Source: Trueperaceae bacterium (GTDB taxonomy: Bacteria; Deinococcota; Deinococci; Deinococcales; Trueperaceae). From it: a stretch of DNA of 64,000 nucleotides. A program made the position numbers and the translations under genes. Position 1 is the first letter of the stretch. Each line of letters starts with the position of its first letter. This document shows positions 1 through 64,000 of the stretch, in pieces. The stretch lies in NCBI GenBank assembly GCA_020431825.1, contig JAGQHN010000003.1, positions 13,197-77,196 on the forward strand. The letters run 5' to 3'. The notes under the pieces were generated by a model that was given only the letters and a program-made list of their open reading frames with translations, was not told the DNA's origin and made no database searches.

Positions 1-3000
1 GTTCTGGGCTGATAAGCCAGGTAAAAACTGAGCCATCTTTCGGCTTCATCGATACTCATATCTTTTCGTTCTGCGTAATCTTCTATTTGGTCGCGCTGAA
101 GTTTGCCTACAGCAAAATACTTCGCTTCCGGATGGGCAAAATAAAGCCCGCTCACACTAGCGGCTGGGGTCATGGCAAAAGATTCTGTGAGCTTTGTACC
201 AATAGTTTTTTCTACCTCGAGTAATTTGAACAAGGTGCGTTTTTCAGTGTGATCAGGTTGCGCCGGATAACCGGGTGCCGGACGAATTCCTCGGTATTTT
301 TCTCTAATTAGGTCATCATTCTTGAGCTGTTCATCTTTCGCATAGCCCCACCAACCCTTGCGCACTAACTCATGTAAGTGCTCAGCAAAGGCTTCGGCCA
401 ACCTGTCAGCAACAGCTTTGGTCAAAATGGCGTTGTAATCATCATGATCTTGTTCAAAATGCCTGGCCAAAGTTTCTGCCCCATGAATACTTACTGCAAA
501 TGCCCCCAGGTAATCTTGGATGCCGCTTTCTTTGGGTGCAATGAAATCAGCCAGCGCCATGTTGTATTGCCCTTCACGTTTGGCGTGTTGCTGGCGCAGC
601 GTATGAAAAGTAAACAGTGTTTTACTGTCTTGGCTATAAACTTCAATGTCATCATCCACCGCATTGGCTGGATAAATTCCAAAAACCGCTTTGGCTACCA
701 GTAATTTTTCAGCTGTCATTTTCTCTAGTAAATCCTGGGCGTCGTCAAAAAGTTTTTTGGCCTCCTGCCCAATGGTTGGGTCTTCAAAAATTTGCGGGTA
801 GCGCCCCTGCATTTCCCACGCAATAAAAAAGGGTGTCCAGTCAATATATGGCACGATGCGCTCTAAAGGATAATCCTCAAAGGTCTTGGTGATATTAAGG
901 TGGGGTTTTTGAATCTCGGCTTTTGACCACTCAAAAACAGGTTTATTGTTTCTTGCCCGCTGTAATGAAATTAAATGACGTTCATTATCACGATTGGCAA
1001 ATTGTTCGCGCAATTGTTGATACTGGGCCCCAGTTTCTTCTTTTAAGGTTGCCTCATCAGAAATGACCCGACCTGCAATTCCAACACTGCGGCTGGCATC
1101 CAGGACATGAATAGTCAGCCCGCTATACTGCGGGGCAATTTTGACCGCGGTATGTAAACGGCTGGTGGTTGCTCCACCTATGAGCAAAGGTGTTTTAAAT
1201 CCCTGTCGCTCCATTTCTCGAGCCACATGCACCATTTCATCCAGGCTTGGTGTAATCAACCCAGAAAGCCCAATGATGTCAGCACTTTCTTTTTTTGCCG
1301 TTTCGAGAATCTTTTCAGCAGACACCATTACTCCCAGATCAATAATCTGATAATTGTTGCAAGCCAGCACCACACCCACAATGTTTTTACCTATGTCGTG
1401 AACATCGCCTTTTACGGTGGCCATTACTACCTTAGCTGTATGGTTACTTTGAACAGAATTGGTGAGCTTTTCAGCCTCGAGATAGGGTTGCAAATAGGCC
1501 ACAGCTTTTTTCATGACCCGCGCACTTTTGACCACCTGTGGCAAAAACATTTTTCCTGAGCCAAATAAATCGCCTACCACATTCATGCCGTCCATCAGTG
1601 GGCCCTCAATGACAGCTAAGGGGCTACCTATTTTAACCCTGGCTTCTTCCACATCTTCTTCAATAAATTCGGTCACGCCTTTAACTAGAGCGTTCTTGAG
1701 TCTTTCTTCTACCCTGTCTTCACGCCAGACTTCATCTTTGACTTCAGATTTGCCTTTTCTCTTTACCGTTTCGGCGAATGCTACCAGTTTTTCAGTAGCT
1801 TCAGCATAGCGGTTAAAAAGTACATCTTCAACAAGCTCGAGCAAGTCTTTAGGAATTTCCTCATAGACCTCGAGCATACTTGGATTGACAATGCCCATAT
1901 CCATGCCAGCCTGGCGCGCATGATACAAAAAGGCCGCGTGCATGGCTTCACGCACGGTGTCGTTGCCACGAAAAGAAAAACTTAAATTACTTACCCCACC
2001 ACTGACCAGTGCGCCTGGTAAATGTTCTTTTATCCAGGTGCTTGCCTTGATGTAATCGAGTGCGTAAGTGTTATGCGCTTCAAGACCTGTAGCCACCGGG
2101 AAAATGTTAGGGTCAAAAATGATATCCTGAGGTTTAAAGCCAATGTCTTTGACCAAAATTTTATAGGCCCGTTCGCAGATAGAAATGCGGCGTTCATAGC
2201 TATCGGCCTGACCCTGCTCATCAAAGGCCATGACCACAACCCCAGCTCCATAACGTTTTACTAGCCTGGCCTGGTGCTTGAAGGCTTCTTCACCTTCTTT
2301 TAGGGAAATTGAATTAACCACACTCTTGCCCTGGGTTCGTTTTAGACCCGCTTCCATCACCGCAAATTTGCTGCTGTCAATCATGATGGGCAGTTTGGCA
2401 ATATCCGGCTCGCTGGCTACCAGATTTAGGAATTTAATCATGGAAGCTTCGGCGTCCAGCATGGCTTCATCCATGTTGATGTCGATCATCTGTGCGCCGC
2501 CCTCGACCTGATCTTTGGCAATATCAAGGGCTTCTTCAAATTGCTGATCCTTGATCAGACGCAGAAATTTGCGCGAACCCGTCACATTGGTTCGCTCACC
2601 TACGTTGACAAAGTTAGTGTCTTCGCGGATGACCAGGGGCTCGAGCCCGGAAAACCGTGGGTAACCTTTTACCACTGGGATTTGCCGGGGTTTGTATTTT
2701 TTGGCAACATCGGCAAAAACTTTGATGTGCGCTGGCGTGGTCCCGCAACAGCCCCCAATAATATTCAGCCAACCCTGAGACAGCCACTCTTCCATAAGTG
2801 CGATCATGCTCTTTGGGGTTTCATCATAAGCACCAAAAGCGTTGGGTAAACCGGCATTGGGGTAGGCATGGGTAAACATAGGGGCAAGCCCCGAGAGTTC
2901 CTCAACATAGCTGCGTAACTCTTTGGGGCCAAGTGCACAGTTAAGTCCAATGGATAAGAGTGTTGCGTGAGAAACGGAGATCAGGAAAGCCTCGAGAGTC

Positions 3001-3716
3001 TGTCCGCTAAGGGTGCGCCCACTAGCATCGGTAATTGTCCCTGAAACAATTAAGGGTACACGGTAGCCCAGCTCATCAAATACTTGCTCGGCGGCAAACA
3101 ATGCGCCCTTGCAATTAAGGGTGTCAAAGACGGTTTCAATTAAAAGTAAATCCACTCCGCCTTTAAGTAGGCCTTGAATCTGCTCGGTATAAGTAGCCAC
3201 CAGTTCATCAAAATCAATGGCTCTAAAAGCTGGGTCTGCCACATCTGGAGACATGCTAGCCATGCGATTAAGTGGCCCTAATGAGCCAGCTACAAAGCGT
3301 GGTTTGTCGGGGGTAGAAAAAGCCCCGGCTGCCCGTTTGGCAATCTGGGCGGCAGCGACATTCATCTCAAAAACGTAGTCCTCTAAACCGTATTCTGCCA
3401 TTGAGACTCGAGTCGCATTGAAGGTATTTGTCGAAACAATGTCTGCGCCTGCGGCTAAAAATTCTCGGTGGATTTCTTCAATAATGTGAGGTTGAGTTAA
3501 ACACAAAAGGTCATTGGCCCCTTTAAGGTGTTTGACGACTTTAGAAAATCGTTTATCCGGCAAAGCGTTGAGCTGTCGCTCAGAACTCAGCTTGCCTAAA
3601 CTTCTAAATGTTTCACCTCTAAATTCCTCTTCTGATAAACCATGACCCTGGATCATGGTTCCCATAGCGCCATCCAGGACTAAAATACGTTCTTTAAGTA
3701 AATCTTGAATTGTCAC
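1..3716 (-). CDS. metH: Cobalamin-dependent methionine synthase (3' end cut by window edge)
   Basis: Transfers the methyl group of 5-methyltetrahydrofolate to homocysteine through a cobalamin cofactor in the cytosol. The frame opens with GTG at 3714-3716 after an AAAGGA ribosome site and stays open to base 1, about 1238 codons. The E. coli enzyme has 1227 residues, and the visible C-terminus ([14 protein letters not shown], then [12 protein letters not shown]) already matches the family end, so only a few residues are lost. The homocysteine domain carries GGCCGTTP with zinc cysteines near residues 323-324. The cobalamin motif DVHDIGKN puts the axial histidine near 773. A pterin-binding domain lies between these two, and the activation domain closes the protein. 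No frameshift is seen. It stands alone, with a 270-nt leader that may be structured. Confidence 0.97.
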
Positions 3717-3731
3717 GATTTGGCTTCCTTT

Positions 3732-3790
3732 ATGCCCTGAGTACGTGGGTCTATCGTCATCGTGACGGAATCAGGGGATAGCCACCTGGA
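3732..3790 (-). promoter_or_regulatory. Possible structured 5' leader of metH (pseudoknot-capable)
   Basis: On the minus strand, within 75 nt upstream of the metH GTG, three complementary pairs interleave. GTGGCTAT can pair with ATAG-AC-CCAC. CCCTGA pairs with TCAGGG. Between them lies a compact hairpin, CGTCA-CGA-TGACG. The order a-b-c-c'-a'-b' is an H-type pseudoknot with an inner hairpin. I cannot match it to a known SAM, SAH or cobalamin riboswitch consensus. The pairing is seen in the sequence; the regulatory role is inferred. Confidence 0.35.
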
Positions 3791-3986
3791 TGAAAGCGGC
3801 GAGTTTTGCTAGTTTACAACAAATAGTCAGCGAAATAAAATCTGAAGAAAGTCGAGCTTGGCGGCTGGGTTAAAGTTTTCTTACCAGAATAAAGCGTTAA
3901 GCCTGCTGAAGCTTATAGGCCCGTAGTGGACCAAAAAGGTCATCATCGCTTGCCTGATGTCCCCTGTAGATGTCAGCTACTACAAG

Positions 3987-5363
3987 TTAATGGGTCAGTT
4001 TTTCCACGACCTCTGTAAGACTACTGGCGTTTCCAACATTTCCGGGAAAGACCACATAGTCAAGGTCAGGAAAACTTGCCTCTTGTCCAAGTCGCCAAAC
4101 AGGTACGCCAGGAAGAATCTGTCCTCGCACAATGGCACGTTTGACTTTAAGACCTTGAGTTGCGATATCAGAGGACGTGATACCGCCTTTTGCAATGAAA
4201 AATTTAGGTCTTAAGCCTAACTTGTGAACGAGGCTAACCAGACTCTGTGAGACTCGCCTGCTTATCGATAGATTCCCGGCATCACTTGTATCTGTTATGA
4301 GCTCTCGACTTGTAAAAACGGCAACGGTTCTTCCCTCACGAATGTGGTCATTCAGAGCTTGGGCGAGCTGCTCAAGATAATCATTTGCATCTTTACCAAG
4401 TAAAGTAGAAACATCAACTTCAAGAGGAGTGGTTTGGGTGTTTTGTAAGAGGTGATCTAGTTGCTGCGAACTAAGCGGGACATGTGAGCCAATCACAATC
4501 AGGCCACCTTTATCTGAACCCAGATTGAACTCAGCAGGCTCGAGCAGTGCTCTTTTTTGCAGACCAGAGCGGGTTACAACAAAGGAGGCCGCTGTTCGGT
4601 AAAGATAGCGCTTTCCCCTTTGCTCTGCCTCTATACAGGCATGCGAAACTACCTCTAAATCCCGGTATGTGCTGGCATTTACGATAATGAGTTTTGCTGA
4701 CGCACTTAAAAGTTTGTCCAAAACTGCGGCTGGTCCGCCCGTACGAATGGTTGCGAGGTCGACTGAAGCCATGTCTTGAACCGTTAGGCGACCTCTGCTT
4801 TTTTCCTCTGCCCATTTTTTTAAGTTTGCTTCATTAAAACCAAACACTGCATCTTTAGCAAAGGGAAGTTCATTAACAGGAATATAGGTGCCATCCTGAT
4901 GAAGGAAATGAACATCTCCAATGGTTTCCCTTCCGGCTTCAAAAAAGGCCGGAATCAGTACATAACTCAGATTCTCATTGCCCAGTACTTCGGCAAGGGC
5001 GTCGAGCTCCGCAGGAAAATGACCGCGAAGCGTTGAGTCACTTCGGCTGATCAGGGTAAAACTTCTGCCATCTTCCTTAGCCACATTCTTTAAGCCACGC
5101 GCAATTGCCTGGTTAACCGATTTGGCTGCTTCCTCTGACATGCTTCTCGTGTTAGTCAGCAGATAAACCAGAGCTGATGAATCATGGAAGAGCGTTCGCA
5201 ACGTCTCCTGTGTCCAATCCGTATAGACAGGCACATCGTGAACAGTTTGGGTGCCTGTAGGATCGTCATCCAGCACAATGATTTTTGTATTCATCTCAGA
5301 GACTCGAGCCCTGATTTGCCCGATTAGATCTTCTGGCCAAACGGGAAGCTTAAGACTTTCCAT
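3987..5363 (-). CDS. Four-carbon acid sugar kinase family protein (DUF1537, OtnK-like)
   Basis: Members of this family phosphorylate four-carbon acid sugars such as erythronate or threonate using ATP; the substrate here is unknown. The 458-residue length is typical. The N-terminal domain has the hallmark DDDPTGTQT at residues 32-40, followed by the STLRGHFPAE segment. The C-terminal nucleotide-binding domain carries KGGITSSD and ends with FPGNVGN. The usual partners (an aldolase or a dehydrogenase such as PdxA2 or LtnD) are not adjacent, so the pathway cannot be read from context. The ATG at 5361-5363 sits 7 nt after TACCAT, suggesting a leaderless transcript. MNTKIIVLDD at residue 24 is a possible later start. 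Confidence 0.9.
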   Translation of the reverse strand: MESLKLPVWPEDLIGQIRARVSEMNTKIIVLDDDPTGTQTVHDVPVYTDWTQETLRTLFHDSSALVYLLTNTRSMSEEAAKSVNQAIARGLKNVAKEDGRSFTLISRSDSTLRGHFPAELDALAEVLGNENLSYVLIPAFFEAGRETIGDVHFLHQDGTYIPVNELPFAKDAVFGFNEANLKKWAEEKSRGRLTVQDMASVDLATIRTGGPAAVLDKLLSASAKLIIVNASTYRDLEVVSHACIEAEQRGKRYLYRTAASFVVTRSGLQKRALLEPAEFNLGSDKGGLIVIGSHVPLSSQQLDHLLQNTQTTPLEVDVSTLLGKDANDYLEQLAQALNDHIREGRTVAVFTSRELITDTSDAGNLSISRRVSQSLVSLVHKLGLRPKFFIAKGGITSSDIATQGLKVKRAIVRGQILPGVPVWRLGQEASFPDLDYVVFPGNVGNASSLTEVVEKLTH

Positions 5364-5370
5364 AAATCTG

Positions 5371-5376
5371 ATGGTA
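5371..5376 (-). promoter_or_regulatory. -10 box of the DUF1537 gene, leaderless type
   Basis: TACCAT on the minus strand, 7 nt before the ATG. It fits the TANNNT-N5-7-start pattern repeated through this window. No convincing -35 is seen. Confidence 0.4.
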
Positions 5377-5447
5377 TCTCAATTTGGGTCTTTAGATGGT
5401 CTGATGGCCACTAATAAGCTAAAGAGCTAGGCCAGAGGAATTCAGAC

Positions 5448-5479
5448 CAAAGAAAAAAGCAGGTTGTGACACCTGCTTT
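5448..5479 (-). terminator. Rho-independent terminator after the DUF2203 gene
   Basis: AAAGCAGG and CCTGCTTT form an 8-bp stem around an 8-nt loop. On the minus strand the stem runs into a T-rich tail (TTTTTTCTTTGG). It lies 17 nt past the stop of the DUF2203 gene. Confidence 0.8.
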
Positions 5480-5495
5480 GATTGATGAATGGGAT

Positions 5496-5897
5496 TTAAA
5501 GCTGAGGAATACTCGAGCTTGTGGTAGGTTCGACATTCAGGGGTAAATGCGTACCTTCGTTTAAGCGGTGATAGTGAGTGATGCTATCCTGGCCTTTTTC
5601 CCAGGTAAGATAGACCACTTCGGCACCCACCTGACTGGGTATTTCTACCAGTCCAGCATTCACATCTTTAACAAACACCCCCAGGTTATCAAGTTGAACC
5701 TTAATGTCTTGAACGTCTCGTACCAAAAAGTGCAGTTCTTGCGCCTTGTTTCTTGCCTCTATACTGAGAGACGAAGCATCCGCAATTTCTTGTCGTAGAC
5801 GAAGGATATCACTTAAGTCCTCTTGCATAGTTCCCATCAGGGCATCAACCTGGGGAATCATATTATTTGCCTCTTCTATGGAAAACAATTTAAACAT
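5496..5897 (-). CDS. DUF2203 family protein
   Basis: A 133-residue cytosolic protein of unknown function. It begins MFKLFSIEEANNMIPQV, the family's opening, where a predicted long helical region runs through residues 8-60. The C-terminal half has VRDVQDIKVQLDNLGVFVKD and WEKGQDSITHYHRL, both conserved in DUF2203 proteins as I know them. These are common in Deinococcota, Chloroflexota and some Bacillota. The ATG is preceded by AAAGGACGAGGG, a good ribosome site. It is a single-gene unit with its own terminator and lies divergent from the methyltransferase gene. Confidence 0.85.
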   Translation of the reverse strand: MFKLFSIEEANNMIPQVDALMGTMQEDLSDILRLRQEIADASSLSIEARNKAQELHFLVRDVQDIKVQLDNLGVFVKDVNAGLVEIPSQVGAEVVYLTWEKGQDSITHYHRLNEGTHLPLNVEPTTSSSIPQL

Positions 5898-6089
5898 CAG
5901 CCCTCGTCCTTTCTTTTACCAAATTTAGCAAACGCTCTCTTACAAAAAAGTCAATCATGCTACGGTTCATATATAAAATCTTAGCGTAATAGACTAAAGA
6001 TTGTTTGTGAATTGTGAATTTAGTCTTAACCATTTGCTATGCTCGAGCTGTCAAGACCCCTGAAAATTCACTGTAGCTTTTTTACTATT

Positions 6090-6095
6090 TAAACT
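6090..6095 (+). promoter_or_regulatory. -10 box of the RsmC-like gene, leaderless type
   Basis: TAAACT followed by 6 nt and then the GTG at 6102. There is no ribosome-binding site between them. Confidence 0.55.
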
Positions 6096-6101
6096 GTAAC
6101 T

Positions 6102-7202
6102 GTGCTTCACCAGCTTCACGAAGATTACTTTCAGTTGCAACGAATTGCTCCCTTTGATCTTTACCTCAAGCCAGGTATAGAACACTTTCCTGATTATCAT
6201 CCCGCACTTGACTTACTCATAAAACGAGTCAGGCTCGACGCTCCCTTTCTCGACGCTACTGGGACCGCCGGAGTATATGCCGCACTTTCAGGTCTTGAGG
6301 AAGGGGTGGTGCAGGAGACCTCAGCCAATGCTCTTGCTGTGGCCAGGAGAAATCTGGAGGCAAAAGCCTATGCCTATCTGGCGGCTGCACTCTGGCAGGG
6401 TCCGCCAGGCAGGTTTAAAACGGTTGTCGCCACCCTGTCTGGAGATAAGGGCAATGCTCGAGTCGAAGCCGAAATAGCAGGGATTTATCAGGCGCTTTGT
6501 GCCGATGGAACCGCCTATACTTTAGGTCATAAGGATCAAGGAGCTAAGCGCTACGAGAGCTACCTCGAACGCTATTTCGACAAGGTGAAAATAATCGCTA
6601 AGGATAAAGGCTGGAGACTTGTGCAGGTCAGTGGTAAGCGTGAGCAGGAGGCAAAGGTAAATCGGCTGGCATTTGAAGTGCTTGGACTCAAGCTCGAGGC
6701 AGAGCCGGGCGTCTACGCTGCTGGCAAGCTTGATCCGGGAACGGCGTTCATGGTATCAACTTATGACTTTAGCCAGCTGGCAAGCAAAAGAGTGCTTGAT
6801 TTGGGCTGTGGCTATGGCTTGCTGGCGATCAAAGCAGCGCTTTCAGGTGCCGAAGTGACTGCAATTGATGATGATTTGCTTGCTGTGCATAGCACCTACC
6901 ATAATGCTAAAACCTTTGGACTTGATATTCGCTGTTTGCACTCCGATGTTGATGTAGAACTCAAAAGCAATGAACACTTTGACGTTGTTTTATCAAATCC
7001 TCCTTTCCATGTAGCAAAGCAGGTCAGGCTCGAGCTGCCGCACGCTTTTATTGCTGCTGCTTTTAAGCATCTGAAAATTGGTGGAGAATTTGTTTTTGTT
7101 GCCAACAAGGCTCTAGATTATGAGCCTTTACTTGCTGAATTCTCTTATTGGGAGATGTTGGCAAGTAACCATGCCTTTAAAGTTCTAAGAGCCATCAGGT
7201 AA
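6102..7202 (+). CDS. RsmC/RlmG-like class I methyltransferase
   Basis: Probably methylates a guanine (N2) of ribosomal RNA using S-adenosylmethionine. The 366-residue protein has the RsmC layout: a degenerate N-terminal copy of the fold (residues 1-190) and a catalytic C-terminal copy. The latter shows the SAM motif DLGCGYGLLAIKAAL near residues 230-245, an acidic ribose-binding IDDD, and the NPPF motif (VLSNPPFH) that marks amino-group base methylation. It starts with GTG at 6102, exactly 6 nt after TAAACT, so translation is probably leaderless. Whether the target is 16S or 23S rRNA cannot be told from sequence alone. The stop codon lies inside a long inverted repeat. Confidence 0.85.
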   Translation: MLHQLHEDYFQLQRIAPFDLYLKPGIEHFPDYHPALDLLIKRVRLDAPFLDATGTAGVYAALSGLEEGVVQETSANALAVARRNLEAKAYAYLAAALWQGPPGRFKTVVATLSGDKGNARVEAEIAGIYQALCADGTAYTLGHKDQGAKRYESYLERYFDKVKIIAKDKGWRLVQVSGKREQEAKVNRLAFEVLGLKLEAEPGVYAAGKLDPGTAFMVSTYDFSQLASKRVLDLGCGYGLLAIKAALSGAEVTAIDDDLLAVHSTYHNAKTFGLDIRCLHSDVDVELKSNEHFDVVLSNPPFHVAKQVRLELPHAFIAAAFKHLKIGGEFVFVANKALDYEPLLAEFSYWEMLASNHAFKVLRAIR

Positions 7203-7230
7203 GTTTTAATCTAGGTCACCTGATGGCTCT
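7188..7230. repeat. 13-bp perfect inverted repeat spanning a stop codon
   Basis: The arms AGAGCCATCAGGT (7188-7200) and ACCTGATGGCTCT (7218-7230) flank a 17-nt loop that begins with the TAA of the methyltransferase gene. No T-run follows on the plus strand. It may act as a factor-dependent or bidirectional 3' boundary towards the convergent trpA transcript. Confidence 0.7.
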
Positions 7231-7356
7231 GTCTTGAGATTCAGGGGTTTATCTTTTTCCAAAAGGACCATTTACCCTGATTAATCCTACCTTTCATCCC
7301 GTTTTTTAGACCAAAAGGCGGGCTGTTGGTTCGACCAAGGGAAAATGTAAATGCGT

Positions 7357-8136
7357 TTACCGCTGGCAGGCTCGAGCAATCTCAGAACTAAGTGCTTTTA
7401 AGTCTTCACCTTCAGCAATCGTTTTGATGAGTGCTGAACCAACCACTACGCCATCTGCTACTTCGGCGATTGGCTTGGCTGTATCAAAGCCAGAGACGCC
7501 AAAGCCAACCGCAACGGGTAAGGTGCTAAAGGCTTTGGTTCTTCTAACAAGGTCTGGTACATCTTGAGGTAGAGCTGTTCTAGCTCCCGTTACTCCTGTT
7601 ACCGAGACTGCATAAATAAAGCCGCGACAGGCTTCGGTGACCAACTTAAGTCTTGCGTCTGTTGAGGTAGGAGCAACCAGAAAAACCGTGTCTACCTTAA
7701 GTTCACGAGCCAGGGGTATCAGAGTATCAGCCTGATCTGGGGGTAAATCTGGCAGAATAACTCCGTCAGCACCTGCCTCCTTTAACCTTTTAAGAAAGCC
7801 GGCTTCTCCATCTTTATGACAATAAATAGGGTTGTAATAGGTCATGACTAGCAGAGCCTTGTCAGTTTTCTTTCTTAACTCGGCTATTAGCTCGAACGTT
7901 TTTGCCGTGGTCATTCCCTGGGCGAGAACCTGCTCACTTGATTTTTGGATGGTTGGGCCATCACCCAAAGGGTCAGAGTAGGGAAGCCCTATTTCAAGTA
8001 TATCGGCAACTTCCAGAATGTCTAAGGCGTGGTTTGCGAACGTTGTTTCATTCGGGAAGCCAGCAGTCAGGTAAGCAATAAAGGCAGCGCGGTTTTCTGC
8101 TTTTGCGCTGCTAAAAGCCTCGTTAATTCTTCCCAT
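7357..8136 (-). CDS. trpA: Tryptophan synthase alpha subunit
   Basis: Cleaves indole-3-glycerol phosphate to indole and glyceraldehyde 3-phosphate, passing indole to TrpB in the alpha2-beta2 complex. The 259 residues are of normal family length. The active-site glutamate and aspartate are E48 and D59 in [17 protein letters not shown]. The phosphate-binding GFGVSGF lies near residue 212. It overlaps the end of trpB by 14 nt, so the two are translationally coupled. The rest of the trp pathway is not in this window. Confidence 0.97.
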
Positions 8137-9349
8137 TGTCAGCCTCCATCAGGTTCATGACGCGCATGGCTTCGGTTACATCTTTGTCCCCTCTGCCAGA
8201 GAGATTAACAACAATGACCTGATCTTTAGCCATGGTTGGGGCAAGTTCCAAAGTGTGATAAATGGCATGAGAGGACTCGAGTGCCGGGATAATGCCTTCA
8301 ATTTCACTCAGTTTTTTAAAGCCAATGAGTGCCCCTTCATCGGCTACAGATACGTAGTTTGCCAAACCTGCATCAGCAAAATAACTGTGTTCAGGGCCTA
8401 CACCAGGATAATCAAGTCCAGCTGAGACCGAGTGGGCCGGACTTATTTGTCCGTCATCATCGCTCATAAGGTACATAAGGGAGCCGTGCAGTACGCCACG
8501 TTTTCCCGCGGAAATACTTGCAGAATGTGCTCCTGATTGCAGTCCATGACCGGCAGCTTCTACACCGATTAGCTTTGGGCGCTCTGCATCTGGCAAATAA
8601 GCAAAGGGTGCAAATATGCCTATGGCATTGGAGCCACCCCCGACACAAGCAACTACCACGTCAGGAACTTTTCTCCCTTCGGCCAGCTCGAGTTGTTCCA
8701 TGGTTTCAAAGCCAATCACACTCTGAAAATCTCTGGTCATCATTGGGTAGGGGTGAGGCCCGATTACTGAACCGATAATGTAAAACGTATCTCTCACATG
8801 GGTGACCCAGTCACGTATGGCTTCGTTGGTCGCGTCCTTTAAAGTGCGGGTGCCACTGGTAACCGGGCTTACCGTAGCACCAAGAAGTTTCATTCGGTAA
8901 ACATTCAGCGCCTGCCGTCTGACGTCTTCCTCGCCCATGTAGACAGTGCAGTGAAGGCCAAACAGGGCAGCGGCAGTTGCGCTGGCAACACCGTGTTGCC
9001 CGGCCCCGGTTTCCGCGATAAAGCGTTTTTTGCCCATTCTCTTAGCCAGGAGTGCTTGCCCTATGGCATTGTTTATCTTGTGGGCACCAGTATGATTTAG
9101 GTCTTCACGTTTGAGATAAATCTTTGCACCACCACAGTAGCGGGTCAAATTTTCTGCATAGTACAGCAGGCTGGGGCGACCAACGTAAGTTTTTAAGTAA
9201 TGATGATATTCGGCTAAAAAGTCTGGACTGCGGCCAATGGTTTGGTAGGCTTCAGAGAGTTCATCCAGTGCAGGAATTAGGGTTTCGGGTACATAGCGGC
9301 CACCGTAAATGCCGAAACGACCTTTCGCATTTGGTTGTGGAAAAAGCAT
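8123..9349 (-). CDS. trpB: Tryptophan synthase beta subunit
   Basis: Condenses indole with serine to tryptophan using pyridoxal phosphate. The 408-residue protein is a TrpB1-type chain. It shows [14 protein letters not shown] at the start, the PLP lysine K91 in [10 protein letters not shown], and the phosphate-holding GGGSNAIG near residue 238. The start is set by AGGAG just upstream. The gene lies 8 nt after the EamA transporter gene and overlaps trpA, giving an eamA-trpB-trpA operon. Confidence 0.97.
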
Positions 9350-9357
9350 AATTACTC

Positions 9358-10248
9358 CTAAGAAGACGGACTGAGCCGCCTAAAGATTTTGAACTTGGGG
9401 CTAACAACAAGGGCGACACCAATAATGGCAAGGAACATGCCAAGGTAGGCTAACCAGCTTAGATGTTCGCCAAACAAGAGGTAAGCCTCGAGTGCGGTAG
9501 CAAGAGGTACGAGGTAAAAAAGGCTGCCTGTTTTTGCTGCAGCGTTGCGCTCGATAAGGACCATAAGTAGCATAACTGCGCCAAATGACAAAACAATTAT
9601 GAGCCAGCTCAGGGCAAAGATAAACTCGGGTTGCCAGCTTATTTGCCTGTTCTCAAGACTAAAGGCCAGGATGCCTAGAATCAGACTACTGCTGGCATAC
9701 TGCACAAAAGTTCCGGCAAGAACGGGCATTTGTTTAACATAGCGCTTTTGATATATGGTGCCAAAACTTATAGCAAAAAGGGCAATAAGGGCGGAAATCA
9801 GTGTGGCAGGTGTTACATCTAGGTGGGTTCCTTGCATACGGGTTATGACCACCGTGCTCATGCCGACAAGACCCAAAACGAGACCTAGCCACTGCTGAAG
9901 GCTCGAGTCCTCTTTGAGAAAAAGCCGGGCAAATACGGCTGTCACAATAGGTTGCAAGCCAGTTATCAGTGCTGCAACGCCAGCGGGCATGCCGTGCTTT
10001 ATTGCCCAAAATACCCCACCTAGATACCCAGCATGAATAAGTAATCCTGAAAAGGCAATGTGCTTAAGCTGCTCAGGTTTAGGCCAGGGGCGTTTCATAA
10101 GAATGACAACTAGTGCCAGGAGTCCAGCCGCAATACTTAGCCTCAGGCTCAAGAATGTAAAGGGTTCGGCAAAGGGCAAACCATATTTCGCACCGATAAA
10201 ACCAGTGCTCCAAAGTAAAACAAACAGAATGGGAATAAGGCGGGTCAT
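9358..10248 (-). CDS. EamA-family (DMT superfamily) permease
   Basis: An inner-membrane transporter of 296 residues with two EamA repeats and about ten predicted membrane segments. It opens with [21 protein letters not shown], typical of the family, and ends in a basic tail (KFKIFRR). It is the first gene of a tight operon with trpB and trpA (8-nt gap). Export of an aromatic amino acid or a related metabolite is therefore a reasonable guess, but the family is too broad to fix the substrate. Confidence 0.88.
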
Positions 10249-10897
10249 GCAAACACCAGAGGCTCCAGATAAACTTGAACTGTAAAAAAGGGAATTAAAG
10301 TCTGCGGAGGTGCAGCTTTACCAGCGCTGATGATGCCACTTAAAACTTCTTGGAGTTCTGTACCGTGGTTTATTCATCGTGATAAGAGTTTAAGAAATCT
10401 GGCAGAAAAAGGCAAGAAGGACTGGGTAAATCAGCTTATCCTAATAAGAGAAGCGCATAAATCGTCAAGGGTTGTTGGACTGTGGTAAGGCCTAAATAAC
10501 TCACGATTGAGGTATAAAAACTCAGTTCTTATACCAGAGTGCGGTTTTGATGTCTTTTGTGGATAAAAACCGCTTGTGAGAGCGTAGCCTTAGACGATTC
10601 CAACTATGACGTCATTTAAGCCTATGACGTCATTTAAGCTTTTTGGTACTAATGACCTCGAGTGCTAGTGCATCATTGCTAAAGTTGAAGGAAACGCTAA
10701 AAATCAGGCCTTTTGTTTTTAAGAATAAAAACAGTCCAGGCAAGGGCTTTTTTGACGCAAAGTTGCCCACTTTTCAAGACAGTTGAGAAACAATGTCCCA
10801 GAAGTCAGACCAAATAAGGCAGCTATTCTCTGCTTTCCGAGCGTAATGATTAGAAAAGATAGCAGGTATAAAGGGACTTAGTACCTGAACAGTCTTA
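10249..10897. other. Gene-free region (650 nt) with several inverted and direct repeats
   Basis: No open frame with a plausible start was found. Visible structure: an inverted repeat GGTATAA/TTATACC (10511-10535), a second one GCGGTTTT/AAAACCGC (10541-10573), two tandem 18-mers holding a palindrome (10604-10639), and one CTCGAG at 10657-10662. This is the upstream region of the eamA-trpBA operon and the downstream region of sufE. I found no T-box consensus or tRNA. Confidence 0.6.
10604..10639. repeat. Two exact 18-bp direct repeats, each with a 10-bp palindrome
   Basis: CTATGACGTCATTTAAGC occurs twice back to back (10604-10621 and 10622-10639). Each copy contains the perfect palindrome ATGACGTCAT. 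Two dyads spaced 18 bp apart look like a tandem operator. The cognate regulator is unknown. It lies some 360 nt upstream of the EamA gene. Confidence 0.75.
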
Positions 10898-11332
10898 TCA
10901 GGCTTCTGAAGTATGTTCTCGAATTTGTCTTTTTAAACGCCTCATGATGGCTGACATGCCTCGGAGTCGTAAGGGAGAGATGACTTCTGCCAGTCCCATG
11001 GTTGTGTAAAAGTCATCAGGCACAGCCAGGATGGCTTCGGGTGTCAAACCGCTCAGTCCCTCGCTTAAAATTCCGGCAAAGCCTCGAGTCGTTGGTGCTT
11101 CGGGGGGAGCGTCAAAGTGAAAAACAACTTTATCCTCTGAGAGGAACTCTGTACTTAGAAAAAAGGGTGTTTGACACTCATCGACCCTTTCCATTTTTTC
11201 GTTGTGTTCCTGGAGCCCATCCGGCAAGGGAGGTACTTTTTTGGAATACTCGAGTAAAAGCTGAAGCCTGAGAGGTTTAGGTGCGATTTTGAACTGAGAA
11301 ATAACCTGCTCGAGCGTTTCTGGCATTGACAT
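10898..11332 (-). CDS. sufE: SufE-family cysteine desulfurase activator
   Basis: Accepts sulfur from the SufS desulfurase and passes it to the SufBCD iron-sulfur scaffold. The family signature is present: ERVDECQTPFFLS with the sulfur-accepting cysteine (C53 from the chosen start), a central acidic segment, and the helical end SPLRLRGMSAIMRRL. An ATG at 11356 would add eight residues. I prefer the ATG at 11330-11332 because TATAGT lies exactly 7 nt before it and overlaps the longer frame. sufS and sufBCD are not nearby. The length (144 residues) is normal. Confidence 0.88.
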   Translation of the reverse strand: MSMPETLEQVISQFKIAPKPLRLQLLLEYSKKVPPLPDGLQEHNEKMERVDECQTPFFLSTEFLSEDKVVFHFDAPPEAPTTRGFAGILSEGLSGLTPEAILAVPDDFYTTMGLAEVISPLRLRGMSAIMRRLKRQIREHTSEA

Positions 11333-11339
11333 AAGGTTT

Positions 11340-11345
11340 ACTATA
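11340..11345 (-). promoter_or_regulatory. -10 box of sufE, leaderless type
   Basis: TATAGT on the minus strand, 7 nt before the chosen ATG. TTGTCA lies 19 nt further upstream as a possible -35. Confidence 0.55.
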
Positions 11346-11499
11346 ACAGGTCGCATCCGCTCGTTGACAAATGTGCGCTGCGTTTACCCTTGCTGCACGG
11401 GTTTTCTAAGAAAACCCCATTAGGTTTACACACAAGTAATTTAAGGGGTGGCTTGTAGCTAAACCTCAACTATGCAAGGCTACCCGAATTGCTTCATGT

Positions 11500-13290
11500 T
11501 TAGGGTTGTTGCTGTGCAATGCGGGGCTGAAGGGCAGCAATGTCCGCAGCGAGATGATACATTTCGCCTCGCGTCAGAACCTCGCGATTTTCAAAACTTT
11601 CTGAAATGATACCTGCATTCAGCAGTGCTTGCCAGCTTTTTTCAACGCAAAATCCAGCCAAACAGGCGGTATCGTGGGTGATATTTAAAGCTAGAGAAGC
11701 ATTTAACAAAACGCTACTGTCAGGGTAGCTGGCAACAATCGTCTTGCCAAGATCGGCGTTATTTAGAAAACGCTGGCCGACATTACTCAGCAAGTAGACA
11801 TAACTTATGGCAGGCATCGGTTTATCCAGATTGGGGTCATTGCTGTAGCCCCCCACCGCTAATCCTCGGCTTAGCATAAGGCGGTAGGCGCGGTAATAAG
11901 GGCTATTAAAGGGGCCAACAGGGACTCGAGCCTCCACTTGTGGCAAGTAAGCACCTCGCTGCCACAGCAGGGCCCTCACATCAAGAGTATTTTGTGTCTC
12001 TGCGATAAAGCCGTGGCTTGACCTGTCTCGCTGGGCGCTGAGGGAGGCCGCCAGACCAACAGCTTCGCCAAGGGCCATACCAAAAGGAACCACTCGCGCA
12101 CTCGAGGCGGCAATAGGGTCAAAGCTGGCTGCTTTGCCAACCACCCAGAGATTCTCGAGGTTATCTGGTAAGGTTACACAAAGTTGTGCCCCGTATATAT
12201 CAGGTTTGCCGTAAACATAGCCGCTGTCATAGGGCGTAAGTGTTTGTACATCTAAGGGATAGCCGCCTGCAACAACATCCAGCGGTGAAACATGGTTGTT
12301 CAGAATGTGGTCAACTGTTAGAGTACACGACCCCTTCAAATGGCGAGTTTCGCGAATATAAAGCTTTTCAGCAACGCCGCCAAAGTGGGCATTCTCAAAG
12401 CCTGGAAGTTCTTTCTTAAGATAGTCAATGATTCGCGGAGCCTCGTCTGTGGCCTGTGCTTTCGCTGCAGCCAGACTGGCTTCATCAAAGGGGTTAATGC
12501 CGTAAATCAGCAGGGCATTTACCAGTAAGGAACCATCACTCTGCTTTCCCATATTCAGGCCCCGCAGTCTTAAATTGTCAAACTGTGGTTTATAGGCAGC
12601 TGGGTAGCCACCAAAGTGACCCCAGGCAACATAATCATCAACCGAGGCGTAGTCTTTTCCCCTTGCTTGTATGCCAGCTTTAAGCTTGTTCCAGTTAACG
12701 CCGGAGATTTTGAATACCAGCGTATCGGCCATTCGGGCATTAAAGCCAATGGAGCTAAAGCCAAAACTGTAATTTGCCCCTGCTTTGGTGGCAAACGTCA
12801 TTTCTGACGTTGAATCGATGATTTGTTTTGCCCTGACTTGTTCGGTTAAGCCTGCTGACGTCACACTGATGCCTTTGGCAACTCCAGCTTCCATAATGGG
12901 TTCTATATTCCCCGCGCCAAGCCTGACGGTTACTCCCGACCTTTGAAGCAAGGTCAAAAAGGCCTTTTCGGCTTCCTGAACGTCGAAGGCATGCCCTTTG
13001 CCGACCATGGTCCACCAGCGCAGAAAGAGACCCTGCTGATAGTTAAATGGGTCAGTTTTCAGATCAAGGGAATTCATTTCACCAAGTACAAAGAGGCCAC
13101 CGACTCTCGAGTCTTCACTGACTAGAAGCGTGGAAGCCCCAGCTTCTGCCGCGGCGACGGCTGCCATTATGCCTTCAGGTTCACTACCTACCACAATAAC
13201 GTCGTAGGAACTCGAGTCTAATTTTAAGGAACTAAAGCCCAGGAGAGTAAAAACTAAGCCGAGTAATACCCAGCGGAAAAAAAACGACAT
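11500..13290 (-). CDS. Exported FAD-dependent oxidoreductase (FAD_oxidored family)
   Basis: A 596-residue flavoprotein. Residues 1-21 form a hydrophobic signal or anchor without twin arginines. A Rossmann FAD-binding motif follows (DVIVVGSEPEGIMAAVAAAEAG), with the usual third glycine position altered. The middle has RHLKGSC and the late FAD contact LWVVGKAASFDPIAASSARV, as in PF12831 proteins. The C-terminal 80 residues (LTRGEMYHLAADIAAL) resemble a single SLH-like or peptidoglycan-binding repeat, which would keep it at the cell surface. It begins 18 nt after the glycosyltransferase gene but has its own TAGACT box 7 nt before the ATG. The substrate is unknown. Confidence 0.82.
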   Translation of the reverse strand: MSFFFRWVLLGLVFTLLGFSSLKLDSSSYDVIVVGSEPEGIMAAVAAAEAGASTLLVSEDSRVGGLFVLGEMNSLDLKTDPFNYQQGLFLRWWTMVGKGHAFDVQEAEKAFLTLLQRSGVTVRLGAGNIEPIMEAGVAKGISVTSAGLTEQVRAKQIIDSTSEMTFATKAGANYSFGFSSIGFNARMADTLVFKISGVNWNKLKAGIQARGKDYASVDDYVAWGHFGGYPAAYKPQFDNLRLRGLNMGKQSDGSLLVNALLIYGINPFDEASLAAAKAQATDEAPRIIDYLKKELPGFENAHFGGVAEKLYIRETRHLKGSCTLTVDHILNNHVSPLDVVAGGYPLDVQTLTPYDSGYVYGKPDIYGAQLCVTLPDNLENLWVVGKAASFDPIAASSARVVPFGMALGEAVGLAASLSAQRDRSSHGFIAETQNTLDVRALLWQRGAYLPQVEARVPVGPFNSPYYRAYRLMLSRGLAVGGYSNDPNLDKPMPAISYVYLLSNVGQRFLNNADLGKTIVASYPDSSVLLNASLALNITHDTACLAGFCVEKSWQALLNAGIISESFENREVLTRGEMYHLAADIAALQPRIAQQQP

Positions 13291-13297
13291 AAAGGCT

Positions 13298-13303
13298 AGT
13301 CTA
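13298..13303 (-). promoter_or_regulatory. -10 box of the flavoprotein gene, leaderless type
   Basis: TAGACT on the minus strand, 7 nt before the ATG, inside the 18-nt gap after the glycosyltransferase stop codon. It suggests an internal promoter in the operon. Confidence 0.5.
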
Positions 13304-13308
13304 ACAAA

Positions 13309-14487
13309 TCACTTGAATTGATTAAGGGCATCATTTAACACGGTCTCTGTGATGATGTGGGCCGCTTCTGGCCGGCTGTGCTGACGTGCTGCTTGAGTCA
13401 TTTGCTGCCTCAGTTCGTGCGTTTCAAAAAAGCGCTTGAGTTTGTAGTTAAACGTGCTTGATGGTTCAATGCGAAAGGCCGCCCCAATCTCCAGGAGGTA
13501 ATTTGTATTGGCTTCTTCCTGCAAAGGGTAAGGTTGGACAATCGCAAAGGGCAGGCTGGCAGCCAGGGCTTCGCTGGTGGTTAAACCACCGGGCTTTCCA
13601 ACAAAGAGATCTGCGGCGGCCATAAGTCTAGGGATGTCATCACGGTAGCCCATGACTTCAAATTGCACAAGTTCATTGGCTCCTGCAACCAGATTGCCTA
13701 ATCTGGCCTCGAGTTCAGCACTGCGACCACAGACAATTACTGTCATAAGTGGCCACTTAAGTTGGCGAAGTTGCTTGATAAGTGGCTCGAGTGTACGGTA
13801 ATCAAGTCCGCTAGCCATGAAGAGCAAGAGGTCTTTATCAGGATGGTAGCCCAGCATTTGCCGGGCCAGTGTTTTAGCCTCGAGCTTCTGAAAGACTGGA
13901 TTTATCGGGATGCCACTGATACAGACTCGAGTATCTTCAATGCCCAGAGACTGCAAATGCACACTGATTTCTTCAGTAGCGACAAAATATTTCTCAACAT
14001 TTGGCTGTATCCAGAGGCTATGTGCAAAAAAGTCAGTAATGACGACATACTGTGGAATGCGTTTTTCCGAGCCCAGGCGGAGCAAATCTGGCATGAGTTT
14101 GGTACTAAGAATTTCAGGTGCCAGAAAATGGGTGTGCACAATGGCGTCAGGACTGTAACGTTTGATAAGTCTAGGGAGATGATATGAAATCAGCCGCGTT
14201 GCCCGGGCACGGAGTTTTCGCTGGCGGGACTGGGTTTCGCTGGGGTGCCGGTCTAGCCTCGTTCCTAACCAGTCAACAAACTCTGGTGCAGTACGTACCA
14301 GATCAAAATAGGCCTGGCGGTAAAAGCGGCGAAAGGGGAGGCTGGTATAGTCCAAGAGGTCAATGTGCGTAACCTGCACCCCTTCTCCTTTGAAACTGGT
14401 CTCGAGTGCTCTTGCTGCGGCCACATGACCGCCCCCTATCGAGGCGGAAACGAGCAAGATGCGTTTCCCAACTTGTTTCGCATCCAT
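13309..14487 (-). CDS. MGDG synthase/UgtP-like glycolipid glycosyltransferase
   Basis: Probably adds a sugar from a nucleotide-sugar to diacylglycerol on the inner face of the membrane. The 392-residue GT28-type protein has the MGDG_synth N-domain: ILLVSASIGGGHVAAARAL with the GGGH lipid/phosphate loop, and IDLLDY. The C-domain carries the donor-binding segment VGKPGGLTTSEALAASLPFAIVQP. There is no signal peptide. AAGGATG precedes the ATG as a ribosome site. Whether the donor is UDP-glucose or UDP-galactose cannot be told. The Deinococcus-Thermus group makes abundant glycolipids, which fits. Confidence 0.85.
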   Translation of the reverse strand: MDAKQVGKRILLVSASIGGGHVAAARALETSFKGEGVQVTHIDLLDYTSLPFRRFYRQAYFDLVRTAPEFVDWLGTRLDRHPSETQSRQRKLRARATRLISYHLPRLIKRYSPDAIVHTHFLAPEILSTKLMPDLLRLGSEKRIPQYVVITDFFAHSLWIQPNVEKYFVATEEISVHLQSLGIEDTRVCISGIPINPVFQKLEAKTLARQMLGYHPDKDLLLFMASGLDYRTLEPLIKQLRQLKWPLMTVIVCGRSAELEARLGNLVAGANELVQFEVMGYRDDIPRLMAAADLFVGKPGGLTTSEALAASLPFAIVQPYPLQEEANTNYLLEIGAAFRIEPSSTFNYKLKRFFETHELRQQMTQAARQHSRPEAAHIITETVLNDALNQFK

Positions 14488-14768
14488 GTGGCATCCTTTT
14501 CAAAAACGTGAGTTTGGTCTTGTCCCCAGAGGTAGTTTACCAATCTAGGGCAGAAATATCTCATATCCGGTCACCAAGTGATTAAGAAGATACATCCATT
14601 TGCATCTTTGAGCCTGATTAACCTAATAAGCCTTAGCGCCTGTTTAGCAAGCTCAGCGTTTTCTCAGTTAAAAGGTGATAGCATTTCTTATGGCATCTAT
14701 ACGGGGCTTTAAAGCTATAGCTAAGGTACAGCAAAGCCCTAACACAATTTTTTCCCAGGGAGAAATGT

Positions 14769-15836
14769 ATGAAGTATCTCGGATTCTTGTTTTTACTGTT
14801 TTTGATGGGCTGCGTACCTGAAGTGGATAGCAGTCTTAAGCTTCATGAGCTTGTCTTGTTTAGCAATGGTCAAGACCTGAATAAGCGCCTGCTGTATTTT
14901 TATGGCGGCCCTCAGGACGTAACGCTGGGTCAGGAGCAGGTTCAGCTTGAAGAGCCTAGCCCCAATGCAGCTGAGGGCTTTAGTGTCGAAAATGCCTTAT
15001 TGGCAAACGGTGAGCCAAACCTGAGTCGGCAAATTGACCGGATTTCGCCACCACCAACCAGGGTCCAGCGAATACCTCTTACTACCGAAGTTCAACTCGA
15101 GGTTGGTGCCAGGGTTGCTGAGGTTATCTATTTTGATGGTCTGAAATGGTTTACCCTGGTTGGCGAGGCTGAGCCTGGGTTTGTAACCAGGCTGGTTCCT
15201 AAAGAGCGAATCAATGGTCTCGTTGGTGCTGGTAGTCTTACCAGGGAAGAAGCGCAAATGCTCATGCGGGTACTCGAGCCAAGGGGTGCCCTGGCAGTTA
15301 CAGTAGTGCCCAATCCAGCTGTGAGTCCCAGAAAAGTAGATGGCGTTGAGGAGTATTTACAAACTGCTCTCTACGTTCAGCTGACTTTGCCTACAGATAT
15401 AGCTGCTTATACGCCACCCGCTGAGGACCTTATCTGGGAAGAGCTTGCATCTGGTAATCAGGCGGTTGGGGTTGATAAGCCAGAGTATGTGTTTATAAGC
15501 AACGAGACACAATTTCTCAATGTCTGGAATAAAGCCTACGGTTCACAGCTTTCGGTACCTGCCCTGCCTGACATTAACTTTGATAAAGAAACGCTTTTAG
15601 CTGTGTTTATGGGACAGAAAAATTCAGGTGGTTACGGCATTACTATTCAAGATGTAAGCAATGAGCAGACCGATATTTATGTAAATATGAAATTCAACGA
15701 ACCAGCACCCGGGACGATGACAACACAAGCCTTAAGTTCACCCTGGGTAATCTTGCGTGTCTTACGCGGAGATGTGAATGCGGCATGGTTTAGAGACCCG
15801 GCAAGCTCTGAACTCTTTGCGGTTGCACGACGTTAA
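14769..15836 (+). CDS. Lipoprotein with C-terminal PrcB-type domain
   Basis: A 355-residue protein with a lipoprotein signal (FLFLLFLMGC, cysteine at residue 15). The last 110 residues (SNETQFLNVWNKAY, then LLAVFMGQKNSGGYGITI, then PSSPW-like VILRVLRG) match the PrcB C-terminal domain (PF14343) first described in Treponema protease complexes. In many bacteria it is simply an exported domain of unknown role. The middle is a beta-rich region without a recognised family. GGGAG precedes the ATG. The 3' end overlaps the convergent dxr stop by 4 nt. Confidence 0.78.
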   Translation: MKYLGFLFLLFLMGCVPEVDSSLKLHELVLFSNGQDLNKRLLYFYGGPQDVTLGQEQVQLEEPSPNAAEGFSVENALLANGEPNLSRQIDRISPPPTRVQRIPLTTEVQLEVGARVAEVIYFDGLKWFTLVGEAEPGFVTRLVPKERINGLVGAGSLTREEAQMLMRVLEPRGALAVTVVPNPAVSPRKVDGVEEYLQTALYVQLTLPTDIAAYTPPAEDLIWEELASGNQAVGVDKPEYVFISNETQFLNVWNKAYGSQLSVPALPDINFDKETLLAVFMGQKNSGGYGITIQDVSNEQTDIYVNMKFNEPAPGTMTTQALSSPWVILRVLRGDVNAAWFRDPASSELFAVARR

Positions 15837-16942
15837 GTCAGGAGGCGCCGGGTCAGTTTATCGGTTTCTTCAATAGCGTCCCAGGACAATGGGATATTTT
15901 CTAGCTGCTCGAGACTTTGCTCGAGCAGCTTTGCTATATCGGTGTAGGCAATTCTTTTTGCCAGAAAGGCTTCAACCGCAACCTCGTCAGCCGCATTTAA
16001 AGCGCAGGGAGCCACACCGCCCATTTCACCTGCTTGATAAGCTAGAGACAGGCAGGGAAAGCGTTTAGTATCGGGCTCATGAAGCTCCCACGTTCCCTTT
16101 AAGTCGAGAGGTTCTAAGGGAATCTGAGGGCGTTTGGGGTACTCGAGGGCGTAATGAATAGGCAGACGCATGTCATGAGGGCCAATTTGCGCTTTAATGT
16201 TGCCATCCTGAAATCTGACTAAGCTATGGATTAAAGATTGCGGATGGATAACGACTTCTATCTGTCTTAGAGGAAGTTCAAAGAGATAATGCGCCTCTAA
16301 GACCTCGAGCCCTTTGTTAAAGAGCGTGGAAGAGTCAATTGTGACTTTAGCGCCCATAGCCCAATTCGGATGTTTTAGCGCTTGTTCTGGCGTAACCTGA
16401 CTAAGGTCATGAGGTTTAAGGCGAAAGGGTCCCCCTGAAGCCGTAAGAACCAGCTTGTCGACCGCGCTTTTCTGTTCGCCCACCAGACATTGAAAAAGGG
16501 CAGAGTGTTCACTATCTACCGGGGTAATCGTGCCCCCATGTTTTCTGGCGACTTCCCACACCAGAGGCCCAGCAACCACCATAGCTTCCTTGTTTGCCAG
16601 AGCTACATGCTGTCCAGCTTTAAGAGCAGCTACCGTTGACTTTAACCCGGCACTGCCTGAAATAGCCGCAACCACACTATTAACCGGATACTGTGCCACT
16701 TCTTCCAAGCCTTCGGGACCAGGCACAAGTTTTGTGCCTGTGGGTAATTGAGGTTCTAGCTGGGCTGCCACCGTTTTGTCGCAGGCCACAAGTTTGGGTT
16801 TGAACATTTGGACCTGCTCAAGTAACAGGTCAAGATTTTTTCCTGCGCCCAGAGCCGCGACTTCATAGCCTCGCCAGCGTGCTACCTCGAGGGTCTGAGT
16901 GCCAATCGAACCAGTGGAGCCTAAGATGGAAATGGACTTCAT
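15833..16942 (-). CDS. dxr: 1-deoxy-D-xylulose 5-phosphate reductoisomerase
   Basis: Second step of the MEP isoprenoid pathway: DXP plus NADPH to 2-C-methyl-D-erythritol 4-phosphate. The 369-residue protein has the NADPH motif GSTGSIGTQTLEV at residues 8-20, NKEAMVVAGP, the metal/substrate motif PVDSEHSALFQCL, SGGPF, HPNWAMGAKVTIDSSTLFNKGLE, and HPQSLIHSLV. All catalytic landmarks are present. No other MEP gene is in the window. The start ATG follows TAAGGT by 6 nt (leaderless type). Confidence 0.97.
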   Translation of the reverse strand: MKSISILGSTGSIGTQTLEVARWRGYEVAALGAGKNLDLLLEQVQMFKPKLVACDKTVAAQLEPQLPTGTKLVPGPEGLEEVAQYPVNSVVAAISGSAGLKSTVAALKAGQHVALANKEAMVVAGPLVWEVARKHGGTITPVDSEHSALFQCLVGEQKSAVDKLVLTASGGPFRLKPHDLSQVTPEQALKHPNWAMGAKVTIDSSTLFNKGLEVLEAHYLFELPLRQIEVVIHPQSLIHSLVRFQDGNIKAQIGPHDMRLPIHYALEYPKRPQIPLEPLDLKGTWELHEPDTKRFPCLSLAYQAGEMGGVAPCALNAADEVAVEAFLAKRIAYTDIAKLLEQSLEQLENIPLSWDAIEETDKLTRRLLT

Positions 16943-16948
16943 GTCACT

Positions 16949-16954
16949 ACCTTA
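16949..16954 (-). promoter_or_regulatory. -10 box of dxr, leaderless type
   Basis: TAAGGT on the minus strand, 6 nt before the ATG at 16940-16942, with no ribosome site between. Confidence 0.5.
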
Positions 16955-17064
16955 TCAGAAGCAGTCGTTTAACGGAGCTGATTTTGTAAATTCGCCCTTT
17001 GGAATTTTGGCTAGAGCATTTGAAACTTGCTAAACTTACCTTATCTCAAACTCAGGAGAGCTAT

Positions 17065-17694
17065 ATGTTGGTAAAAGAATGGATGACGGCCGAACCAAAA
17101 ACGGTTAGTAGCAAGACGCCAGTCATGGAAGCCATGCAAGTGCTTCGGGAAGGCGGGTTTCGGCGTTTGCCTGTAGTTGATGACGGCAAGCTTGTGGGTA
17201 TAGCAACCGATAAGGACTTAAAAGAAGCATCTCCTTCTAAGGCAACGACATTGTCAGTTTATGAGCTAAATTATTTGCTTAGCAAATTAACCGTAAAAGA
17301 CGTCATGAAAACCCATGTTTATACGGTTGGGCCAAATGATCCTATTGAAACCGCCGCCCTTATTATGGAAAAGCATAAAGTCGGTGGCTTGCCCGTGGTA
17401 GATGGCGGCCGGGTCGTTGGGCTTTTAACCATTACCGATATGCTTTCAACGTTTATAGCTGTGCTTGGTTTAAGAGAAGGAGGGACTCGAGTCACCGTGA
17501 GTCTGCCTGATGAACCAGGTGTTCTTAGTCAGGTGGCAGAATCAGCCTCACCCTCAAATATTGTGGCAGTGGTGACTTCGGGGATCAAGGCGGGCGACAA
17601 ACGAGAATTGGTTTTAAGAGTGACGGGTGAAGGGGCTGAGAGTTTCCCTGAACGTCTCAAAGCTAAAGGTATTGAGGTTACTGATTCCCGATGA
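17065..17694 (+). CDS. CBS-domain pair with C-terminal ACT-like domain (AcuB-like)
   Basis: A 209-residue cytosolic protein with two CBS motifs (residues about 1-60 and 75-135), which usually bind adenosine nucleotides. A segment resembling an ACT ligand-binding domain follows (RVTVSLPDEPGVLSQVAESA). This CBS-CBS-ACT order is that of AcuB-like proteins. An upstream TTG at 16999 could extend the frame by 22 residues. I prefer the ATG at 17065 because AGGAG lies 6 nt before it and the family starts there. Its stop overlaps the next ATG (ATGA), so it heads a three-gene coupled operon with an RNA-binding and an HD protein. Confidence 0.85.
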   Translation: MLVKEWMTAEPKTVSSKTPVMEAMQVLREGGFRRLPVVDDGKLVGIATDKDLKEASPSKATTLSVYELNYLLSKLTVKDVMKTHVYTVGPNDPIETAALIMEKHKVGGLPVVDGGRVVGLLTITDMLSTFIAVLGLREGGTRVTVSLPDEPGVLSQVAESASPSNIVAVVTSGIKAGDKRELVLRVTGEGAESFPERLKAKGIEVTDSR

Positions 17695-18389
17695 ATATTC
17701 GTGAGACCTTTGACGATCTTCGTAACAGTGTTAAGGCTGGACGAGTTAACCATACAGGTTTTCTCGAGCCTGATCTGGCTGCTGAACTGGTCGCAAAACT
17801 CAGGCAGGCAGATATTAGTGTTACGGTTTCTGGTGGCTATCCCGGTGCTAAAAGGCGTGTAGTCACGGTCTTTCCTGATACCATCCCCGAGGCTACGACG
17901 CCCCTAAGTGCCATCTATATTGCTGAAGCCCCTGACGAAGCCACACTGAATGCTGGCCTAAGAAGACAGCTCGAGCCCGGTGATATCGGTGATATCATTC
18001 GCCATCAAGATGGCTATAGCGCAGTTATTCTTGCGAAAGAAAGTTCTAAACTAAAAACGAGCATAAATGTTGCTGGTCACGAACGCAGTTACGAACCCTT
18101 TAAGCTTGGGCTCCTGGCAGGCTCGAGGAAGCGCGTTCAGGTAATCGTGCCTTCTTTACGCGTAGATGCCCTTGGTGCTAAAGCCTTTAATGTTTCACGT
18201 TCCTATTTTGCCAAAGGGATTGCTGCGGGAAATGTTACGATTAATGGAAAACGAGCTGACAAGTCAAGTAGTTCTGAGGTTGGTGACGAAATCTATGCTC
18301 AGGGCATCGGGCGCATGTATCTAAATTCGGTGCAAGGGGAAACGCGAAAGGGCAATCTGAAAGTTTTACTGGATGTGGAAAAGGCATGA
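17691..18389 (+). CDS. S4-domain RNA-binding protein, YlmH/RqcP2-like
   Basis: A 232-residue protein with an N-terminal RNA-binding region found in YlmH proteins (LAAELVAKLRQADISVTVSGGYPGAKRRVV). The C-terminal S4 domain reads LRVDALGAKAFNVSRSYFAKGIAAGNVTINGK. B. subtilis YlmH (RqcP2) acts at the ribosome in tail addition to stalled nascent chains and is encoded beside division genes; this second context is absent here. It overlaps its upstream neighbour by ATGA and its downstream HD gene by 4 nt. The role in ribosome rescue is inferred by family; smpB, a different rescue factor, lies 13 kb away. Confidence 0.83.
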   Translation: MNIRETFDDLRNSVKAGRVNHTGFLEPDLAAELVAKLRQADISVTVSGGYPGAKRRVVTVFPDTIPEATTPLSAIYIAEAPDEATLNAGLRRQLEPGDIGDIIRHQDGYSAVILAKESSKLKTSINVAGHERSYEPFKLGLLAGSRKRVQVIVPSLRVDALGAKAFNVSRSYFAKGIAAGNVTINGKRADKSSSSEVGDEIYAQGIGRMYLNSVQGETRKGNLKVLLDVEKA

Positions 18390-19003
18390 ACATTGGCCCA
18401 AACTTGGCTCAGGCAGAGACGTTTTTAGCTGAAGCAGAATGTCTCAATCCTGGGCCATGGGTTGCCCATTCCCGAAATGTCGCCCTGGCTGCTCAGAAAA
18501 TTGCTCAGTTCCATCCTGAGTTAGATGAAGATCTCGCCTATGTTTTTGGTTTACTTCACGATATTGGGAGGCGAGAAGGGGTAACAGGCATGCGGCACAC
18601 CCTTGACGGCTTTCACTTCTTGATGCACCGTGGATTCCCTGAGGCCGCTCGTATCTGCTTAACCCACTCTTTTTCTTACAAATCTATGGACGCTGCCCTC
18701 GGACGCTGGGACGTGTCTGATGAAGAATTCGACTTTATAAGGTCTTACCTTACTTTAATAAACTTTGGTCCATACGACATGCTTTTTCAGCTTTGTGATG
18801 CTATTGCCCTGGCAGAAGGCATTTGCCTGATGGAAAAACGCCTGGTTGATGCTGCTATTCGTTTAGGAACAAACGACTTTACCCATAAGAAGTGGCAAGC
18901 CTTGTTTGACATAAAAGCTTATTTTGAAGGTTATATTGGCAAATCAATATATGCGGTTTTGCCCAATGTTATTGACACAACTTTTCGTGAAATCATGCAA
19001 TAA
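18386..19003 (+). CDS. HD-domain metal-dependent phosphohydrolase
   Basis: A 205-residue cytosolic HD protein. The metal site is visible as HSRNVALAA, VFGLLHDIGRREG (the HD pair), then a later H in LTHSF and D in QLCDAIALAEG. It lacks the GYP signature of cyclic-di-GMP phosphodiesterases and resembles small stand-alone HD hydrolases acting on nucleotides. The substrate is unknown. It is third in the operon and starts inside the end of the S4 gene. One copy of the 21-bp palindromic motif lies 19 nt after its stop. Confidence 0.8.
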   Translation: MNIGPNLAQAETFLAEAECLNPGPWVAHSRNVALAAQKIAQFHPELDEDLAYVFGLLHDIGRREGVTGMRHTLDGFHFLMHRGFPEAARICLTHSFSYKSMDAALGRWDVSDEEFDFIRSYLTLINFGPYDMLFQLCDAIALAEGICLMEKRLVDAAIRLGTNDFTHKKWQALFDIKAYFEGYIGKSIYAVLPNVIDTTFREIMQ

Positions 19004-19021
19004 AATGATCACGAATAGGAA

Positions 19022-19042
19022 AATCGTGAAAATATTCACTAA
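19022..19042 (-). promoter_or_regulatory. 21-bp palindromic motif, copy 1
   Basis: Minus-strand match to TTAGTGAA-N3-TTTCACGATT with no mismatch in the fixed positions (spacer TAT). It is in the gap between the HD gene and yigZ. Confidence 0.65.
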
Positions 19043-19265
19043 CTATCATTTGATTTAAGTGGTTTTATCTAAAATGTGTCAAAAAAGGGATATCCCATTG
19101 AGTTTTGGCTAAATACTCTTTGTTTATATATAAATTGCTTTCCAAGTCGAGCCTTACAAATTTGCTGAAAAATGAGGGCTGGGTATGAAAGTTTGGATTG
19201 TTTGGCCTTAGTGAGAATAGATTTCAGATTTTTCCTGAATTTGGGGTCACTAAGTTTGAGCCTGA

Positions 19266-19271
19266 TAAACT
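19266..19271 (+). promoter_or_regulatory. -10 box of yigZ, leaderless type
   Basis: TAAACT, then 6 nt, then the ATG at 19278. There is no ribosome site between. Confidence 0.5.
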
Positions 19272-19277
19272 TATCTC

Positions 19278-19874
19278 ATGGCTTATGTGACCGTGGCAAA
19301 GAAACATATGCGACTCGAGACCATAAAAGGCTCGAGGTTCTTTGCCCTAGTTTTTCCTATAGCAAGTCTAGACGATGTTGAAAATGAACTCGAGTCAACA
19401 AGAATGACTTATCCCGATGCCAACCATTACTGTTACGCCTACAAAATCGGGCAAAACCTTAAATTTTCCGATGACGGCGAACCGGGTGGTACTGCCGGAA
19501 GGCCCATGCTAGAAGTCCTGCAAAAGCGCAATCTTGAAGCGGTTTTGGGGATTGTGGTGCGCTATTTTGGCGGCACGAAACTTGGTGCGGGTGGCCTGGT
19601 ACGAGCCTATAGTGGCAGTCTGGCAAAAGCTCTTGATGAGGCAGGGGAGACCCTGATAAAAGACCGAACCAAGCTCTTCTTTGAAATTCCCTTTCAGGCC
19701 ATGGACAGCGTTCATAGATATTTGAGCGAGGTAGCTGAACTTGTGAAAGAAGAGATGAGCTATACGGCCGAGGGGTTACGACTCGGTATTAATCTCTTAC
19801 TCGAGGATGAAGCTCAGGTAAAAAAGGACCTTTTAAACCTCAGTAAAGGAGATGTGCGCTGGCTCGAGCCATGA
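19278..19874 (+). CDS. yigZ: YigZ/IMPACT family protein
   Basis: A 198-residue member of the YigZ (UPF0029/IMPACT) family, whose exact role in bacteria is not settled; a link to translation is suspected. The signature is complete: HYCYAYKIG, FSDDGEPGGTAGRPML, then VVRYFGGTKLGAGGLVRAYSG. The C-terminal domain of about 65 residues resembles the EF-G domain IV/V-like fold described for the E. coli protein. It begins leaderless after TAAACT. The downstream lipoprotein starts 55 nt later with its own AAGGAG and is probably co-transcribed. Confidence 0.92.
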   Translation: MAYVTVAKKHMRLETIKGSRFFALVFPIASLDDVENELESTRMTYPDANHYCYAYKIGQNLKFSDDGEPGGTAGRPMLEVLQKRNLEAVLGIVVRYFGGTKLGAGGLVRAYSGSLAKALDEAGETLIKDRTKLFFEIPFQAMDSVHRYLSEVAELVKEEMSYTAEGLRLGINLLLEDEAQVKKDLLNLSKGDVRWLEP

Positions 19875-19929
19875 AGCTTTGTTCATTTATCCTCATAAGT
19901 CCTAAGGTCAAAAAGGAGAGACTGGGCAC

Positions 19930-20532
19930 ATGGAGCGTTTATTATTGTTTGTCTTATTATTTAGTCTGGTGAGCTGTATACCGCAGGTCAATAGCAGCAA
20001 CAAAGTGCTTGTGGTAAATGCGCCAACGGAAACGAGCGTAAGCAGCATCGCCCCTGAAGTGATTAGCCAGCTCAGCACCAAATATGCGAGTCCCGTTTAT
20101 AAGGTCATTCCGGACTCCGTGTCTGGTTTTGCCGAAGGGCACACCGATTTATTTGGAAGTCGCGCTGTACTCAATACGAGTTCTACGGCTAATCGCTTAG
20201 GTGCAGAAGTTGCCGTAATGGTATCTGCTCCACTTTTTGACCGGGAAGTCAAGCTATCTGGTTCAGGAGCGGATGAGCGCAGGAAAGTAAGTACTCGAGT
20301 GCAGGTACAAGTAACAGTGCTGGACCCAGTTGGTCAGGAAGAACTCTCGAGCTATAAAAGTGCCATATTTACGAGCTTCCGCTCGGAAGTGACCAGTGTG
20401 CCGCTGCCTGCTCTAGATGAAGACCCTGACATGCAAAAAAGTCTAGACGCGGCCCTCGCTGATTTAATACCACAACTGGCTCAAGATTTAGACTATGTGT
20501 TTCAGAAGCTGAGCCCGGAAGTGTCTAATTGA
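19930..20532 (+). CDS. Unrecognised lipoprotein
   Basis: A 200-residue exported protein with a clear lipobox (LFSLVSC, cysteine at residue 16). The mature part is rich in serine, threonine and valine. A segment GAEVAVMVSAPLFDREVKL and the following RVQVQVTVLDPVGQEELSSYKS resemble proteins that sum over a periplasmic component, in the way of LpoB or curli CsgG-like lipoproteins. I would not assign a family on that. AAGGAG precedes the ATG. It follows yigZ and precedes the GH172 gene by 210 nt. Confidence 0.7.
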   Translation: MERLLLFVLLFSLVSCIPQVNSSNKVLVVNAPTETSVSSIAPEVISQLSTKYASPVYKVIPDSVSGFAEGHTDLFGSRAVLNTSSTANRLGAEVAVMVSAPLFDREVKLSGSGADERRKVSTRVQVQVTVLDPVGQEELSSYKSAIFTSFRSEVTSVPLPALDEDPDMQKSLDAALADLIPQLAQDLDYVFQKLSPEVSN

Positions 20533-20744
20533 CTTGGCTCGAGGTTATAAATGGTAGTCATGCAAACGGTAATAACTGCATCTAGACCGTCTGATCAATG
20601 TGATAAAGCTTAGCTAATCAAAGAAAATCTTAATAGGCGAAGCTAAACCTTTTCATAGAATCCTTTGCGTTATTGAAGTGGGGCAACGTGACTCGAGCCA
20701 GAGCGTCCAGTAAGCTATAGCCAAAGCATTTTCTGGAGGTAACA

Positions 20745-21824
20745 ATGGCATTTAATGGCTTGGGTATGAATATGGGGACACTTTCACGGTTGTCCAGCGC
20801 AGAGACCCGCTCGATAAGCCCTGAGAATTTCTCTGGGGAAAAAGGTCAGGGTGGCAGAGCACTCGAGGGTACCGGAGCAAAAGCAGCAAGTGGTTTGGGT
20901 CAGGGTTGGAAGGTGTCGCCCTCGGTTATTGTCAAAGCGGGTGAAACCTTTGAATTGGCGACTATTTCTGGCTCCGGTGCTATTCAGCAAATCTGGATGA
21001 CCCCTACGGGAAACTGGCGCTTTAGTATTTTGCGCATTTACTGGGATGATCAGGAGCAGCCCTCTGTTGAATGCCCGGTAGGAGATTTTTTTGCGTCAGG
21101 TTGGGGGAAATATTCGCCTTTAAGTTCTCTGGCTGTCTGTGTAAATCCCGGGAGTGCCTTTAACTGTTACTGGGAAATGCCCTTCAGAAAGCGCTGTCGT
21201 GTCACCCTGACCAATATAGCTGACTCGGATATGGTGCTTTACTACCAGATAAATTACACCTTGACCGACGTTCCTGAAGATGCCGCCTATTTCCATGCCC
21301 AGTTTCGCCGGGTGAACCCTTTGCCCTATAAAGGGGTGTATACCCTGGCTGAAGGCATCAGAGGACAGGGGCATTATGTGGGCACTTATATAGCCTGGGG
21401 CGTCAACAATTCAGGCTGGTGGGGCGAGGGTGAAATCAAATTCTATATTGATGATGACGACGACTTTCCAACGATCTGTGGAACGGGAACTGAGGATTAT
21501 TTTTGCGGCTCGTACAATTTCGAGAATAAAGAAAAGGCCGAGTACGAGGCTTTCAGTACTCCTTACGCCGGGCTGCATCAAATTTTGAAACCAGATGGTG
21601 TCTACCGATCTCAAATGCGATTTGGCATGTACCGCTGGCACATTACGGATCCTGTAAGATTTCAAAATGAGTTGAAGGTAACCATTCAGGCTCTGGGTTG
21701 GCGGGCTGATCGCCGCTATTTGCCACTACAGGATGATATTGCATCAGTTGTTTACTGGTACCAGACCTTGCCAACTGCACCTTTCCCTGCCTTGCCTGAT
21801 AAAGACTATCTAGAGGTGATTTAA
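20745..21824 (+). CDS. DUF2961 / glycoside hydrolase family GH172 enzyme
   Basis: A 359-residue protein of the DUF2961 family, now GH172, whose known members cleave alpha-D-fructofuranoside or D-arabinofuranoside bonds. Landmarks: RSISPENFSGEKGQGGRA at the start, PVGDFFASGWG near residue 110, IKFYIDDDDDFPTICGTGTEDYFCGSYNF near 230-260 (with the catalytic-region glutamate in GTEDYF), and FGMYRWHITDPVRF near 300. There is no signal peptide, so it should act on imported sugars. TGGAGG precedes the ATG. Transporter partners are not adjacent; the sugar-binding protein at 63.4 kb is too far to link. Confidence 0.88.
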   Translation: MAFNGLGMNMGTLSRLSSAETRSISPENFSGEKGQGGRALEGTGAKAASGLGQGWKVSPSVIVKAGETFELATISGSGAIQQIWMTPTGNWRFSILRIYWDDQEQPSVECPVGDFFASGWGKYSPLSSLAVCVNPGSAFNCYWEMPFRKRCRVTLTNIADSDMVLYYQINYTLTDVPEDAAYFHAQFRRVNPLPYKGVYTLAEGIRGQGHYVGTYIAWGVNNSGWWGEGEIKFYIDDDDDFPTICGTGTEDYFCGSYNFENKEKAEYEAFSTPYAGLHQILKPDGVYRSQMRFGMYRWHITDPVRFQNELKVTIQALGWRADRRYLPLQDDIASVVYWYQTLPTAPFPALPDKDYLEVI

Positions 21825-21892
21825 GGAGGTGATTTAGGCTCGAGCAGTAGTTTGTCTTGGTTGGCAAGATGGTTGCTGGTACAAATCAGGCA

Positions 21893-23248
21893 TTAGCGGA
21901 AATAGTTTTTGATGATTTCCTGATATTCGATCGGAATTCGTCCTTCGGTAACTGCTTGCTCTTCAGCCCGCTGGAAACCTTCAGCTGTTGGCCCAAAGTT
22001 TCCGGGGTTTTCCTGAGAGGAACCAGGCAGTCTGACGGTTCCTGCCAAATTGGACTGGCCCGCGCTTAATTGTCCTTGAAGAAATTCAGGTTCGGCCTGG
22101 GCTCCTTCTTCAATACCAATAGTTTGTCTTGAGGCTGAGCTGTTTATTCCGGCACCATCTGCGCCTTCATCCGTTGCTTCATTGGGACTGTTTTGGGTTG
22201 GTCCCTGAGAGTCAGGTTGTTCGCCAGAGTTTGCCATTCCTTGATCCTGAGACTGGGTTTCTTCCGGGTCATTTGCTTCACCTGAGCTATCGCTGCCTTC
22301 CGGATTTTGGCCTTCTGCCGTTTCGCCTCCGGGTTGTTGCTCGGAACCCTGAGCCTCGTCACCTTCTCCTTGCGTTTGTTCTCCTGACTGACTTTGCTCT
22401 TCAGAGTTTTGACTTGTCTGATTTCCTTCGGTTTCTCCTTGTTGGTTAGGGTTACCCTGGCTGGAATTAGACTCTGGCGCCTGCGGAGGGGGCTGCTGTG
22501 CCTGGTTCTCCACCTGAGCGTCTCGTTCTCGCATATTCTCTAAAAAACGAGAAAGAGCCTCTTCATCTGCTACGTTTTCGGCGATGTCATTTAAGCTTTG
22601 TCCTTGTGAACCTGGCGCGTCATCAAGCGTTTGTGGGCGATTTGTCTCCTGACTATCTGCATTATTGGGCGCCTGAAGTTCTTGGGCTTGATTGAGTTGA
22701 GGATCTTCAGGGCTTCCTAATTGTTGCTGCTGCTGTTGTGATTCTTCGGCTCCGGCAAAGGGGTTACTGTCAATTCCTGGTAAGCCCAGAACCCTCGGTT
22801 GGGTTCTCAGGGGACTGTAAGGCAGGAGCGTGAGACCAAGGCTAATGACCATAAGAGGTAACCACCAGCGCTTGAAACTTACGGGCTCGAGCTTATTGAG
22901 TGACCGCTTGGTATATGCCGCCAGCGCCTCATCGAGCCCAAACGGGAGCTGCCCTGGATGCTCGAGTGAGGTTTGGTAACTCTCGCCAATTGATTTTGAA
23001 ATATAGCGCTGTGCCCAGCGAATGGTTTCACGAACAGGGTAAAAGACACCCACAAGGAAACTTACCAAAATTGCCAGTAAATGAACAAAAAGGGAGCTGC
23101 CAATGAGCCAGAAAAGGACCGAGACAACGGCGCAGAGGAGGCTCGCTGCGGTCAATTTATAGTGCCATAGCTTTTTACGGGCAAGCTGTTTATGTACGGT
23201 TAGAGAGCTGGGGCTCGAGTCTGATTGTCGTTGACTTGCTTGAATCAT
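21893..23248 (-). CDS. Membrane protein with a long Q/E/G/N/S-rich disordered tail
   Basis: A 451-residue protein of no recognised family. Residues 25-75 hold two or three membrane segments and 125-150 another. Residues 165-440 are strongly biased to Q, E, G, N, S and P with almost no hydrophobics, so they should be disordered. The tail ends with a short ordered motif, RIPIEYQEIIKNYFR, similar to the ends of proteins encoded with MoxR/VWA (Bat-type) gene sets. The gene overlaps the upstream membrane-protein gene by 4 nt and closes a three-gene operon. No MoxR or VWA gene is visible here. Confidence 0.6.
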   Translation of the reverse strand: MIQASQRQSDSSPSSLTVHKQLARKKLWHYKLTAASLLCAVVSVLFWLIGSSLFVHLLAILVSFLVGVFYPVRETIRWAQRYISKSIGESYQTSLEHPGQLPFGLDEALAAYTKRSLNKLEPVSFKRWWLPLMVISLGLTLLPYSPLRTQPRVLGLPGIDSNPFAGAEESQQQQQQLGSPEDPQLNQAQELQAPNNADSQETNRPQTLDDAPGSQGQSLNDIAENVADEEALSRFLENMRERDAQVENQAQQPPPQAPESNSSQGNPNQQGETEGNQTSQNSEEQSQSGEQTQGEGDEAQGSEQQPGGETAEGQNPEGSDSSGEANDPEETQSQDQGMANSGEQPDSQGPTQNSPNEATDEGADGAGINSSASRQTIGIEEGAQAEPEFLQGQLSAGQSNLAGTVRLPGSSQENPGNFGPTAEGFQRAEEQAVTEGRIPIEYQEIIKNYFR

Positions 23249-23850
23249 AATTTTGCATTCTTCCTGGGGCTGAGTAAATACACTAGTGTAAGGGTAGCGA
23301 AAACCGTCATGAGAAAAAGGTGAGCCAGACTAAGCTGTCCAATGGCTGTGAGCGGGTTAAACAGTGGGATGCCCAGAGGTATATCAAGAAAGATAAAACC
23401 AATGGGTAGGGCAAGTATGGCCATGGGTAGCACGGCGGTTAAGCGCACTAGCCCAAGCAAAAACCCGAGCACGATCCCGATACCAAAATAGGCGATGGGG
23501 TCTATTAGGCCAAGGAGCAGGGTCCAGTACAGCGGCACTTGCGGAAAGCTAACAGCATAGGTTGCTACTTCAAATGCCATGCTTGTTAGTGAGAGGGTAA
23601 GAAGGGCCAGGAGACTGGCAAGTTTTTGTCGCCTTGTTTGCTTGAGTTCAAAGCTGCCAAACCCTAGAGCTAAAAGAAGCAGGGCCATAAGTCTCACCTG
23701 CGCAACCGAAAAAAAACTGTTATTGGCTATTTGTTCACTGGCAGGCCAGGTAAAGGCCAGGGTTGCAACCAGGAGTCCAAAAAATAGCAGTGACATCTGT
23801 AAAAAGTCGTTGCGAGCCAGACGTTCGTTAAGCTGGCGTAAGAAAGTCAC
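23245..23850 (-). CDS. Polytopic membrane protein of unknown function
   Basis: A 201-residue protein with six or so predicted membrane segments and short basic loops (QTRRQK, SPRKNAK). No family recognised. It overlaps its upstream neighbour by 4 nt and its downstream neighbour by 4 nt, so all three are translated together and probably form one membrane complex (inference from context only). Confidence 0.65.
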   Translation of the reverse strand: MTFLRQLNERLARNDFLQMSLLFFGLLVATLAFTWPASEQIANNSFFSVAQVRLMALLLLALGFGSFELKQTRRQKLASLLALLTLSLTSMAFEVATYAVSFPQVPLYWTLLLGLIDPIAYFGIGIVLGFLLGLVRLTAVLPMAILALPIGFIFLDIPLGIPLFNPLTAIGQLSLAHLFLMTVFATLTLVYLLSPRKNAKL

Positions 23851-25238
23851 GGCGACATCTCCGGTAAGCTTACAAAAATTGTATCGCCAGCGATGGCCAG
23901 GGCTGTGCCATTAGGAAGAAAGGGAGCAATTCTTTCCAGAGCACCTGGAGGAAGCTCGAGTCCTCCGTCTTTCACAAAAAGCTGACTATCTGGGGCGAGG
24001 CTAGACTGTAGACCGCGCCCTTTTACATAAACAGCTTGTAAGGTTTGGGCCGAGAGGTTGCGCAAGATGAGACCGTCATCGGAGGGTATAAGCTGGAATT
24101 TAGCCTGTACGAGGCGAGGTTTTTTGAGTGCAATAAGATTTGACCACCTGCTAAGCTCGAGAAGTGTAAGGTTGGGTGCCTGTCTGTGCTCTAGCAATGG
24201 GTCGATACGGCTTGCAAAAGGCAAAGCTTTACTTGCCGAAGGCAGGGTAATGATGCTGTAAAGTCCCTGCTCGAGGGCTAAATCACCTCCGGCGATTTCC
24301 AGCGTCCGAGCCTGCTCTTTGACTGGTGGATAGGGCTTTAACCACGACCAGGCTAGAATACTGGCAATAAGACTCAGGACGATGCTGGTCGTGACCGCAG
24401 TGCTGGGTAAAAAGCGAAAGATGAGCAAAATGGCAGCACTAAAAAGACTTGCCAGAACGAGTACGGGGCCAACTCTTGTCAACCTGGGAAAGTCAGTCAG
24501 GGCCTCGTCATCGAAGGCAGCGAGCAAGGCTTCTCGGTCAAGACTTTGCTTCGCCAGCAGAGCAGATTTAAGACTCGTGCGATCTACCTTGAGTAAATAA
24601 CCTGCCCCAAGGCGGCTCGAGCTTTCAGTAAGCTTGAGTAGTGACGCATAACTCGAGGGTAAAGGCTCAAAAAAAATGACCCTCGTACCGGCAGTAGCTG
24701 CGCTGATAATGGCTTCAGGGCTGGGTGCAGTTACGGTGCCATCCATGATTAAGATTTCAACACCATCATAGGCGGCCACACGTTCGGGCAACTGGTGAGA
24801 AAGGGCTTCAGTGAGTCGGTGGTCGGGTAAGAGGTCAGCCCAGGAAGCAAGATTATTGCTCAAAATTAGTGCAAGGGGCGTTGTTTCTGCCTGCCTCCTG
24901 GGAAAAGAACCGCTTGCCAAAATTCGCTCTTCACTCTCAACGACCCAGCTTATAGAGCGCCATTCGGGCAGAAAAAGCTCATCTTCAAAGTGGCTGAAGC
25001 CCTGTGACCTGGGAAGACGCGCTTCATAGGTCATCGGAATTTCGCCCTCTTTTAAGCTACCCTGGTCTATTGCTACCCGTAAGGTAACAGGTGGGTGGTT
25101 ACGAAGCTCGAGCACCAAAGGGTTCCAGTGATTGGCCACAATTTCCTGATTGAAACCCAGCTCAAAGCGAATGTCCTGGGCATATACCTGAGCAAGGAGC
25201 AAAAAGGGTAGGAACCAGAGCTGAGAGCAGCGTCGCAT
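23847..25238 (-). CDS. Exported protein with two central membrane helices, unrecognised
   Basis: A 463-residue protein with a signal peptide (FLPFLLLAQVYAQ, cleavage near residue 20). It has a beta-rich N-terminal domain, an alpha/beta segment (GVEILIMDGTVTAPSPEAIISAATAGTRVIFF, like the class I glutamine-amidotransferase-type domains found in Bat/aerotolerance regions), and two membrane helices near residues 255-300. A second extracytoplasmic domain follows. It is first in the operon with the polytopic and Q-rich proteins. Its ATG follows TAAACT by 6 nt. Confidence 0.65.
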   Translation of the reverse strand: MRRCSQLWFLPFLLLAQVYAQDIRFELGFNQEIVANHWNPLVLELRNHPPVTLRVAIDQGSLKEGEIPMTYEARLPRSQGFSHFEDELFLPEWRSISWVVESEERILASGSFPRRQAETTPLALILSNNLASWADLLPDHRLTEALSHQLPERVAAYDGVEILIMDGTVTAPSPEAIISAATAGTRVIFFEPLPSSYASLLKLTESSSRLGAGYLLKVDRTSLKSALLAKQSLDREALLAAFDDEALTDFPRLTRVGPVLVLASLFSAAILLIFRFLPSTAVTTSIVLSLIASILAWSWLKPYPPVKEQARTLEIAGGDLALEQGLYSIITLPSASKALPFASRIDPLLEHRQAPNLTLLELSRWSNLIALKKPRLVQAKFQLIPSDDGLILRNLSAQTLQAVYVKGRGLQSSLAPDSQLFVKDGGLELPPGALERIAPFLPNGTALAIAGDTIFVSLPEMSP

Positions 25239-25244
25239 GCTACC

Positions 25245-25250
25245 AGTTTA
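25245..25250 (-). promoter_or_regulatory. -10 box of the three-gene membrane operon, leaderless type
   Basis: TAAACT on the minus strand, 6 nt before the ATG at 25236-25238. Confidence 0.5.
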
Positions 25251-25282
25251 CAAGTATATAGGTCTGAGATTTGTTCTTATCT

Positions 25283-26818
25283 TTACCGTTGCTCGCTACT
25301 TTCTAAAGAAGTTATGAAGACAATGGCACTCGTGATGGTGCGTTCTCTTGTTTTATTAAGAATCATTTGATTGGCCCACAAGGCAGAACTGCTGCCACTG
25401 TCAAGCCTCATGGCATCTTTTACCTGAAGATAGTGCATTAAGGGTAGAAGATCTTGTGCCGTCATGGTTTCAGCGACGATGAATAGCGTTGATCCTGACG
25501 CCCGGGTAGCAATTACAGATTGTTGGGTGACTGCCTCAAGTATGCGAGTGCCCAGACTGAAATGCTCGAGTTCAGGTTGATAGAGCTGTGCACCATTTTT
25601 AAAGAGCAAGGGTCCTGCCTCAACAGCATAGGGAAGCGTTTCAAAATATCCTGGCTGTATGCGCACCTGAAACGTCAGAGGGTCTCCAGGATTAAGCAGG
25701 GCAAGCTCACGCAGGGCTGGGGCATAAACCAAACAAAATCCGTCTCCGGGTACCTGTCTTGGACCAATCTTATTTTCAATAATTATGCCATTTTGCACAC
25801 AGATGACTCCGGTATCTGGCTGACCGACCCAGGTGTTTGCTAGTTTATGAAGGCTTAAACGACTACTATCTTCGAGGTCTTGGCTATAGACAAGCTGCCC
25901 CCTGGAAAAAAGCTCTAAAAGCGAGTTTGCCCTATCCATACTCGCAGACCCCTGATTAAAAGCGACAACTGCCCGGTTTCTACTTGGAAGCGACAGCGTT
26001 CCGTAATCAATTTTGAGAAAGCCTATGCTGTTAAACGTGGACGGGTCAAAGTAACCGGCATTAATGGCAAGTTGGCTGCCCGAAGCCAGCTGTGAAAGCT
26101 TGGCACCTCCCTGTACTCTGCCAACCACTTTAAACTGACCATAGCCAGGCAAAATCTCAACGATATGTACGACACTGGTTTTTTCTGCGGTAGGAAAGAC
26201 AATTCTCTGGTACGTAAGTCCTGGACCAAGGCTACTTAATTCAGGTAAGGGATACGAAAAAGGGGTGCTTTCTGTGCTGCGAAAGAGATCAATAACAATT
26301 CTATCTGGATTGGTCAGAGTAAAGACTTTGTACTGGTTTGCATCAGACTCTATGATTATTTTATTTCCAGATGGACGTATGCTGAGATCCAGAAAATTGG
26401 GCAGGTGGAGATTTTGGGGTGGAAGAAAATAGGGTAGCTCGAGACTCAAACTACCCGTAATTTCCCCAGCATAGGAAAGGGAACCTAGTTCTATGTTGCT
26501 GTCTGGCACGAGTTCAAACACCACGCGGTCGTCTTGACCCGTACTTACACGAACTTCCTTTAAAAGAGGGGTCTCGAGTCCTAACCTGCTAAAAAAGTCT
26601 GCCTGAGCAAAAATCTGAGCATCCGTTTCAATAAGAGGAAGATTCATAGTCGGGTTTAACCAGCCTATGCCTTCAACATATGTAAGGTCGTCCGAGCCTT
26701 GAAAACGAATACTGCTGGCATCGCGGGTATAAAGCCAATCAGGCACCGGATAATAAGCCTGACCAAATGAAATGCAAACAAGACTTGTTAGGAATGTAGA
26801 TAAAGCAAAACGATACAC
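25283..26818 (-). CDS. Secreted phosphodiester glycosidase (NAGPA)-domain protein
   Basis: A 511-residue protein with a signal peptide (TFLTSLVCISFGQA). The first half holds beta-rich AMIN-like segments (VRVSTGQDDRVVFELVPDS; FTLTNPDRIVIDLF), which target envelope glycans in other proteins. The second half is a NAGPA domain (PF09992): SQLAINAGYFDP near residue 250 and the metal/active segment KDAMRLDSGSSSALWAN near 470. Known members remove a GlcNAc phosphodiester or act on spore or cell-wall polymers; the substrate here is unknown. Its ATG follows TAGACT by only 4 nt. Confidence 0.85.
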   Translation of the reverse strand: MYRFALSTFLTSLVCISFGQAYYPVPDWLYTRDASSIRFQGSDDLTYVEGIGWLNPTMNLPLIETDAQIFAQADFFSRLGLETPLLKEVRVSTGQDDRVVFELVPDSNIELGSLSYAGEITGSLSLELPYFLPPQNLHLPNFLDLSIRPSGNKIIIESDANQYKVFTLTNPDRIVIDLFRSTESTPFSYPLPELSSLGPGLTYQRIVFPTAEKTSVVHIVEILPGYGQFKVVGRVQGGAKLSQLASGSQLAINAGYFDPSTFNSIGFLKIDYGTLSLPSRNRAVVAFNQGSASMDRANSLLELFSRGQLVYSQDLEDSSRLSLHKLANTWVGQPDTGVICVQNGIIIENKIGPRQVPGDGFCLVYAPALRELALLNPGDPLTFQVRIQPGYFETLPYAVEAGPLLFKNGAQLYQPELEHFSLGTRILEAVTQQSVIATRASGSTLFIVAETMTAQDLLPLMHYLQVKDAMRLDSGSSSALWANQMILNKTRERTITSAIVFITSLESSEQR

Positions 26819-27114
26819 ATAGTAAGTCTAGCTGGAAATTATTATTAGTGTCTGAAAGTAAGTGAACTTCTTTGTTTCGCAATAGAAAAATGGCAAGCAG
26901 AACAAATGTGAAATATAGTGCAAATTATACTATTTTTATTGGGAAACTTCGTGGATGTGAGGTACGGGTTGCAGGAATTCAGTAAACGTGATTGCTGTTT
27001 TTCCTTAAAACTTAGCCTTAGTATCCAAGGTAGGGCATAAAGGCAAAATGAACCACTGTTTAGGATGGTTGCACGATGTTGAGCCTCTTTGCAGTTGGGT
27101 AAAGGGCATTTGGT
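26819..27114. other. Gene-free region (296 nt)
   Basis: AT-rich next to the glycosidase start, holding that gene's promoter on the minus strand (TAGACT at 26823-26828). I see no hairpin terminator for the AroE-like gene, no CTCGAG and no reading frame. Confidence 0.5.
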
Positions 27115-27894
27115 CTAATCAAGCGTAAGTAACGGTGCAAGAAACACCGAAACATCGAGTTTTCTGCCTGTGATTAAGCCCAGACTCAAGGCTAATTGCT
27201 GTGCCTGCAAATCTCGTAAACCGAGCGTTTTAGCCCCGACATTCATGGCATTTTGGCGCAGCAAGCTTAGTGGGCTAGGGGAGAGGTCAATCACGCTGAG
27301 GTGGGGGCCAAGCATGGCTTCTGGAATAAGAGATTCTGATTCGGTCCTTACCAGCAAATCGGCACGCTCGAGGGCAGAATCAGCGGCTAATTCGCCAAAG
27401 GAGTGAGCCCTTGTTCGGGTAAGAGCAATCTTGGGAAGGATTTTCTCCGCCTGAGGCAAATTGTCTGCCAGAACCGTTATCTGCTCAACACCCATACTTG
27501 CTAATTCAGTGGCTACGGCTGCTGCCACGGCATTGGCACCCGTTACCACTACGTTGGTGCCCCTTACATCCCAAAAATGCTGAGATAGAAGCTCTGCCAG
27601 AGCAGAACCAAGCACATAGTCGGCTACGAGACCCGCTGGGGTTACGACCAGGGTGTCACAAACCTGATGTTTGGTGGCAGCAAGACTGCTTCGCTGAGCG
27701 CAGCCAAGGGCCTCTTGTTGCCATCTTGGTTCCAGAACCAGAGCGCCAGCGTAGTCGAGTGCCACCAGACCTTTGCAAACATCCGCAACAGATTTCTCTA
27801 AGTTTAGAGGATGAAAGGTATTACCAGTGAATAGATCATCAAAAAAGATGCTTGTGAGATTGGGGTCGCTCGAGACTAGCGCAACAAAAGACAT
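27115..27894 (-). CDS. Shikimate dehydrogenase-like protein lacking the catalytic residues
   Basis: A 259-residue AroE-fold protein. The NADP-binding half is kept (NVVVTGANAVAAAVATELASMGVEQITVLADN), as is the QQLALSLGLITGRKLD ending that matches the family's QA..F..WTG region. The substrate half is not: where AroE has VTxPHK the protein has LVLEPRW, the AVNT segment is CDTLV, and the NTDG loop is replaced by DYVLGS. The catalytic lysine and aspartate therefore seem absent. It may be a regulator, or an enzyme with a different substrate. It is a single gene; TATACT lies 9 nt before the ATG. Confidence 0.75.
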   Translation of the reverse strand: MSFVALVSSDPNLTSIFFDDLFTGNTFHPLNLEKSVADVCKGLVALDYAGALVLEPRWQQEALGCAQRSSLAATKHQVCDTLVVTPAGLVADYVLGSALAELLSQHFWDVRGTNVVVTGANAVAAAVATELASMGVEQITVLADNLPQAEKILPKIALTRTRAHSFGELAADSALERADLLVRTESESLIPEAMLGPHLSVIDLSPSPLSLLRQNAMNVGAKTLGLRDLQAQQLALSLGLITGRKLDVSVFLAPLLTLD

Positions 27895-27964
27895 ATGAGG
27901 TTAAGTATAAGTTTGGGAGCTTCCAGATAGCAAGATTACTCCATAAAAATCTCACGCACTGTAT

Positions 27965-27985
27965 AATCGTGAAATGATTCACTAA
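27965..27985 (-). promoter_or_regulatory. 21-bp palindromic motif, copy 2
   Basis: Minus-strand match to TTAGTGAA-N3-TTTCACGATT (spacer TCA, no mismatch), 71 nt upstream of the AroE-like gene and in the same orientation. Confidence 0.65.
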
Positions 27986-28295
27986 TAAACCTATTTTCCA
28001 TTCTAGCCGATTTTTCATCTTTCACCTAGCACTCACTACCTTCAGAAAGCGCGTATGCCTATAACTTCTATCCTTTGCCTAATTTAAGGAAAGAATTGTT
28101 CTCAAAATAAGTTGGATTGCACTTGGAGCATAGTCAAATGGAGCATGACCTTTCATGAGACGAGAATTCCGACATTTTGAGTGTTGCCAAGCGTTTAAAT
28201 TTGAACGGAATTTAGCTACATGCCCTTAAGGATGTCTATCCTCTTGCATCTTAGCCTAACGTTTGCCGAGGCAAAACCCGCTCTGTCGAAAAGGT

Positions 28296-28301
28296 TAGAC
28301 T
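28296..28301 (+). promoter_or_regulatory. -10 box of smc, leaderless type
   Basis: TAGACT, then 5 nt, then the GTG at 28307. No ribosome site between. Confidence 0.5.
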
Positions 28302-28306
28302 AGCGT

Positions 28307-31300
28307 GTGCAATTACGATCACTAACCCTTCATGGGTTTAAAAGTTTCGGCGACCGTGTAGTTATTGAGTTTGATCACGGAGTAACAGGTGTTATTGGTC
28401 CAAACGGTTCGGGCAAGTCAAATATCATTGATGGCCTTAAGTGGGTTACAGGTGGGGGTAGAGCTAGCCAGTACCGGGCAGGGGAAAAGACTGATCTCAT
28501 ATTTCATGGTGCGGATGGCAAGAGGAGCGTAAGCTACGCCGAAGTTGAACTCGAGTTAGTACGGGGCAAAGAACGAATTACTGTCAGTCGCAGTCTGATG
28601 CGTGATGGCAGTGGAGCGCTCAAGTTGAATGGCAAAAACTGTCGCCTCAGCGACATAGAAGATGCTCTGGCAGGAACGGGTCTGGCTCGAGGGGCGCTTG
28701 CCATTGTTGGTCAGGGCGAAGTAGGACAGGTGCTCACCGCAGATCCTGAAAAACTTCTCAATTATGTGGCTGAAGCTGCTGATGTTGCCCGGCTCAGCGG
28801 TCGTAGAGAGCAAAGTCAGGCGCGTCTTCAGGATGCAGCCACTAATCTGCAAAGGCTCGAGGACATTATGCTTGAACTCGAGCAATTTATAGAACAGTTA
28901 AAAGAAGAAGCGGAGCTTGCCGAAAAATACACAGCGCTTAGTCGCGAAGTTCTGCATTTGCGTTACACCTTAAGCTGTCACCGGGAGGAATCACTTGAAA
29001 AAGAAGTGACTAATTTGAGATTGCAGGATGCGCAGCTAGGTGACAAGCTCAGTCATAGCAGGCTGGAGCGCCGCCAAACAGAGGAGAGCTGGCAGGACAG
29101 TCGCCGCAAAGCCAGTGAGCTGGAAAAGAGATACCGGGAAGCGCTCACTCGAGCCGAGGCCCAAAAAGCCGATTACCGTATTGCTCAGGAGCGACTTGAG
29201 GCCGTCAAGCAGCAAGAGAGTGCAAGTGAGCGGGAAAGAGAAGCGCTCGAGTCTGAAACAGCCTTTATTGCTTCCATGCAGATGCCTGAGCAGCCTGCCG
29301 ATGACAGCGAAGCTTTGAGTATGCAGCTGCACCAGGCTGAGGGTTATCTCAAAGCCATAGAAAAACAAGTTGGTGAACTTAGCGGACAAAGGCAAAAGCT
29401 CGAGGCAGAACTAGCTAGCTTAAGAAAGAGCAAAGATCAGGAAACTCAGAAGGCGATTGCCTATGAGACCAGCAAACAAAGACTCGAGGCTCAGATCGAA
29501 GAACTGCAAGCCCGTCTTGCCCAGGTTGGTGATACGCAGACGCCCCAGGTTCTTTCTATGAGTCAAGAGCTAAGCAGGCTCGAGCAAACCTTAAATCTTG
29601 AGACCACAGCCTTTGAGGAACTTAAAGAAGAACTTGCTCTGGCCTTGCAGGATGGGGCACGTCTTGATGCAGAAGCAAACTCGCTACATAAGGCGGCGGA
29701 ACAAAGCAGAGCTGCCTTTGAAGCCCGACGTGGTTACGCTACGGGCTCCAAAATTGCGCTCAATTCTGCAATTGAAGGCATTCATGGGTCAGTAGCAGAT
29801 ATCCTTCGTATAGATACCGATTACCGACAGGCGATTGCCGCGGCGCTGGGCAGACGAGCTGAATACATCATTACCGAAAATGCAAGAGTGGCTGAGCGAG
29901 TTATTGACCATGTAAAGTCAGCTGGTGGTTGGGTAACAACCCTTCCCCTTGATCTGGTTAAGGGAAGACAACCTTTTTTGGATAAAGCAATCGCCCAGTT
30001 TCCTGGGGTACTTGGTCTGGCAACAGAGTTTATTGAGCTGGATGACGACTATCTAGAGCTTATTTATCAGCTTCTAGGTGGTACGGTTTTGGTAGAGACG
30101 ATGAGTGACGCAGTAAAGCTGGCTCGAGTCCATAAGCAGCGGCCCAGACTGGTGAGTCTGGATGGGGGCATCATGGAGAATTATGGTGCCATGTCGGGGG
30201 GGCAGAGCAAAACCAATGTTTCTGTGCTTGGCGCAGCCAAAGACGTTGAAGATACCGAAAGCGAAGCTCTACTGGCAAAACAACGGGCCAATGCCCAGCA
30301 AGCTCGAGTCACGGAACTGCAAGAGCGTAGCAAGGCCAAGCTAGCCCTCATCCATGAGCTAAAACCTCAGGTTAACAAAGCAAAACTTGCGCTCACCCAG
30401 GTTGAGCAGGAGACTCGAGTTCAGTCCTCTCTGAAAGTAGAACTCGAGCGCCAGTTGAAGGGAGCAGAACAGGCCCTGTCTATGCTTGTGAAACCAGAAT
30501 CAACCCAGTCAGGTGAAAACCTGGCCCTCCTTGAGGCAAATCTTGGTGAACTGCTGAGTCAGGAACAAAAGCTCCAGGCAGGTCAGCGTGAGCAGCAAAA
30601 CCACCTCAGAGATCTTAAAGAAGCACTCAATCTTGCGCTGGAACGCAGGCAGACCTTCAGCAGCGCCCTTAAACAATATGAAGCAAATCAACTGCGTTTA
30701 GCAACGCTAAAGCAAAAGCTAGCTGCGGTACAGGCTGATAAAGAACTTATTCGCACGGCGCTAAATGAAGCTGAGCAGGCACTGCATAAGGCCGAAGAGA
30801 ATTTGCCAAAGGATCTAAAGGAACATCAGGAAAGCTACGCGACTGCCCTTGCCCAGGCGCAGGAACTCGAGCAAAAGCTAAGCGACTTTACCGAATTGCA
30901 GGCAGAACTTGCTCAAGCGCTCGAGTCGGTAAAAATCACGCTGGCACGCCGTGAGGCTGCTCTTGAAATTGCTACTGAGGAACGTAAGGCATTTCCCATG
31001 GGACTCGAGCGCTTAGAGCAAAGCCAGCGAATTTGCCGTGACCGCCTTTCAGTAGCCGAGCAGGAACTCGAGGCGATTGGTCCGGTAAATCACCGTGCAG
31101 CTCAGGACCTGCAACAGCAAAAAGAGCGGTATGAGGATGTGCAGGTGCAAAGCGTGCAGGCAACCTTAGCGGTTAGTGAACTTGAGGCCGTACTCGAGCG
31201 CATAGATCATGAGGTGACCAGCAAGTTAAGACACGCCGTTAATCAGCTCAAAATCCACTTCAGTCACTATGTAAAAGAATTATTTGGTGCCGATGCCAAG

Positions 31301-31693
31301 GCCAATGTTCTGGTCCATGAAGAAAATGATCGACCAAAAGGTCTCAGTATCATTCTGCAACCCCCAGGCAAGCAGACCCAGTCGCTTAATTTGTTGTCGG
31401 TAGGCGAAAGAACGATGGGCGCTATGGCGTTTCTTTTCTCGCTGCTTCAGGGGCAAGACAATAAGCGCTTGCCCATAGCCATCCTGGATGAAGTGGATGC
31501 GCCCCTTGATGAGGCAAATATCCGGCGTTTTTGCACCTTTGTGGATCATCTGGCAAAGCAGGGGACACAATTTGTACTTATCACGCACCAGAAAGCCACC
31601 TTTGAAATTGCCAATGTTCTATGGGGTATTACCTCAGAAAAAGGCGTGAGTCGGGTCTTTAGTATTAGCCGCAACGAATACGAGGCGGCTTAA
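28307..31693 (+). CDS. smc: Chromosome partition protein SMC
   Basis: An ATPase that folds and segregates the chromosome with ScpA and ScpB (not in this window). The 1128 residues follow the SMC plan: Walker A GPNGSGKSN at 31-39; a first coiled coil to about 470; a hinge with KIALNSAIEGIHGSVADIL and MSGGQSK-type glycines near 480-635; a second coiled coil; signature LSVGERTMGAMAF; and Walker B LPIAILDEVDAPLD. The signature has V where LSGGE is usual. It starts with GTG, fixed by MQLRSLTLHGFKSFGDR. Eighteen CTCGAG hexamers lie in this gene, mostly as Leu-Glu or Ala/Thr-Arg-Val codons. Confidence 0.97.
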   Translation: MQLRSLTLHGFKSFGDRVVIEFDHGVTGVIGPNGSGKSNIIDGLKWVTGGGRASQYRAGEKTDLIFHGADGKRSVSYAEVELELVRGKERITVSRSLMRDGSGALKLNGKNCRLSDIEDALAGTGLARGALAIVGQGEVGQVLTADPEKLLNYVAEAADVARLSGRREQSQARLQDAATNLQRLEDIMLELEQFIEQLKEEAELAEKYTALSREVLHLRYTLSCHREESLEKEVTNLRLQDAQLGDKLSHSRLERRQTEESWQDSRRKASELEKRYREALTRAEAQKADYRIAQERLEAVKQQESASEREREALESETAFIASMQMPEQPADDSEALSMQLHQAEGYLKAIEKQVGELSGQRQKLEAELASLRKSKDQETQKAIAYETSKQRLEAQIEELQARLAQVGDTQTPQVLSMSQELSRLEQTLNLETTAFEELKEELALALQDGARLDAEANSLHKAAEQSRAAFEARRGYATGSKIALNSAIEGIHGSVADILRIDTDYRQAIAAALGRRAEYIITENARVAERVIDHVKSAGGWVTTLPLDLVKGRQPFLDKAIAQFPGVLGLATEFIELDDDYLELIYQLLGGTVLVETMSDAVKLARVHKQRPRLVSLDGGIMENYGAMSGGQSKTNVSVLGAAKDVEDTESEALLAKQRANAQQARVTELQERSKAKLALIHELKPQVNKAKLALTQVEQETRVQSSLKVELERQLKGAEQALSMLVKPESTQSGENLALLEANLGELLSQEQKLQAGQREQQNHLRDLKEALNLALERRQTFSSALKQYEANQLRLATLKQKLAAVQADKELIRTALNEAEQALHKAEENLPKDLKEHQESYATALAQAQELEQKLSDFTELQAELAQALESVKITLARREAALEIATEERKAFPMGLERLEQSQRICRDRLSVAEQELEAIGPVNHRAAQDLQQQKERYEDVQVQSVQATLAVSELEAVLERIDHEVTSKLRHAVNQLKIHFSHYVKELFGADAKANVLVHEENDRPKGLSIILQPPGKQTQSLNLLSVGERTMGAMAFLFSLLQGQDNKRLPIAILDEVDAPLDEANIRRFCTFVDHLAKQGTQFVLITHQKATFEIANVLWGITSEKGVSRVFSISRNEYEAA

Positions 31694-31699
31694 GCGCGC

Positions 31700-31705
31700 T
31701 ATAAT
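31700..31705 (+). promoter_or_regulatory. Perfect TATAAT -10 box before smpB
   Basis: TATAAT in the 20-nt gap between smc and smpB, 8 nt before the GTG at 31714. It suggests that smpB has its own promoter besides read-through from smc. Confidence 0.5.
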
Positions 31706-31713
31706 TGCTTGTT

Positions 31714-32148
31714 GTGTTAAAGAATCGCCGAGCCACCTTTGACTATGAAATCCTCGAGACCTATGAGGCAGGTATTGCTCTTACCGGTAGCGAAGTTAAA
31801 TCTTTGCGAGAAGGTCAGGGTTCACTGAACGAGGCCTTTGCCCGGATAAAAAAGGGGGAGGTGTGGCTCGAGGGTATGAACATCCCGGTCTATCAGCAGG
31901 CCAGCTACAATAACCATGAACCCTTACGCAGCCGTAAACTGTTATTGCAAAAGAAAGAAATTGCTGAAATCGCCAGAGGACTCGAGCGCAAGGGGCTTAC
32001 GGTCGTACCTATGAGTCTCTATTTTAAAAGTGGCTGGGCCAAGGTAAAAATAGGTCTTGGTCGAGGTAAGAAACTCTATGATAAACGACAGTCAGAAGCC
32101 AAGCGCGATGCGCAGCGGCAAATTGAGCGGGTTTTAAAGCGTTACTAA
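31714..32148 (+). CDS. smpB: SsrA-binding protein SmpB
   Basis: Carries tmRNA into stalled ribosomes for trans-translation. The 144-residue protein is canonical: NRRATFDYEILETYEAGIALTGSEVKSLREG, LLLQKKEI, LYFKSGWAKVKIGLGRGKKLYDKR, and a basic C-terminal tail. I chose GTG at 31714 because of the TATAAT just upstream; TTG at 31705 would add three residues. The tmRNA gene (ssrA) is not in this window. The stop overlaps the next ATG by one base (TAATG). Confidence 0.96.
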   Translation: MLKNRRATFDYEILETYEAGIALTGSEVKSLREGQGSLNEAFARIKKGEVWLEGMNIPVYQQASYNNHEPLRSRKLLLQKKEIAEIARGLERKGLTVVPMSLYFKSGWAKVKIGLGRGKKLYDKRQSEAKRDAQRQIERVLKRY

Positions 32149-33365
32149 TGAGGCGGTTCCTTGCCCTTCTTGGGCTATGGTTTTTAAGCGTAAGTCTGGG
32201 CCAGATGGTTGTTATAAACGGTCAGGCACTACCAGGTGCGCGCAGCGATCTGGTAAGTGGCTATAGTTACGCACCAGCAACAGAGCTTGCCAGCATCATT
32301 AGTGCAGATCTCATTGATGAGGGGGACAGTTTGAGTTATGCGTTTAATGGTCAGGTCATGAGTTTTTCTGTCGCTAACAGTGCCAGCGAAGCACTGATAA
32401 ACACGAGTTCTCTAAGATTTAATGGTCAGCTCATTGCCAGCACAGCTGCTCTTCGCACAGAGGATGCAGTCTTTATTCCAGTACGGAGTTTTATTGACGC
32501 TCTAGGCGGCAGTATTGACTATATCCCTCAGGAGAACAGTGTGCTTGCCGTAATACCAAGAGCAAGCCTTAAACAACTGGAGTTTAAGCGTATTGCCAGG
32601 ACAGAGCGACTAAGCTTTACGTTTAGCGCACTTAGTCCGGTCAGTCAAAGCTATTTCCCAGATGAGCGCCGACTCAGATTTGTTTTTGGTCACCTTAATC
32701 CGGTAAACCCCTGGCAGGGAAGGGGAGACTATAGTGACAGCATCGAACTCAGGTTTGAAGAAGGTCAGGCGACTCTCGATCTGTTGCTTAGGCCAGATGT
32801 GACCTATGACAGTTTTTCTTTATCCTTGCAGGAGGGGTTTCAATTCAATCTTGATTTGTTTGAAGGGCAAGCTCAGAGTAGTCGTAGTCTGATTGTACAA
32901 TATGACCCTGAAAGCTTTGCCCTAGCCAGCCTATTGCCCGAAGCGACTGCAGGCTTTGAGGTAAGGTTGGTCTCTGGAAGTGATGCATCACTTCTGTATG
33001 CCGACACTGTCATGGTCTTGTTATCTGCTTCTGACTTAAGAGAAAAAAGCTTTAACGTGTATTATCCAGAATCTTATGCTCCTCCTTATTTGCTCGAGCA
33101 AGCCCTAGCGTTAGAACCTGCTCTGGCGCAAAAACTTAATCCGAGTCTTTCTGGAGAAGCAGACTTTCAGCGTGGTGCTGAGAGTTTTGCCAGACGCCTC
33201 AGTTTAAACAGTGGTTATCAGCTGCTTACTATTTCCGCGGTGCCGCTACTGGATCATGCCATAAGTCAGGCGTACTGGGTACTCGAGCTTTCACCTGATT
33301 TACTCGCTGACGCTAGTTTTCAGTCTGCCCTTAAAAGAACCTTGGCAGAGGTTATGGCTCAGTAA
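32148..33365 (+). CDS. Secreted protein with copper-amine-oxidase-N-like (stalk) domain
   Basis: A 405-residue protein with a signal peptide (FLALLGLWFLSVSLGQ). Residues 20-130 form a Cu-amine-oxidase N-terminal-like stalk domain (VVINGQALP, then DAVFIPVRSFIDALGGSIDYIPQENSVLAVIP), common in surface proteins. The following 270 residues are in the place where related proteins have an N-acetylmuramoyl-L-alanine amidase; the zinc ligands of Amidase_3 are not evident, though spacing such as FNVYYPESYAPPYLLEQALAL may be a remnant. An inactive amidase-like or AMIN protein is possible. It is coupled to smpB and to the GerMN gene by 1-nt overlaps. Confidence 0.72.
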   Translation: MRRFLALLGLWFLSVSLGQMVVINGQALPGARSDLVSGYSYAPATELASIISADLIDEGDSLSYAFNGQVMSFSVANSASEALINTSSLRFNGQLIASTAALRTEDAVFIPVRSFIDALGGSIDYIPQENSVLAVIPRASLKQLEFKRIARTERLSFTFSALSPVSQSYFPDERRLRFVFGHLNPVNPWQGRGDYSDSIELRFEEGQATLDLLLRPDVTYDSFSLSLQEGFQFNLDLFEGQAQSSRSLIVQYDPESFALASLLPEATAGFEVRLVSGSDASLLYADTVMVLLSASDLREKSFNVYYPESYAPPYLLEQALALEPALAQKLNPSLSGEADFQRGAESFARRLSLNSGYQLLTISAVPLLDHAISQAYWVLELSPDLLADASFQSALKRTLAEVMAQ

Positions 33366-33904
33366 TGGCAAACCGGTCGGTATGGTTTAAAGCCTTGTTG
33401 ACGCCGCAAAGTCTAATTGCTTTAGTTATTTGCCTGGCGACAATACAATACGCCCTCCCAATTTCTAAAGACATCATGAGACAGGCTCCGAAAATTGAAC
33501 TCGAGACCAGCAGCGGGCAAGCTGTAAGTAGCAGGGAAATCGAACTGGCTGTGTTTGATGACAAGCAGCTCGAGCGTCCTCTTTTTAAAACAGTAAGTGT
33601 TGCCGAAGACGACGCTGCCATTATCAGGATAATCGTTGAGAGCCTGCAAGACGAAATGTCTATCTGGCCTGCATCTCTTACGTTAGATACGGTGTTTTTG
33701 CTTGGAGAAGCCCAAACTGCAGTGCTGGATTTTAGCTTTGAGAGGGGCTCGAGTCAGCCCTCTCTGAATGACGAATGGCGGCTCTTGCGTAGTCTAAGCT
33801 CGAGCCTCAAGCGCAATGGCTATGCCAATCTAAAGATTCTTATTAATCATGAAGAGTCCTCTAGCTTTCTTCGCTATATTCGTCTGGATTCGGTTGACGA
33901 TTAA
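33365..33904 (+). CDS. Membrane-anchored GerMN-domain protein
   Basis: A 179-residue protein with one N-terminal membrane segment (LIALVICLATIQYAL). Its GerMN-type domain carries EDDAAIIRIIVESLQ, LDTVFLLGEAQTAVLDFSFER, and an LRSLSSSL ending, as in GerM and LpqB proteins that act in the envelope. It starts on the last base of the preceding gene, so the pair probably works together in cell-wall metabolism (inference). No terminator follows. Confidence 0.75.
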   Translation: MANRSVWFKALLTPQSLIALVICLATIQYALPISKDIMRQAPKIELETSSGQAVSSREIELAVFDDKQLERPLFKTVSVAEDDAAIIRIIVESLQDEMSIWPASLTLDTVFLLGEAQTAVLDFSFERGSSQPSLNDEWRLLRSLSSSLKRNGYANLKILINHEESSSFLRYIRLDSVDD

Positions 33905-34171
33905 GACCGATTTCGATACGACCTATACTGATTCCACGGGAAAGCAGTCCTGAACCACAGGGAGTGACTATGATTGCTGAGCGATGGAGAATCGTTGATG
34001 AAATTCAAATACAGTGCGATACAATCTGGCTTTGCCTGTTGTTCAAGCATCATGTTCAATGAATTTAGATACATCTTGTTCAGTGTAATATCGGTTCAAG
34101 ACTGTTTAAGAAGAACCCTACTAAGAGATGTTTATTTCATTAGGGATATTATTGGAATCTGTATTAGACCT
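33905..34171. other. Gene-free region (267 nt) with a possible 30-codon frame
   Basis: A short frame at 33970-34062 (ATG after AGGGAG, 30 codons, ends FKHHVQ) has a fair ribosome site but no recognisable features. A 91-codon frame in the other phase (33974-34249) runs into asnS on the opposite strand and is not convincing. Confidence 0.3.
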
Positions 34172-35464
34172 CTAGGGCTCCATTCGCGTGAGCATTCTGG
34201 GAAATGGGATGACCTCACGGACATGATCAACCCCGGCAATCCAGGCTAAGGTACGCTCCAGGCCTATTCCAAAACCGGAATGGGGTACTGAACCAAAGCG
34301 GCGCAGGTCGACATACCAGTTAATGGCAGCTTCGGGTAAATGGTGCTCCTTAATCCTTTGCTCAAGCAGCGCCAGGTCGTGGATTCTTTCAGAACCACCA
34401 ATGAGTTCGCCGTAACCATCTGGCGCAATGAGGTCTGCGCATTTGACCCGGGTTGGATCATTTTCAAAAGGCTGCATGTAAAAGGCTTTGCACTTGGTAG
34501 GCCATGCTTCAATAAAAATAGGCCGATCAAACGCTTCGCCAAGCGCGGTCTCATGGGGTGCACCAAAATCATCTCCCCAGCTAAGCTCGAGTCCTTTTTC
34601 CTTAAGCATACTCAGGGCGGCATCGTAACTAATACGTGGGTAGGCCCCTTTGGCAGCAGGCTCGAGCTTTGTCACGTCTCGCTCCAGCAGCTTTAGCTCG
34701 TAGGAGCGCTTTTCTAAAATCCGGGAAACCAGATAGGAAAGCATGTCTTCCTGAAGCTGCATATTCCCCTGATGATCGAGAAAAGCCACTTCTGGTTCGA
34801 CCATCCAGAACTCCAGAAGATGCTTGCGGGTTTTTGATTTTTCGGCACGGAAGGTCGGGCCAAAGGTGTAGACCTTACCAAAGGCTAAGGCTCCTGCCTC
34901 GGCGTAGAGCTGGCCGGACTGAGAAAGATAGGCTTTATCTTCTCCAAAAAGGTCTATTTCAAAGAGGTTGGTGGTATCTTCGGCAGCTGTGCTCATAAAA
35001 AAGGGAGCATCAAAGCGGATGAAGCCCCGGTCACTTAAGAAGTCATGAATACCGCGCTCGAGTTCGTCACGAATTCGCAATAAGGCCCACGGTTTACGGT
35101 GACGCAAATACAAATGCCGGTGATCAAACAAAAAGTCAATACCGTGCTCTTTAGGCGTTATAGGATAGTCGCTTGCACCATGAACGAGCTTAAGATCTGA
35201 TACGCCAAGCTCCACGCCTAGTGGCGATCTATCATCCTTGCGAACTTCACCTTTTAGCTGAATGCTGCTTTCCTGAGAAAGGCCTTTGGCCAGATCAAAA
35301 ACCTCTTCTGGGACTTCGTTTTTAACCACGACTGCTTGTATAAAGCCGGTGCCGTCGCGCAGTTGTAAAAAGGCGATTTTGCCGCTGCTCCTTACTCCTG
35401 TAACCCAGGCACTGAGGCTGACGGTTTGTCCTACCTGATTGGCTAAGTTTTCTATAGATATCAT
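34172..35464 (-). CDS. asnS: Asparagine--tRNA ligase
   Basis: Charges tRNA-Asn with asparagine. The 430-residue class IIb synthetase has an OB-fold anticodon domain (residues 15-105), motif 2 [28 protein letters not shown], and motif 3 [30 protein letters not shown] with the lysine-rich loop separates it from AspRS. Part of the minus-strand cluster aspS-HAD-asnS (16-nt gap to the HAD gene). A TAAACT box 6 nt before the ATG suggests its own promoter. Confidence 0.95.
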
Positions 35465-35470
35465 GGTCTT

Positions 35471-35476
35471 AGTTTA
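35471..35476 (-). promoter_or_regulatory. -10 box of asnS, leaderless type
   Basis: TAAACT on the minus strand, 6 nt before the ATG, overlapping the gap after the HAD gene. Confidence 0.5.
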
Positions 35477-35480
35477 TCAG

Positions 35481-36299
35481 TCAGTCCGAACTTGTGTCTG
35501 CGAATTCAAGAGCTTCTTGAATAGCATCGACGGCACCACAATTATCAACGTCGTCTGGGGTAGAAGGATAGACATCTAAGAGTTCTTGTGGCGAATTTGC
35601 CATAACTCTGGGGTGAGCAACCGCCTCAAGCATCGGGATATCGCCGACACTATCACCAATGCCCATCGCCTGATCCTTGTCAAGTTTAAGGTGCTTGCAT
35701 AGCGTCCCAACGGCGCTGCCTTTAGATACCCCTTCTTTGGTAATGCTGACAAAATAGGTGCCCGGCTGAGCTGAAGCCGTAGCGACACCATGCTGGGTGC
35801 CTGAGGGTTTGGCGCTCAAAGCTAGCTCGAGTGCTTCTGTTGGAATAACCCACTGGGCGCGAATGATAGGTTCGGTAGCCAGGACCTCTTCCAGATCTTT
35901 CACGATGGCCTGGACGCCAATCATTTTGGCATGGGCTTCGCTAATGGGAGTGCGCCGCTCCACATACAGGGTATTAGGTGTGTAGAGTTCGAGCACCAGG
36001 CCTTTGGTGCGAGCAAAGTTAATGAGCTCGAGGGTTGCTGATGACTTGAGACCTGAAATTTCGATACTGTCGCCAGAACTTAGGGCAATATGGGCACCGT
36101 TCTGAAAAATATGGGGGTTATTGGGACCAAGCCGCTCTGCTACACGCCGGGCAACACCAAGGTTAGGTCGCCCGGTGCATACAGAAAACCGCATACCTTT
36201 GTCTTTGGCTCGCTCAACAATATCCCAGATGCAGGCTTCAACCTGTCCTGATTTGCCAATAATCGTACCGTCAAGATCCAGAATGACGAGGGGTAGCAT
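35481..36299 (-). CDS. HAD-superfamily hydrolase (Cof/IIB type)
   Basis: A 272-residue cytosolic phosphatase. Motif I is LVILDLDGTIIGKSG, motif II SVCTGRPNL, motif III the lysine in SITKEGVSKGSAV, and motif IV GIGDSVGDIPMLEAV. The cap between residues 80 and 185 makes it a IIB (Cof-type) member, which act on small sugar or nucleotide phosphates. It lies 2 nt after aspS and 16 nt before asnS. Whether it has a job tied to aminoacylation is unknown. Confidence 0.9.
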   Translation of the reverse strand: MLPLVILDLDGTIIGKSGQVEACIWDIVERAKDKGMRFSVCTGRPNLGVARRVAERLGPNNPHIFQNGAHIALSSGDSIEISGLKSSATLELINFARTKGLVLELYTPNTLYVERRTPISEAHAKMIGVQAIVKDLEEVLATEPIIRAQWVIPTEALELALSAKPSGTQHGVATASAQPGTYFVSITKEGVSKGSAVGTLCKHLKLDKDQAMGIGDSVGDIPMLEAVAHPRVMANSPQELLDVYPSTPDDVDNCGAVDAIQEALEFADTSSD

Positions 36300-36301
36300 G
36301 A

Positions 36302-38065
36302 CTAGGCATCCTCAATTTTCAGGTGCAAGTCTGCCAATTGTTTGGACTCGAGCTTATTGGGTGCTCCCGTTAAGGGTTCAACACCTCGCTGGTTTTTGGG
36401 AAAGGCAATGACGTCGCGAATGCTGCGGGTTTTACTGAGGAGCATGACAAGTCGGTCCAGACCCCAGGCAATCCCTCCGTGAGGAGGTGCACCGTAAGAT
36501 AGGGCGTCCAGGAAAAAGCCAAAGCGGGCCTGAGCTTCTTCTTTGCTAAAGCCAAGGGCATCAAACATTTTAAGTTGAGTGTCGTACTGATAGATACGGA
36601 GGGAACCACCGCCGACCTCATTGCCATTTAAGACCAGGTCGTAGGCCCAGGCTCTCACTTTGCCTGGGTCGGACTCGAGCCTGGCAAGGTCTTCATCATG
36701 TGGGCGGGTAAAAGGGTGGTGCATATAGGTATAGCTATTTGTCTCGGCATTAAGCTCGAGTAGGGGAAAATCAAGAACCCATAAAAATGCTAATTCGTCT
36801 GGGTCACCTATAAGGTTAAGGTCTGCTGCCAGCCTAAGGCGTACGGCTCCTAAGGCTTCACAGGTTTTTTTCCATGAGTCAGCGACTATTAAAATAGTAT
36901 CGCCATCATTCATCAGGTTCTGCAACTGAGTTTTTTCTGTATCGGAGAGAAACTTAGCAATGGGTCCAGTTAATTCCTCGAGGTTTTTTAGCCAGGCAAG
37001 CGCCTTGGCACCATGCGTCTTGGCATGTTCTTCAAGAGCGTCTAAGCCTTTACGGGAAAGATTGGCGGCGTGGTTTGCAGGTACAATAAGAGCTTTTACG
37101 CAGCCCCCTTGCTGAATAGCGGAGCTGAAACCACGAAACTCTGAATGAGCGAAAACTTCGCTGAGATCACTTAGCTCGAGGCCAAAACGTATATCTGGTT
37201 TGTCTGAGCCAAAACGGTTCATAGCATCTTGATAGCTTAGACGTTTAAAGGGGATGTCGATATCTTTGTTTAAGGCCGTTTTAACAACATGAGCCATAAG
37301 TGCTTCATTTAGTACAAGAATATCTTCCTGATCGACAAATGACATCTCGATATCAAGTTGGGTAAAGTCGGGCTGCCGATCAGCTCTTAAATCTTCATCT
37401 CTAAAACAGCGTGCAATTTGGAAGTAGCGGTCCAAGCCTGACATCATGAGCATTTGTTTGAAGAGCTGAGGAGACTGGGGGAGAGCGTAGAAATTTCCTG
37501 CCTGTAAGCGGGATGGGACAACAAAGTCCCTTGCCCCTTCTGGGGTTGAAAGCGTAAGCAAAGGGGTTTCAATTTGAATAAAACCTTCGGAGCTTAAAAA
37601 ATCCCAAATAGCTTTAGATATTTTGTGTCTCAAAAGTAGTGGCCTGGCGGCCTCAGGTCTGCGCAGGTCAAGATAGCGGTAACTTAAACGTAAGTCCTCA
37701 TTAACAGAATCGCCTTCAATGGTTCCGTCCACCAGGAATGGAGGTGTCTTGGCTTCAGATAAAATGGTAATGCTCTTAGCCACTACTTCAATATCACCTG
37801 TTGCCTGGTTGGCGTTGCGCATCGCTTCGGGTCGCAAACTGACCGTTCCTTCTACCTCAATGACAAATTCGCTTTTAACTTTTTCGGCGGTAGCAAAGGC
37901 CTCGCTATCTGGCTCAACCACAATTTGTACCAGACCTTCACGGTCACGCAGGACAATAAAGATAATACCGCCATTATTGCGGCTGCGATTTACCCAACCC
38001 TGTAAGAGCACCCTTTGGTCGGCGTGTTCTATTCTTAAACTACCAGCATAATGTGTTCGTTTCAT
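36302..38065 (-). CDS. aspS: Aspartate--tRNA ligase
   Basis: Charges tRNA-Asp. From the chosen ATG (38063-38065, [11 protein letters not shown], after CGAGG) it has 587 residues, the size of the bacterial-type enzyme with a GAD insert. It shows the anticodon OB-fold, [22 protein letters not shown], motif 2 [23 protein letters not shown], the GAD insert (residues about 285-410), and motif 3 [14 protein letters not shown] longer frame to 38155 runs back through a hairpin and is rejected. As an asnS is present, this may be the discriminating form; the sequence alone does not settle it. Confidence 0.95.
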
Positions 38066-38093
38066 AAAGACCTCGGACAAACTCTGAAAAGAT

Positions 38094-38123
38094 AAATATC
38101 CAGTGCAGTAACACTGGATATTT
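38094..38123 (-). repeat. 12-bp perfect hairpin in the aspS leader
   Basis: AAATATCCAGTG and CACTGGATATTT enclose a 6-nt loop, 29 nt before the aspS ATG. On the minus strand it is followed by ATCTTTTC. It could terminate transcription from the lipoprotein gene upstream or control aspS. Confidence 0.7.
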
Positions 38124-38167
38124 GCTAGACCTGAGTTTAGCATGGTCAGCGCCATGCCGAAAATGTT

Positions 38168-38526
38168 TTAGGGCAGAGTTGTTGGCAAGCCGTTGCTGCG
38201 GTTGCCGCGAACATAGACAAAGACAAAACCCGAGCCAGCATTTTGCGGAACAGCAACTTCAATGCGATTGCTTGTCCAGCTTGATGCACGAACGGCAATG
38301 CCACCATTGCCATAGACATCAGCACCAAGCAAGACATAACTGTCTTCGGCTTGACCTGCCAGACCGTCACCAAAATAACGTCCCTGGATGAGCATGGTGC
38401 CCTCCTGAGTTTGGGGCGAGGTTACTGAGATAAGGGTAGGTAGAACATTATTTTGAACCTGAAGTTTCGGTGCGCAAGCAGCAAGCAAAAATGTAGCTGC
38501 TAGAAAAAGGGCTAGACGTTTCAATA
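38168..38526 (-). CDS. Small lipoprotein with a TIG/IPT-like domain
   Basis: A 119-residue exported protein. AAGGAGG lies 5 nt before a TTG at 38524-38526, which gives MKRLALFLAATFLLAACAP with the lipobox cysteine at residue 17. A longer ATG frame to 38575 would hide the signal peptide and is rejected. The mature part (LISVTSPQTQEGTMLIQGRYFGD, then RIEVAVPQNAGSGFVFVYVRG) has the beta pattern of one TIG/IPT immunoglobulin-like domain. Function unknown. Confidence 0.78.
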
Positions 38527-38771
38527 CAGCCTCCTTAGTAACCAAATCGTACGCAACTGAGTTGTAGAACGTCAATGGCTATTTTCATAAAACAGCTAAA
38601 GTAGCAGGCTCGAGTTAAGAATCTATCGCAAAGCAATGCGGAGAAGGTATTCGAAAGGAAAAAAGATGGCTTAGTGAAATAAATATTTAATAGCTAGAAA
38701 AAGTCGTAAATTAAAGATAAGTAGCCTTATCCTGTATATTTTACATATAAGTTTTTCCTTATGGAATATGC

Positions 38772-38777
38772 TAGTAT
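38772..38777 (+). promoter_or_regulatory. -10 box of the HNH gene, leaderless type
   Basis: TAGTAT, then 6 nt, then the ATG at 38784. The region before it is very AT-rich. Confidence 0.5.
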
Positions 38778-38783
38778 TTTACC

Positions 38784-39293
38784 ATGGCTGACACTTCATT
38801 CCTCAGTTCACGATTTGGGGGTACCTGGAAATTTACAGACTTGTCTGAGCACTACGCTATTAGTTCGGATGGCCGTGTATGGCGCTCGAGCTATGCCCCA
38901 AAGAAAACAACGACTGGCTATAAAGATAAAAATGGGTTTCACTATGTTGGCCTTAGCAAAGGCCTGAAGTATGCGGGAAAGCAGCTATTGCACCGACTTG
39001 TTTTTCAGGTTTGGGTTTCAGAGATTCCCTCTGGCCACGATGTCATTCATCTGGACGGAGATAAATCAAACAATGCGCTGGAGAATCTACAGCTGATTAG
39101 CCACGCTGACTTACTTGCGTTACAGTCACGTCAGGGTCGACTCTTTAGAGGTCCTCACTCATCAGAGCGACTTGAGGCAATTCAAGTCTTACAAAAGCTT
39201 GGCTGGACCCAGGAGAAAATTGCTAAGGCTTTTGGAATAAGTCAAAGTGCCGTTGCGCAGTACCTGATTCATTTCCTTAAGGATAGGGTGTGA
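38784..39293 (+). CDS. NUMOD4-HNH endonuclease with C-terminal HTH
   Basis: A 169-residue protein. Residues 14-37 (WKFTDLSEHYAISSDGRVWRSS) are a NUMOD4-type DNA-binding motif. Residues 66-105 form a minimal HNH site: H70 in LLHRLVFQVW, H89 with DGDKSNN and N96 or N97, and the NLQLISHAD ending. The C-terminus (LQKLGWTQEKIAKAFGISQSAVAQYL) is a helix-turn-helix. This layout is that of phage and intron homing endonucleases. It lies 12 nt upstream of a tyrosine recombinase; no intron or intein is visible around it. Confidence 0.85.
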   Translation: MADTSFLSSRFGGTWKFTDLSEHYAISSDGRVWRSSYAPKKTTTGYKDKNGFHYVGLSKGLKYAGKQLLHRLVFQVWVSEIPSGHDVIHLDGDKSNNALENLQLISHADLLALQSRQGRLFRGPHSSERLEAIQVLQKLGWTQEKIAKAFGISQSAVAQYLIHFLKDRV

Positions 39294-39299
39294 TAGCCT
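39294..39299 (+). promoter_or_regulatory. -10 box of the recombinase gene, leaderless type
   Basis: TAGCCT, then 6 nt, then the ATG at 39306, directly after the HNH stop codon. Confidence 0.4.
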
Positions 39300-39305
39300 G
39301 ACGCT

Positions 39306-40301
39306 ATGAGTTTTGATCTGGATAAGCTCAGCCCCCAAACCCAGCTCGAGCACGCCCGGTCCTGGGCCAGTCTCAGCTCCGAAGATTTAAAGCGGCTTGC
39401 CGCTAAAGCCGTTCTTGAACGTGATCACGAAACCCTCTGGGACTTAACCAGAGCTTATATGTTTCTCCATGGTGCCAAAGGCGGCAAGGTCAGTAAACAC
39501 ACGCTTAAGTCATACCGGCGCGGTGTTTTAGATTTGCTCGAGTCCTGGCAACACGAAAACTTGCTGAGGCCAGGACGCGACGCTGGAGTACTCTATATCC
39601 GTACTTTAGAAACGGAGCCCAAAGCAGAAACGGGAAAACCACTTAGCCCTGCAACTGTGGAAGTTAAGCTTGCCGCGGCTCGCACCTTGTATAAGGCGCT
39701 GCGCTGGTCTGGGGTAAGCGAAGCTGTTCCCTTTGAAAATGTCAAGCCTGCCGCTGATCCAACGCCTGACTGGGAAAAGCGCCAGCCCTATACGGTGCGA
39801 GAAGTTGATGCTCTATTAGAGCTTGCTGACCCCAGTGAAAAGGTGATGGTCCTGCTTGGCGCTCACGCAGGTCTCAGGATTAGTGAGATGGTAGGCCTTA
39901 GCTGGTCAGATATTGACTGGTCGCGCTCGAGCCTTAAAGTTTTGGGTAAAGGTGGCAAGCGGGCCAGTGTAACCATGTCAGCCAGACTCGAGGTTGAATT
40001 AAAACGCTTAAGACAGTTGCAGGATGAACGCAAACGAACCGCACAGGCTGCCGACAAGGTTTTGCCGTGGGCCAGCGACCGGGCCAGAGGAAGGTTTAAA
40101 GAACTGTGTCAGCTGGCTGGGGTCACCTATGATGACAAAGCTGTCCACGGTTTAAGACACGGTGCTGGTACGCGCTATTATGCCCAGACGAAAGACCTGG
40201 GTCGGGTTGCCAGCCATTTGCGCCATGAAAATATACAGACGACTCGCGTCTATGCCAAACTTGCCGATGAAGCCATTAAAGACGATCTTAAGGATTGGTA
40301 A
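39306..40301 (+). CDS. Tyrosine recombinase (XerC/XerD-like)
   Basis: A 331-residue site-specific recombinase. An N-terminal SAM-like core-binding domain (residues 40-150) precedes the catalytic domain. All catalytic residues are visible: R191 in HAGLRISEMVGLSW, K215 or K218 in LGKGGKR, H281 and R284 in HGLRHGAG, H307 in LRHENIQTT, and Y316 in TRVYAKL. It could be the host dimer-resolution enzyme or a mobile-element integrase. No dif or att repeat was recognised nearby. The HNH gene just upstream slightly favours a mobile origin, but base use and CTCGAG density match the neighbours. Confidence 0.9.
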   Translation: MSFDLDKLSPQTQLEHARSWASLSSEDLKRLAAKAVLERDHETLWDLTRAYMFLHGAKGGKVSKHTLKSYRRGVLDLLESWQHENLLRPGRDAGVLYIRTLETEPKAETGKPLSPATVEVKLAAARTLYKALRWSGVSEAVPFENVKPAADPTPDWEKRQPYTVREVDALLELADPSEKVMVLLGAHAGLRISEMVGLSWSDIDWSRSSLKVLGKGGKRASVTMSARLEVELKRLRQLQDERKRTAQAADKVLPWASDRARGRFKELCQLAGVTYDDKAVHGLRHGAGTRYYAQTKDLGRVASHLRHENIQTTRVYAKLADEAIKDDLKDW

Positions 40302-40409
40302 ATAAAGCTGCATTCACAATTGCCTAATGCCTAACAACGTTTAAGCTAATCCTTGCTAAACTTCTATAGGTTACTTTTACCTTTGGGTAAAAAGTTTGAA
40401 AGGACACTC

Positions 40410-40937
40410 ATGTTAAAACAAGTAAAAATCTGGTTTTCCCTGGCTGTACTGGTAGCCCTGCTAAGTAGTTGCACGGTTACCTTTTTACCTTCAGATGTTT
40501 CGATTTCTGGCAGAGTTCGCTTTGGCATTGAACTAAATGATGTCATCTCGGACTTTCGCCCAGACCGTGGTGCAGGTGCCAGCTACCGGGTTGGCGATAG
40601 TATAGGATTTCTTATTCGGACCAATCAAAGTGGCTATGTGACCCTTACCGAAATTGATCCTTACGGCAACGTTCAGACCTTTGGCCGTAATATTGCTGTG
40701 GGTGCAGGTACAACGGTCATCAATGGCCCTGATGCCAGATCAGAGTTTGCCGTAGGTAGCAGCTCCGTTTCAGGTTTACACAGGGTACGCGTTTCCTTTA
40801 CCCCCTCCCCCACCGATACGACTCGAGTCACTTACCGGGGTGTCATTGGTGAAGATGGTTGGACCAATATTATTGTTACCGACGTTACCCCCTATAATAT
40901 TAGAGATATCGCAGAAACGACCTACTATATTCAGTAA
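40410..40937 (+). CDS. DUF4384 lipoprotein
   Basis: A 175-residue protein starting at an ATG with GAAAGGAC upstream, giving MLKQVKIWFSLAVLVALLSSC (lipobox LLSSC, cysteine at residue 21). A longer frame from 40353 is rejected. The core YRVGDSIGFLIRTNQSGYVTLTEIDPYGNVQTF is the DUF4384 signature, seen in Deinococcus surface proteins and in serine/threonine-kinase partners. Its role is unknown. A strong terminator follows. Confidence 0.85.
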   Translation: MLKQVKIWFSLAVLVALLSSCTVTFLPSDVSISGRVRFGIELNDVISDFRPDRGAGASYRVGDSIGFLIRTNQSGYVTLTEIDPYGNVQTFGRNIAVGAGTTVINGPDARSEFAVGSSSVSGLHRVRVSFTPSPTDTTRVTYRGVIGEDGWTNIIVTDVTPYNIRDIAETTYYIQ

Positions 40938-40954
40938 TTAAAGGCAACATTTGG

Positions 40955-40992
40955 GAAAGCGTGGGTAAAACTGCCCACGCTTTCGATTTTTA
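40955..40992 (+). terminator. Rho-independent terminator after the DUF4384 gene
   Basis: GAAAGCGTGGG and CCCACGCTTTC form an 11-bp stem with an 8-nt loop. GATTTTTA follows. Confidence 0.85.
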
Positions 40993-41080
40993 GGCTAAAA
41001 TAGATTCTTGGAATAATTTTCGCCGTGATTCTCTAACGAATCATTTCTTGTCTTTAACAACAACTAGGAGGACACCGCCC

Positions 41081-41809
41081 TTGGCAGGACATAATAAATG
41101 GTCACAAATCAAGCGCAAAAAGGCCGCAAACGATGCGCAGCGTGGCAAAATAATAAGCAAGCATATTCGCGCGATTCAGAGTGCGATTCGTGAAGGCAGT
41201 AGCGATGACCCTTCAACGAATCTTTCGCTTAAAAACGCTCTGGCAGCGGCTAAGTCTGACAGCGTTCCAAGTGAAACCATTGACCGTGCAATAGAGCGTG
41301 CCACAGGGGGGGGTGAGGGGGCTAGCTACGACGCCGTGACCTATGAAGGTTATGGCCCAGCAGGGGTTGCTTTTGTTGTCGAGGCCTTAACCGATAATCG
41401 CAACCGTACCGTCAGTGAAGTGCGTCATGTTTTTACGAAACATGGTGGCAATATGTCGGGCGGTACTGCCTGGCAATTTGAATCCGCAGGTATCATCGTC
41501 TTACCCACAACAAGCGAAAAAGCTCAGGAAATGGCTATTGAGCTTGGCGCACAGGATCTTGAGATAGAAGACGAAAGCCTTACCATTTACACTGACCCCG
41601 CAGAACTGTATGCCGTTGTCGATGGTTTACAGGCTGCCGGCTTTGAGGCCGAGATGAGCCAGTTGACGAAACTTGCCCAGACTCCTAGCCTTCTTTCAGC
41701 AGAAGATGCCGCTAAAGTCCTGAGGTTTACGGAAGCGCTGGAAGATCTTGATGATGTCCAGAATGTTTACTCGACGGCTGATTTAAGCAAGCTTGAAGCG
41801 GTAGGTTAA
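41081..41809 (+). CDS. yebC: YebC/PmpR family translation factor or regulator
   Basis: A 242-residue protein that begins at TTG (41081) to give the invariant AGHNKWSQIKRKKAANDAQRGK. AGGAGG lies 9 nt upstream, and the longer frame from 41048 is rejected. Other landmarks: YEGYGPAGVAFVVEALTDNRNRTVSEVRHVFTKHGGNM and WQFE. YebC-type proteins bind DNA as regulators, and some help ribosomes translate proline stretches; the residue set does not tell which applies. No ruvC is adjacent. It contains no CTCGAG, unlike nearly all its neighbours. Two nt separate it from naxE. Confidence 0.95.
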   Translation: MAGHNKWSQIKRKKAANDAQRGKIISKHIRAIQSAIREGSSDDPSTNLSLKNALAAAKSDSVPSETIDRAIERATGGGEGASYDAVTYEGYGPAGVAFVVEALTDNRNRTVSEVRHVFTKHGGNMSGGTAWQFESAGIIVLPTTSEKAQEMAIELGAQDLEIEDESLTIYTDPAELYAVVDGLQAAGFEAEMSQLTKLAQTPSLLSAEDAAKVLRFTEALEDLDDVQNVYSTADLSKLEAVG

Positions 41810-41811
41810 CT

Positions 41812-42534
41812 ATGTCTGATGCTAGTTTTCCAACCATAGCCTGGAACGATGTACCTAAACTTTCCGCCTCTCAAATGCAGCAGCTCGCTATGCTGGCTAC
41901 AGGCAAATATGGCTTGGATATCCGTTTAATTGTTGAACATACAGGAAGAAACCTTGCCGAACTCGTTAATCACTTTGCACCTGAAGGTCCAGTACTGATT
42001 GCAGCAGGCCGTGGCAATAACGGAAGTGGCGGTTTAGCAACTGCCAGACTTTTGGCATCACAGCAACGGCCCGTATGGGTTGTGCCCACGCATGAAGCTG
42101 AAAACTATTCTGGAATCACCAAGGAGCAGCTCGAGCTCCTGAAACATTACCCAAGTGCTCGAGTCAGAAGTAGCCTGCCCAAAATGAAATTTACTTGCGT
42201 GATAGATGCGGCGATCGGTACTCAGTTAGAGGGCCCACCCAGGGGCCGTACGCTAGATGTTATTACAGTATTAAATAATCTAAGTTCTGCGGGTTCATGT
42301 GTTATTTCCCTAGATACTCCAACAGGTATGGTGGCAGATACAGGCGAGGTCCCGGGCGAAGTGGTAAACGCGACCATGACCATGGCCCTTGCGCTACCTA
42401 AACGCGGCGTTGAACCAGGCACCGCAGCAGGTGACATTTATATAGGTGATTTTGGCGTACCTCCAGGTGTTTTTGAAGATATGAACCTAACGGCTCCAAA
42501 ATTTACCAGCTTCCTTACCAAAGTCATTCCTTAA
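41812..42534 (+). CDS. naxE: NAD(P)H-hydrate epimerase
   Basis: Epimerises damaged (hydrated) NAD(P)H so that the dehydratase can repair it. The 240-residue YjeF_N domain shows LIAAGRGNNGSGGLATARLL near residue 65, CVIDAAIGTQLEGPPRG with the catalytic aspartate, and LDTPTGMVADTGE. The partner dehydratase domain (NnrD), often fused, is missing here. It follows yebC by 2 nt and ends at a terminator. Confidence 0.88.
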   Translation: MSDASFPTIAWNDVPKLSASQMQQLAMLATGKYGLDIRLIVEHTGRNLAELVNHFAPEGPVLIAAGRGNNGSGGLATARLLASQQRPVWVVPTHEAENYSGITKEQLELLKHYPSARVRSSLPKMKFTCVIDAAIGTQLEGPPRGRTLDVITVLNNLSSAGSCVISLDTPTGMVADTGEVPGEVVNATMTMALALPKRGVEPGTAAGDIYIGDFGVPPGVFEDMNLTAPKFTSFLTKVIP

Positions 42535-42555
42535 TAGGGAAAAAAATCAAATTAG

Positions 42556-42581
42556 ATCCCCTTGTAATAAGGGGATTTTTT
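42556..42581 (+). terminator. Bidirectional terminator between naxE and the convergent lipoprotein gene
   Basis: ATCCCCTT and AAGGGGAT form an 8-bp stem with a 5-nt loop, followed by TTTTT. A-rich sequence on the left side would serve the minus strand. The T-run reaches the stop codon of the convergent gene. Confidence 0.85.
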
Positions 42582-43704
42582 AGTTCCCCAGGGGTCCTGA
42601 CAAAGGCTTGAGTTCACTTTGGGGCTCTCCGTAAGGATAGAGATCATAGTTCGTAAGCTCTACGTAGCCTTTTCCGGTATGGCTTCCGGAAATACCCACC
42701 GCCCCCTCCCAGTAAACAATTCCCGTCGTGGCTCGAGTATTCATTTCCTGCTTCTCCAGTAAAGGACTGATGAGTAGCTCGAGCCCTCTGCCTGGTATAG
42801 AAAGAGTCCACTCGAGTGGATACACCGCCCCGGTGGTTTCACTTTTCCATAGTTTGCCTGTTGGGGTTAACGAAAAATCATCACTCGATAGGTTTTTAAC
42901 CTGACCAACCTGATCAATAAAGCTACCTGCCGCTGTACTGTAACTTCCATCCGGTTGACGAATAAAGTAGAGCATAACTTCGGTGTTATCATCCAGTTGT
43001 AGACTAAACCAATCCCATCCAGCATAGGCGTCAAGCGTAAAATCTCCCCACTGGTGATCATGCCAGGCTTGCCCTGTCACCTTATGCTCTTCACAGGAAA
43101 AAAGGGTGCAGTTGGTTTTTAGCACACCCTCAGCTGCCATACGCGTATAGGAGAGATAATAGCTCACTCCACCTGGTCCCATAGACTGTATTCCTGGCGG
43201 ATTACCATGTAAAGCCATAGGTTTTTCGGCAGTTAAAAAAAGCTCGAGCTTCTTATCCCCTAACTCAGCTTTTATTTGATACTCCCTCTCCCCTATTTTT
43301 TGGGCTGACCAGGTATGGAGCCTAAGATCAAGGTTTTCTTCTGAGGTACTGGCTTCAAAGTTGCCAAAGTCGCTTATTTGGGCCATATGAAAATCTTTAT
43401 TTCCCAGATCTGTAATGGCAAAGTGCCCAATATGCCCCTTTTCCACAAGCCACCATGCCGGAATAAAGCCAAAAAGCCTGGCATTTTCAGGAGCGTATGC
43501 TTTAAAAAAAGTGAGTTCAAACCCATAGTCGTGTCCAGCTTCATCCTGCAAATGACCTGTCCAGTACCACCACTCAATGGGCGCTCGGTGAGCTGCCTCG
43601 TCTCGAGGTAAAGAGATAGCATCTATAGGATAGGGTTGATAAACCGACGGCACGCAGCTGATTAAAGTTATAGCAAGGAAAAGAAAAGCTAATACCTTTG
43701 ACAT
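42580..43704 (-). CDS. AttH/CrtC-like lipocalin-type lipoprotein
   Basis: A 374-residue exported protein with a lipobox (LISC, cysteine at residue 17). It belongs to the AttH/CrtC (hydroxyneurosporene synthase-like) superfamily: HRAPIEWWYWTGHLQDEAGHDYGFELTFFK near residue 40, GQAWHDHQWGDF near 205, and GWDWFSLQLDDNTEVMLYFIR. Proteins of this type are extracytoplasmic with a double beta-barrel; few are characterised and most are not carotenoid enzymes. Its ATG follows TATGCT by 6 nt. Confidence 0.85.
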   Translation of the reverse strand: MSKVLAFLFLAITLISCVPSVYQPYPIDAISLPRDEAAHRAPIEWWYWTGHLQDEAGHDYGFELTFFKAYAPENARLFGFIPAWWLVEKGHIGHFAITDLGNKDFHMAQISDFGNFEASTSEENLDLRLHTWSAQKIGEREYQIKAELGDKKLELFLTAEKPMALHGNPPGIQSMGPGGVSYYLSYTRMAAEGVLKTNCTLFSCEEHKVTGQAWHDHQWGDFTLDAYAGWDWFSLQLDDNTEVMLYFIRQPDGSYSTAAGSFIDQVGQVKNLSSDDFSLTPTGKLWKSETTGAVYPLEWTLSIPGRGLELLISPLLEKQEMNTRATTGIVYWEGAVGISGSHTGKGYVELTNYDLYPYGEPQSELKPLSGPLGN

Positions 43705-43710
43705 AAGCTC

Positions 43711-43716
43711 AGCATA
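43711..43716 (-). promoter_or_regulatory. -10 box of the AttH/CrtC-like gene, leaderless type
   Basis: TATGCT on the minus strand, 6 nt before the ATG at 43702-43704. Confidence 0.5.
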
Positions 43717-43757
43717 GTGTCAAGTCAATCTAAAAACCAGAGTCTTTACTATGATTG

Positions 43758-43778
43758 CTAGTGAATACTTTCACGATT
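43758..43778 (+). promoter_or_regulatory. 21-bp palindromic motif, copy 3
   Basis: CTAGTGAA-TAC-TTTCACGATT (one mismatch at the first base). It lies between the divergent AttH/CrtC-like and cyclophilin genes. An inverted CACGA/TCGTG pair continues to 43790. Confidence 0.65.
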
Positions 43779-43911
43779 TAAAAAGTCGTGAGAAAATTCT
43801 GCCTTATCAGAGAGTTTCTCTAAAAGCTTGTCTATAACTTACACAACAGCGTTTCACCGCCTCTACGCTTAGCATAGAGCGTTAGATTATGACAGTTAAT
43901 GGAGTACAGCT

Positions 43912-44916
43912 ATGAAAAAAATCGTCCCCGTCTTAGGGCTCGTACTTTTTCTGGTTATCGTTGGCGTGTGGTTATCAAAACCAAGTACCACTTTAATACC
44001 AAACGCCGTCAGTGCCCAGGAAGATCAAGGCCAGGACAATCAAAGTAATGAGTCATCACCTGAAACGACTGCTGGAGATTCAGAGGAAACACCTGCAACT
44101 GAAACTGCTCATGAGGATAGTGATACAGCAACAAGCGAAGTCGTTGCCATCCCGGAGGGTTTTAGTGAAGTTGAGCCGCTAAGCGCTGAACAGGAGCAGG
44201 TTTTTGATCAGGCAGAAGAGGTTCTGGACCCTGCTAAGGATTATCAGGCGCTCCTTGTTACCACCAAGGGAACCATCCGAGCTGACCTATTTGAAGAGAA
44301 AGCGCCTAGAACAGTCAATAATTTTGTCTTTCTATCACTTCATAAATTTTATGACGGCATTGTATTTCACCGGGTGCTCGAGGATTTTATGGCGCAAACC
44401 GGTGACCCTACGGGCACGGGCAGAGGTGGCCCTGGCTATCAATTCGATGATGAATTTGACGCTAGTCTCAGGCACGACAAACCTGGCATGCTAAGTATGG
44501 CTAATTCTGGACCTAATACCAATGGTTCACAGTTCTTTATTACGTTTGTTGAAACACCGTGGCTTGATGACAAACACAGTGTTTTTGGCGAAGTTGTAGA
44601 AGGTAGTGATGTCTTAGACAAGCTGACGAGAATTGATCCAAGCAACAATGTCCCGGGCATCATCGTGAATCTAGATGCGCCTCTTGCTGACCTAAAAGAA
44701 AAAGGTCTTGCTGTTGAAGGTGATGACAGTGAAACAGTGGAAGACTTTTTACGGACATCGCTTGGCGAGCTACCAGAGATGGGCAGTTCATTTAAACTCT
44801 TAGACTATGACGCGGTTGTTGGACGCGTAGGTGAAACGCCCGCCCTCGGAGTCTATCTGGACAGTCCAGACAAAATCACTAAAGTCATCATCATCGAACA
44901 GCCCAAAAGCGAGTAA
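43912..44916 (+). CDS. Membrane-anchored cyclophilin-type peptidyl-prolyl isomerase
   Basis: A 334-residue exported foldase. Residues 5-22 are a signal anchor, 35-75 an acidic low-complexity linker (Q, E, D, S, T), and 105-255 a cyclophilin domain: [40 protein letters not shown] and [24 protein letters not shown]. The catalytic arginine is in FHRV. About 80 further residues after the domain are unrecognised. GGAG precedes the ATG. The next gene is a second copy of the domain, 9 nt away. Confidence 0.93.
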
Positions 44917-44925
44917 GGAGCCCTC

Positions 44926-45486
44926 ATGTATTTACCAGAAGGTTATTCACCCATTGCACCCCTATCAGAAAAGCGCGTAACTTCGTTTAAAAAGGCAGAA
45001 CCAGTACTCGAGCAAGGCAAAGATTACCGTGCCGTAGTTGAAACCAGTAAAGGGCGACTTGTTCTTGATTTATTTCAAGATGAGGCCCCTATGACGGTGA
45101 ACAATTTTGTTTTTCTGACACTGCACAAATACTATGATGGCGTGGTCTTTCACCGCGTCCTCGATAATTTTATGGCCCAAACGGGTGACCCAACGGGCAG
45201 CGGCAGAGGTGGTCCTGGCTACACCTTTGGTGATGAAACCAGCAATGGCAAACGTCATGTAGGTAAAGGCATATTGAGCATGGCGAATACAGGAATGCCA
45301 AGTTCTAATGGCTCACAGTTTTTTATTACCTTTGTTCCAACACCCTGGCTGGACGGAAAACACACCGTTTTTGGAGAAGTAATCGAAGGGCTCGAGGTTC
45401 TTGACAAGCTCAATCGCATTGATCCTCAAAGACCCGGTGGCGCACAGCCCGATGTCATGAACGAAGTCTATATTGTTGCCAAATAA
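44926..45486 (+). CDS. Cyclophilin-type peptidyl-prolyl isomerase, probably cytosolic
   Basis: A 186-residue single-domain cyclophilin without signal peptide. It begins [21 protein letters not shown], a segment also present before the domain of the preceding gene. It then shows [31 protein letters not shown] and [24 protein letters not shown]. The two neighbours are closely alike over about 150 residues, which points to a tandem duplication with one copy keeping the export signal. AAGGAG precedes the ATG and a terminator follows. Confidence 0.94.
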
Positions 45487-45511
45487 CCCTTCTTCATAAA
45501 TCGTCTCCTCT

Positions 45512-45538
45512 ACCCCGGCTAAGTGCTGGGGTTTTTTA
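45512..45538 (+). terminator. Rho-independent terminator after the cyclophilin pair
   Basis: ACCCCGGC and GCTGGGGT pair over 8 bp (one G-T) with a 5-nt loop, followed by TTTTTATT. Confidence 0.85.
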
Positions 45539-45702
45539 TTGCTCTCCCCTTTTTAAGAATCTGTGACAAAACTTCTTGAATGGTCATGTAAGATTTTGCA
45601 TTTTTTTGGCCCTTGCCTCATACTTGTAAGGAAACACCTAGTCCCTTCTCATTGACTGCGTGTTATTTTGAACTTAGATGCGTTGTCCTTTCATAATTCC
45701 GA

Positions 45703-46461
45703 TTGGGTGGAGTCGAGTTGTTGCCCTCGCTGGTGTCTTTTCAAGCTGAAGATATAGCAGACATTCTTATTATTGCTGCGCTGATTTATCAGATGTATGT
45801 ACTCCTGGTAGGTACTCGCGCATGGAATGTTTTGAGGGGTGTATTGGCCCTAGGAATCTTATGGTTTCTAGCGACTCAGTTTAAACTTGACGCCACAAAA
45901 TGGCTATTTGACCGTGTTGCTCCCTTTGCCCTATTAGCTGCAGCGATTGTCTTTCAACCTGAGTTAAGAGCGGCACTCGAGCGTATGGGCCGAGGTCGCG
46001 TGGCCAGAGTCTCGAGTAGTGACCCTGTTCAATCCATCATGACGGCAGTTAGAGAACTGGCAACACAGCGAAAAGGCGCCCTCATTGCCGTCGAGCGAAA
46101 AACTCCGCTGGCTGAGTATGGAGCGGCAGCCGTCATGGTAAATGCCGAGGTCAGCGCTGCTTTACTGCAGACCTTGTTTGACTCGTACGGTCCTCTTCAC
46201 GATGGTGGGGTTATTATTCGCGGAGACAGGGTTATATACGCAGGCGCAGTATTTCCCTTATCTGACAAAAATGAAGGCTGGTCCGTAAAGCACGGAACCA
46301 GACACAGAGCTGCCCTGGGCCTTTCAGAAGTTACAGACGCACTGGTAATCGTAGTAAGTGAGGAGAGAGGAACGGTAAGCCTTGCCCAAAACGGTGTTTT
46401 AAAGACAGATGTCGCCCCAGCAGATGTTGTTCTGGCCTTGCAGGAGGTCTTGGGTAAATGA
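45703..46461 (+). CDS. cdaA: Diadenylate cyclase (c-di-AMP synthase) CdaA
   Basis: Makes cyclic di-AMP from two ATP. The 252-residue membrane protein has three N-terminal membrane helices (residues 18-85) and a DAC domain. Its catalytic motifs are DGG at 167-169 (DGA in most relatives) and GTRHRAA with RHR at 200-202. The start is uncertain: TTG at 45703 after CATAAT, or TTGs at 45718-45721. Its last codons overlap cdaR (ATGA), the usual regulator partner. glmM, the third member of the standard trio, is absent; def follows instead. Confidence 0.93.
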   Translation: MGGVELLPSLVSFQAEDIADILIIAALIYQMYVLLVGTRAWNVLRGVLALGILWFLATQFKLDATKWLFDRVAPFALLAAAIVFQPELRAALERMGRGRVARVSSSDPVQSIMTAVRELATQRKGALIAVERKTPLAEYGAAAVMVNAEVSAALLQTLFDSYGPLHDGGVIIRGDRVIYAGAVFPLSDKNEGWSVKHGTRHRAALGLSEVTDALVIVVSEERGTVSLAQNGVLKTDVAPADVVLALQEVLGK

Positions 46462-47480
46462 GTTTCTTGACCAGGAACTGGCTGGCAAAACTAGGGTCAC
46501 TGCTCTTTGCGGTGGTCATCTGGTATTTCATAAGCGCAAGCCAAAATACCCAGGCCAGCACCGAATTTGAAGTTCCTGTCAATTATGTGGGTCTGGGCAA
46601 TGAGCAGGTGGTGAGGGGCGCACCAGCCAGTGTTCGCGTGGAAGTCCTGGGTTTAAAAGAACAGCTGAACCGTCTCAGTTCAGAGAATTTCAGTGCCGAA
46701 ATCGACTTTAGCAATACGGAGGGCGCTTATGAGAAAGATATTTTTGTCGTTCCTCCGCAGGGACTCCGACTGGTAAAGATTACGCCTGCTACCGCTCTTG
46801 GTACCGTAGAAAATATCGAGCGAAAAACCGTTCCCATTGAAACCAGTCTTTTAGGAAATGGTACCGAAAATATTAAAGCAAGGATCACTACAACCGTTTT
46901 AGAGGCAAGAGTTATAGGGGTAAGCTCGAGCCTGGAAAAAGTCAGTAAAGTCATTGCTAGCGTTCCAGACACTGAGGGCGATCATGTCATTACCCTTTTT
47001 GCTGCCGATGCTAACAATGTCCCGGTAAAAGACAGCAGCATAACGGTGAGTCCAACGACCATAAGTGCCAAGGTAAGTTATGAAACGGTCTATTACAGTA
47101 AGCGTGTGGCCATAAATCTGGGCGATGTCCTTGATATGTTTCAGTCAACCAATCTTGGTCTGTCAAATGTAACTCTCTCCCAAGACCGTATAACCCTGCT
47201 TGGCCCTAAAAACGCCTTGCAGGACATTAACTCAGTAAACATTAACGTTGAACCCATTACGGGCGAGCTAACAGAAGGTGTATATACTTTAACTGTTATA
47301 CCGATCTTGCCCGAAGGCATCAGTAGCCCAGATACGGTAACGCTTGAGATTAACCTGGTCGCCCTCCCCGAAGAAACACCACAGGACGCGCCAGATGGAG
47401 ATGTGAATGATTCTGCCAGTACGCCTTTTTGGAGATCCGGTCTTAAAGAAGCCCGCCTCTTTGATAACCTCTTTCGATGA
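46458..47480 (+). CDS. cdaR: YbbR-domain protein, CdaA regulator CdaR
   Basis: A 340-residue protein with one N-terminal membrane helix (LGSLLFAVVIWYFIS) and three to four extracytoplasmic YbbR repeats, for example FEVPVNYVGL..VRGAPASVRVEVLGLKEQL. In Bacillota CdaR binds CdaA and tunes c-di-AMP synthesis. It begins in the last codons of cdaA. Its final 74 nt overlap the start of def in another frame, unusually long for this compact region, yet both frames are well supported. Confidence 0.9.
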   Translation: MSFLTRNWLAKLGSLLFAVVIWYFISASQNTQASTEFEVPVNYVGLGNEQVVRGAPASVRVEVLGLKEQLNRLSSENFSAEIDFSNTEGAYEKDIFVVPPQGLRLVKITPATALGTVENIERKTVPIETSLLGNGTENIKARITTTVLEARVIGVSSSLEKVSKVIASVPDTEGDHVITLFAADANNVPVKDSSITVSPTTISAKVSYETVYYSKRVAINLGDVLDMFQSTNLGLSNVTLSQDRITLLGPKNALQDINSVNINVEPITGELTEGVYTLTVIPILPEGISSPDTVTLEINLVALPEETPQDAPDGDVNDSASTPFWRSGLKEARLFDNLFR

Positions 47481-48036
47481 TAATTTAAAACAGCTTGCCC
47501 AGGATATGCTCGAGACCATGTATGAGCATAATGGGGTTGGCCTAGCTGGACCCCAAGTTGGGGTTGCCAAACGCATTTTTGTGGCCCTGGAAACCAGAAA
47601 AGACGAAGCAAAAGATGATGACCGCCCTCCTCCGCAGACCATCGAAGAAAAGCGTGAACGCTGGGGGGTCGTGGGCGAACATGTCATTATTAATCCAATC
47701 CTAAGTAGTTTTGAAGGACAAGCCTATGATGTTGAAGGCTGTCTAAGTATTCCCGCCTTATATTTTGAAGAGGTGGAGCGGTCCTATTCTCTTCATATAC
47801 GCTATCAGGATGCCAACGGCGAAACCCATGAACGACTTGCCAAGGGGCATTTTGCAAGGGTCATCCAGCATGAAACAGACCATTTGGACGGCATTTTATT
47901 CCTCGACAGATTAACTGCTGAAGATAAACGTCAGTTTATGAATGAAAATCGTCAGGCCTTAGCAGAAATGCAGCGGGAAGCAAAAGCCTTTCTGAAGAAT
48001 ATTAAAGAGCAGATTCAACCTGTTAAAGTAGCTTAA
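47407..48036 (+). CDS. def: Peptide deformylase
   Basis: Removes the formyl group from new proteins. The 209-residue metalloenzyme has motif I GVGLAGPQ at 43-50, motif II EGCLSIP with metal ligand C112, and motif III QHETDHLDG with H155 and H159 and catalytic E156. An acidic insert of about 25 residues (64-90) sits between motifs I and II. The start codes for MILPVRLFGDPVL, needed for the fold, so it truly begins inside cdaR. fmt follows after a hairpin terminator and 21-bp motif. Confidence 0.96.
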   Translation: MILPVRLFGDPVLKKPASLITSFDDNLKQLAQDMLETMYEHNGVGLAGPQVGVAKRIFVALETRKDEAKDDDRPPPQTIEEKRERWGVVGEHVIINPILSSFEGQAYDVEGCLSIPALYFEEVERSYSLHIRYQDANGETHERLAKGHFARVIQHETDHLDGILFLDRLTAEDKRQFMNENRQALAEMQREAKAFLKNIKEQIQPVKVA

Positions 48037-48070
48037 GTGATTTACCTAACTCAAGCTACTTTTATAGCTT
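48025..48070 (+). terminator. Terminator-like hairpin overlapping the def stop codon
   Basis: AAAGTAGCTT and AAGCTACTTT form a 10-bp stem around an 18-nt loop. The stop codon of def lies in it. TTATAGCTTTTT follows. Confidence 0.7.
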
Positions 48071-48071
48071 T

Positions 48072-48092
48072 TTAGTGAAATATTTCACGATT
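48072..48092 (+). promoter_or_regulatory. 21-bp palindromic motif, copy 4
   Basis: TTAGTGAA-ATA-TTTCACGATT. The core GTGAAATATTTCAC is a perfect 14-bp palindrome. It lies 76 nt upstream of fmt. Confidence 0.7.
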
Positions 48093-48154
48093 TTAAGTCT
48101 CGCAACTTTTTTATTGCGTTTTCAATGGTAACACTGGTCTTGCAAAATCTAAGA

Positions 48155-48160
48155 TAGTAT
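48155..48160 (+). promoter_or_regulatory. -10 box of fmt, leaderless type
   Basis: TAGTAT, then 7 nt, then the ATG at 48168. Confidence 0.5.
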
Positions 48161-48167
48161 AACGGTT

Positions 48168-49091
48168 ATGCGCGTTGCCCTGTTTGGCTCTCCTGATTTT
48201 GCTTTGCCGAGCCTCGAGTCCCTCCACCGAAATCACGAACTTTTGCTCGTTGTCAGTCAACCTGATAAGCCTGCTGGACGGGGCAAAAGGCTCCAATCCC
48301 CTGCTACCGCTCAAAGGGCAAAGGACCTTGGAATCAGGCTCGAGCAACCCAAAAGGCTAAAGAACCAACAGGATTTTTTTGACCTTATAAGCGATTTAAA
48401 GCTTGATGTTGCCATCACTGCTGCCTACGGAAAAATCCTTCCTCAGGCTTTACTGGATATCCCAAAACATGGTTTTTTAAATGTTCACGCCAGTCTCTTA
48501 CCCAAGTACCGCGGAGCCGCCCCGATACAGTGGGCACTTATTGAGGGTGAGCAGGAAACGGGCATCAGCATCATGCAGACCGAAGCAGGGCTGGATACCG
48601 GCCCGGTTAGATTTGTCAAGAAAATGGAAATATCGGAAAAGGACACGGCTTTGAGTCTCTTTGCCTCATTGAGTACTCTTGGTGCAATGGCCCTCGAGGA
48701 AGCGTTAGAAAGGCTCGAGTCCGGTACGCTTCCTTTGCAGCCACAAGATGACAGTAAGGCCACCATGGCACCTCTCCTGAGTAAAGAGGACGGGAAGATT
48801 CGCTGGACAGACGACTTAGAAGCAATCTGGAACCGCTACCGGGGGGTTTACGCCTGGCCAGGGAGCTGGACCCTTTACCGTGGGGCACAGCTCAAAATTC
48901 ATCAGATAAAGAAAAGTAATGAAACCGGAAAGCCAGGACGCATTTTGCAGATTTCTCAAACCGGAATCACAGTTGGAAGTGGCACGGCCAGCCTCCTTCT
49001 GGAGCTTGTCCAGCCGCCAAATAAAGCAAGAATGACCGCCTATGACTGGGCCAATGGTTATGGCGTAAAAGTGGGTGATGAACTTGGCTAA
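48168..49091 (+). CDS. fmt: Methionyl-tRNA formyltransferase
   Basis: Formylates the initiator Met-tRNA with 10-formyltetrahydrofolate. The 307-residue protein shows MRVALFGSPDFALPSLE, QPDKPAGRGKRL, the catalytic NVHASLLPKYRGAAPIQWALIEGE with N and H, and AGLDTGP. The C-terminal beta-barrel (residues 205-300) binds tRNA. It is paired with def, as in most bacteria. The last 14 nt overlap der. Confidence 0.97.
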   Translation: MRVALFGSPDFALPSLESLHRNHELLLVVSQPDKPAGRGKRLQSPATAQRAKDLGIRLEQPKRLKNQQDFFDLISDLKLDVAITAAYGKILPQALLDIPKHGFLNVHASLLPKYRGAAPIQWALIEGEQETGISIMQTEAGLDTGPVRFVKKMEISEKDTALSLFASLSTLGAMALEEALERLESGTLPLQPQDDSKATMAPLLSKEDGKIRWTDDLEAIWNRYRGVYAWPGSWTLYRGAQLKIHQIKKSNETGKPGRILQISQTGITVGSGTASLLLELVQPPNKARMTAYDWANGYGVKVGDELG

Positions 49092-50403
49092 AGTCGCTAT
49101 TGTAGGTAGGCCAAATGTTGGCAAATCCAGCTTGTTTAATCGACTGGTAGGTCGCCGCGAAGCCATTGTCGCGGACATGCCCGGTGTCACTCGAGATGTG
49201 AAAAGCGCCAAGGTCGAAGTAGATACAGGAGAAACCTTCACGCTACTTGATACCGGTGGACTGTGGTCAGGTGATGAATGGGAAATTGCTATTAAGAGCC
49301 GCATTGAAGCTGCTTTGAGGGATGTAGATCTGGTGCTGTTCGCGGTTGATGGTCGTGTTCCCTTAAGTAGTGCCGATTATGAAATTGCCGATTGGCTGAG
49401 AACCTTGCACAAAGACGTTATGCTGGTAGCCACCAAACTTGATGACCCCCGGCATGAAGAAAACCCAGACATTTTTGAACTTTATAATCTTGGCTTTGGC
49501 GAACCCTTCTTTACGGCAGCCGAACATGCCAGAGGCACGTACGAACTGCTAGATGCCATTGTGGAACAGCTACCCGATGATGAAGACATTGCTGAAGAGC
49601 AAGCCGTTCGTGTCGCGATCATAGGGCGACCCAATGTTGGCAAATCCAGTTTGCTAAACGCCCTGGTGGGCGATGAAAAGGTCATCGTTGCAGACTATCC
49701 CGGCACAACAAGGGACAGTGTTGATGTCGAGTTTAGTTTTGCAGGTCGCCCCTTTATTCTGGTTGATACCGCTGGAATCAGGCGAAAACCCAGTGAGAAT
49801 GTTGAGTATTACTCCAAGCTTCGCTCGGAAGATGCAATTTTAAAGGCCGATGTTGCCATTCTGGTAGTTGATCCTTTTGAGTTTGGCGATCACGAAATGC
49901 GCATGGCGAATGTCGCCCTCGAGGCTGGCAAACCCATTGTCATGGCCATAAATAAATGGGACCTCGTAACCGATGAACAGCTAAAAGAATTTGAGCAGCA
50001 AATCGCGAGAGACCTTTATCATTTGCGCTTTGCACCAAAGGTTTATACCAGTGCGGTAACCGATTTCGGTCTTCACGAACTGCTGGCTAGCGTTATTCGC
50101 GTATATGACACCGCCAGACAACGCTACGGAACAGGTGAGATGAACCGCTGGATGGAAATATGGACACAGCGGCAATCGCCACCAAATTTTAAAGGAAAAC
50201 CCCTGAAACTGCTATACACGACCCAAGCTGATGTAGCGCCACCCACTTTTGTTATGAGTGTCAATAACGAGAATTTTGTAACTCGCCCTTACGAGCAGTA
50301 TTTACTTAATCGTATTCGCGAAGATTTGGGGTTTAGCGAAGTTCCCATAAGGCTTATCTTTAAATCACGCAGTAAGGACGGCGGTAAAAGAGTACGACTT
50401 TGA
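49078..50403 (+). CDS. der: Ribosome biogenesis GTPase Der (EngA)
   Basis: An essential GTPase for 50S assembly. The 441-residue protein has two GTPase domains in tandem: GRPNVGKSSLFNRLVG, ADMPGVTRD and DTGGLW in the first; GRPNVGKSSLLNALVG, ADYPGTTRDSVD, DTAGIRRK and NKWDLV in the second. A C-terminal KH-like domain follows (PPTFVMSVNNENFVTRPYEQYLLNRIRE). The first domain's G4 motif is TKLDD rather than NKxD. ATG at 49078 is preferred over the adjacent GTG at 49075. It starts inside the end of fmt. Confidence 0.97.
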   Translation: MNLAKVAIVGRPNVGKSSLFNRLVGRREAIVADMPGVTRDVKSAKVEVDTGETFTLLDTGGLWSGDEWEIAIKSRIEAALRDVDLVLFAVDGRVPLSSADYEIADWLRTLHKDVMLVATKLDDPRHEENPDIFELYNLGFGEPFFTAAEHARGTYELLDAIVEQLPDDEDIAEEQAVRVAIIGRPNVGKSSLLNALVGDEKVIVADYPGTTRDSVDVEFSFAGRPFILVDTAGIRRKPSENVEYYSKLRSEDAILKADVAILVVDPFEFGDHEMRMANVALEAGKPIVMAINKWDLVTDEQLKEFEQQIARDLYHLRFAPKVYTSAVTDFGLHELLASVIRVYDTARQRYGTGEMNRWMEIWTQRQSPPNFKGKPLKLLYTTQADVAPPTFVMSVNNENFVTRPYEQYLLNRIREDLGFSEVPIRLIFKSRSKDGGKRVRL

Positions 50404-50565
50404 GTGCCTTGCGCATCACTTTGCTAAAGCAACCTCTAGTTAAAACCAAAACTGTTAGATGACGGGAGCAAACTCTCTAACCTTTTGACCAGATAGAAAG
50501 CACAGGTGACGGTTTTATTAGGTATGAAATTGTCGCATTTGTGCATTAACCAATAATAAAGAAAA

Positions 50566-50586
50566 TTAGTGATTTATTTCACGATT
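50566..50586 (+). promoter_or_regulatory. 21-bp palindromic motif, copy 5
   Basis: TTAGTGAT-TTA-TTTCACGATT (one mismatch), 112 nt upstream of the DUF1175 gene and its alpha-2-macroglobulin neighbour. Confidence 0.6.
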
Positions 50587-50697
50587 TTCCTGCTTGAAAC
50601 ATTTTTATTGCCAAAGGAGGATACTTTTAAGCTGGTTATTACACAAACCTTCAGGCTTTTTGGGTCTACACTCGAGTTAACGTTTTGGCAGGCTATC

Positions 50698-51426
50698 ATG
50701 AACCTTTCTCCAAGAGCACTGGTCTTTTTCATCCTTCTCGTGAGTCTATCTTTGACGAGCAGCTTTGCCTTTTCTCCCCTTGATAACGATAAGGACGGTT
50801 ATCCTGACGTTGTTGAATTCAGAACAAGTAGCGAAAAACGAGCCTTTAGAGAGTGGTTTGCGGCCATTGCGGAAGCGCAGTTCACGGCACCTGCGCCGGA
50901 CTGGACCTACCGTGACTGTTCTGGCTTATTACGTTACGCCTTTGTTGAAGCTCTCAAACCCAAAGATAGCGATTGGTTCGCCAAGTTTCCCTTTCTCCGC
51001 CCACCAACTATTGCTTCACCAAGCAGGGTCAGCTACCCAATGGCAGGTATTAGCCGCAGCGTTTTTCGTATTGCGGAAGGTAGTTATCAACTCAGTGATG
51101 TTGAGCAAGGAAGGATGGTAGGTCTGGCCACTGCCGCAGAACTGATGCGCTACTCGAGTGTTCCTCTGGGCAAACAGGAAAGTTCGGCGCAGCGAGGTGA
51201 TTTGCTCTTTTTTGTCCACCCGCTAGCTGAAGGCTCGAGCTATCACAGCCTGATTTATCTGGGAAACGGCATGGTGGTTTATCATACAGGGGCGAGCCCT
51301 GAAGAGGGGGGTGAAGTGCGCCTGTTAAGCCTGGACACTTTGCGCAAACACCCTGACCCAAGCTGGCACCCTGACGCTAACAACCCTAACTTTCTCGGCT
51401 TTTATAGATGGAAAATCCTGGACTAA
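50698..51426 (+). CDS. DUF1175 (YfaT-like) secreted protein
   Basis: A 242-residue protein from the ATG at 50698 (signal segment ALVFFILLVSLSLTSSFAFS); a longer frame from 50569 runs back through the 21-bp motif and is rejected. It shows DNDKDGYPDVVEFR, then DCSGLLRYAFVEAL with a cysteine in a DCSG motif like that of NlpC/P60-type hydrolases, and RGDLLFFVHP with YHSLIYLGNG (a possible histidine). This is the DUF1175 family, whose E. coli member yfaT neighbours the alpha-2-macroglobulin gene yfaS. The same pairing here supports the call. A cysteine peptidase-like fold is my inference. Confidence 0.85.
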   Translation: MNLSPRALVFFILLVSLSLTSSFAFSPLDNDKDGYPDVVEFRTSSEKRAFREWFAAIAEAQFTAPAPDWTYRDCSGLLRYAFVEALKPKDSDWFAKFPFLRPPTIASPSRVSYPMAGISRSVFRIAEGSYQLSDVEQGRMVGLATAAELMRYSSVPLGKQESSAQRGDLLFFVHPLAEGSSYHSLIYLGNGMVVYHTGASPEEGGEVRLLSLDTLRKHPDPSWHPDANNPNFLGFYRWKILD

Positions 51427-51508
51427 TTTGCCCATTCGAGCAAAGTGTAACGGTATATATCGCGTTTTCTTGCAAAACCCTCTAGCTTCATCGCACACTA
51501 GGAGTATT

Positions 51509-54500
51509 ATGCGCAAACTTTCCCTCATACTGATCTTCGCCTTTTTAAGCCTCTTACTGGTAAGTGCACAGGATGAAAACATCTGGCTATATGGGGGTGG
51601 TGTCTACAAGCCTGGCGAGGGTATTCAACTCGAGTACCGGGTTCCACCACTGGCACGCGCTGAGCTTTCACTTTACCGAATTGGCAATCCTGAAAAACTA
51701 CTTGCCCTTGGCGGCCCCAGAGATTTTCAAGAAAGCGATGAACTCGAGCGCAGCCTCGTTAATAGCTACAGCGTCAGGAATGCTCAAGATGAGTACTGGG
51801 GCACTATTAGTTTGGGCACACTAAGCGCCGGGCTTTACTTTGCACAGCTCGAGCGCGGTAGTAGCAAAAGCGCAACCTTAATATTGGTTTCAGACCTCAG
51901 CATGGTCGTCAAAAGCGATGAAGATAGTGTTTTGACCTATACCGCCAGTGATGATGGACAACCCAGAAAGGCTAAAGTTTATCTCTTAAATACTGCCAAG
52001 AAAACGCTCTACGCCGAAGGACTTGCCAATGACGATGGCCTGACTGAATTTAATAAAGACACTACCGATGAACTCATAGCTGCTGCAAAATACGGCAATG
52101 CCTGGGCCTTTAGCAGCTCTTACTGGAGTAGCTGGGGCTTGCAAAAATCGAGCATTTACTTACAGACAGATCGGCCCCTTTACCGCCCCGGTCATCTTGT
52201 CTACGTTAAAGGTACGGCACGCTCGACTACAAAATTGAGACCTCTGGTTGGTCAAAGCGTAGAGCTGGTTATAACCGACCCGGACGGCACGGAACTCCTT
52301 AAAGATCGTTTAGAAACCGATGCTTTTGGTAGTTTTACCAGCGAACTGCAGCTACCGGCCAGCAGCCCTCTGGGCTACTACAGCATCAGTGCCAGCCTGG
52401 ACGGCGAAACAAGCTACAGTAGTTTTGAGGTGCAGGAATTCCAAAAACCAGAGTACCGGGTAACGGTGAGCAGTGAAAAAGATACGGCTATTCAGCAGGA
52501 TAGTGCCCACTTTACCGTCAGCGCCGAATATTTGTTTGGAGGAGCTGTTAAAGGTGCGCAGGTAAATTACGCCGTTATGCGAGAGCCGTACTACCGCTGG
52601 TATCCTTACTACTATGACATTGCGCCGTACTATGGCGGCGATGTCTTAGAAGAGGGTGAGGCCACTCTCGATGAAAATGGCAAGCTCGAGCTAGATATTC
52701 CGCTGCCGGGTTTTGAAACCGACTACCGCCTGACTGTACAGGCCAGAGTTACCGACGCTGCCCGACGAGAAATCAGCGCCAGCTCGAGCATTAAAGTGTT
52801 CCGCTCCAATATTGTCCTGAATATAAAAACCGAACGCTACGCCTACAAAGTCGGTGAGAACGGTCTGGTGACCATAGAAGCTGAAGACATTGACGGGAAT
52901 CCGGTCTCGGTGCCTTTTACGGTTGAAACGGAAAGGTATGTCTGGGAGAATGGCTCGAGCCGGACCTTAAAAGGCCAGGTTTACCGGGGTAGTACCTCAG
53001 CAGAAGGTCAGGCAACGCTTACTGTGCCCTTTGACAATCAGGGGTCATATAGCCTGACCGTACGCGCGGCAGACACCGAGGGCCGTGAAACCAGTGCAAC
53101 CGACTCCGCCTGGGTTTCAGGGAATTCCTACTGGTACTGGGCCTATGACGGCTTAAGTTTAAGAGCCGATAAACCCTCCTATAACGTTGGTGATACGGCT
53201 CGAGTCGTCATACAGTCACCAGTTGCCGATGCCTACGTCCTGATAACTTATGAAGGTCAGCGCCTTGGTAACTACGAATTGCTAAAACTAAACGGCTCGG
53301 TTCTGACATACGAATTTACCATCACCGAGGAAATGAGTCCCAACACCTATCTTGGTGTTTCCCTTATTGGCGATGGCAGTTCTTACTATGACACCCTTAA
53401 TCTAAACGTGCCACCTAGCAATAAATATCTCAATGTAGAAATAACATCAGATGCTGACACTTATAAGCCTGGCGAGACGGGGCAGTTTGATATCCGCGTG
53501 TCTGATGTAACTGGGCAAGGGCTAGAAACACAGTTAACGCTGGGGCTGGTCGATGAGGGTATCTATCTACTTAGAGAAGACGGCACTCCAAATATTAAGG
53601 ACTTTTTCTATGCTCAACGTAGCAATGTAGTAGGTACGGACTTAAGTGACTGGTTTTATTTTGGCAGTGTGGCACCTGTTGCCGATGCTGGCTATAACCT
53701 GACCACGGCTGCCCCAATGGCGGCGCGAGAAGCCATGGACGAAGCAGTTTTCTCCCAGGCGAAATCTAGCTTTGCACCGGCGGATGTACGCGAAGATTTC
53801 CGCGATACGATTCTCTGGTTACCAGCACTCGAGACCAATAGCCAGGGACTGGCTCAGGCTGAAGTAAGCTTCCCTGATAATCTCACCGAATGGCGTTTAA
53901 CAGCCAGAGCAATTTCATTAGAGGATCAGGTGGGTCAAAATACCTATGCTGTTAAAACCACTTTGCCCCTAATCGCACGCCTGGCCAAACCAAGGTTTTT
54001 GATTAACGGTGACTCTAGTGAGTTTCGAGTTATCGCTCAGAGCAATCTTGAGACGGATACCACAGCTCAGCTCGAGCTTACCGCTGAGGGTATAGACATT
54101 TCGGGGTCTGCCCAGACCCTTCCTCTGGCTGCTGGCGACAGTGTGCATCAGGATTTCACCGTTAATGCCAGTCACACGGGAGTGGCAAGTGTCACGGCAA
54201 CGGCATTAAGCAGCGAGGCGTCTGACGCTCTGAAATTGCCTTTGCCCGTACTGCCACACGGCATAAGGTCTGATATTGCCTGGGCTGCCAGCGGCACCAG
54301 TAGCTGGACGTTTAACCTGCCCGAGTCAACTGACTTAAATTCTGCGGCAGGTACGCTTTACCTGACACCTTCATTAGCGGCAGCCGTCTCCCCTGCCCTT
54401 TCCTACCTTGCTGGTTATCCTTATGGTTGTACAGAGCAAACCATGAGCCGCTTTTACCCAAGCGTCCTGGCTAAGAGCGCTGGTAACCTTGCCATGCTGC

Positions 54501-55885
54501 CTGAAGAGGTCGCGTCTAATCTTGATGATATGGTTGCCAAAGGGCTCGAGCGCATTTACAGCTTCCAGCATGATGATGGGGGCTGGGGGTTCTGGCAGTA
54601 CGACAGCAGTAATCCCTTTATAACAGCTTATGTAGTAAACGGCTTACTGGATGCCGAGGCACAGAGTTACAGAATTCGAGATTATGTTTTAGATAGTGCG
54701 CTCTCTTACCTCGAGTCGATTATTCATAGTGAATCTTTTGACGATTATCGCCTGGTAGAAGCAGATGCCAAAGCCTATGCTTATCTGGCGCTAGCAAGAG
54801 CAGGGCGAGGCGTTTCAGGCTTAACCCAAGTAGTTGATTCTGGTGATATGTCAGCGTATGGCTTTGCCCTTGCCAGCTTAGCCTTTTATCAGTATGGTGA
54901 GCTTGAGCTTGCCGAAAAGACGCTTGATGCCCTGCTAGGTAAGGCAAAAGAATCAAACAGTCTGGTCTACTGGGACTCAGAAGCCCCCAGATACTACTGG
55001 AATGACGACAGTCTGGAGACAACCGCTTATGCCCTCGAGGCACTGGTGAGTTTGCGCCCCGACGCCCCCATCATTCCAAAAGTGGTCAACTATCTGCTCC
55101 TCGAGCGCGATGGTAGCTACTGGCACTCCACTAAAGAAACGGCTGCCATTGTAAAAGCCGCGTTAAAACTGGCTGAGGTTACCGGCGAAGTGACGAGCGA
55201 GTCTGAGGTTAGCGTCCTGTTAAATGGTCAGCAAATCTATCAGGGGAGTATGTCCGGACAATCTGAGGATGGTGTGGCAATTGATTTAAGTCAGCTCAAG
55301 CTTGGCGACAATACGCTAGATGTCTCAGTATCTGGCGAAGGTACCCTCTACTTAAGCGCCAATACGCATTATGTGGCTGAACAGGCAAACTACAGCCCTG
55401 AAATGGAAAATTTCCGAATTAAGCGAACCTATGAAGTCTTAAGCTCGAGGCTGGACCGTGAAACCAATACCTATGTCTATGACCGCAAGCTCGAGCTTAG
55501 CAAGGTGCAAGAAGGCGACTATATTCTAGTAACGGTCGAAATAACACCCGAAGATAATTATCGATATGTCATGGTCAACGACCCACTTCCCGCAGGCTTT
55601 AGCGTAGTTGAGGATGACAGTGTTTTTCGCATTGCTGGCGTTGAGCCGCGCTACGGCTATGACTACTACGGCTGGAATTACTGGTATGACGGTCGTGAAG
55701 TCCATGATGAACGGGTTGATTTCTACTTTACCTATCTGGCTGACCCGGTTACCTTTACCTACATTCTGCGCGCCGAAACTCCTGGTAGCTATGCTGCCCT
55801 ACCGACCCAAGCCTGGCTCATGTATGAACCAGACATTAAGGGCATTGGTAATGATACAGTGCTGAATATTCAGACGAATCCCTAA
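51509..55885 (+). CDS. Bacterial alpha-2-macroglobulin with thioester
   Basis: A 1458-residue secreted protease-trap protein. It starts at the ATG after AGGAG (51500-51504) with signal peptide MRKLSLILIFAFLSLLLVSA and no lipobox, so it is probably released or periplasmic. MG-type beta domains fill residues 25-700 (LQTDRPLYRPGHLVYVKG at the MG2/3 region). An A2M domain (FRDTILWLPALETNSQGLAQAEVSFPDNLTEWRLTARA) precedes the thioester domain GYPYGCTEQTMSRF with C974 and Q977, and the helical repeats (GWGFWQYDSSNPFITAYVV). Unlike typical CLEQ-type E. coli proteins the motif is CTEQ. It lies between DUF1175 and a metallopeptidase-like gene. Fifteen CTCGAG hexamers. Confidence 0.95.
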   Translation: MRKLSLILIFAFLSLLLVSAQDENIWLYGGGVYKPGEGIQLEYRVPPLARAELSLYRIGNPEKLLALGGPRDFQESDELERSLVNSYSVRNAQDEYWGTISLGTLSAGLYFAQLERGSSKSATLILVSDLSMVVKSDEDSVLTYTASDDGQPRKAKVYLLNTAKKTLYAEGLANDDGLTEFNKDTTDELIAAAKYGNAWAFSSSYWSSWGLQKSSIYLQTDRPLYRPGHLVYVKGTARSTTKLRPLVGQSVELVITDPDGTELLKDRLETDAFGSFTSELQLPASSPLGYYSISASLDGETSYSSFEVQEFQKPEYRVTVSSEKDTAIQQDSAHFTVSAEYLFGGAVKGAQVNYAVMREPYYRWYPYYYDIAPYYGGDVLEEGEATLDENGKLELDIPLPGFETDYRLTVQARVTDAARREISASSSIKVFRSNIVLNIKTERYAYKVGENGLVTIEAEDIDGNPVSVPFTVETERYVWENGSSRTLKGQVYRGSTSAEGQATLTVPFDNQGSYSLTVRAADTEGRETSATDSAWVSGNSYWYWAYDGLSLRADKPSYNVGDTARVVIQSPVADAYVLITYEGQRLGNYELLKLNGSVLTYEFTITEEMSPNTYLGVSLIGDGSSYYDTLNLNVPPSNKYLNVEITSDADTYKPGETGQFDIRVSDVTGQGLETQLTLGLVDEGIYLLREDGTPNIKDFFYAQRSNVVGTDLSDWFYFGSVAPVADAGYNLTTAAPMAAREAMDEAVFSQAKSSFAPADVREDFRDTILWLPALETNSQGLAQAEVSFPDNLTEWRLTARAISLEDQVGQNTYAVKTTLPLIARLAKPRFLINGDSSEFRVIAQSNLETDTTAQLELTAEGIDISGSAQTLPLAAGDSVHQDFTVNASHTGVASVTATALSSEASDALKLPLPVLPHGIRSDIAWAASGTSSWTFNLPESTDLNSAAGTLYLTPSLAAAVSPALSYLAGYPYGCTEQTMSRFYPSVLAKSAGNLAMLPEEVASNLDDMVAKGLERIYSFQHDDGGWGFWQYDSSNPFITAYVVNGLLDAEAQSYRIRDYVLDSALSYLESIIHSESFDDYRLVEADAKAYAYLALARAGRGVSGLTQVVDSGDMSAYGFALASLAFYQYGELELAEKTLDALLGKAKESNSLVYWDSEAPRYYWNDDSLETTAYALEALVSLRPDAPIIPKVVNYLLLERDGSYWHSTKETAAIVKAALKLAEVTGEVTSESEVSVLLNGQQIYQGSMSGQSEDGVAIDLSQLKLGDNTLDVSVSGEGTLYLSANTHYVAEQANYSPEMENFRIKRTYEVLSSRLDRETNTYVYDRKLELSKVQEGDYILVTVEITPEDNYRYVMVNDPLPAGFSVVEDDSVFRIAGVEPRYGYDYYGWNYWYDGREVHDERVDFYFTYLADPVTFTYILRAETPGSYAALPTQAWLMYEPDIKGIGNDTVLNIQTNP

Positions 55886-55893
55886 TGGAGAAA

Positions 55894-55922
55894 GGCATCC
55901 TTTATAAAGCATAGAGGATGCC
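55894..55922. repeat. 8-bp inverted repeat between alpha-2-macroglobulin and metallopeptidase genes
   Basis: GGCATCCT and AGGATGCC surround a 13-nt loop. No T-run follows. It may attenuate transcription into the downstream gene. Confidence 0.5.
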
Positions 55923-55934
55923 AAACGTTCCTTT

Positions 55935-56507
55935 ATGCAACGCCTTTTCTATTCAATGATGCTGCTCTTCAGTTTTGTCTCCGTACAAGCACAGGACTGG
56001 AAGCAAAGTACCGATGGCTATTTCACTGTTTTAACAGCCTCGAGTGAAGATGAACGCTACCTTCCTGAAGTCTTTTCGGTCCTGCAAAAGGCAAAAGCTG
56101 ACTTGAAACGAAAAGGCTATGTGCTGGCCGGGACGGTTACCCTAACCATTCATCCTAGCCTCGAGTCCTTTCAGGAAAGCAGCAAGATGCCCTGGTTTGT
56201 GGCGGCAACCAGTGACCGAGATGATAATCTTATTCAGGTACAACGCTTGCAGGTTTTAAAAGAGCGCTCGAGCCTCACGATTACCTTGCGACATGAGCTT
56301 TTCCATCTGGCACAACCCCTAGACCGGTCACGCTGGCACGCGGAAGGTGAAGCAATGCTGTTTGCAGGGGAGCAGCCAACCGCTGAGCCTTTTAGGGATA
56401 TTTCTGAAGAGGAACTCGAGGCACAGTTACGTCAGCCAGGGTCTACGGACAGTTTTTACCGCGCTATGGCAACAGCTTATCTCTGGACCACTCGAGGAAA
56501 ACCTTAA
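55935..56507 (+). CDS. Small secreted zinc metallopeptidase-like protein
   Basis: A 190-residue protein with a signal peptide (MMLLFSFVSVQAQ, cut near residue 20). The zinc site is TLRHELFHLAQ with H120, E121 and H124, and RWHAEGEAMLFAGE supplies a likely third ligand at E137 or E139 (gluzincin pattern). The front part (YFTVLTASSEDERYLPEVFSVLQKAKADL) resembles peptidase_MA-like/DUF1570 proteins. It lies 50 nt after the alpha-2-macroglobulin gene in the same direction, hence likely part of the same envelope module. Its 3' end overlaps a convergent gene by 4 nt. Confidence 0.78.
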   Translation: MQRLFYSMMLLFSFVSVQAQDWKQSTDGYFTVLTASSEDERYLPEVFSVLQKAKADLKRKGYVLAGTVTLTIHPSLESFQESSKMPWFVAATSDRDDNLIQVQRLQVLKERSSLTITLRHELFHLAQPLDRSRWHAEGEAMLFAGEQPTAEPFRDISEEELEAQLRQPGSTDSFYRAMATAYLWTTRGKP

Positions 56508-57214
56508 GCCTCTGAGCCAAGGGTCGATTCATGTAAAATAACCAGCTTTTGCCAGATTTTTTGCGAAAGGCCCGTCGTTAGATCTTCTATTTCATTGACG
56601 CTCTGGAGTACAACACTATCATCGAAATCCTGCATATATAGCGCCGCAAGCTTACCCGTTAAGGAGAGCATTTCACTACAATAATCAAGGTACCGACCAA
56701 GTTCATAGGGAGACATACTGGCTTTTGGCGACGACGCTGTTCGATCTCCCTTTGACAGGAGGCGCTCGGGGTCCTTGGTAAGCTGATGCATGTCTATAAC
56801 GTGAGCAACGGAGCGAAGTTCATGGAGCGCTTTTAAGGCACGCGTCCGCTTAATACGCTGCTCGAGAGTAATAAGAAAAAACACCCCGGCACCAATCAGG
56901 ACGACATCATTAATACCAGCCTCGAGTGCCTGAATAAAATCGAAAAAGTGAAGATCGGCAAAGCCCAGGCGAAACCTGGCCATCGAGCCCAGTAGCGTGA
57001 GGATAATCAAGACGATAAAGAATACATTCAGCGCTCTTACCCACATGATGGGTTCTTTGATTTCTGCTGTACGTTTACGAGACTCAAACGCGATATCAAG
57101 TAGCTGCTGAGAGACCCGATAAAGGCCAGAATTCGGAAAACGTTCATGGATACGCTTGCCTAAGATCTCGACTGTTGTAACAATTTTGTCAGTATCAAGC
57201 GCCTTATAACTCAT
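56504..57214 (-). CDS. Membrane protein of unknown function
   Basis: A 236-residue protein with two membrane helices (residues 58-80 and 95-118) and cytoplasmic helical ends. The sequence ALNVFFIVLIILTLLGS and VLIGAGVFFLITLEQRIKRTRALKALHELRSVAHVIDMHQLTKDPERL is typical of uncharacterised proteins annotated as hypothetical in many environmental bacteria; I know no function. It follows the LEA-14-like lipoprotein gene by 14 nt and is probably co-transcribed. Confidence 0.7.
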   Translation of the reverse strand: MSYKALDTDKIVTTVEILGKRIHERFPNSGLYRVSQQLLDIAFESRKRTAEIKEPIMWVRALNVFFIVLIILTLLGSMARFRLGFADLHFFDFIQALEAGINDVVLIGAGVFFLITLEQRIKRTRALKALHELRSVAHVIDMHQLTKDPERLLSKGDRTASSPKASMSPYELGRYLDYCSEMLSLTGKLAALYMQDFDDSVVLQSVNEIEDLTTGLSQKIWQKLVILHESTLGSEA

Positions 57215-57228
57215 CAGGCAAAATGCAA

Positions 57229-57726
57229 TTAGTTAATAGTGCCAGAAAGCAGCCTTGATTTCGCGTAAACCTGTAAAGCGCCAAAGACATCTATGGTCAC
57301 TTTGCCGTCCAGAGCAAAACTGGTAGATTGTCCGGCGACGAGACCCGCTATATCGGTGGCCAGCGCAAGGCCACTTTCTAGCGGCACAATAACGTCAAGA
57401 GGAACCGTACTCGAGCCTTTGGCACGCACCACAATCCCACTGGTGAATGCACTGGTCACTGCCAGATGATTGTTAACGATGAAATCAAAATCTACTCTAT
57501 TCAGGGCTATATCAAAATCATTCGGATTATAAACGTCCATGGGTAAGCGAAAAACCACCTGTCCTTTTGAGATAAGTGGCAACGGCAACTGAACACTCAC
57601 CATTTCCACTTCACCGCGGATACTGAAGCTAGGTGGCTGAACGACTGGCGCAAAGGCAGGAACACAGGCATTTAGGAATAAACCCATGAAGAATACCAGA
57701 CTTAGATAGGTTAGCTGCTTTTTCAT
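57229..57726 (-). CDS. LEA-14 (WHy domain) lipoprotein
   Basis: A 165-residue exported protein with a lipobox (GLFLNAC, cysteine at residue 21). The mature part has one LEA type 2/WHy domain: RGEVEMVSVQLPLPLISKGQVVFRLPMDVYNPNDFDIALNRVDFDFIVNNHLAVTSAF. Such domains are linked to desiccation and stress tolerance in Deinococcus and plants, though the mechanism is open. AAGGGAG precedes the ATG. Confidence 0.85.
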   Translation of the reverse strand: MKKQLTYLSLVFFMGLFLNACVPAFAPVVQPPSFSIRGEVEMVSVQLPLPLISKGQVVFRLPMDVYNPNDFDIALNRVDFDFIVNNHLAVTSAFTSGIVVRAKGSSTVPLDVIVPLESGLALATDIAGLVAGQSTSFALDGKVTIDVFGALQVYAKSRLLSGTIN

Positions 57727-57738
57727 ACAATCTCCCTT

Positions 57739-57770
57739 AAAAAATTACCCCATGCTCGAGCATGGGGTAA
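57739..57770 (-). terminator. Perfect 26-nt palindrome terminator with CTCGAG at its centre
   Basis: TTACCCCATG and CATGGGGTAA flank CTCGAG, which forms the loop. On the minus strand TTTTTT follows. It ends the small acidic-protein gene. Confidence 0.9.
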
Positions 57771-57796
57771 AGTATCGCACTAGCATTCTGTTCTAA

Positions 57797-57964
57797 CTAA
57801 AAACCTAGAGCTTCAGACACATCTTCATAAAATTCGTGCTGATCATACTCGCCGTTGGCCAGCTCTGCCAGTAATTCAATCAGGTCTTCTGCTTCAAAGT
57901 CTTCTTGCTCGAGCCACATGGCGAGATCTTCAAAACTTAATTTGGGTTGACTAGCTAAAGGCAT
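57797..57964 (-). CDS. Small acidic protein of unknown function
   Basis: A 55-residue protein with 17 acidic and few basic residues: MPLASQPKLSFEDLAMWLEQ, then EDLIELLAELANGEYDQHEF, ending EALGF. It should fold as two or three short helices. GGAGG lies 6 nt before the ATG at 57962-57964; an earlier ATG (57988) has no such site. It has its own terminator, which supports a real gene. No family recognised. Confidence 0.75.
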   Translation of the reverse strand: MPLASQPKLSFEDLAMWLEQEDFEAEDLIELLAELANGEYDQHEFYEDVSEALGF

Positions 57965-58075
57965 TTTATTCCTCCGGATATCTTCCAATCTGATATCTAA
58001 AACATGACTTCTTAAAGCACTGACCTAGAGTTTGACATATCAAGTCTTGCCTCCTCGTCAGATGGTTAATACTGT

Positions 58076-58099
58076 AGCTTAAGCAAGCTTGCTTAAGCT
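58076..58099. repeat. Perfect 24-nt palindrome after thrS
   Basis: AGCTTAAGCAAG and its exact complement CTTGCTTAAGCT without spacer. It lies 17 nt past the thrS stop codon on the minus strand. No T-run follows on that strand; on the plus strand GTTTTTCC comes 9 nt later. Confidence 0.7.
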
Positions 58100-58116
58100 G
58101 GATGTGAAGTTTTTCC

Positions 58117-60111
58117 TTAGGCCAGCGCTGCCGGTGCCAGAGGTTCTATCTTCAGGCTTCTGTCCACCACATGGTCTTTAAGATGCCTGATAAACGCCTC
58201 TGCACCCAAACCATTTTGATTTGCTTCTTTCCGACTTCTGAAAGATACCTGATCCTGTTCCTGCTCTTTATCTCCAACAATGACAATATAAGGAACTTTA
58301 TAAAGTTCAGCGTCGCGCACTTTGGCATTCATGCGTTCACTACGGCTATCTATTTCCGAACGAAGGCCTGCTGCCTCAAACCGGTCTTGCAATTTGTAGC
58401 AGTGCTCGAGGTGTCTATCTGCAATTGGGACCAGACGGATTTGCTCTGGCGCTAACCAGAGGGGGAAATCTCCCGCGAAATGTTCAATCAGGAAGCCAAT
58501 AAGGCGCTCGTGAGTACTGAGCGGAGCGCGGTGCAGACAAAGCGGGGTACGTCTCTGGTTATTTTCATCAATGTAATGAAGGTCGAATCTTTCAGGCACA
58601 GCAAAATCAACCTGATTGGTCGCCAGACTAAATTCGCGGCCAATAGCGCTCTTAATTTGCACGTCAATTTTAGGACCGTAGAATGCCGCTTCATCCTCTT
58701 CTTCAATAAAGGGAACATTGCCATTTTTCATGGCATTGCGCACCATTTCCTCGGTCTTTTCCCAGAGTTCGGGGTTGTTTACGTACTTTTTACCAAGACC
58801 TTCCTTGCTGTGCTTAGACAGGCGCATGACATAATCATCAATCCCGAAGATTCTGAAATACTCGATGTACATGTCAATCACACGCATGAATTCGCTCTCA
58901 AACTGCTCTTCAGTACAGTAAATATGGGCGTCATTCATCTGCATGCTACGAACTCGCATAAGGCCCATCAGTGCCCCTGAATCTTCATAACGGTAGCAGG
59001 TACCGTACTCAGCAAGACGGACTGGCATATCACGGTAGCTTTTGGGGCGACTGGCAAAGATCTTGTGGTGAAAAGGGCAATTCATGGGCTTCATATAGTA
59101 ACGAGTGTTATCCAGTTCCATTGGAGGGTACATGCTGTCCGCGTAATAAGGCAAATGGCCTGATTTGAGAAAAAGTTGCTCTTTGGTGAGATGAGGGCTT
59201 CTCACCCGCTTGTAGCCACCTTTTTCTTCCATTTCTTTGGCAAGCTTTTCAATTTCTTCTATTAAGATGGCGCCTCTGGGCAACCACAGTGGCAAACCCG
59301 GGCCGACGTCTTCATCCAGGGTAAAGATGTCCAGCTCTGCACCTAACTTGCGGTGGTCACGGCGTTTTGCTTCCTCAAGCATCCAGAGGTGTTGCTCGAG
59401 TTCTTCAGCAGTTTGAAAAGCCACGCCATAAATACGCTGCAACATTTTGTTTTTTTCATCCCCGCGCCAGTAGGCTCCGGCCACATGCATCAATTTGAAA
59501 TGTTTTGGTATATCCCCGGTATTGGGCACATGAGGTCCCCGGCACAGGTCAGTAAACCCAGTTTCGCCGCCCTGTTCGTAAAAACTGAGAACTGTATCTT
59601 CACCCAAATCCTGAATAAGTTCAACTTTATAGGGGTCGCCAATTTGCTGATAGCGCTCGAGTGCTTTTTCAAAAGGCAGGGAGTATTTCTTTAGAGGCAA
59701 TTTGGCAGCAATGAGTTCACGCATTTTGCCTTCTATAGCCTCGAGGTCTTCGGCGTTTAAGGTTTCTGGTACATCAAAGTCATAGTAAAAACCGTTTTCA
59801 ATAACAGGCCCTACCCCCATGCGCACTTGTGAGCGCGAGTAACCTTTTTCAACAAAATAGGCAATTACTGCCTGTGCCATAACATGCGCCAGAGTGTGAC
59901 GCATAAGGGCTATGACTTCAGGATTTTTCTTGGTGAGGATGCTGACTTCGGCCCCATCAGGTATCTCAGTCAAAAGGTCGCCAAGCTCTCCGTTAATTTT
60001 GGCACCAAGGGCAGCCTTGGCAAGTCCTGGCCCAATTGCTTCAGCAAGATCAAGTGCGTTGGCGTGCTCTCTAAGCTCGAGCCGCTTTCCATCTGGTAAA
60101 ACTACGTGCAT
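58117..60111 (-). CDS. thrS: Threonine--tRNA ligase
   Basis: Charges tRNA-Thr and edits Ser-tRNA. The 664-residue protein holds a TGS domain (1-60), an editing domain (MRHTLAHVMAQAV with H72 and H76; DLCRGPHVPNTGDI), and a class II catalytic core with zinc ligands in MNCPFHHKIF, motif 2 YRYEDSGALMGLMRVRSMQMNDAHIYC, and motif 3 PLWLAPEQIRLVPI. An anticodon domain closes it. AGGAG precedes the ATG. The leader carries TATAAT and two inverted repeats. infC, often next to thrS, is absent. Confidence 0.97.
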   Translation of the reverse strand: MHVVLPDGKRLELREHANALDLAEAIGPGLAKAALGAKINGELGDLLTEIPDGAEVSILTKKNPEVIALMRHTLAHVMAQAVIAYFVEKGYSRSQVRMGVGPVIENGFYYDFDVPETLNAEDLEAIEGKMRELIAAKLPLKKYSLPFEKALERYQQIGDPYKVELIQDLGEDTVLSFYEQGGETGFTDLCRGPHVPNTGDIPKHFKLMHVAGAYWRGDEKNKMLQRIYGVAFQTAEELEQHLWMLEEAKRRDHRKLGAELDIFTLDEDVGPGLPLWLPRGAILIEEIEKLAKEMEEKGGYKRVRSPHLTKEQLFLKSGHLPYYADSMYPPMELDNTRYYMKPMNCPFHHKIFASRPKSYRDMPVRLAEYGTCYRYEDSGALMGLMRVRSMQMNDAHIYCTEEQFESEFMRVIDMYIEYFRIFGIDDYVMRLSKHSKEGLGKKYVNNPELWEKTEEMVRNAMKNGNVPFIEEEDEAAFYGPKIDVQIKSAIGREFSLATNQVDFAVPERFDLHYIDENNQRRTPLCLHRAPLSTHERLIGFLIEHFAGDFPLWLAPEQIRLVPIADRHLEHCYKLQDRFEAAGLRSEIDSRSERMNAKVRDAELYKVPYIVIVGDKEQEQDQVSFRSRKEANQNGLGAEAFIRHLKDHVVDRSLKIEPLAPAALA

Positions 60112-60145
60112 GTCAAACTCCTAAGGTCTAAACAAGTCTCTGGGG

Positions 60146-60206
60146 ATTATAGCTGTTAAGCCCAGTGGCTAAACGTTAGCCAGTTTGTGCCTGAACACGG
60201 CACAAA
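60146..60206 (-). promoter_or_regulatory. thrS promoter with two inverted repeats
   Basis: On the minus strand TATAAT (60146-60151) is preceded by TGGCTAA-ACG-TTAGCCA (60166-60182) and by TTTGTGCC/GGCACAAA around a 7-nt loop (60184-60206). The dyads sit where the -35 and upstream region should be, so an operator is likely. No T-box consensus was found. Confidence 0.5.
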
Positions 60207-60580
60207 TGCCAATAGATTGCATTGTTAAGGATAGTGGCGGCCTAGCCGCGCGTTCGCGTGGTAAAGATCAACTTTTTAAAGACTTGAAACCACAGCATGA
60301 GTTCAGTATAGACAAAACCCGGATGCGGTGACAAGTCGACTTTTCACTTAAAGTATAGATTATGCCAAGTTTTTCAAACTGGAGCGCGCTACTTATGCTA
60401 GACTAAATACCTAATGAGGCATCCATCTTTACAATCCAAGCGATGTTGCCAGTAAGTCTTGCTGTTTTTTATCCCCTTTAGCCCAAAATTCAACTCACAA
60501 GCTAAACGTCTGTTAGGCTAATGCCATTTGAAGAGCTAGTGCTTTAGTCAAATGGGCGAAAAGCAAAGCAAGGAGCAAGC
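60207..60580. other. Gene-free region (about 370 nt) upstream of cysS
   Basis: Holds an inverted repeat CCATTTGA/TCAAATGG (60522-60557) and TTAGCC/GGCTAA (about 60479-60522). No reading frame, tRNA or CTCGAG was found. Confidence 0.45.
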
Positions 60581-62002
60581 ATGGCACTGCAACTTTACAA
60601 CTCAAAAACACGGCAAAAAGAATTATTTAAACCTATTACGGAAGGACATGTTGGCATTTATAAATGTGGACCGACGGTTTACTCTGACCCCCATTTGGGA
60701 CATGCCCGTGGCCCCATTATCATGGACACTTTAAAACGCTGGCTCGAGCACTCTGGCTACAGCGTAAGACTGGTAGAGAATGTTACCGATGTCGGTCACC
60801 TGACCGATGATGGTGATGCAGGTGAAGATAAACTGCAAAAACGCGCGAAACTTGAAAAGCTCGAGCCTATGGAAATTGCCGAAAAATACTTTTGGGCATA
60901 CTTTGACGCTATGGCTGCTTTAGGAGTACAACGTCCAGATATCATTCCAAAAGCCTCCGGTCATATCCCTGAACAGATTGAAATGACCGAAGAGCTTATA
61001 AAGCTTGGTTACGCCTATGAGCGAGACGGCAGTGTGTACTTCGATGTCTCAGCCTGGGAAGATTATGGCGAACTCTCTGGTAGAAACCCCAACGACCTGG
61101 TCGAAGGAACCAGAGTCGAAGTGCGCAGCGATAAAGATGATCCCAGAGATTTTGCACTTTGGAAACGCGCCGAACCCGAACATATCATGCGCTGGAATAG
61201 TCCCTGGGGCGAAGGCTTTCCTGGCTGGCACATCGAGTGCTCCGTTATGAGCACCAAGTACCTCGGTGATGAGTTTGACATTCACGGTGGTGGCTTGGAC
61301 CTCATATTTCCTCATCATGAGTGTGAAATTGCGCAGGCTAGGGCGGCTGGCAAAGACTTTGCCCGCTACTGGCTCCACTGGAATATGATCACCCTCGGTG
61401 GCGAAAAAATGGCCAAATCAAAAAACCATTTTGTCACGCTCGAGGATCTGTTTAAACAATTTGATCCGCTCGTTATACGGTTCCATCTCTTACGCAGTCA
61501 TTATCGGAGTATTTCTGACTTTAGCGAGGAAAGCGTTCAGTCGTCGGCGCAGGGGCTAAAACGCTTGCTTGATACCTATCAGGAAGTTAAACGCCTCAGT
61601 TCTGGTGATGCTGCTGACAGCGACGCTTTTGCAGCGTTACGCCAGGCTTTTGGCGACGCCATGGATGACGATTTGAATACCCCGCAAGCTATCGCCGTGC
61701 TATTTGATGCAACCAGAGAGATCAACACGCGGCTTAGCCAGAAACCAGATGGGCCTTATCTCAATGCCGCTACAATGTTTTACGAGGATTACCTGGGCAA
61801 GATTTTTGGCGTTTTGGCAGCAAACCCGGAAACAGCTAAAGGTGACATGCTTGATGGCCTACTCGAGCTACTCATAAATCAGCGACAGGAAGCCCGCCTC
61901 AAGCGTGATTTTAAAACGTCAGATGCGATTAGGGATAGCTTGGCGGGACTTGGAATTACGCTGGAAGACACCACTGAAGGCAGCAGGTGGAAACTTAATT
62001 AA
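60581..62002 (+). CDS. cysS: Cysteine--tRNA ligase
   Basis: Charges tRNA-Cys. The 473-residue class Ia enzyme starts at an ATG with AAGGAG upstream. The HIGH motif is HLGH at 38-41 after the zinc cysteine C29 ([18 protein letters not shown]). [37 protein letters not shown] holds the other zinc ligands. The KMSKS motif is KMAKS in [10 protein letters not shown]. The stop codon overlaps the dprA start by one base (TAATG). Confidence 0.97.
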
Positions 62003-63099
62003 TGCAAGAAACGCTTGCCTTTTTAACACTAAAAGCTGCCAAGGGTTTGGGGCCACGAAAAACGAAGTTGCTGGTTCAAGCTTTTGGCAGTGCTAGTAAC
62101 GTTTTAGCTGCTGATACCGTTGCGCTGAGTCAGGTCGAGGGGGTGGGGCCAAACCTTATTGCGGCAATACAGGAAGCAAAATCAAGCAGTTTTCCGGAAA
62201 AGGAATGGGCTCGAGTTGAAAACCTTAAATTATCGCTACTCCATCTCTTAGACCCGGGCTATCCGGAAGCTTTGCGGGCCATCTATGATCCCCCTTCCCT
62301 ACTCTACGTCAAAGGTTCACTTCCAGCATATGAGGGCATGCAGCCCCGGAGCCTGGGTGTAGTTGGCACGCGGGATGCCAGCGACTTTGCGCTGGCCTTT
62401 ACCGAACACCTAAGCGAAGAACTTGCATCACGGCAGGTTGTTATCAATTCTGGTCTGGCTCTGGGCGTTGACACAGCGGCGCATAAAGGAGCACTAAAAA
62501 CAGGTGCTACCGTCGCCGTTTTGGGGTCAGGCGTAGATTTCATTTACCCTGCTCAAAACCGAACTTTAGCAGGTCAAATAGTGGAAAGGGGCGGTGCGAT
62601 TATCAGTGAATATGCCATTGGCTCGAGACCCACTGCCACCAACTTCCCCGGGCGGAACCGAATCATTAATGGTCTCTCGAGCGGTATTGTCGTAGTGGAA
62701 GCAGGTGAGAAGTCAGGTGCGCTCATCACTGCTGATTACGCCTTGCAAGAGGGTCGGCAGGTATGCGCTGTGCCAGGAAGACCTGGCGATGCCAGAGCCA
62801 GTGGCTGCCATAAATTACTCAAGCAGGGCGCCTTGCTGGTTGATAATGTCACAGATATTTTGGATGAATTTAACTGGCACGATCAGACAAACCTAACTGC
62901 ACAGAACCTTCCGGACTTAAACTCCTTTGAAAGCCGAGTTTTTGAGCATATTCAAAAGCAAGAACCAAGCCTGGACCAGCTCGTTGACAATCTGAATGAA
63001 CCGGTTTCCAGCTTGCTACCTGTTCTTACTATGCTCGAGCTAAAAGGTCTCATAAAAATGCAGGCTAACGGCAGGTATATGAGCCTTATGCACCGTTAA
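62002..63099 (+). CDS. dprA: DNA processing protein DprA
   Basis: Loads RecA onto incoming single-stranded DNA in natural transformation. The 365-residue protein begins with a helix-hairpin-helix region (residues 1-75), followed by the Rossmann-like DprA core: GVVGTRDASDF, VINSGLALGVDTAAHKGAL, AVLGSGVDFIYPAQN, FPGRNRIINGLSSGIVVVEAGEKSGALITADYALQEGR, and AVPG. A C-terminal winged helix (residues 305-365) is present. It is fused by 1-nt overlap to cysS. Competence is plausible for this organism. Confidence 0.95.
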   Translation: MQETLAFLTLKAAKGLGPRKTKLLVQAFGSASNVLAADTVALSQVEGVGPNLIAAIQEAKSSSFPEKEWARVENLKLSLLHLLDPGYPEALRAIYDPPSLLYVKGSLPAYEGMQPRSLGVVGTRDASDFALAFTEHLSEELASRQVVINSGLALGVDTAAHKGALKTGATVAVLGSGVDFIYPAQNRTLAGQIVERGGAIISEYAIGSRPTATNFPGRNRIINGLSSGIVVVEAGEKSGALITADYALQEGRQVCAVPGRPGDARASGCHKLLKQGALLVDNVTDILDEFNWHDQTNLTAQNLPDLNSFESRVFEHIQKQEPSLDQLVDNLNEPVSSLLPVLTMLELKGLIKMQANGRYMSLMHR

Positions 63100-63414
63100 A
63101 TTTACCCGCACAACGTTTAGCTCTGGCAGAAACAACGCAAAATGCTAGATATTACACAAACACGAAAAGGCTACTAAAGTCGCAAAATAAATGCAAAAAG
63201 TTCGAGCAGTGTGAGCAATTACTGCAATTCTTTCATAATTTTAAAGAATTTATGAAAAAGCCTTCAAGTATTGGGACTTCAAATGCTAGACACCGACAGT
63301 GGAGCATTGTAAACTGCATTAGCAATTTTAATCGGTTTGTTTCAGTCATTTGTCAAGAACGTCTTGATGGAGGCTGCTAGCTGATTAGAGGCATTGCAAT
63401 CGAAAGGAGAAGTC
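63100..63414. other. Gene-free region (315 nt) upstream of the sugar-binding protein gene
   Basis: AT-rich leader region with an inverted repeat TTTCATAA/TTATGAAA (63231-63257, 11-nt spacer), operator-like. No terminator was recognised for dprA. Confidence 0.5.
63231..63257. promoter_or_regulatory. Operator-like inverted repeat before the binding-protein gene
   Basis: TTTCATAA and TTATGAAA with an 11-nt spacer. Sugar uptake genes are commonly controlled by LacI or similar repressors; the regulator is unknown. Confidence 0.45.
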
Positions 63415-64000
63415 TTGAAAAAGATTCTTTTCACAGTTATGGCTTTTGCCACCTTGTTTGGTGCTGTACAAGCCCAAGGTATTACGGTCTGGACTCATTT
63501 TGGTGACGCTGAACTCGAGTGGTTGCAAAACGAAGCTGCCGCTTTTGAGGGCGCCTTTGGCGTACCTGTAAGCCTAGTCAAAGTCGAACTCGGCGAAATC
63601 AAACAAAAACTACTTTTAAGTGCCCCAGAAGGTGAAGCTGCCGATCTGATTGTGCCCATCCCCCATGACCAGATTGGTGAAATGGCTTCAGGTGGTGTGC
63701 TCGCTGATATGACCGGTTTTGCGACAGCGGACTATCTGGCTGATCTCAACAAACAAGCGCAACTTGCCTTTACTTATAACGGCAAACTGTTTGGTCTCCC
63801 CATGTATGTTGAGGGTCCTGCACTGATCGTTAATACAGACCTGGTTCCCGAAGCCCCTGCAACCTTTGAAGATATGATTGCAATTGCTCAAGGACTCACC
63901 AATGATGACACCTACGGCTTCCTTTATGACATCGGCAATTTCTATTTCTCGTATATCTGGATTAATTCTAATGGTGGCTATGTCTTTGGTCGCGATGCCA
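63415..64000 (+). CDS. Extracellular solute-binding protein, MalE-like (3' end beyond window)
   Basis: The first 195 codons of a substrate-binding protein of an ABC importer, most like maltose/maltodextrin-binding proteins. It starts with TTG after AAAGGAGA. The signal peptide is MKKILFTVMAFATLFGAVQA. The mature part opens with GITVWTHFGDAELEWLQNEAAAFE, followed by ADLIVPIPHDQIGEMASGGVLADM, GKLFGLPMYVEGPALIVNTDLV and WINSNGGYVF, all aligned to the MalE order. The permease genes would lie to the right of the window. Confidence 0.9.
   Translation, partial: MKKILFTVMAFATLFGAVQAQGITVWTHFGDAELEWLQNEAAAFEGAFGVPVSLVKVELGEIKQKLLLSAPEGEAADLIVPIPHDQIGEMASGGVLADMTGFATADYLADLNKQAQLAFTYNGKLFGLPMYVEGPALIVNTDLVPEAPATFEDMIAIAQGLTNDDTYGFLYDIGNFYFSYIWINSNGGYVFGRDA

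Follow-up and report, generated by a model that had tools for sequence, protein, structure and literature searches.

CTCGAG is a highly iterated, HIP-like palindrome of Trueperaceae, Meiothermus and related bacteria

In the bacterium analysed here and through most of its order, the palindrome CTCGAG is present in great excess, regardless of reading frame, and is conserved between species. We class it as a HIP-like element; its word and its phylum are both new for such elements, and its density exceeds that of HIP1. The window, that is, the whole stretch of DNA that was analysed, comprises 64,000 nucleotides from a Trueperaceae bacterium (GCA_020431825.1 JAGQHN010000003.1:13197-77196). The original prediction, made from this stretch, knew of no HIP1-like repeat of this word in Deinococcota, and no earlier description of one was found in the open-access literature. 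We consider the chances to be about even that CTCGAG is a HIP-type element kept dense by selection at the DNA level and acting as an adenine-methylated mark from solitary methylases. Somewhat more tentatively, the fuller picture would be that of an undescribed order-wide palindrome under selection strong enough to alter proteins (Leu-Glu up to 2.5-fold), read by a conserved factor and written by solitary adenine methylases that were repeatedly recruited, from two or more distant families.

An exact count gives 176 copies of CTCGAG in the window, with a mean spacing of 362 bp, against 14.2 expected from base composition and 11.7 and 14.3 expected from Markov models of orders 1 and 2, respectively. 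The original prediction had put the number at about 176 against roughly 16, one every 360 bp or so, and is closely reproduced. An order-4 model does return 141 copies, but the reasoning behind this figure is circular: most CTCGA and TCGAG 5-mers are supplied by the CTCGAG sites themselves. With the sites masked, the copies expected in 83 kb number 12 at order 1 and 8 at order 2, and 231 are observed. These tests drew on sampled contigs and on whole-genome counts. By its order-2 ratio of observed to expected, CTCGAG ranks first among all hexamers in the window, and in the uncultured families f5 and f2 it is over-represented 35-83 times; as in the HIP class, a single palindrome stands far above other oligomers. 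Nor is the abundance limited to the window: the whole genome (5.63 Mb) contains 12,737 copies against 802 of the reversed word GAGCTC, a ratio of about 16:1. The word thus differs from an avoided type II restriction site, as it is over- and not under-represented in the host genome, and from a Chi-type hotspot, which is non-palindromic and strand-oriented, as CTCGAG is its own reverse complement. The features of the window are the following.

1..64000, no strand: CTCGAG palindrome, 176 copies, about one per 362 bp, of a genome family of 12,737 copies (counts and codon-shuffle test)
1..3716 (C272:13055-16912), minus strand: metH (methionine synthase), the first gene of the window and not intergenic DNA (N-terminal sequence)
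6042..6047, no strand: intergenic CTCGAG
10657..10662, no strand: intergenic CTCGAG
20538..20543, no strand: intergenic CTCGAG
20692..20697, no strand: intergenic CTCGAG
21839..21844, no strand: intergenic CTCGAG
28307..31693, plus strand: smc gene, 18 CTCGAG sites (5.3/kb)
38609..38614, no strand: intergenic CTCGAG
41048..41809, plus strand: yebC/TACO1-family gene, 0 CTCGAG sites
51428..55885, plus strand: bacterial alpha-2-macroglobulin gene, 15 CTCGAG sites
57755..57760, no strand: intergenic CTCGAG

The counts in smc, alpha-2-macroglobulin and yebC had been given beforehand and hold, and all seven intergenic positions named then (7/7) read CTCGAG. The bias towards a purine before the word and a pyrimidine after it is also borne out, as the 176 sites are preceded by G in 92 cases, A in 51, C in 23 and T in 10, and followed by C in 70, T in 56, G in 36 and A in 14.

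A cause acting on DNA, similar to that of HIP1, had been proposed from the presence of the word in all frames and outside genes, and it is supported by reading frames, non-genic sites, interspecies conservation and distribution across the order. The window has 159 coding copies, against 22.3 expected (s.d. 4.3, maximum 36) from 200 synonymous shuffles in which both the protein and the codon usage were preserved. Divided by codon frame, 110, 21 and 28 copies are observed where the shuffles yield 17, 3 and 2.3. Outside open reading frames (ORFs), the density is 1.57/kb here and reaches 5.4-9.7/kb in the most extreme genomes, near or above their coding density. As in other HIPs, the word is found in all frames and in intergenic DNA, and this excess in all three frames and between genes indicates a cause that acts on DNA. 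Ordinary codon or amino-acid usage is refuted as an explanation and keeps only a negligible probability: two thirds of the coding sites are indeed in-frame Leu-Glu, and 110 of the 196 Leu-Glu pairs in window genes are spelled CTCGAG, but synonymous shuffles account for only 22 of the 159 coding copies, the enrichment extends to out-of-frame and non-coding sites, and the reversed word GAGCTC is not enriched.

The word has also left a trace in proteins. In the extreme genomes, which belong to the uncultured families f5 and f2, Leu-Glu dipeptides occur at 2.2-2.5 times expectation while Glu-Leu stays at about 1.0. As only the first of these is over-represented, CTCGAG has shifted protein composition. 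The corresponding values in the window's genome are 1.37 and 0.96, whereas in unenriched genomes, for which samples are small, the two ratios are closer together (1.06 vs 0.70 in Thermus).

Comparison between species points in the same direction. In 131 kb aligned between a pair of Meiothermus (89.9% identity), CTCGAG is kept at 87.7% of its sites, against 59.5% for words of the same composition and 51.8% for other palindromes, and its conservation ranks first among 1,988 hexamers. Between the window and its only congener in the genome set (72% identity), 54.1% of CTCGAG sites are kept, compared with 17.1% for same-composition words. When the comparison of the two Meiothermus is limited to conserved Leu-Glu pairs, which leaves silent changes only, the CTCGAG spelling is kept in 245 of 267 cases (92%) and other spellings in 120 of 197 (61%; p=1e-15). 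Out-of-frame copies are kept in 24 of 29 and 31 of 37 cases, and those outside ORFs in 19 of 21. Selection on the word itself, which is also characteristic of the HIP class, is thus well supported by conservation at synonymous, out-of-frame and intergenic sites.

Two further properties help to define what is being maintained. Firstly, CTCGAG is commoner than each of its one-base neighbours, at all six positions and for transitions as well as transversions, which fits recognition of the whole site and not a single type of mutation. Secondly, in the window's contig the sites are spaced more regularly than at random (coefficient of variation 0.85 vs 0.99, p<=0.004), with fewer close pairs, and the same regularity and rarity of close pairs are seen in f5 genomes. 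Evenness of spacing was also looked for in genome G056, which we take to be M. ruber, and there the sites are not evenly spaced. Even spacing with few close pairs fits a function that, in some genomes, acts over a local range and gains less and less from additional sites.

These properties bear on a neutral explanation, in which very-short-patch or methyl-directed mismatch repair turns near-sites into CTCGAG, as Elhai (2015, PMC4390886) proposed for HIP1. A repair bias of this kind would also protect existing sites, and it might explain why restriction-type loci of the window's genome (L284 in G000:C108, L086 in G000:C92 and L286 in G000:C24) contain only 0-1.0 CTCGAG/kb, compared with 2-3.5 elsewhere: such low density is as expected of recently acquired DNA, these loci were probably acquired, and slow amelioration would leave them poor in sites. 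Nevertheless, we regard this explanation as improbable. The comparison with neighbours speaks against it, since an excess over transitions and transversions at all six positions is unlike the product of a Vsr-type enzyme; Vsr-like repair is further argued against by the absence of a C5 methylase from the window's genome. In addition, protein composition is altered at Leu-Glu, and sites in the window's genome and in f5 are spaced more evenly than they would be if independent.

The distribution of the excess was surveyed in 111 genomes of the class. CTCGAG occurs at 10 to 90 times chance across the window's bacterium and its relatives, and the enriched genomes include those of most Trueperaceae, though not all to the same extent, of Meiothermus with two sister genera, of f5 and of most of f2. 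Part of Marinithermaceae is moderately enriched; Thermus and genomes G037, G003 and G024 show a weak excess or none. Comparison with related genomes, which had been suggested together with the original prediction, hence shows an excess through most of the order, with Thermus as an exception. The highest values are those of f5 (4.2-4.6 Mb) and of genus g24 of f2, with 5.9-7.7 CTCGAG/kb and only 2-25 copies of GAGCTC per genome; in sampled f5 and f2 contigs, CTCGAG stands at 24-89 times expectation. Enrichment increases with genome size (Spearman 0.72, not corrected for phylogeny).

No matching methylase had been seen in the window and none is visible, although a solitary candidate is encoded on another contig. 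In the wider search for a solitary CTCGAG methyltransferase, solitary orthologs of M.PaeR7I, specific for CTCGAG by homology, were found in relatives, and the window's genome has a candidate, OG-A, whose specificity for CTCGAG is putative. The first group, OG-B, is formed by a protein of M. ruber (G056:2437463-2439130) and those of three other Meiothermus, which are 61-69% identical to M.PaeR7I (target CTCGAG), with orthologs of 46-52% identity to M.PaeR7I in T. radiovictrix and genus g30. The PaeR7I nuclease that adjoins the reference methylase gene matches the Pfam XhoI family (1e-106), and this identity supports CTCGAG as the target of OG-B by homology. A search of the Meiothermus carriers of OG-B returned no XhoI-family nuclease, so that OG-B is solitary in them. 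In genome G013, presumably that of T. radiovictrix, the PaeR7I-type methylase adjoins an XhoI-family nuclease split by a frame change (L089:5830-8287); the locus is a decayed restriction system of which the methylase is left over.

The second group, OG-A, consists of solitary Eco57I-type methylases (PF02384, PF22837). In the window's genome, its gene lies at G000:C276:19015-20730, near a V-ATPase operon identified by eye. As the genome (assembly 94% complete) yielded no C5, beta-class or D12 methylase, OG-A is by elimination its best solitary candidate; besides it, there are type-I-like subunits and one N6 methylase of 663 aa. In other phyla, the DNA around OG-A homologs shows no clear excess of CTCGAG or CTGGAG, for which reason its specificity is only putative and the attempt to derive it from those relatives was dropped. 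In Meiothermus, OG-A occupies a conserved origin-proximal place a few kb from dnaA-dnaN-eno (L099:1-6343, L100:167-6232, L091:5655-12001, L291). In relatives of OG-A from Acidobacteria, Chloroflexi and Bradyrhizobium, the methylase is followed by a gene of 230-264 aa (L165:11623-12393, L170:11635-12327, L172, L194, L207), which matches nothing in Pfam and nothing of meaning in NCBIfam; a PDB comparison of one such gene gave no match either. These genes possibly form a nuclease family that has yet to be described.

Each of the 18 Meiothermus has one of the two enzymes and never both, 14 of them OG-A and 4 OG-B. That both are mutually exclusive and jointly universal suggests a requirement for methylation in this genus. 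Carriers of either enzyme have a higher ratio of CTCGAG to GAGCTC in Thermaceae (p=8e-8) and in Trueperaceae (p=0.009), neither value being corrected for phylogeny. By contrast, no association between presence and enrichment is observed at genus level (p=0.39), because f5, f2 and genus g29 lack both OG-A and OG-B, except for a divergent OG-B relative in G048 (f5). Among the surveyed classes, no methylase common to the f5 genomes or shared in f5/f2 was found, and the search in g29 found none. C5 methylases were rejected as general writers, since the window's genome has none and those of f5 and f2 are not orthologous throughout. A third methylase, of the beta class, adjoins XhoI-family nucleases in three Marinithermaceae (G050, G061 and G062; L306:377-2100, L307, L308) and is 61-66% identical to a methylase of most Thermus, a genus without an excess of CTCGAG; thus, the presence of a methylase alone is not sufficient. 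The Thermus ortholog adjoins a 225-aa gene without assigned function (L309:3874-4551).

The patchiness of the methylases leaves room for a site that works without methylation, where a conserved nucleoid, repair or segregation protein would bind CTCGAG and methylases would be late additions exploiting an abundant site. Enrichment is order-wide and peaks where no common methylase was found, and the even spacing in some genomes would also agree with a bound protein. This possibility is nonetheless rather unlikely, as no candidate protein was identified and as the exclusive and jointly universal distribution of OG-A and OG-B in Meiothermus suggests that methylation is required there. In the preferred reading, that of a methylated mark, the site would act in its N6-adenine-methylated form, CTCG-m6A-G, which solitary methylases would write, the putative writer being the M.PaeR7I-type OG-B in the M. 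ruber group and the Eco57I-type OG-A in the window's genome and most Meiothermus. Once methylated, the sites may identify the parental strand, or the cell's own DNA, to a process that spans the genome, possibly strand choice in mismatch repair or self-recognition. Support for a link to adenine methylation exists but is incomplete: methylation is a supported part of the account for certain lineages and a guess for the others.

Transformation offers another way to drive a word up, if a competence receptor, perhaps dependent on methylation, prefers CTCGAG. DNA-uptake sequences, such as those of Haemophilus and Neisseria or the methylated RAATTY of Campylobacter, are likewise short iterated words with selection or drive. 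Nevertheless, known uptake sequences occur about once per kb, well below the density of CTCGAG, and Thermus, a well-known transformer, has no excess of the word. An uptake signal is therefore given a low probability, in spite of the competence gene dprA in the window and of the precedent in Campylobacter jejuni, where RAATTY is a palindromic, methylated 6-bp uptake motif (PMC10046745).

CTCGAG is also the target of two known systems. The solitary methylase of Nocardia recognizes the same word, whose sites cluster near dnaA in that genus (Blow 2016, PMC4752239); here, clusters at the origin or dnaA region were looked for and none was seen, so that this model was rejected, and what stands out instead is the excess across the whole genome. 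The PaeR7I/XhoI restriction-modification systems have the same target word and a methylase that OG-B resembles, but the OG-B Meiothermus lack an XhoI-family nuclease and their sites are enriched, not avoided.

The closest likeness is to the HIPs. HIP1 was reportedly described in cyanobacteria by Robinson in 1995, and to our knowledge the question of its function has been without an answer since that year. The new element is not HIP1 proper: its word is different, it belongs to a different phylum, it has 6 bp instead of 8, and several of the genomes studied avoid CGATCG. It also reaches 6,000-7,700 copies per Mb, compared with the 1,000-2,000 quoted for the HIPs of cyanobacteria, has visibly changed dipeptide usage, and has gamma-class adenine methylases as candidate writers. 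On the other hand, HIP1 (GCGATCGC) and other cyanobacterial HIPs are, like CTCGAG, palindromic, hugely over-represented and both genic and intergenic, and they have been reported to be maintained by selection, linked to solitary methylases and low in some reduced genomes (PMC4390886). With a second, independent HIP-like system that has another word, is much denser, shows natural losses in Thermus and in small genomes and includes hosts that can be cultivated, such as Meiothermus ruber, HIP function becomes a testable question. It is also unusual in its own right that a DNA word measurably biases the composition of proteins, and in practical work with these organisms the sites may affect XhoI digestion and cloning.

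Other palindromes follow the opposite course in f5 and f2. In sampled contigs, the remaining 6-bp palindromes pooled stand at 0.33-0.48 of expectation, with 12 to 26 of them nearly absent; for instance, GAGCTC, TGGCCA, TTCGAA and GCGCGC are nearly eliminated at f5 and f2 loci (L059-L069, L146-L148 and others), often with 0-1 copies against 10-60 expected. This loss, alongside many methylase genes, is extreme restriction avoidance. Finally, in G008 (L049, 37% GC), G nearly always precedes CTCGAG and A or T is favoured at positions -3 and -4, giving a longer palindrome around GCTCGAGC.

Follow-up and report, generated by a model that had tools for sequence, protein, structure and literature searches.

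The closest described relative of the locus reported here is the Mag operon of Pseudomonas aeruginosa, which consists of six genes, magABCDEF, and includes MagD, a Type II alpha-2-macroglobulin (A2M) that has no thioester yet traps a protease (PMC5764988). MagD associates with MagA, MagB and MagF, and undergoes an in vivo cleavage that takes it from 165 to 100 kDa and depends on its operon partners; the protease responsible for the 100-kDa form is not named in that study (PMC5764988). magD was also reported to protect P. aeruginosa against T6SS effectors that target peptidoglycan (PMC12663445). The E. coli yfaATSQP locus is likewise Type II, while Type I is represented by YfhM (ECAM), which carries a thioester and is accompanied by PbpC. 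Our literature search found no paper on the macroglobulins of Deinococcota.

Layout of the Locus

We analyzed a 64,000-nt stretch of DNA (the window, to which all coordinates refer) from a Trueperaceae bacterium of the Deinococcota (GCA_020431825.1, contig JAGQHN010000003.1). Three genes that read in one direction on the + strand at 50701-56507 make up the set: a DUF1175 gene of the MagC/YfaT type (50701..51426, 241 aa), an A2M gene (51509..55885, 1458 aa), and a gene encoding a secreted HExxH protein of 190 aa, hereafter MP (55935..56507). The gaps between them are 82 bp (DUF1175-A2M) and 49 bp (A2M-MP), and the gene that follows is convergent, sharing 4 bp with the end of MP. From their sequences, all three are predicted to be exported, and both the gene calls and the domain assignments agree with the initial annotation, which had described three exported same-strand proteins with these features here. 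No RNA element was found in or near the operon, and scans of the operon for promoters and terminators gave matches at no more than chance level. The idea that the module is a known anti-phage system was rejected, as a PADLOC search returned no match.

Upstream of the operon is the palindrome GTGATTTATTTCACGA (50569..50584, +), a local repeat. A 21-bp motif at this place had been counted as part of the module; the sequence indeed exists, and has the palindromic form TAGTGAAATATTTCACGA, which may resemble Rex operators, but its membership in the module did not hold up. Five sites occur in the window, four of them besides the operon one (8 strand matches versus 0.46 expected), close to genes with housekeeping functions (smc, cyclophilin and fmt among them), and the best three in the whole 5.6-Mb genome, with two or fewer mismatches, all fall inside the window. 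Inspection by eye did not find it upstream of the DUF1175 gene of the congener. We therefore rejected the view that the palindrome is a regulatory signature belonging to the module, since it is local to the contig and has other copies in the window. The DUF1175 open reading frame as listed opens within it, at GTG 50569; starting at ATG 50701 instead yields a protein with a signal peptide.

A MagC-like Protein and a Thioester Macroglobulin

The initial annotation held that the first two genes mirror yfaT-yfaS, and profile searches bore this out: the DUF1175 protein matches PF06672 (E 9e-53) and NLPC_P60 (E 4e-7) in Pfam, and its sequence matches MagC of P. aeruginosa (7bk8, E 3e-25). The same structure was the best PDB match of its predicted model (E 1.7e-11), the confidence of which is moderate (pLDDT 67). 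Residues C73, H182 and H195 are conserved across the aligned DUF1175 proteins, E. coli YfaT included, and the Asp-Cys of the DCSG motif (residues 72-75, 50914..50925) is invariant in all 17 aligned proteins, again with E. coli YfaT among them. Near the N-terminus is the sequence DNDKDGYPD, a loop of Ca-binding-like type; an extra N-terminal DxDxDGxPD loop of this calcium-binding kind is present in most Deinococcota copies and absent from enterobacterial ones. A review citing the MagC paper classes the DUF1175 family as inactive and peptidoglycan-binding (PMC10318531), and the protein encoded here is probably a peptidoglycan-binding partner with an NlpC/P60 fold and no activity. Because of this, the two possible proteases or hydrolases once proposed beside the trap are likely to be one.

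The A2M runs from ATG 51509 to 55885, and has the thioester motif CTEQ at residues 974-977 (54428..54439) and no lipobox cysteine at the end of its signal peptide, as had been noted earlier. Its Pfam domains are MG2, BRD (the bait region), A2M, TED and bMG10, such that the MG, bait region and TED domains of the A2M superfamily are all present. The best sequence matches in the PDB are YfhM structures (E 2e-35), and complement C3 was also matched. Wherever the TED of a module A2M is complete, the motif YPYGC[TS]EQ (CTEQ or CSEQ) is kept, and among 14 relatives the 30 residues around the thioester are the most conserved of the protein, with 82% pairwise identity. In the same 14 relatives the core of the bait region, residues 721-750 (53669..53758), has a pairwise identity of 0.23, among the lowest in the A2M, and a gap fraction of 0.27, by far the highest. 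A conserved thioester together with a variable bait is, as judged from these alignments, what one expects of a functional thioester trap whose bait is broad.

These profiles bear on the most far-reaching of the explanations that we considered, in which MP would be a dedicated convertase that cuts the A2M on a damage cue, so that the thioester is fired at foreign or damaged envelope. The retention of the thioester in every complete module copy is consistent with such a device, as are the C3 match, which places a complement component in the same superfamily, and the peptidoglycan targeting that DUF1175 could offer by homology. A hypervariable bait, in contrast, suggests a broad trap rather than a single convertase site, and we consider this reading very unlikely; if true, it would amount to a complement-like proteolytic cascade in free-living bacteria.

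Features of both described types are combined in the set. As in Mag and E. coli yfaATSQP, the DUF1175 gene is found just before an exported A2M that has no lipobox, and the pair corresponds to MagC-MagD of P. aeruginosa (YfaT-YfaS). Unlike Type II proteins, the module A2M has a thioester; we did not find the motif in E. coli YfaS or in the Type II protein of Citrobacter, a plasmid-borne YfaS, and MagD has none (PMC5764988). The Deinococcota set further differs from Mag and Yfa in its extra gluzincin-like gene, and in the 111 Deinococcota genomes surveyed neither DUF2138 (YfaA) nor DUF2300 (YfaQ) was found (0/111 each), while DUF2135 (YfaP) was found in only 2/111, in frames of about 1000 residues. 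With Type I YfhM, the partner of PbpC, the module A2M shares a CXEQ thioester and bait, TED and bMG domains, but it has no lipobox, and its neighbors are DUF1175 and MP, with no pbpC adjoining. In a tree of 31 sequences, which was a quick tree with some long branches, the module A2Ms grouped in a single clade, which a branch with SH-aLRT 100 sets apart from the YfhM/pbpC (Type I) clade; they were not nested in YfaS either. Four A2Ms of one family (f5; those of genomes G040, G044 and G048, and an additional copy in G052) also belong to the module clade, yet have no MP adjoining. The thioester is kept and MP takes the place of other partners, and thus the Deinococcota set is a Mag-like pair plus MP; it would work like an A2M system, and is a member of neither described type as defined.

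MP, a Putative Gluzincin-Like Peptidase

The MP sequence includes a signal peptide, a HELFH zinc-binding motif at residues 120-124 (56292..56306), and E137 (56343-56345) as a putative third zinc ligand, with 12 residues between the second histidine and this glutamate. Conservation of these zinc residues, on which the initial annotation had made its proposal depend, was found in full: H120, E121, H124 and E137 do not vary in any of three alignments (10, 14 and 10 sequences, identities down to 28%), and neither do Q103-R104, R133-W134, A136 and G138. In the AlphaFold2 model (pLDDT 92.1), HELFH is carried by helix 114-126 and E137 by the one that follows it (133-144), which is the gluzincin layout, and the protein appears as a small domain with no obvious extra recognition domain. 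The best Foldseek matches in the PDB were the peptidase domains of clostridial collagenases (M9), followed by LTA4 hydrolase and M1 aminopeptidases, at the level of a superfamily match (probability about 1, being 1.00 for collagenase and LTA4 hydrolase; TM about 0.5, E 2e-4 to 0.1). MP resembles the clan MA gluzincins (M9 collagenases, M1/LTA4H) in having HExxH and a Glu on the next helix, and differs from them in its length of only 190 aa and in having no sequence-level match in Pfam, NCBIfam or the PDB.

Searches of Pfam and NCBIfam gave no credible match to MP, and searches of PDB sequences, profile search included, gave none; with PADLOC also empty, assignment to a known family was rejected. 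Relationship to the remaining Yfa proteins was rejected as well, the hhalign probabilities being 3.8% for YfaQ, 0.1% for YfaA and 2.1% for YfaP. As the initial annotation had it, the metallopeptidase partner is outside the described yfaT-yfaS set. In plasmids the annotation of MP is 'hypothetical protein', and no copy was found in viral contigs. With Pfam, NCBIfam and the PDB giving no sequence match, the case for a gluzincin is made by the motif, by how well it is conserved and by the predicted fold; the motif is not a chance occurrence, as homologues are present in 24/111 Deinococcota genomes with their zinc ligands invariant. Like the A2M and DUF1175 assignments, which are also based on computed evidence, the assignment of MP to the gluzincins, as a minimal family that has no name yet, is very likely correct, and MP is probably an active peptidase.

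Distribution and Linkage

The survey covered 111 Deinococcota genomes, named loci and plasmids, the one contig scan for MP using a strict peptide pattern. In addition to the 24 genomes, MP homologues were found in 13 named loci (Meiothermus, Thermaceae, Trueperaceae and Deinococcales) and on 5 plasmids of Meiothermus and Deinococcus. Comparison of positions placed MP as the next gene downstream of the A2M, on the same strand, in 23/24 genomes, although one of them, G067, retains no more of its A2M than the C-terminal 120 residues; in G045, the exception, MP is preceded by genes for a histidine kinase and a response regulator, with no A2M beside it. The two genes are adjacent on 5/5 plasmids, and overlap by 4 bp on those of Deinococcus psychrotolerans and Deinococcus sp. 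KNUC1210. The linkage of the third gene, on which the initial annotation had staked its grouping, is therefore found in the Deinococcota relatives. Some of the module copies are in cultivated Meiothermus and Deinococcus.

DUF1175 was found in 21/111 genomes, all 21 of which also have MP, and it is directly upstream of the A2M in 18/21; in two of the 21 the adjacency is broken off at contig ends, and in G052 DUF1175 is on a different contig from the A2M. On plasmids of Deinococcus sp. AJ005 and D7000 it is far from A2M-MP on the same plasmid, where it adjoins anmK, a gene of peptidoglycan recycling that encodes anhydro-N-acetylmuramic acid kinase. Within a three-gene set that is kept together across Deinococcota, DUF1175 is less tightly attached than the other two. 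By genus, 8 have both MP and DUF1175, 1 has MP only, none has DUF1175 only and 22 have neither (Fisher p 1.1e-6, a value that overstates independence, since the genera are related). When other neighbors from the window were tested (Der, Fmt, two downstream genes and ThrS), one was shared, and only with the congener, and therefore the A2M-MP linkage does not reflect general conservation of gene order. The thioester A2Ms of G040, G044 and G048 are found with neither MP nor DUF1175; not all A2Ms of this kind, then, require MP.

If MP were a mere neighbor with no functional link, and A2M-DUF1175 an ordinary Mag locus, orphan copies of MP such as that in G045 would be unsurprising; this explanation is largely refuted by the 23/24 and 5/5 linkage, over several families, replicons and differing surroundings, and by the co-occurrence of MP and DUF1175 at the genus level, and we give it almost no weight. 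The same pairing can be read in another way, with MP as a peptidase secreted for nutrition or remodelling and the A2M as a shield that guards the cell against MP and proteases like it; they would be linked because the peptidase is harmful without its trap. The tightness of the pairing, overlapping genes included, would fit, as would the signal peptide and intact zinc ligands of MP and the secreted collagenases and aminopeptidases that are its closest solved folds. MP, however, also tracks DUF1175, which is superfluous to such a pair, and it is kept in the two genomes where the A2M is absent beside it (G045) or a remnant (G067), and we regard this reading as rather unlikely.

Proposed Mechanism

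The explanation that we favor, tentatively, is a Mag-type thioester trap that DUF1175 ties to peptidoglycan and in which MP has the A2M as its target, processing being its most likely task. The A2M would present its variable bait outside the cytoplasm as a periplasmic trap; an invading protease that cut the bait would expose the thioester, leading to covalent capture of the attacker. DUF1175, by homology to MagC, would hold or target the system at peptidoglycan. MP would be a dedicated processing peptidase for the A2M itself, performing a step equivalent to the 165-to-100 kDa cleavage of MagD in P. aeruginosa, or, as a variant of the same scheme, it could clear spent A2M. Trapping, peptidoglycan binding and the action of MP on the A2M are all inferred here, the most likely role of MP being suggested by linkage and precedent. 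As the hypervariable bait speaks against one conserved MP site in that region, MP may cut elsewhere, or may not cut the A2M at all.

In favor of the processing trap we count the linkage of A2M and MP (23/24 genomes, 5/5 plasmids) and the genus-level co-occurrence of MP with DUF1175, the invariant zinc ligands and gluzincin-like predicted fold, the kept thioester and hypervariable bait, and a MagC-like DUF1175 that is beside anmK in two Deinococcus plasmids, as well as the Mag precedent itself. Against it we count the orphan MP of G045, the thioester A2Ms without MP, and a Foldseek match with a TM of only about 0.5. The linkage data would serve equally for a related alternative, in which activation is not involved and what MP degrades or releases would be used-up complexes of A2M and protease, or peptides linked to peptidoglycan, removal being needed because thioester trapping is irreversible. 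A small domain with no obvious extra recognition domain is compatible with such a clean-up task, but many A2Ms have no partner of this kind, and we regard the alternative as unlikely. The role in defense or the envelope that was first suggested for the locus would fit the Mag complex and the protection by magD against T6SS effectors (PMC12663445).

An A2M that is linked to a MagC-type protein and keeps its thioester breaks the division of bacterial macroglobulins into Type I and Type II, and in MP a peptidase family genetically locked to an A2M is now recognized. The module resembles a pared-down relative of the Pseudomonas Mag defense complex that is armed with a thioester, and, in comparison with the 100-kDa form of MagD and its unnamed protease, the three-gene operon offers a candidate protease next door.

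Repeated sequences in the window

The palindrome CTCGAG was counted in the window and at loci L018, L019, L139 and L120. Within window positions 1-64000 it occurs 176 times, against about 14 occurrences expected from composition (12-fold), and loci from families f2 and f5 are enriched 24- to 32-fold; the excess is 4- to 9-fold at several loci of Trueperaceae and of Meiothermus, and the palindrome is depleted (0.2-fold) at the plasmid locus of Deinococcus psychrotolerans. In the A2M gene, 11 of the 15 copies lie in frame and are read as Leu-Glu. CTCGAG is an over-represented palindrome of the HIP1-like kind.

A second palindrome, GTGAAATATTTCACGA, is found at five intergenic sites (window 19024, 27967, 43761, 48075 and 50569), and its best genome-wide matches all fall inside the window. 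It is possibly an operator for a redox-responsive (Rex-like) repressor, or else a local repeat. The window also carries two cyclophilin genes in tandem (43912-45486), which share 77% identity over a 172-nt stretch and represent a recent-looking duplication.

Variants of the module in other Deinococcota

An additional type of A2M, lacking the thioester motif CXEQ, was present in Deinococcus aetherius and genome G045 (L131, L038), and these proteins did not group cleanly with either Type I or Type II in the tree. The only HExxH gene copy not linked to A2M also belongs to G045 (L134, 6313-7859), where it overlaps a response-regulator gene by 4 bp, with a histidine kinase gene ahead of both.

In the Trueperaceae MAG G012, the DUF1175 gene is split across two frames (contig C55, 39966-40617; L048, L049), owing to a frameshift or to an error in the assembly. 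Two Deinococcus plasmids (L122, L123) encode DUF1175 apart from A2M, immediately 3' of an anhydro-N-acetylmuramic acid kinase gene. No DUF1175 gene was found in genome G067, where (L133, about 9090-10045) only the C-terminal 120 residues of A2M are left, ahead of an intact HExxH gene, and a transposase-like ORF lies ~4 kb upstream; this locus is a decaying module.
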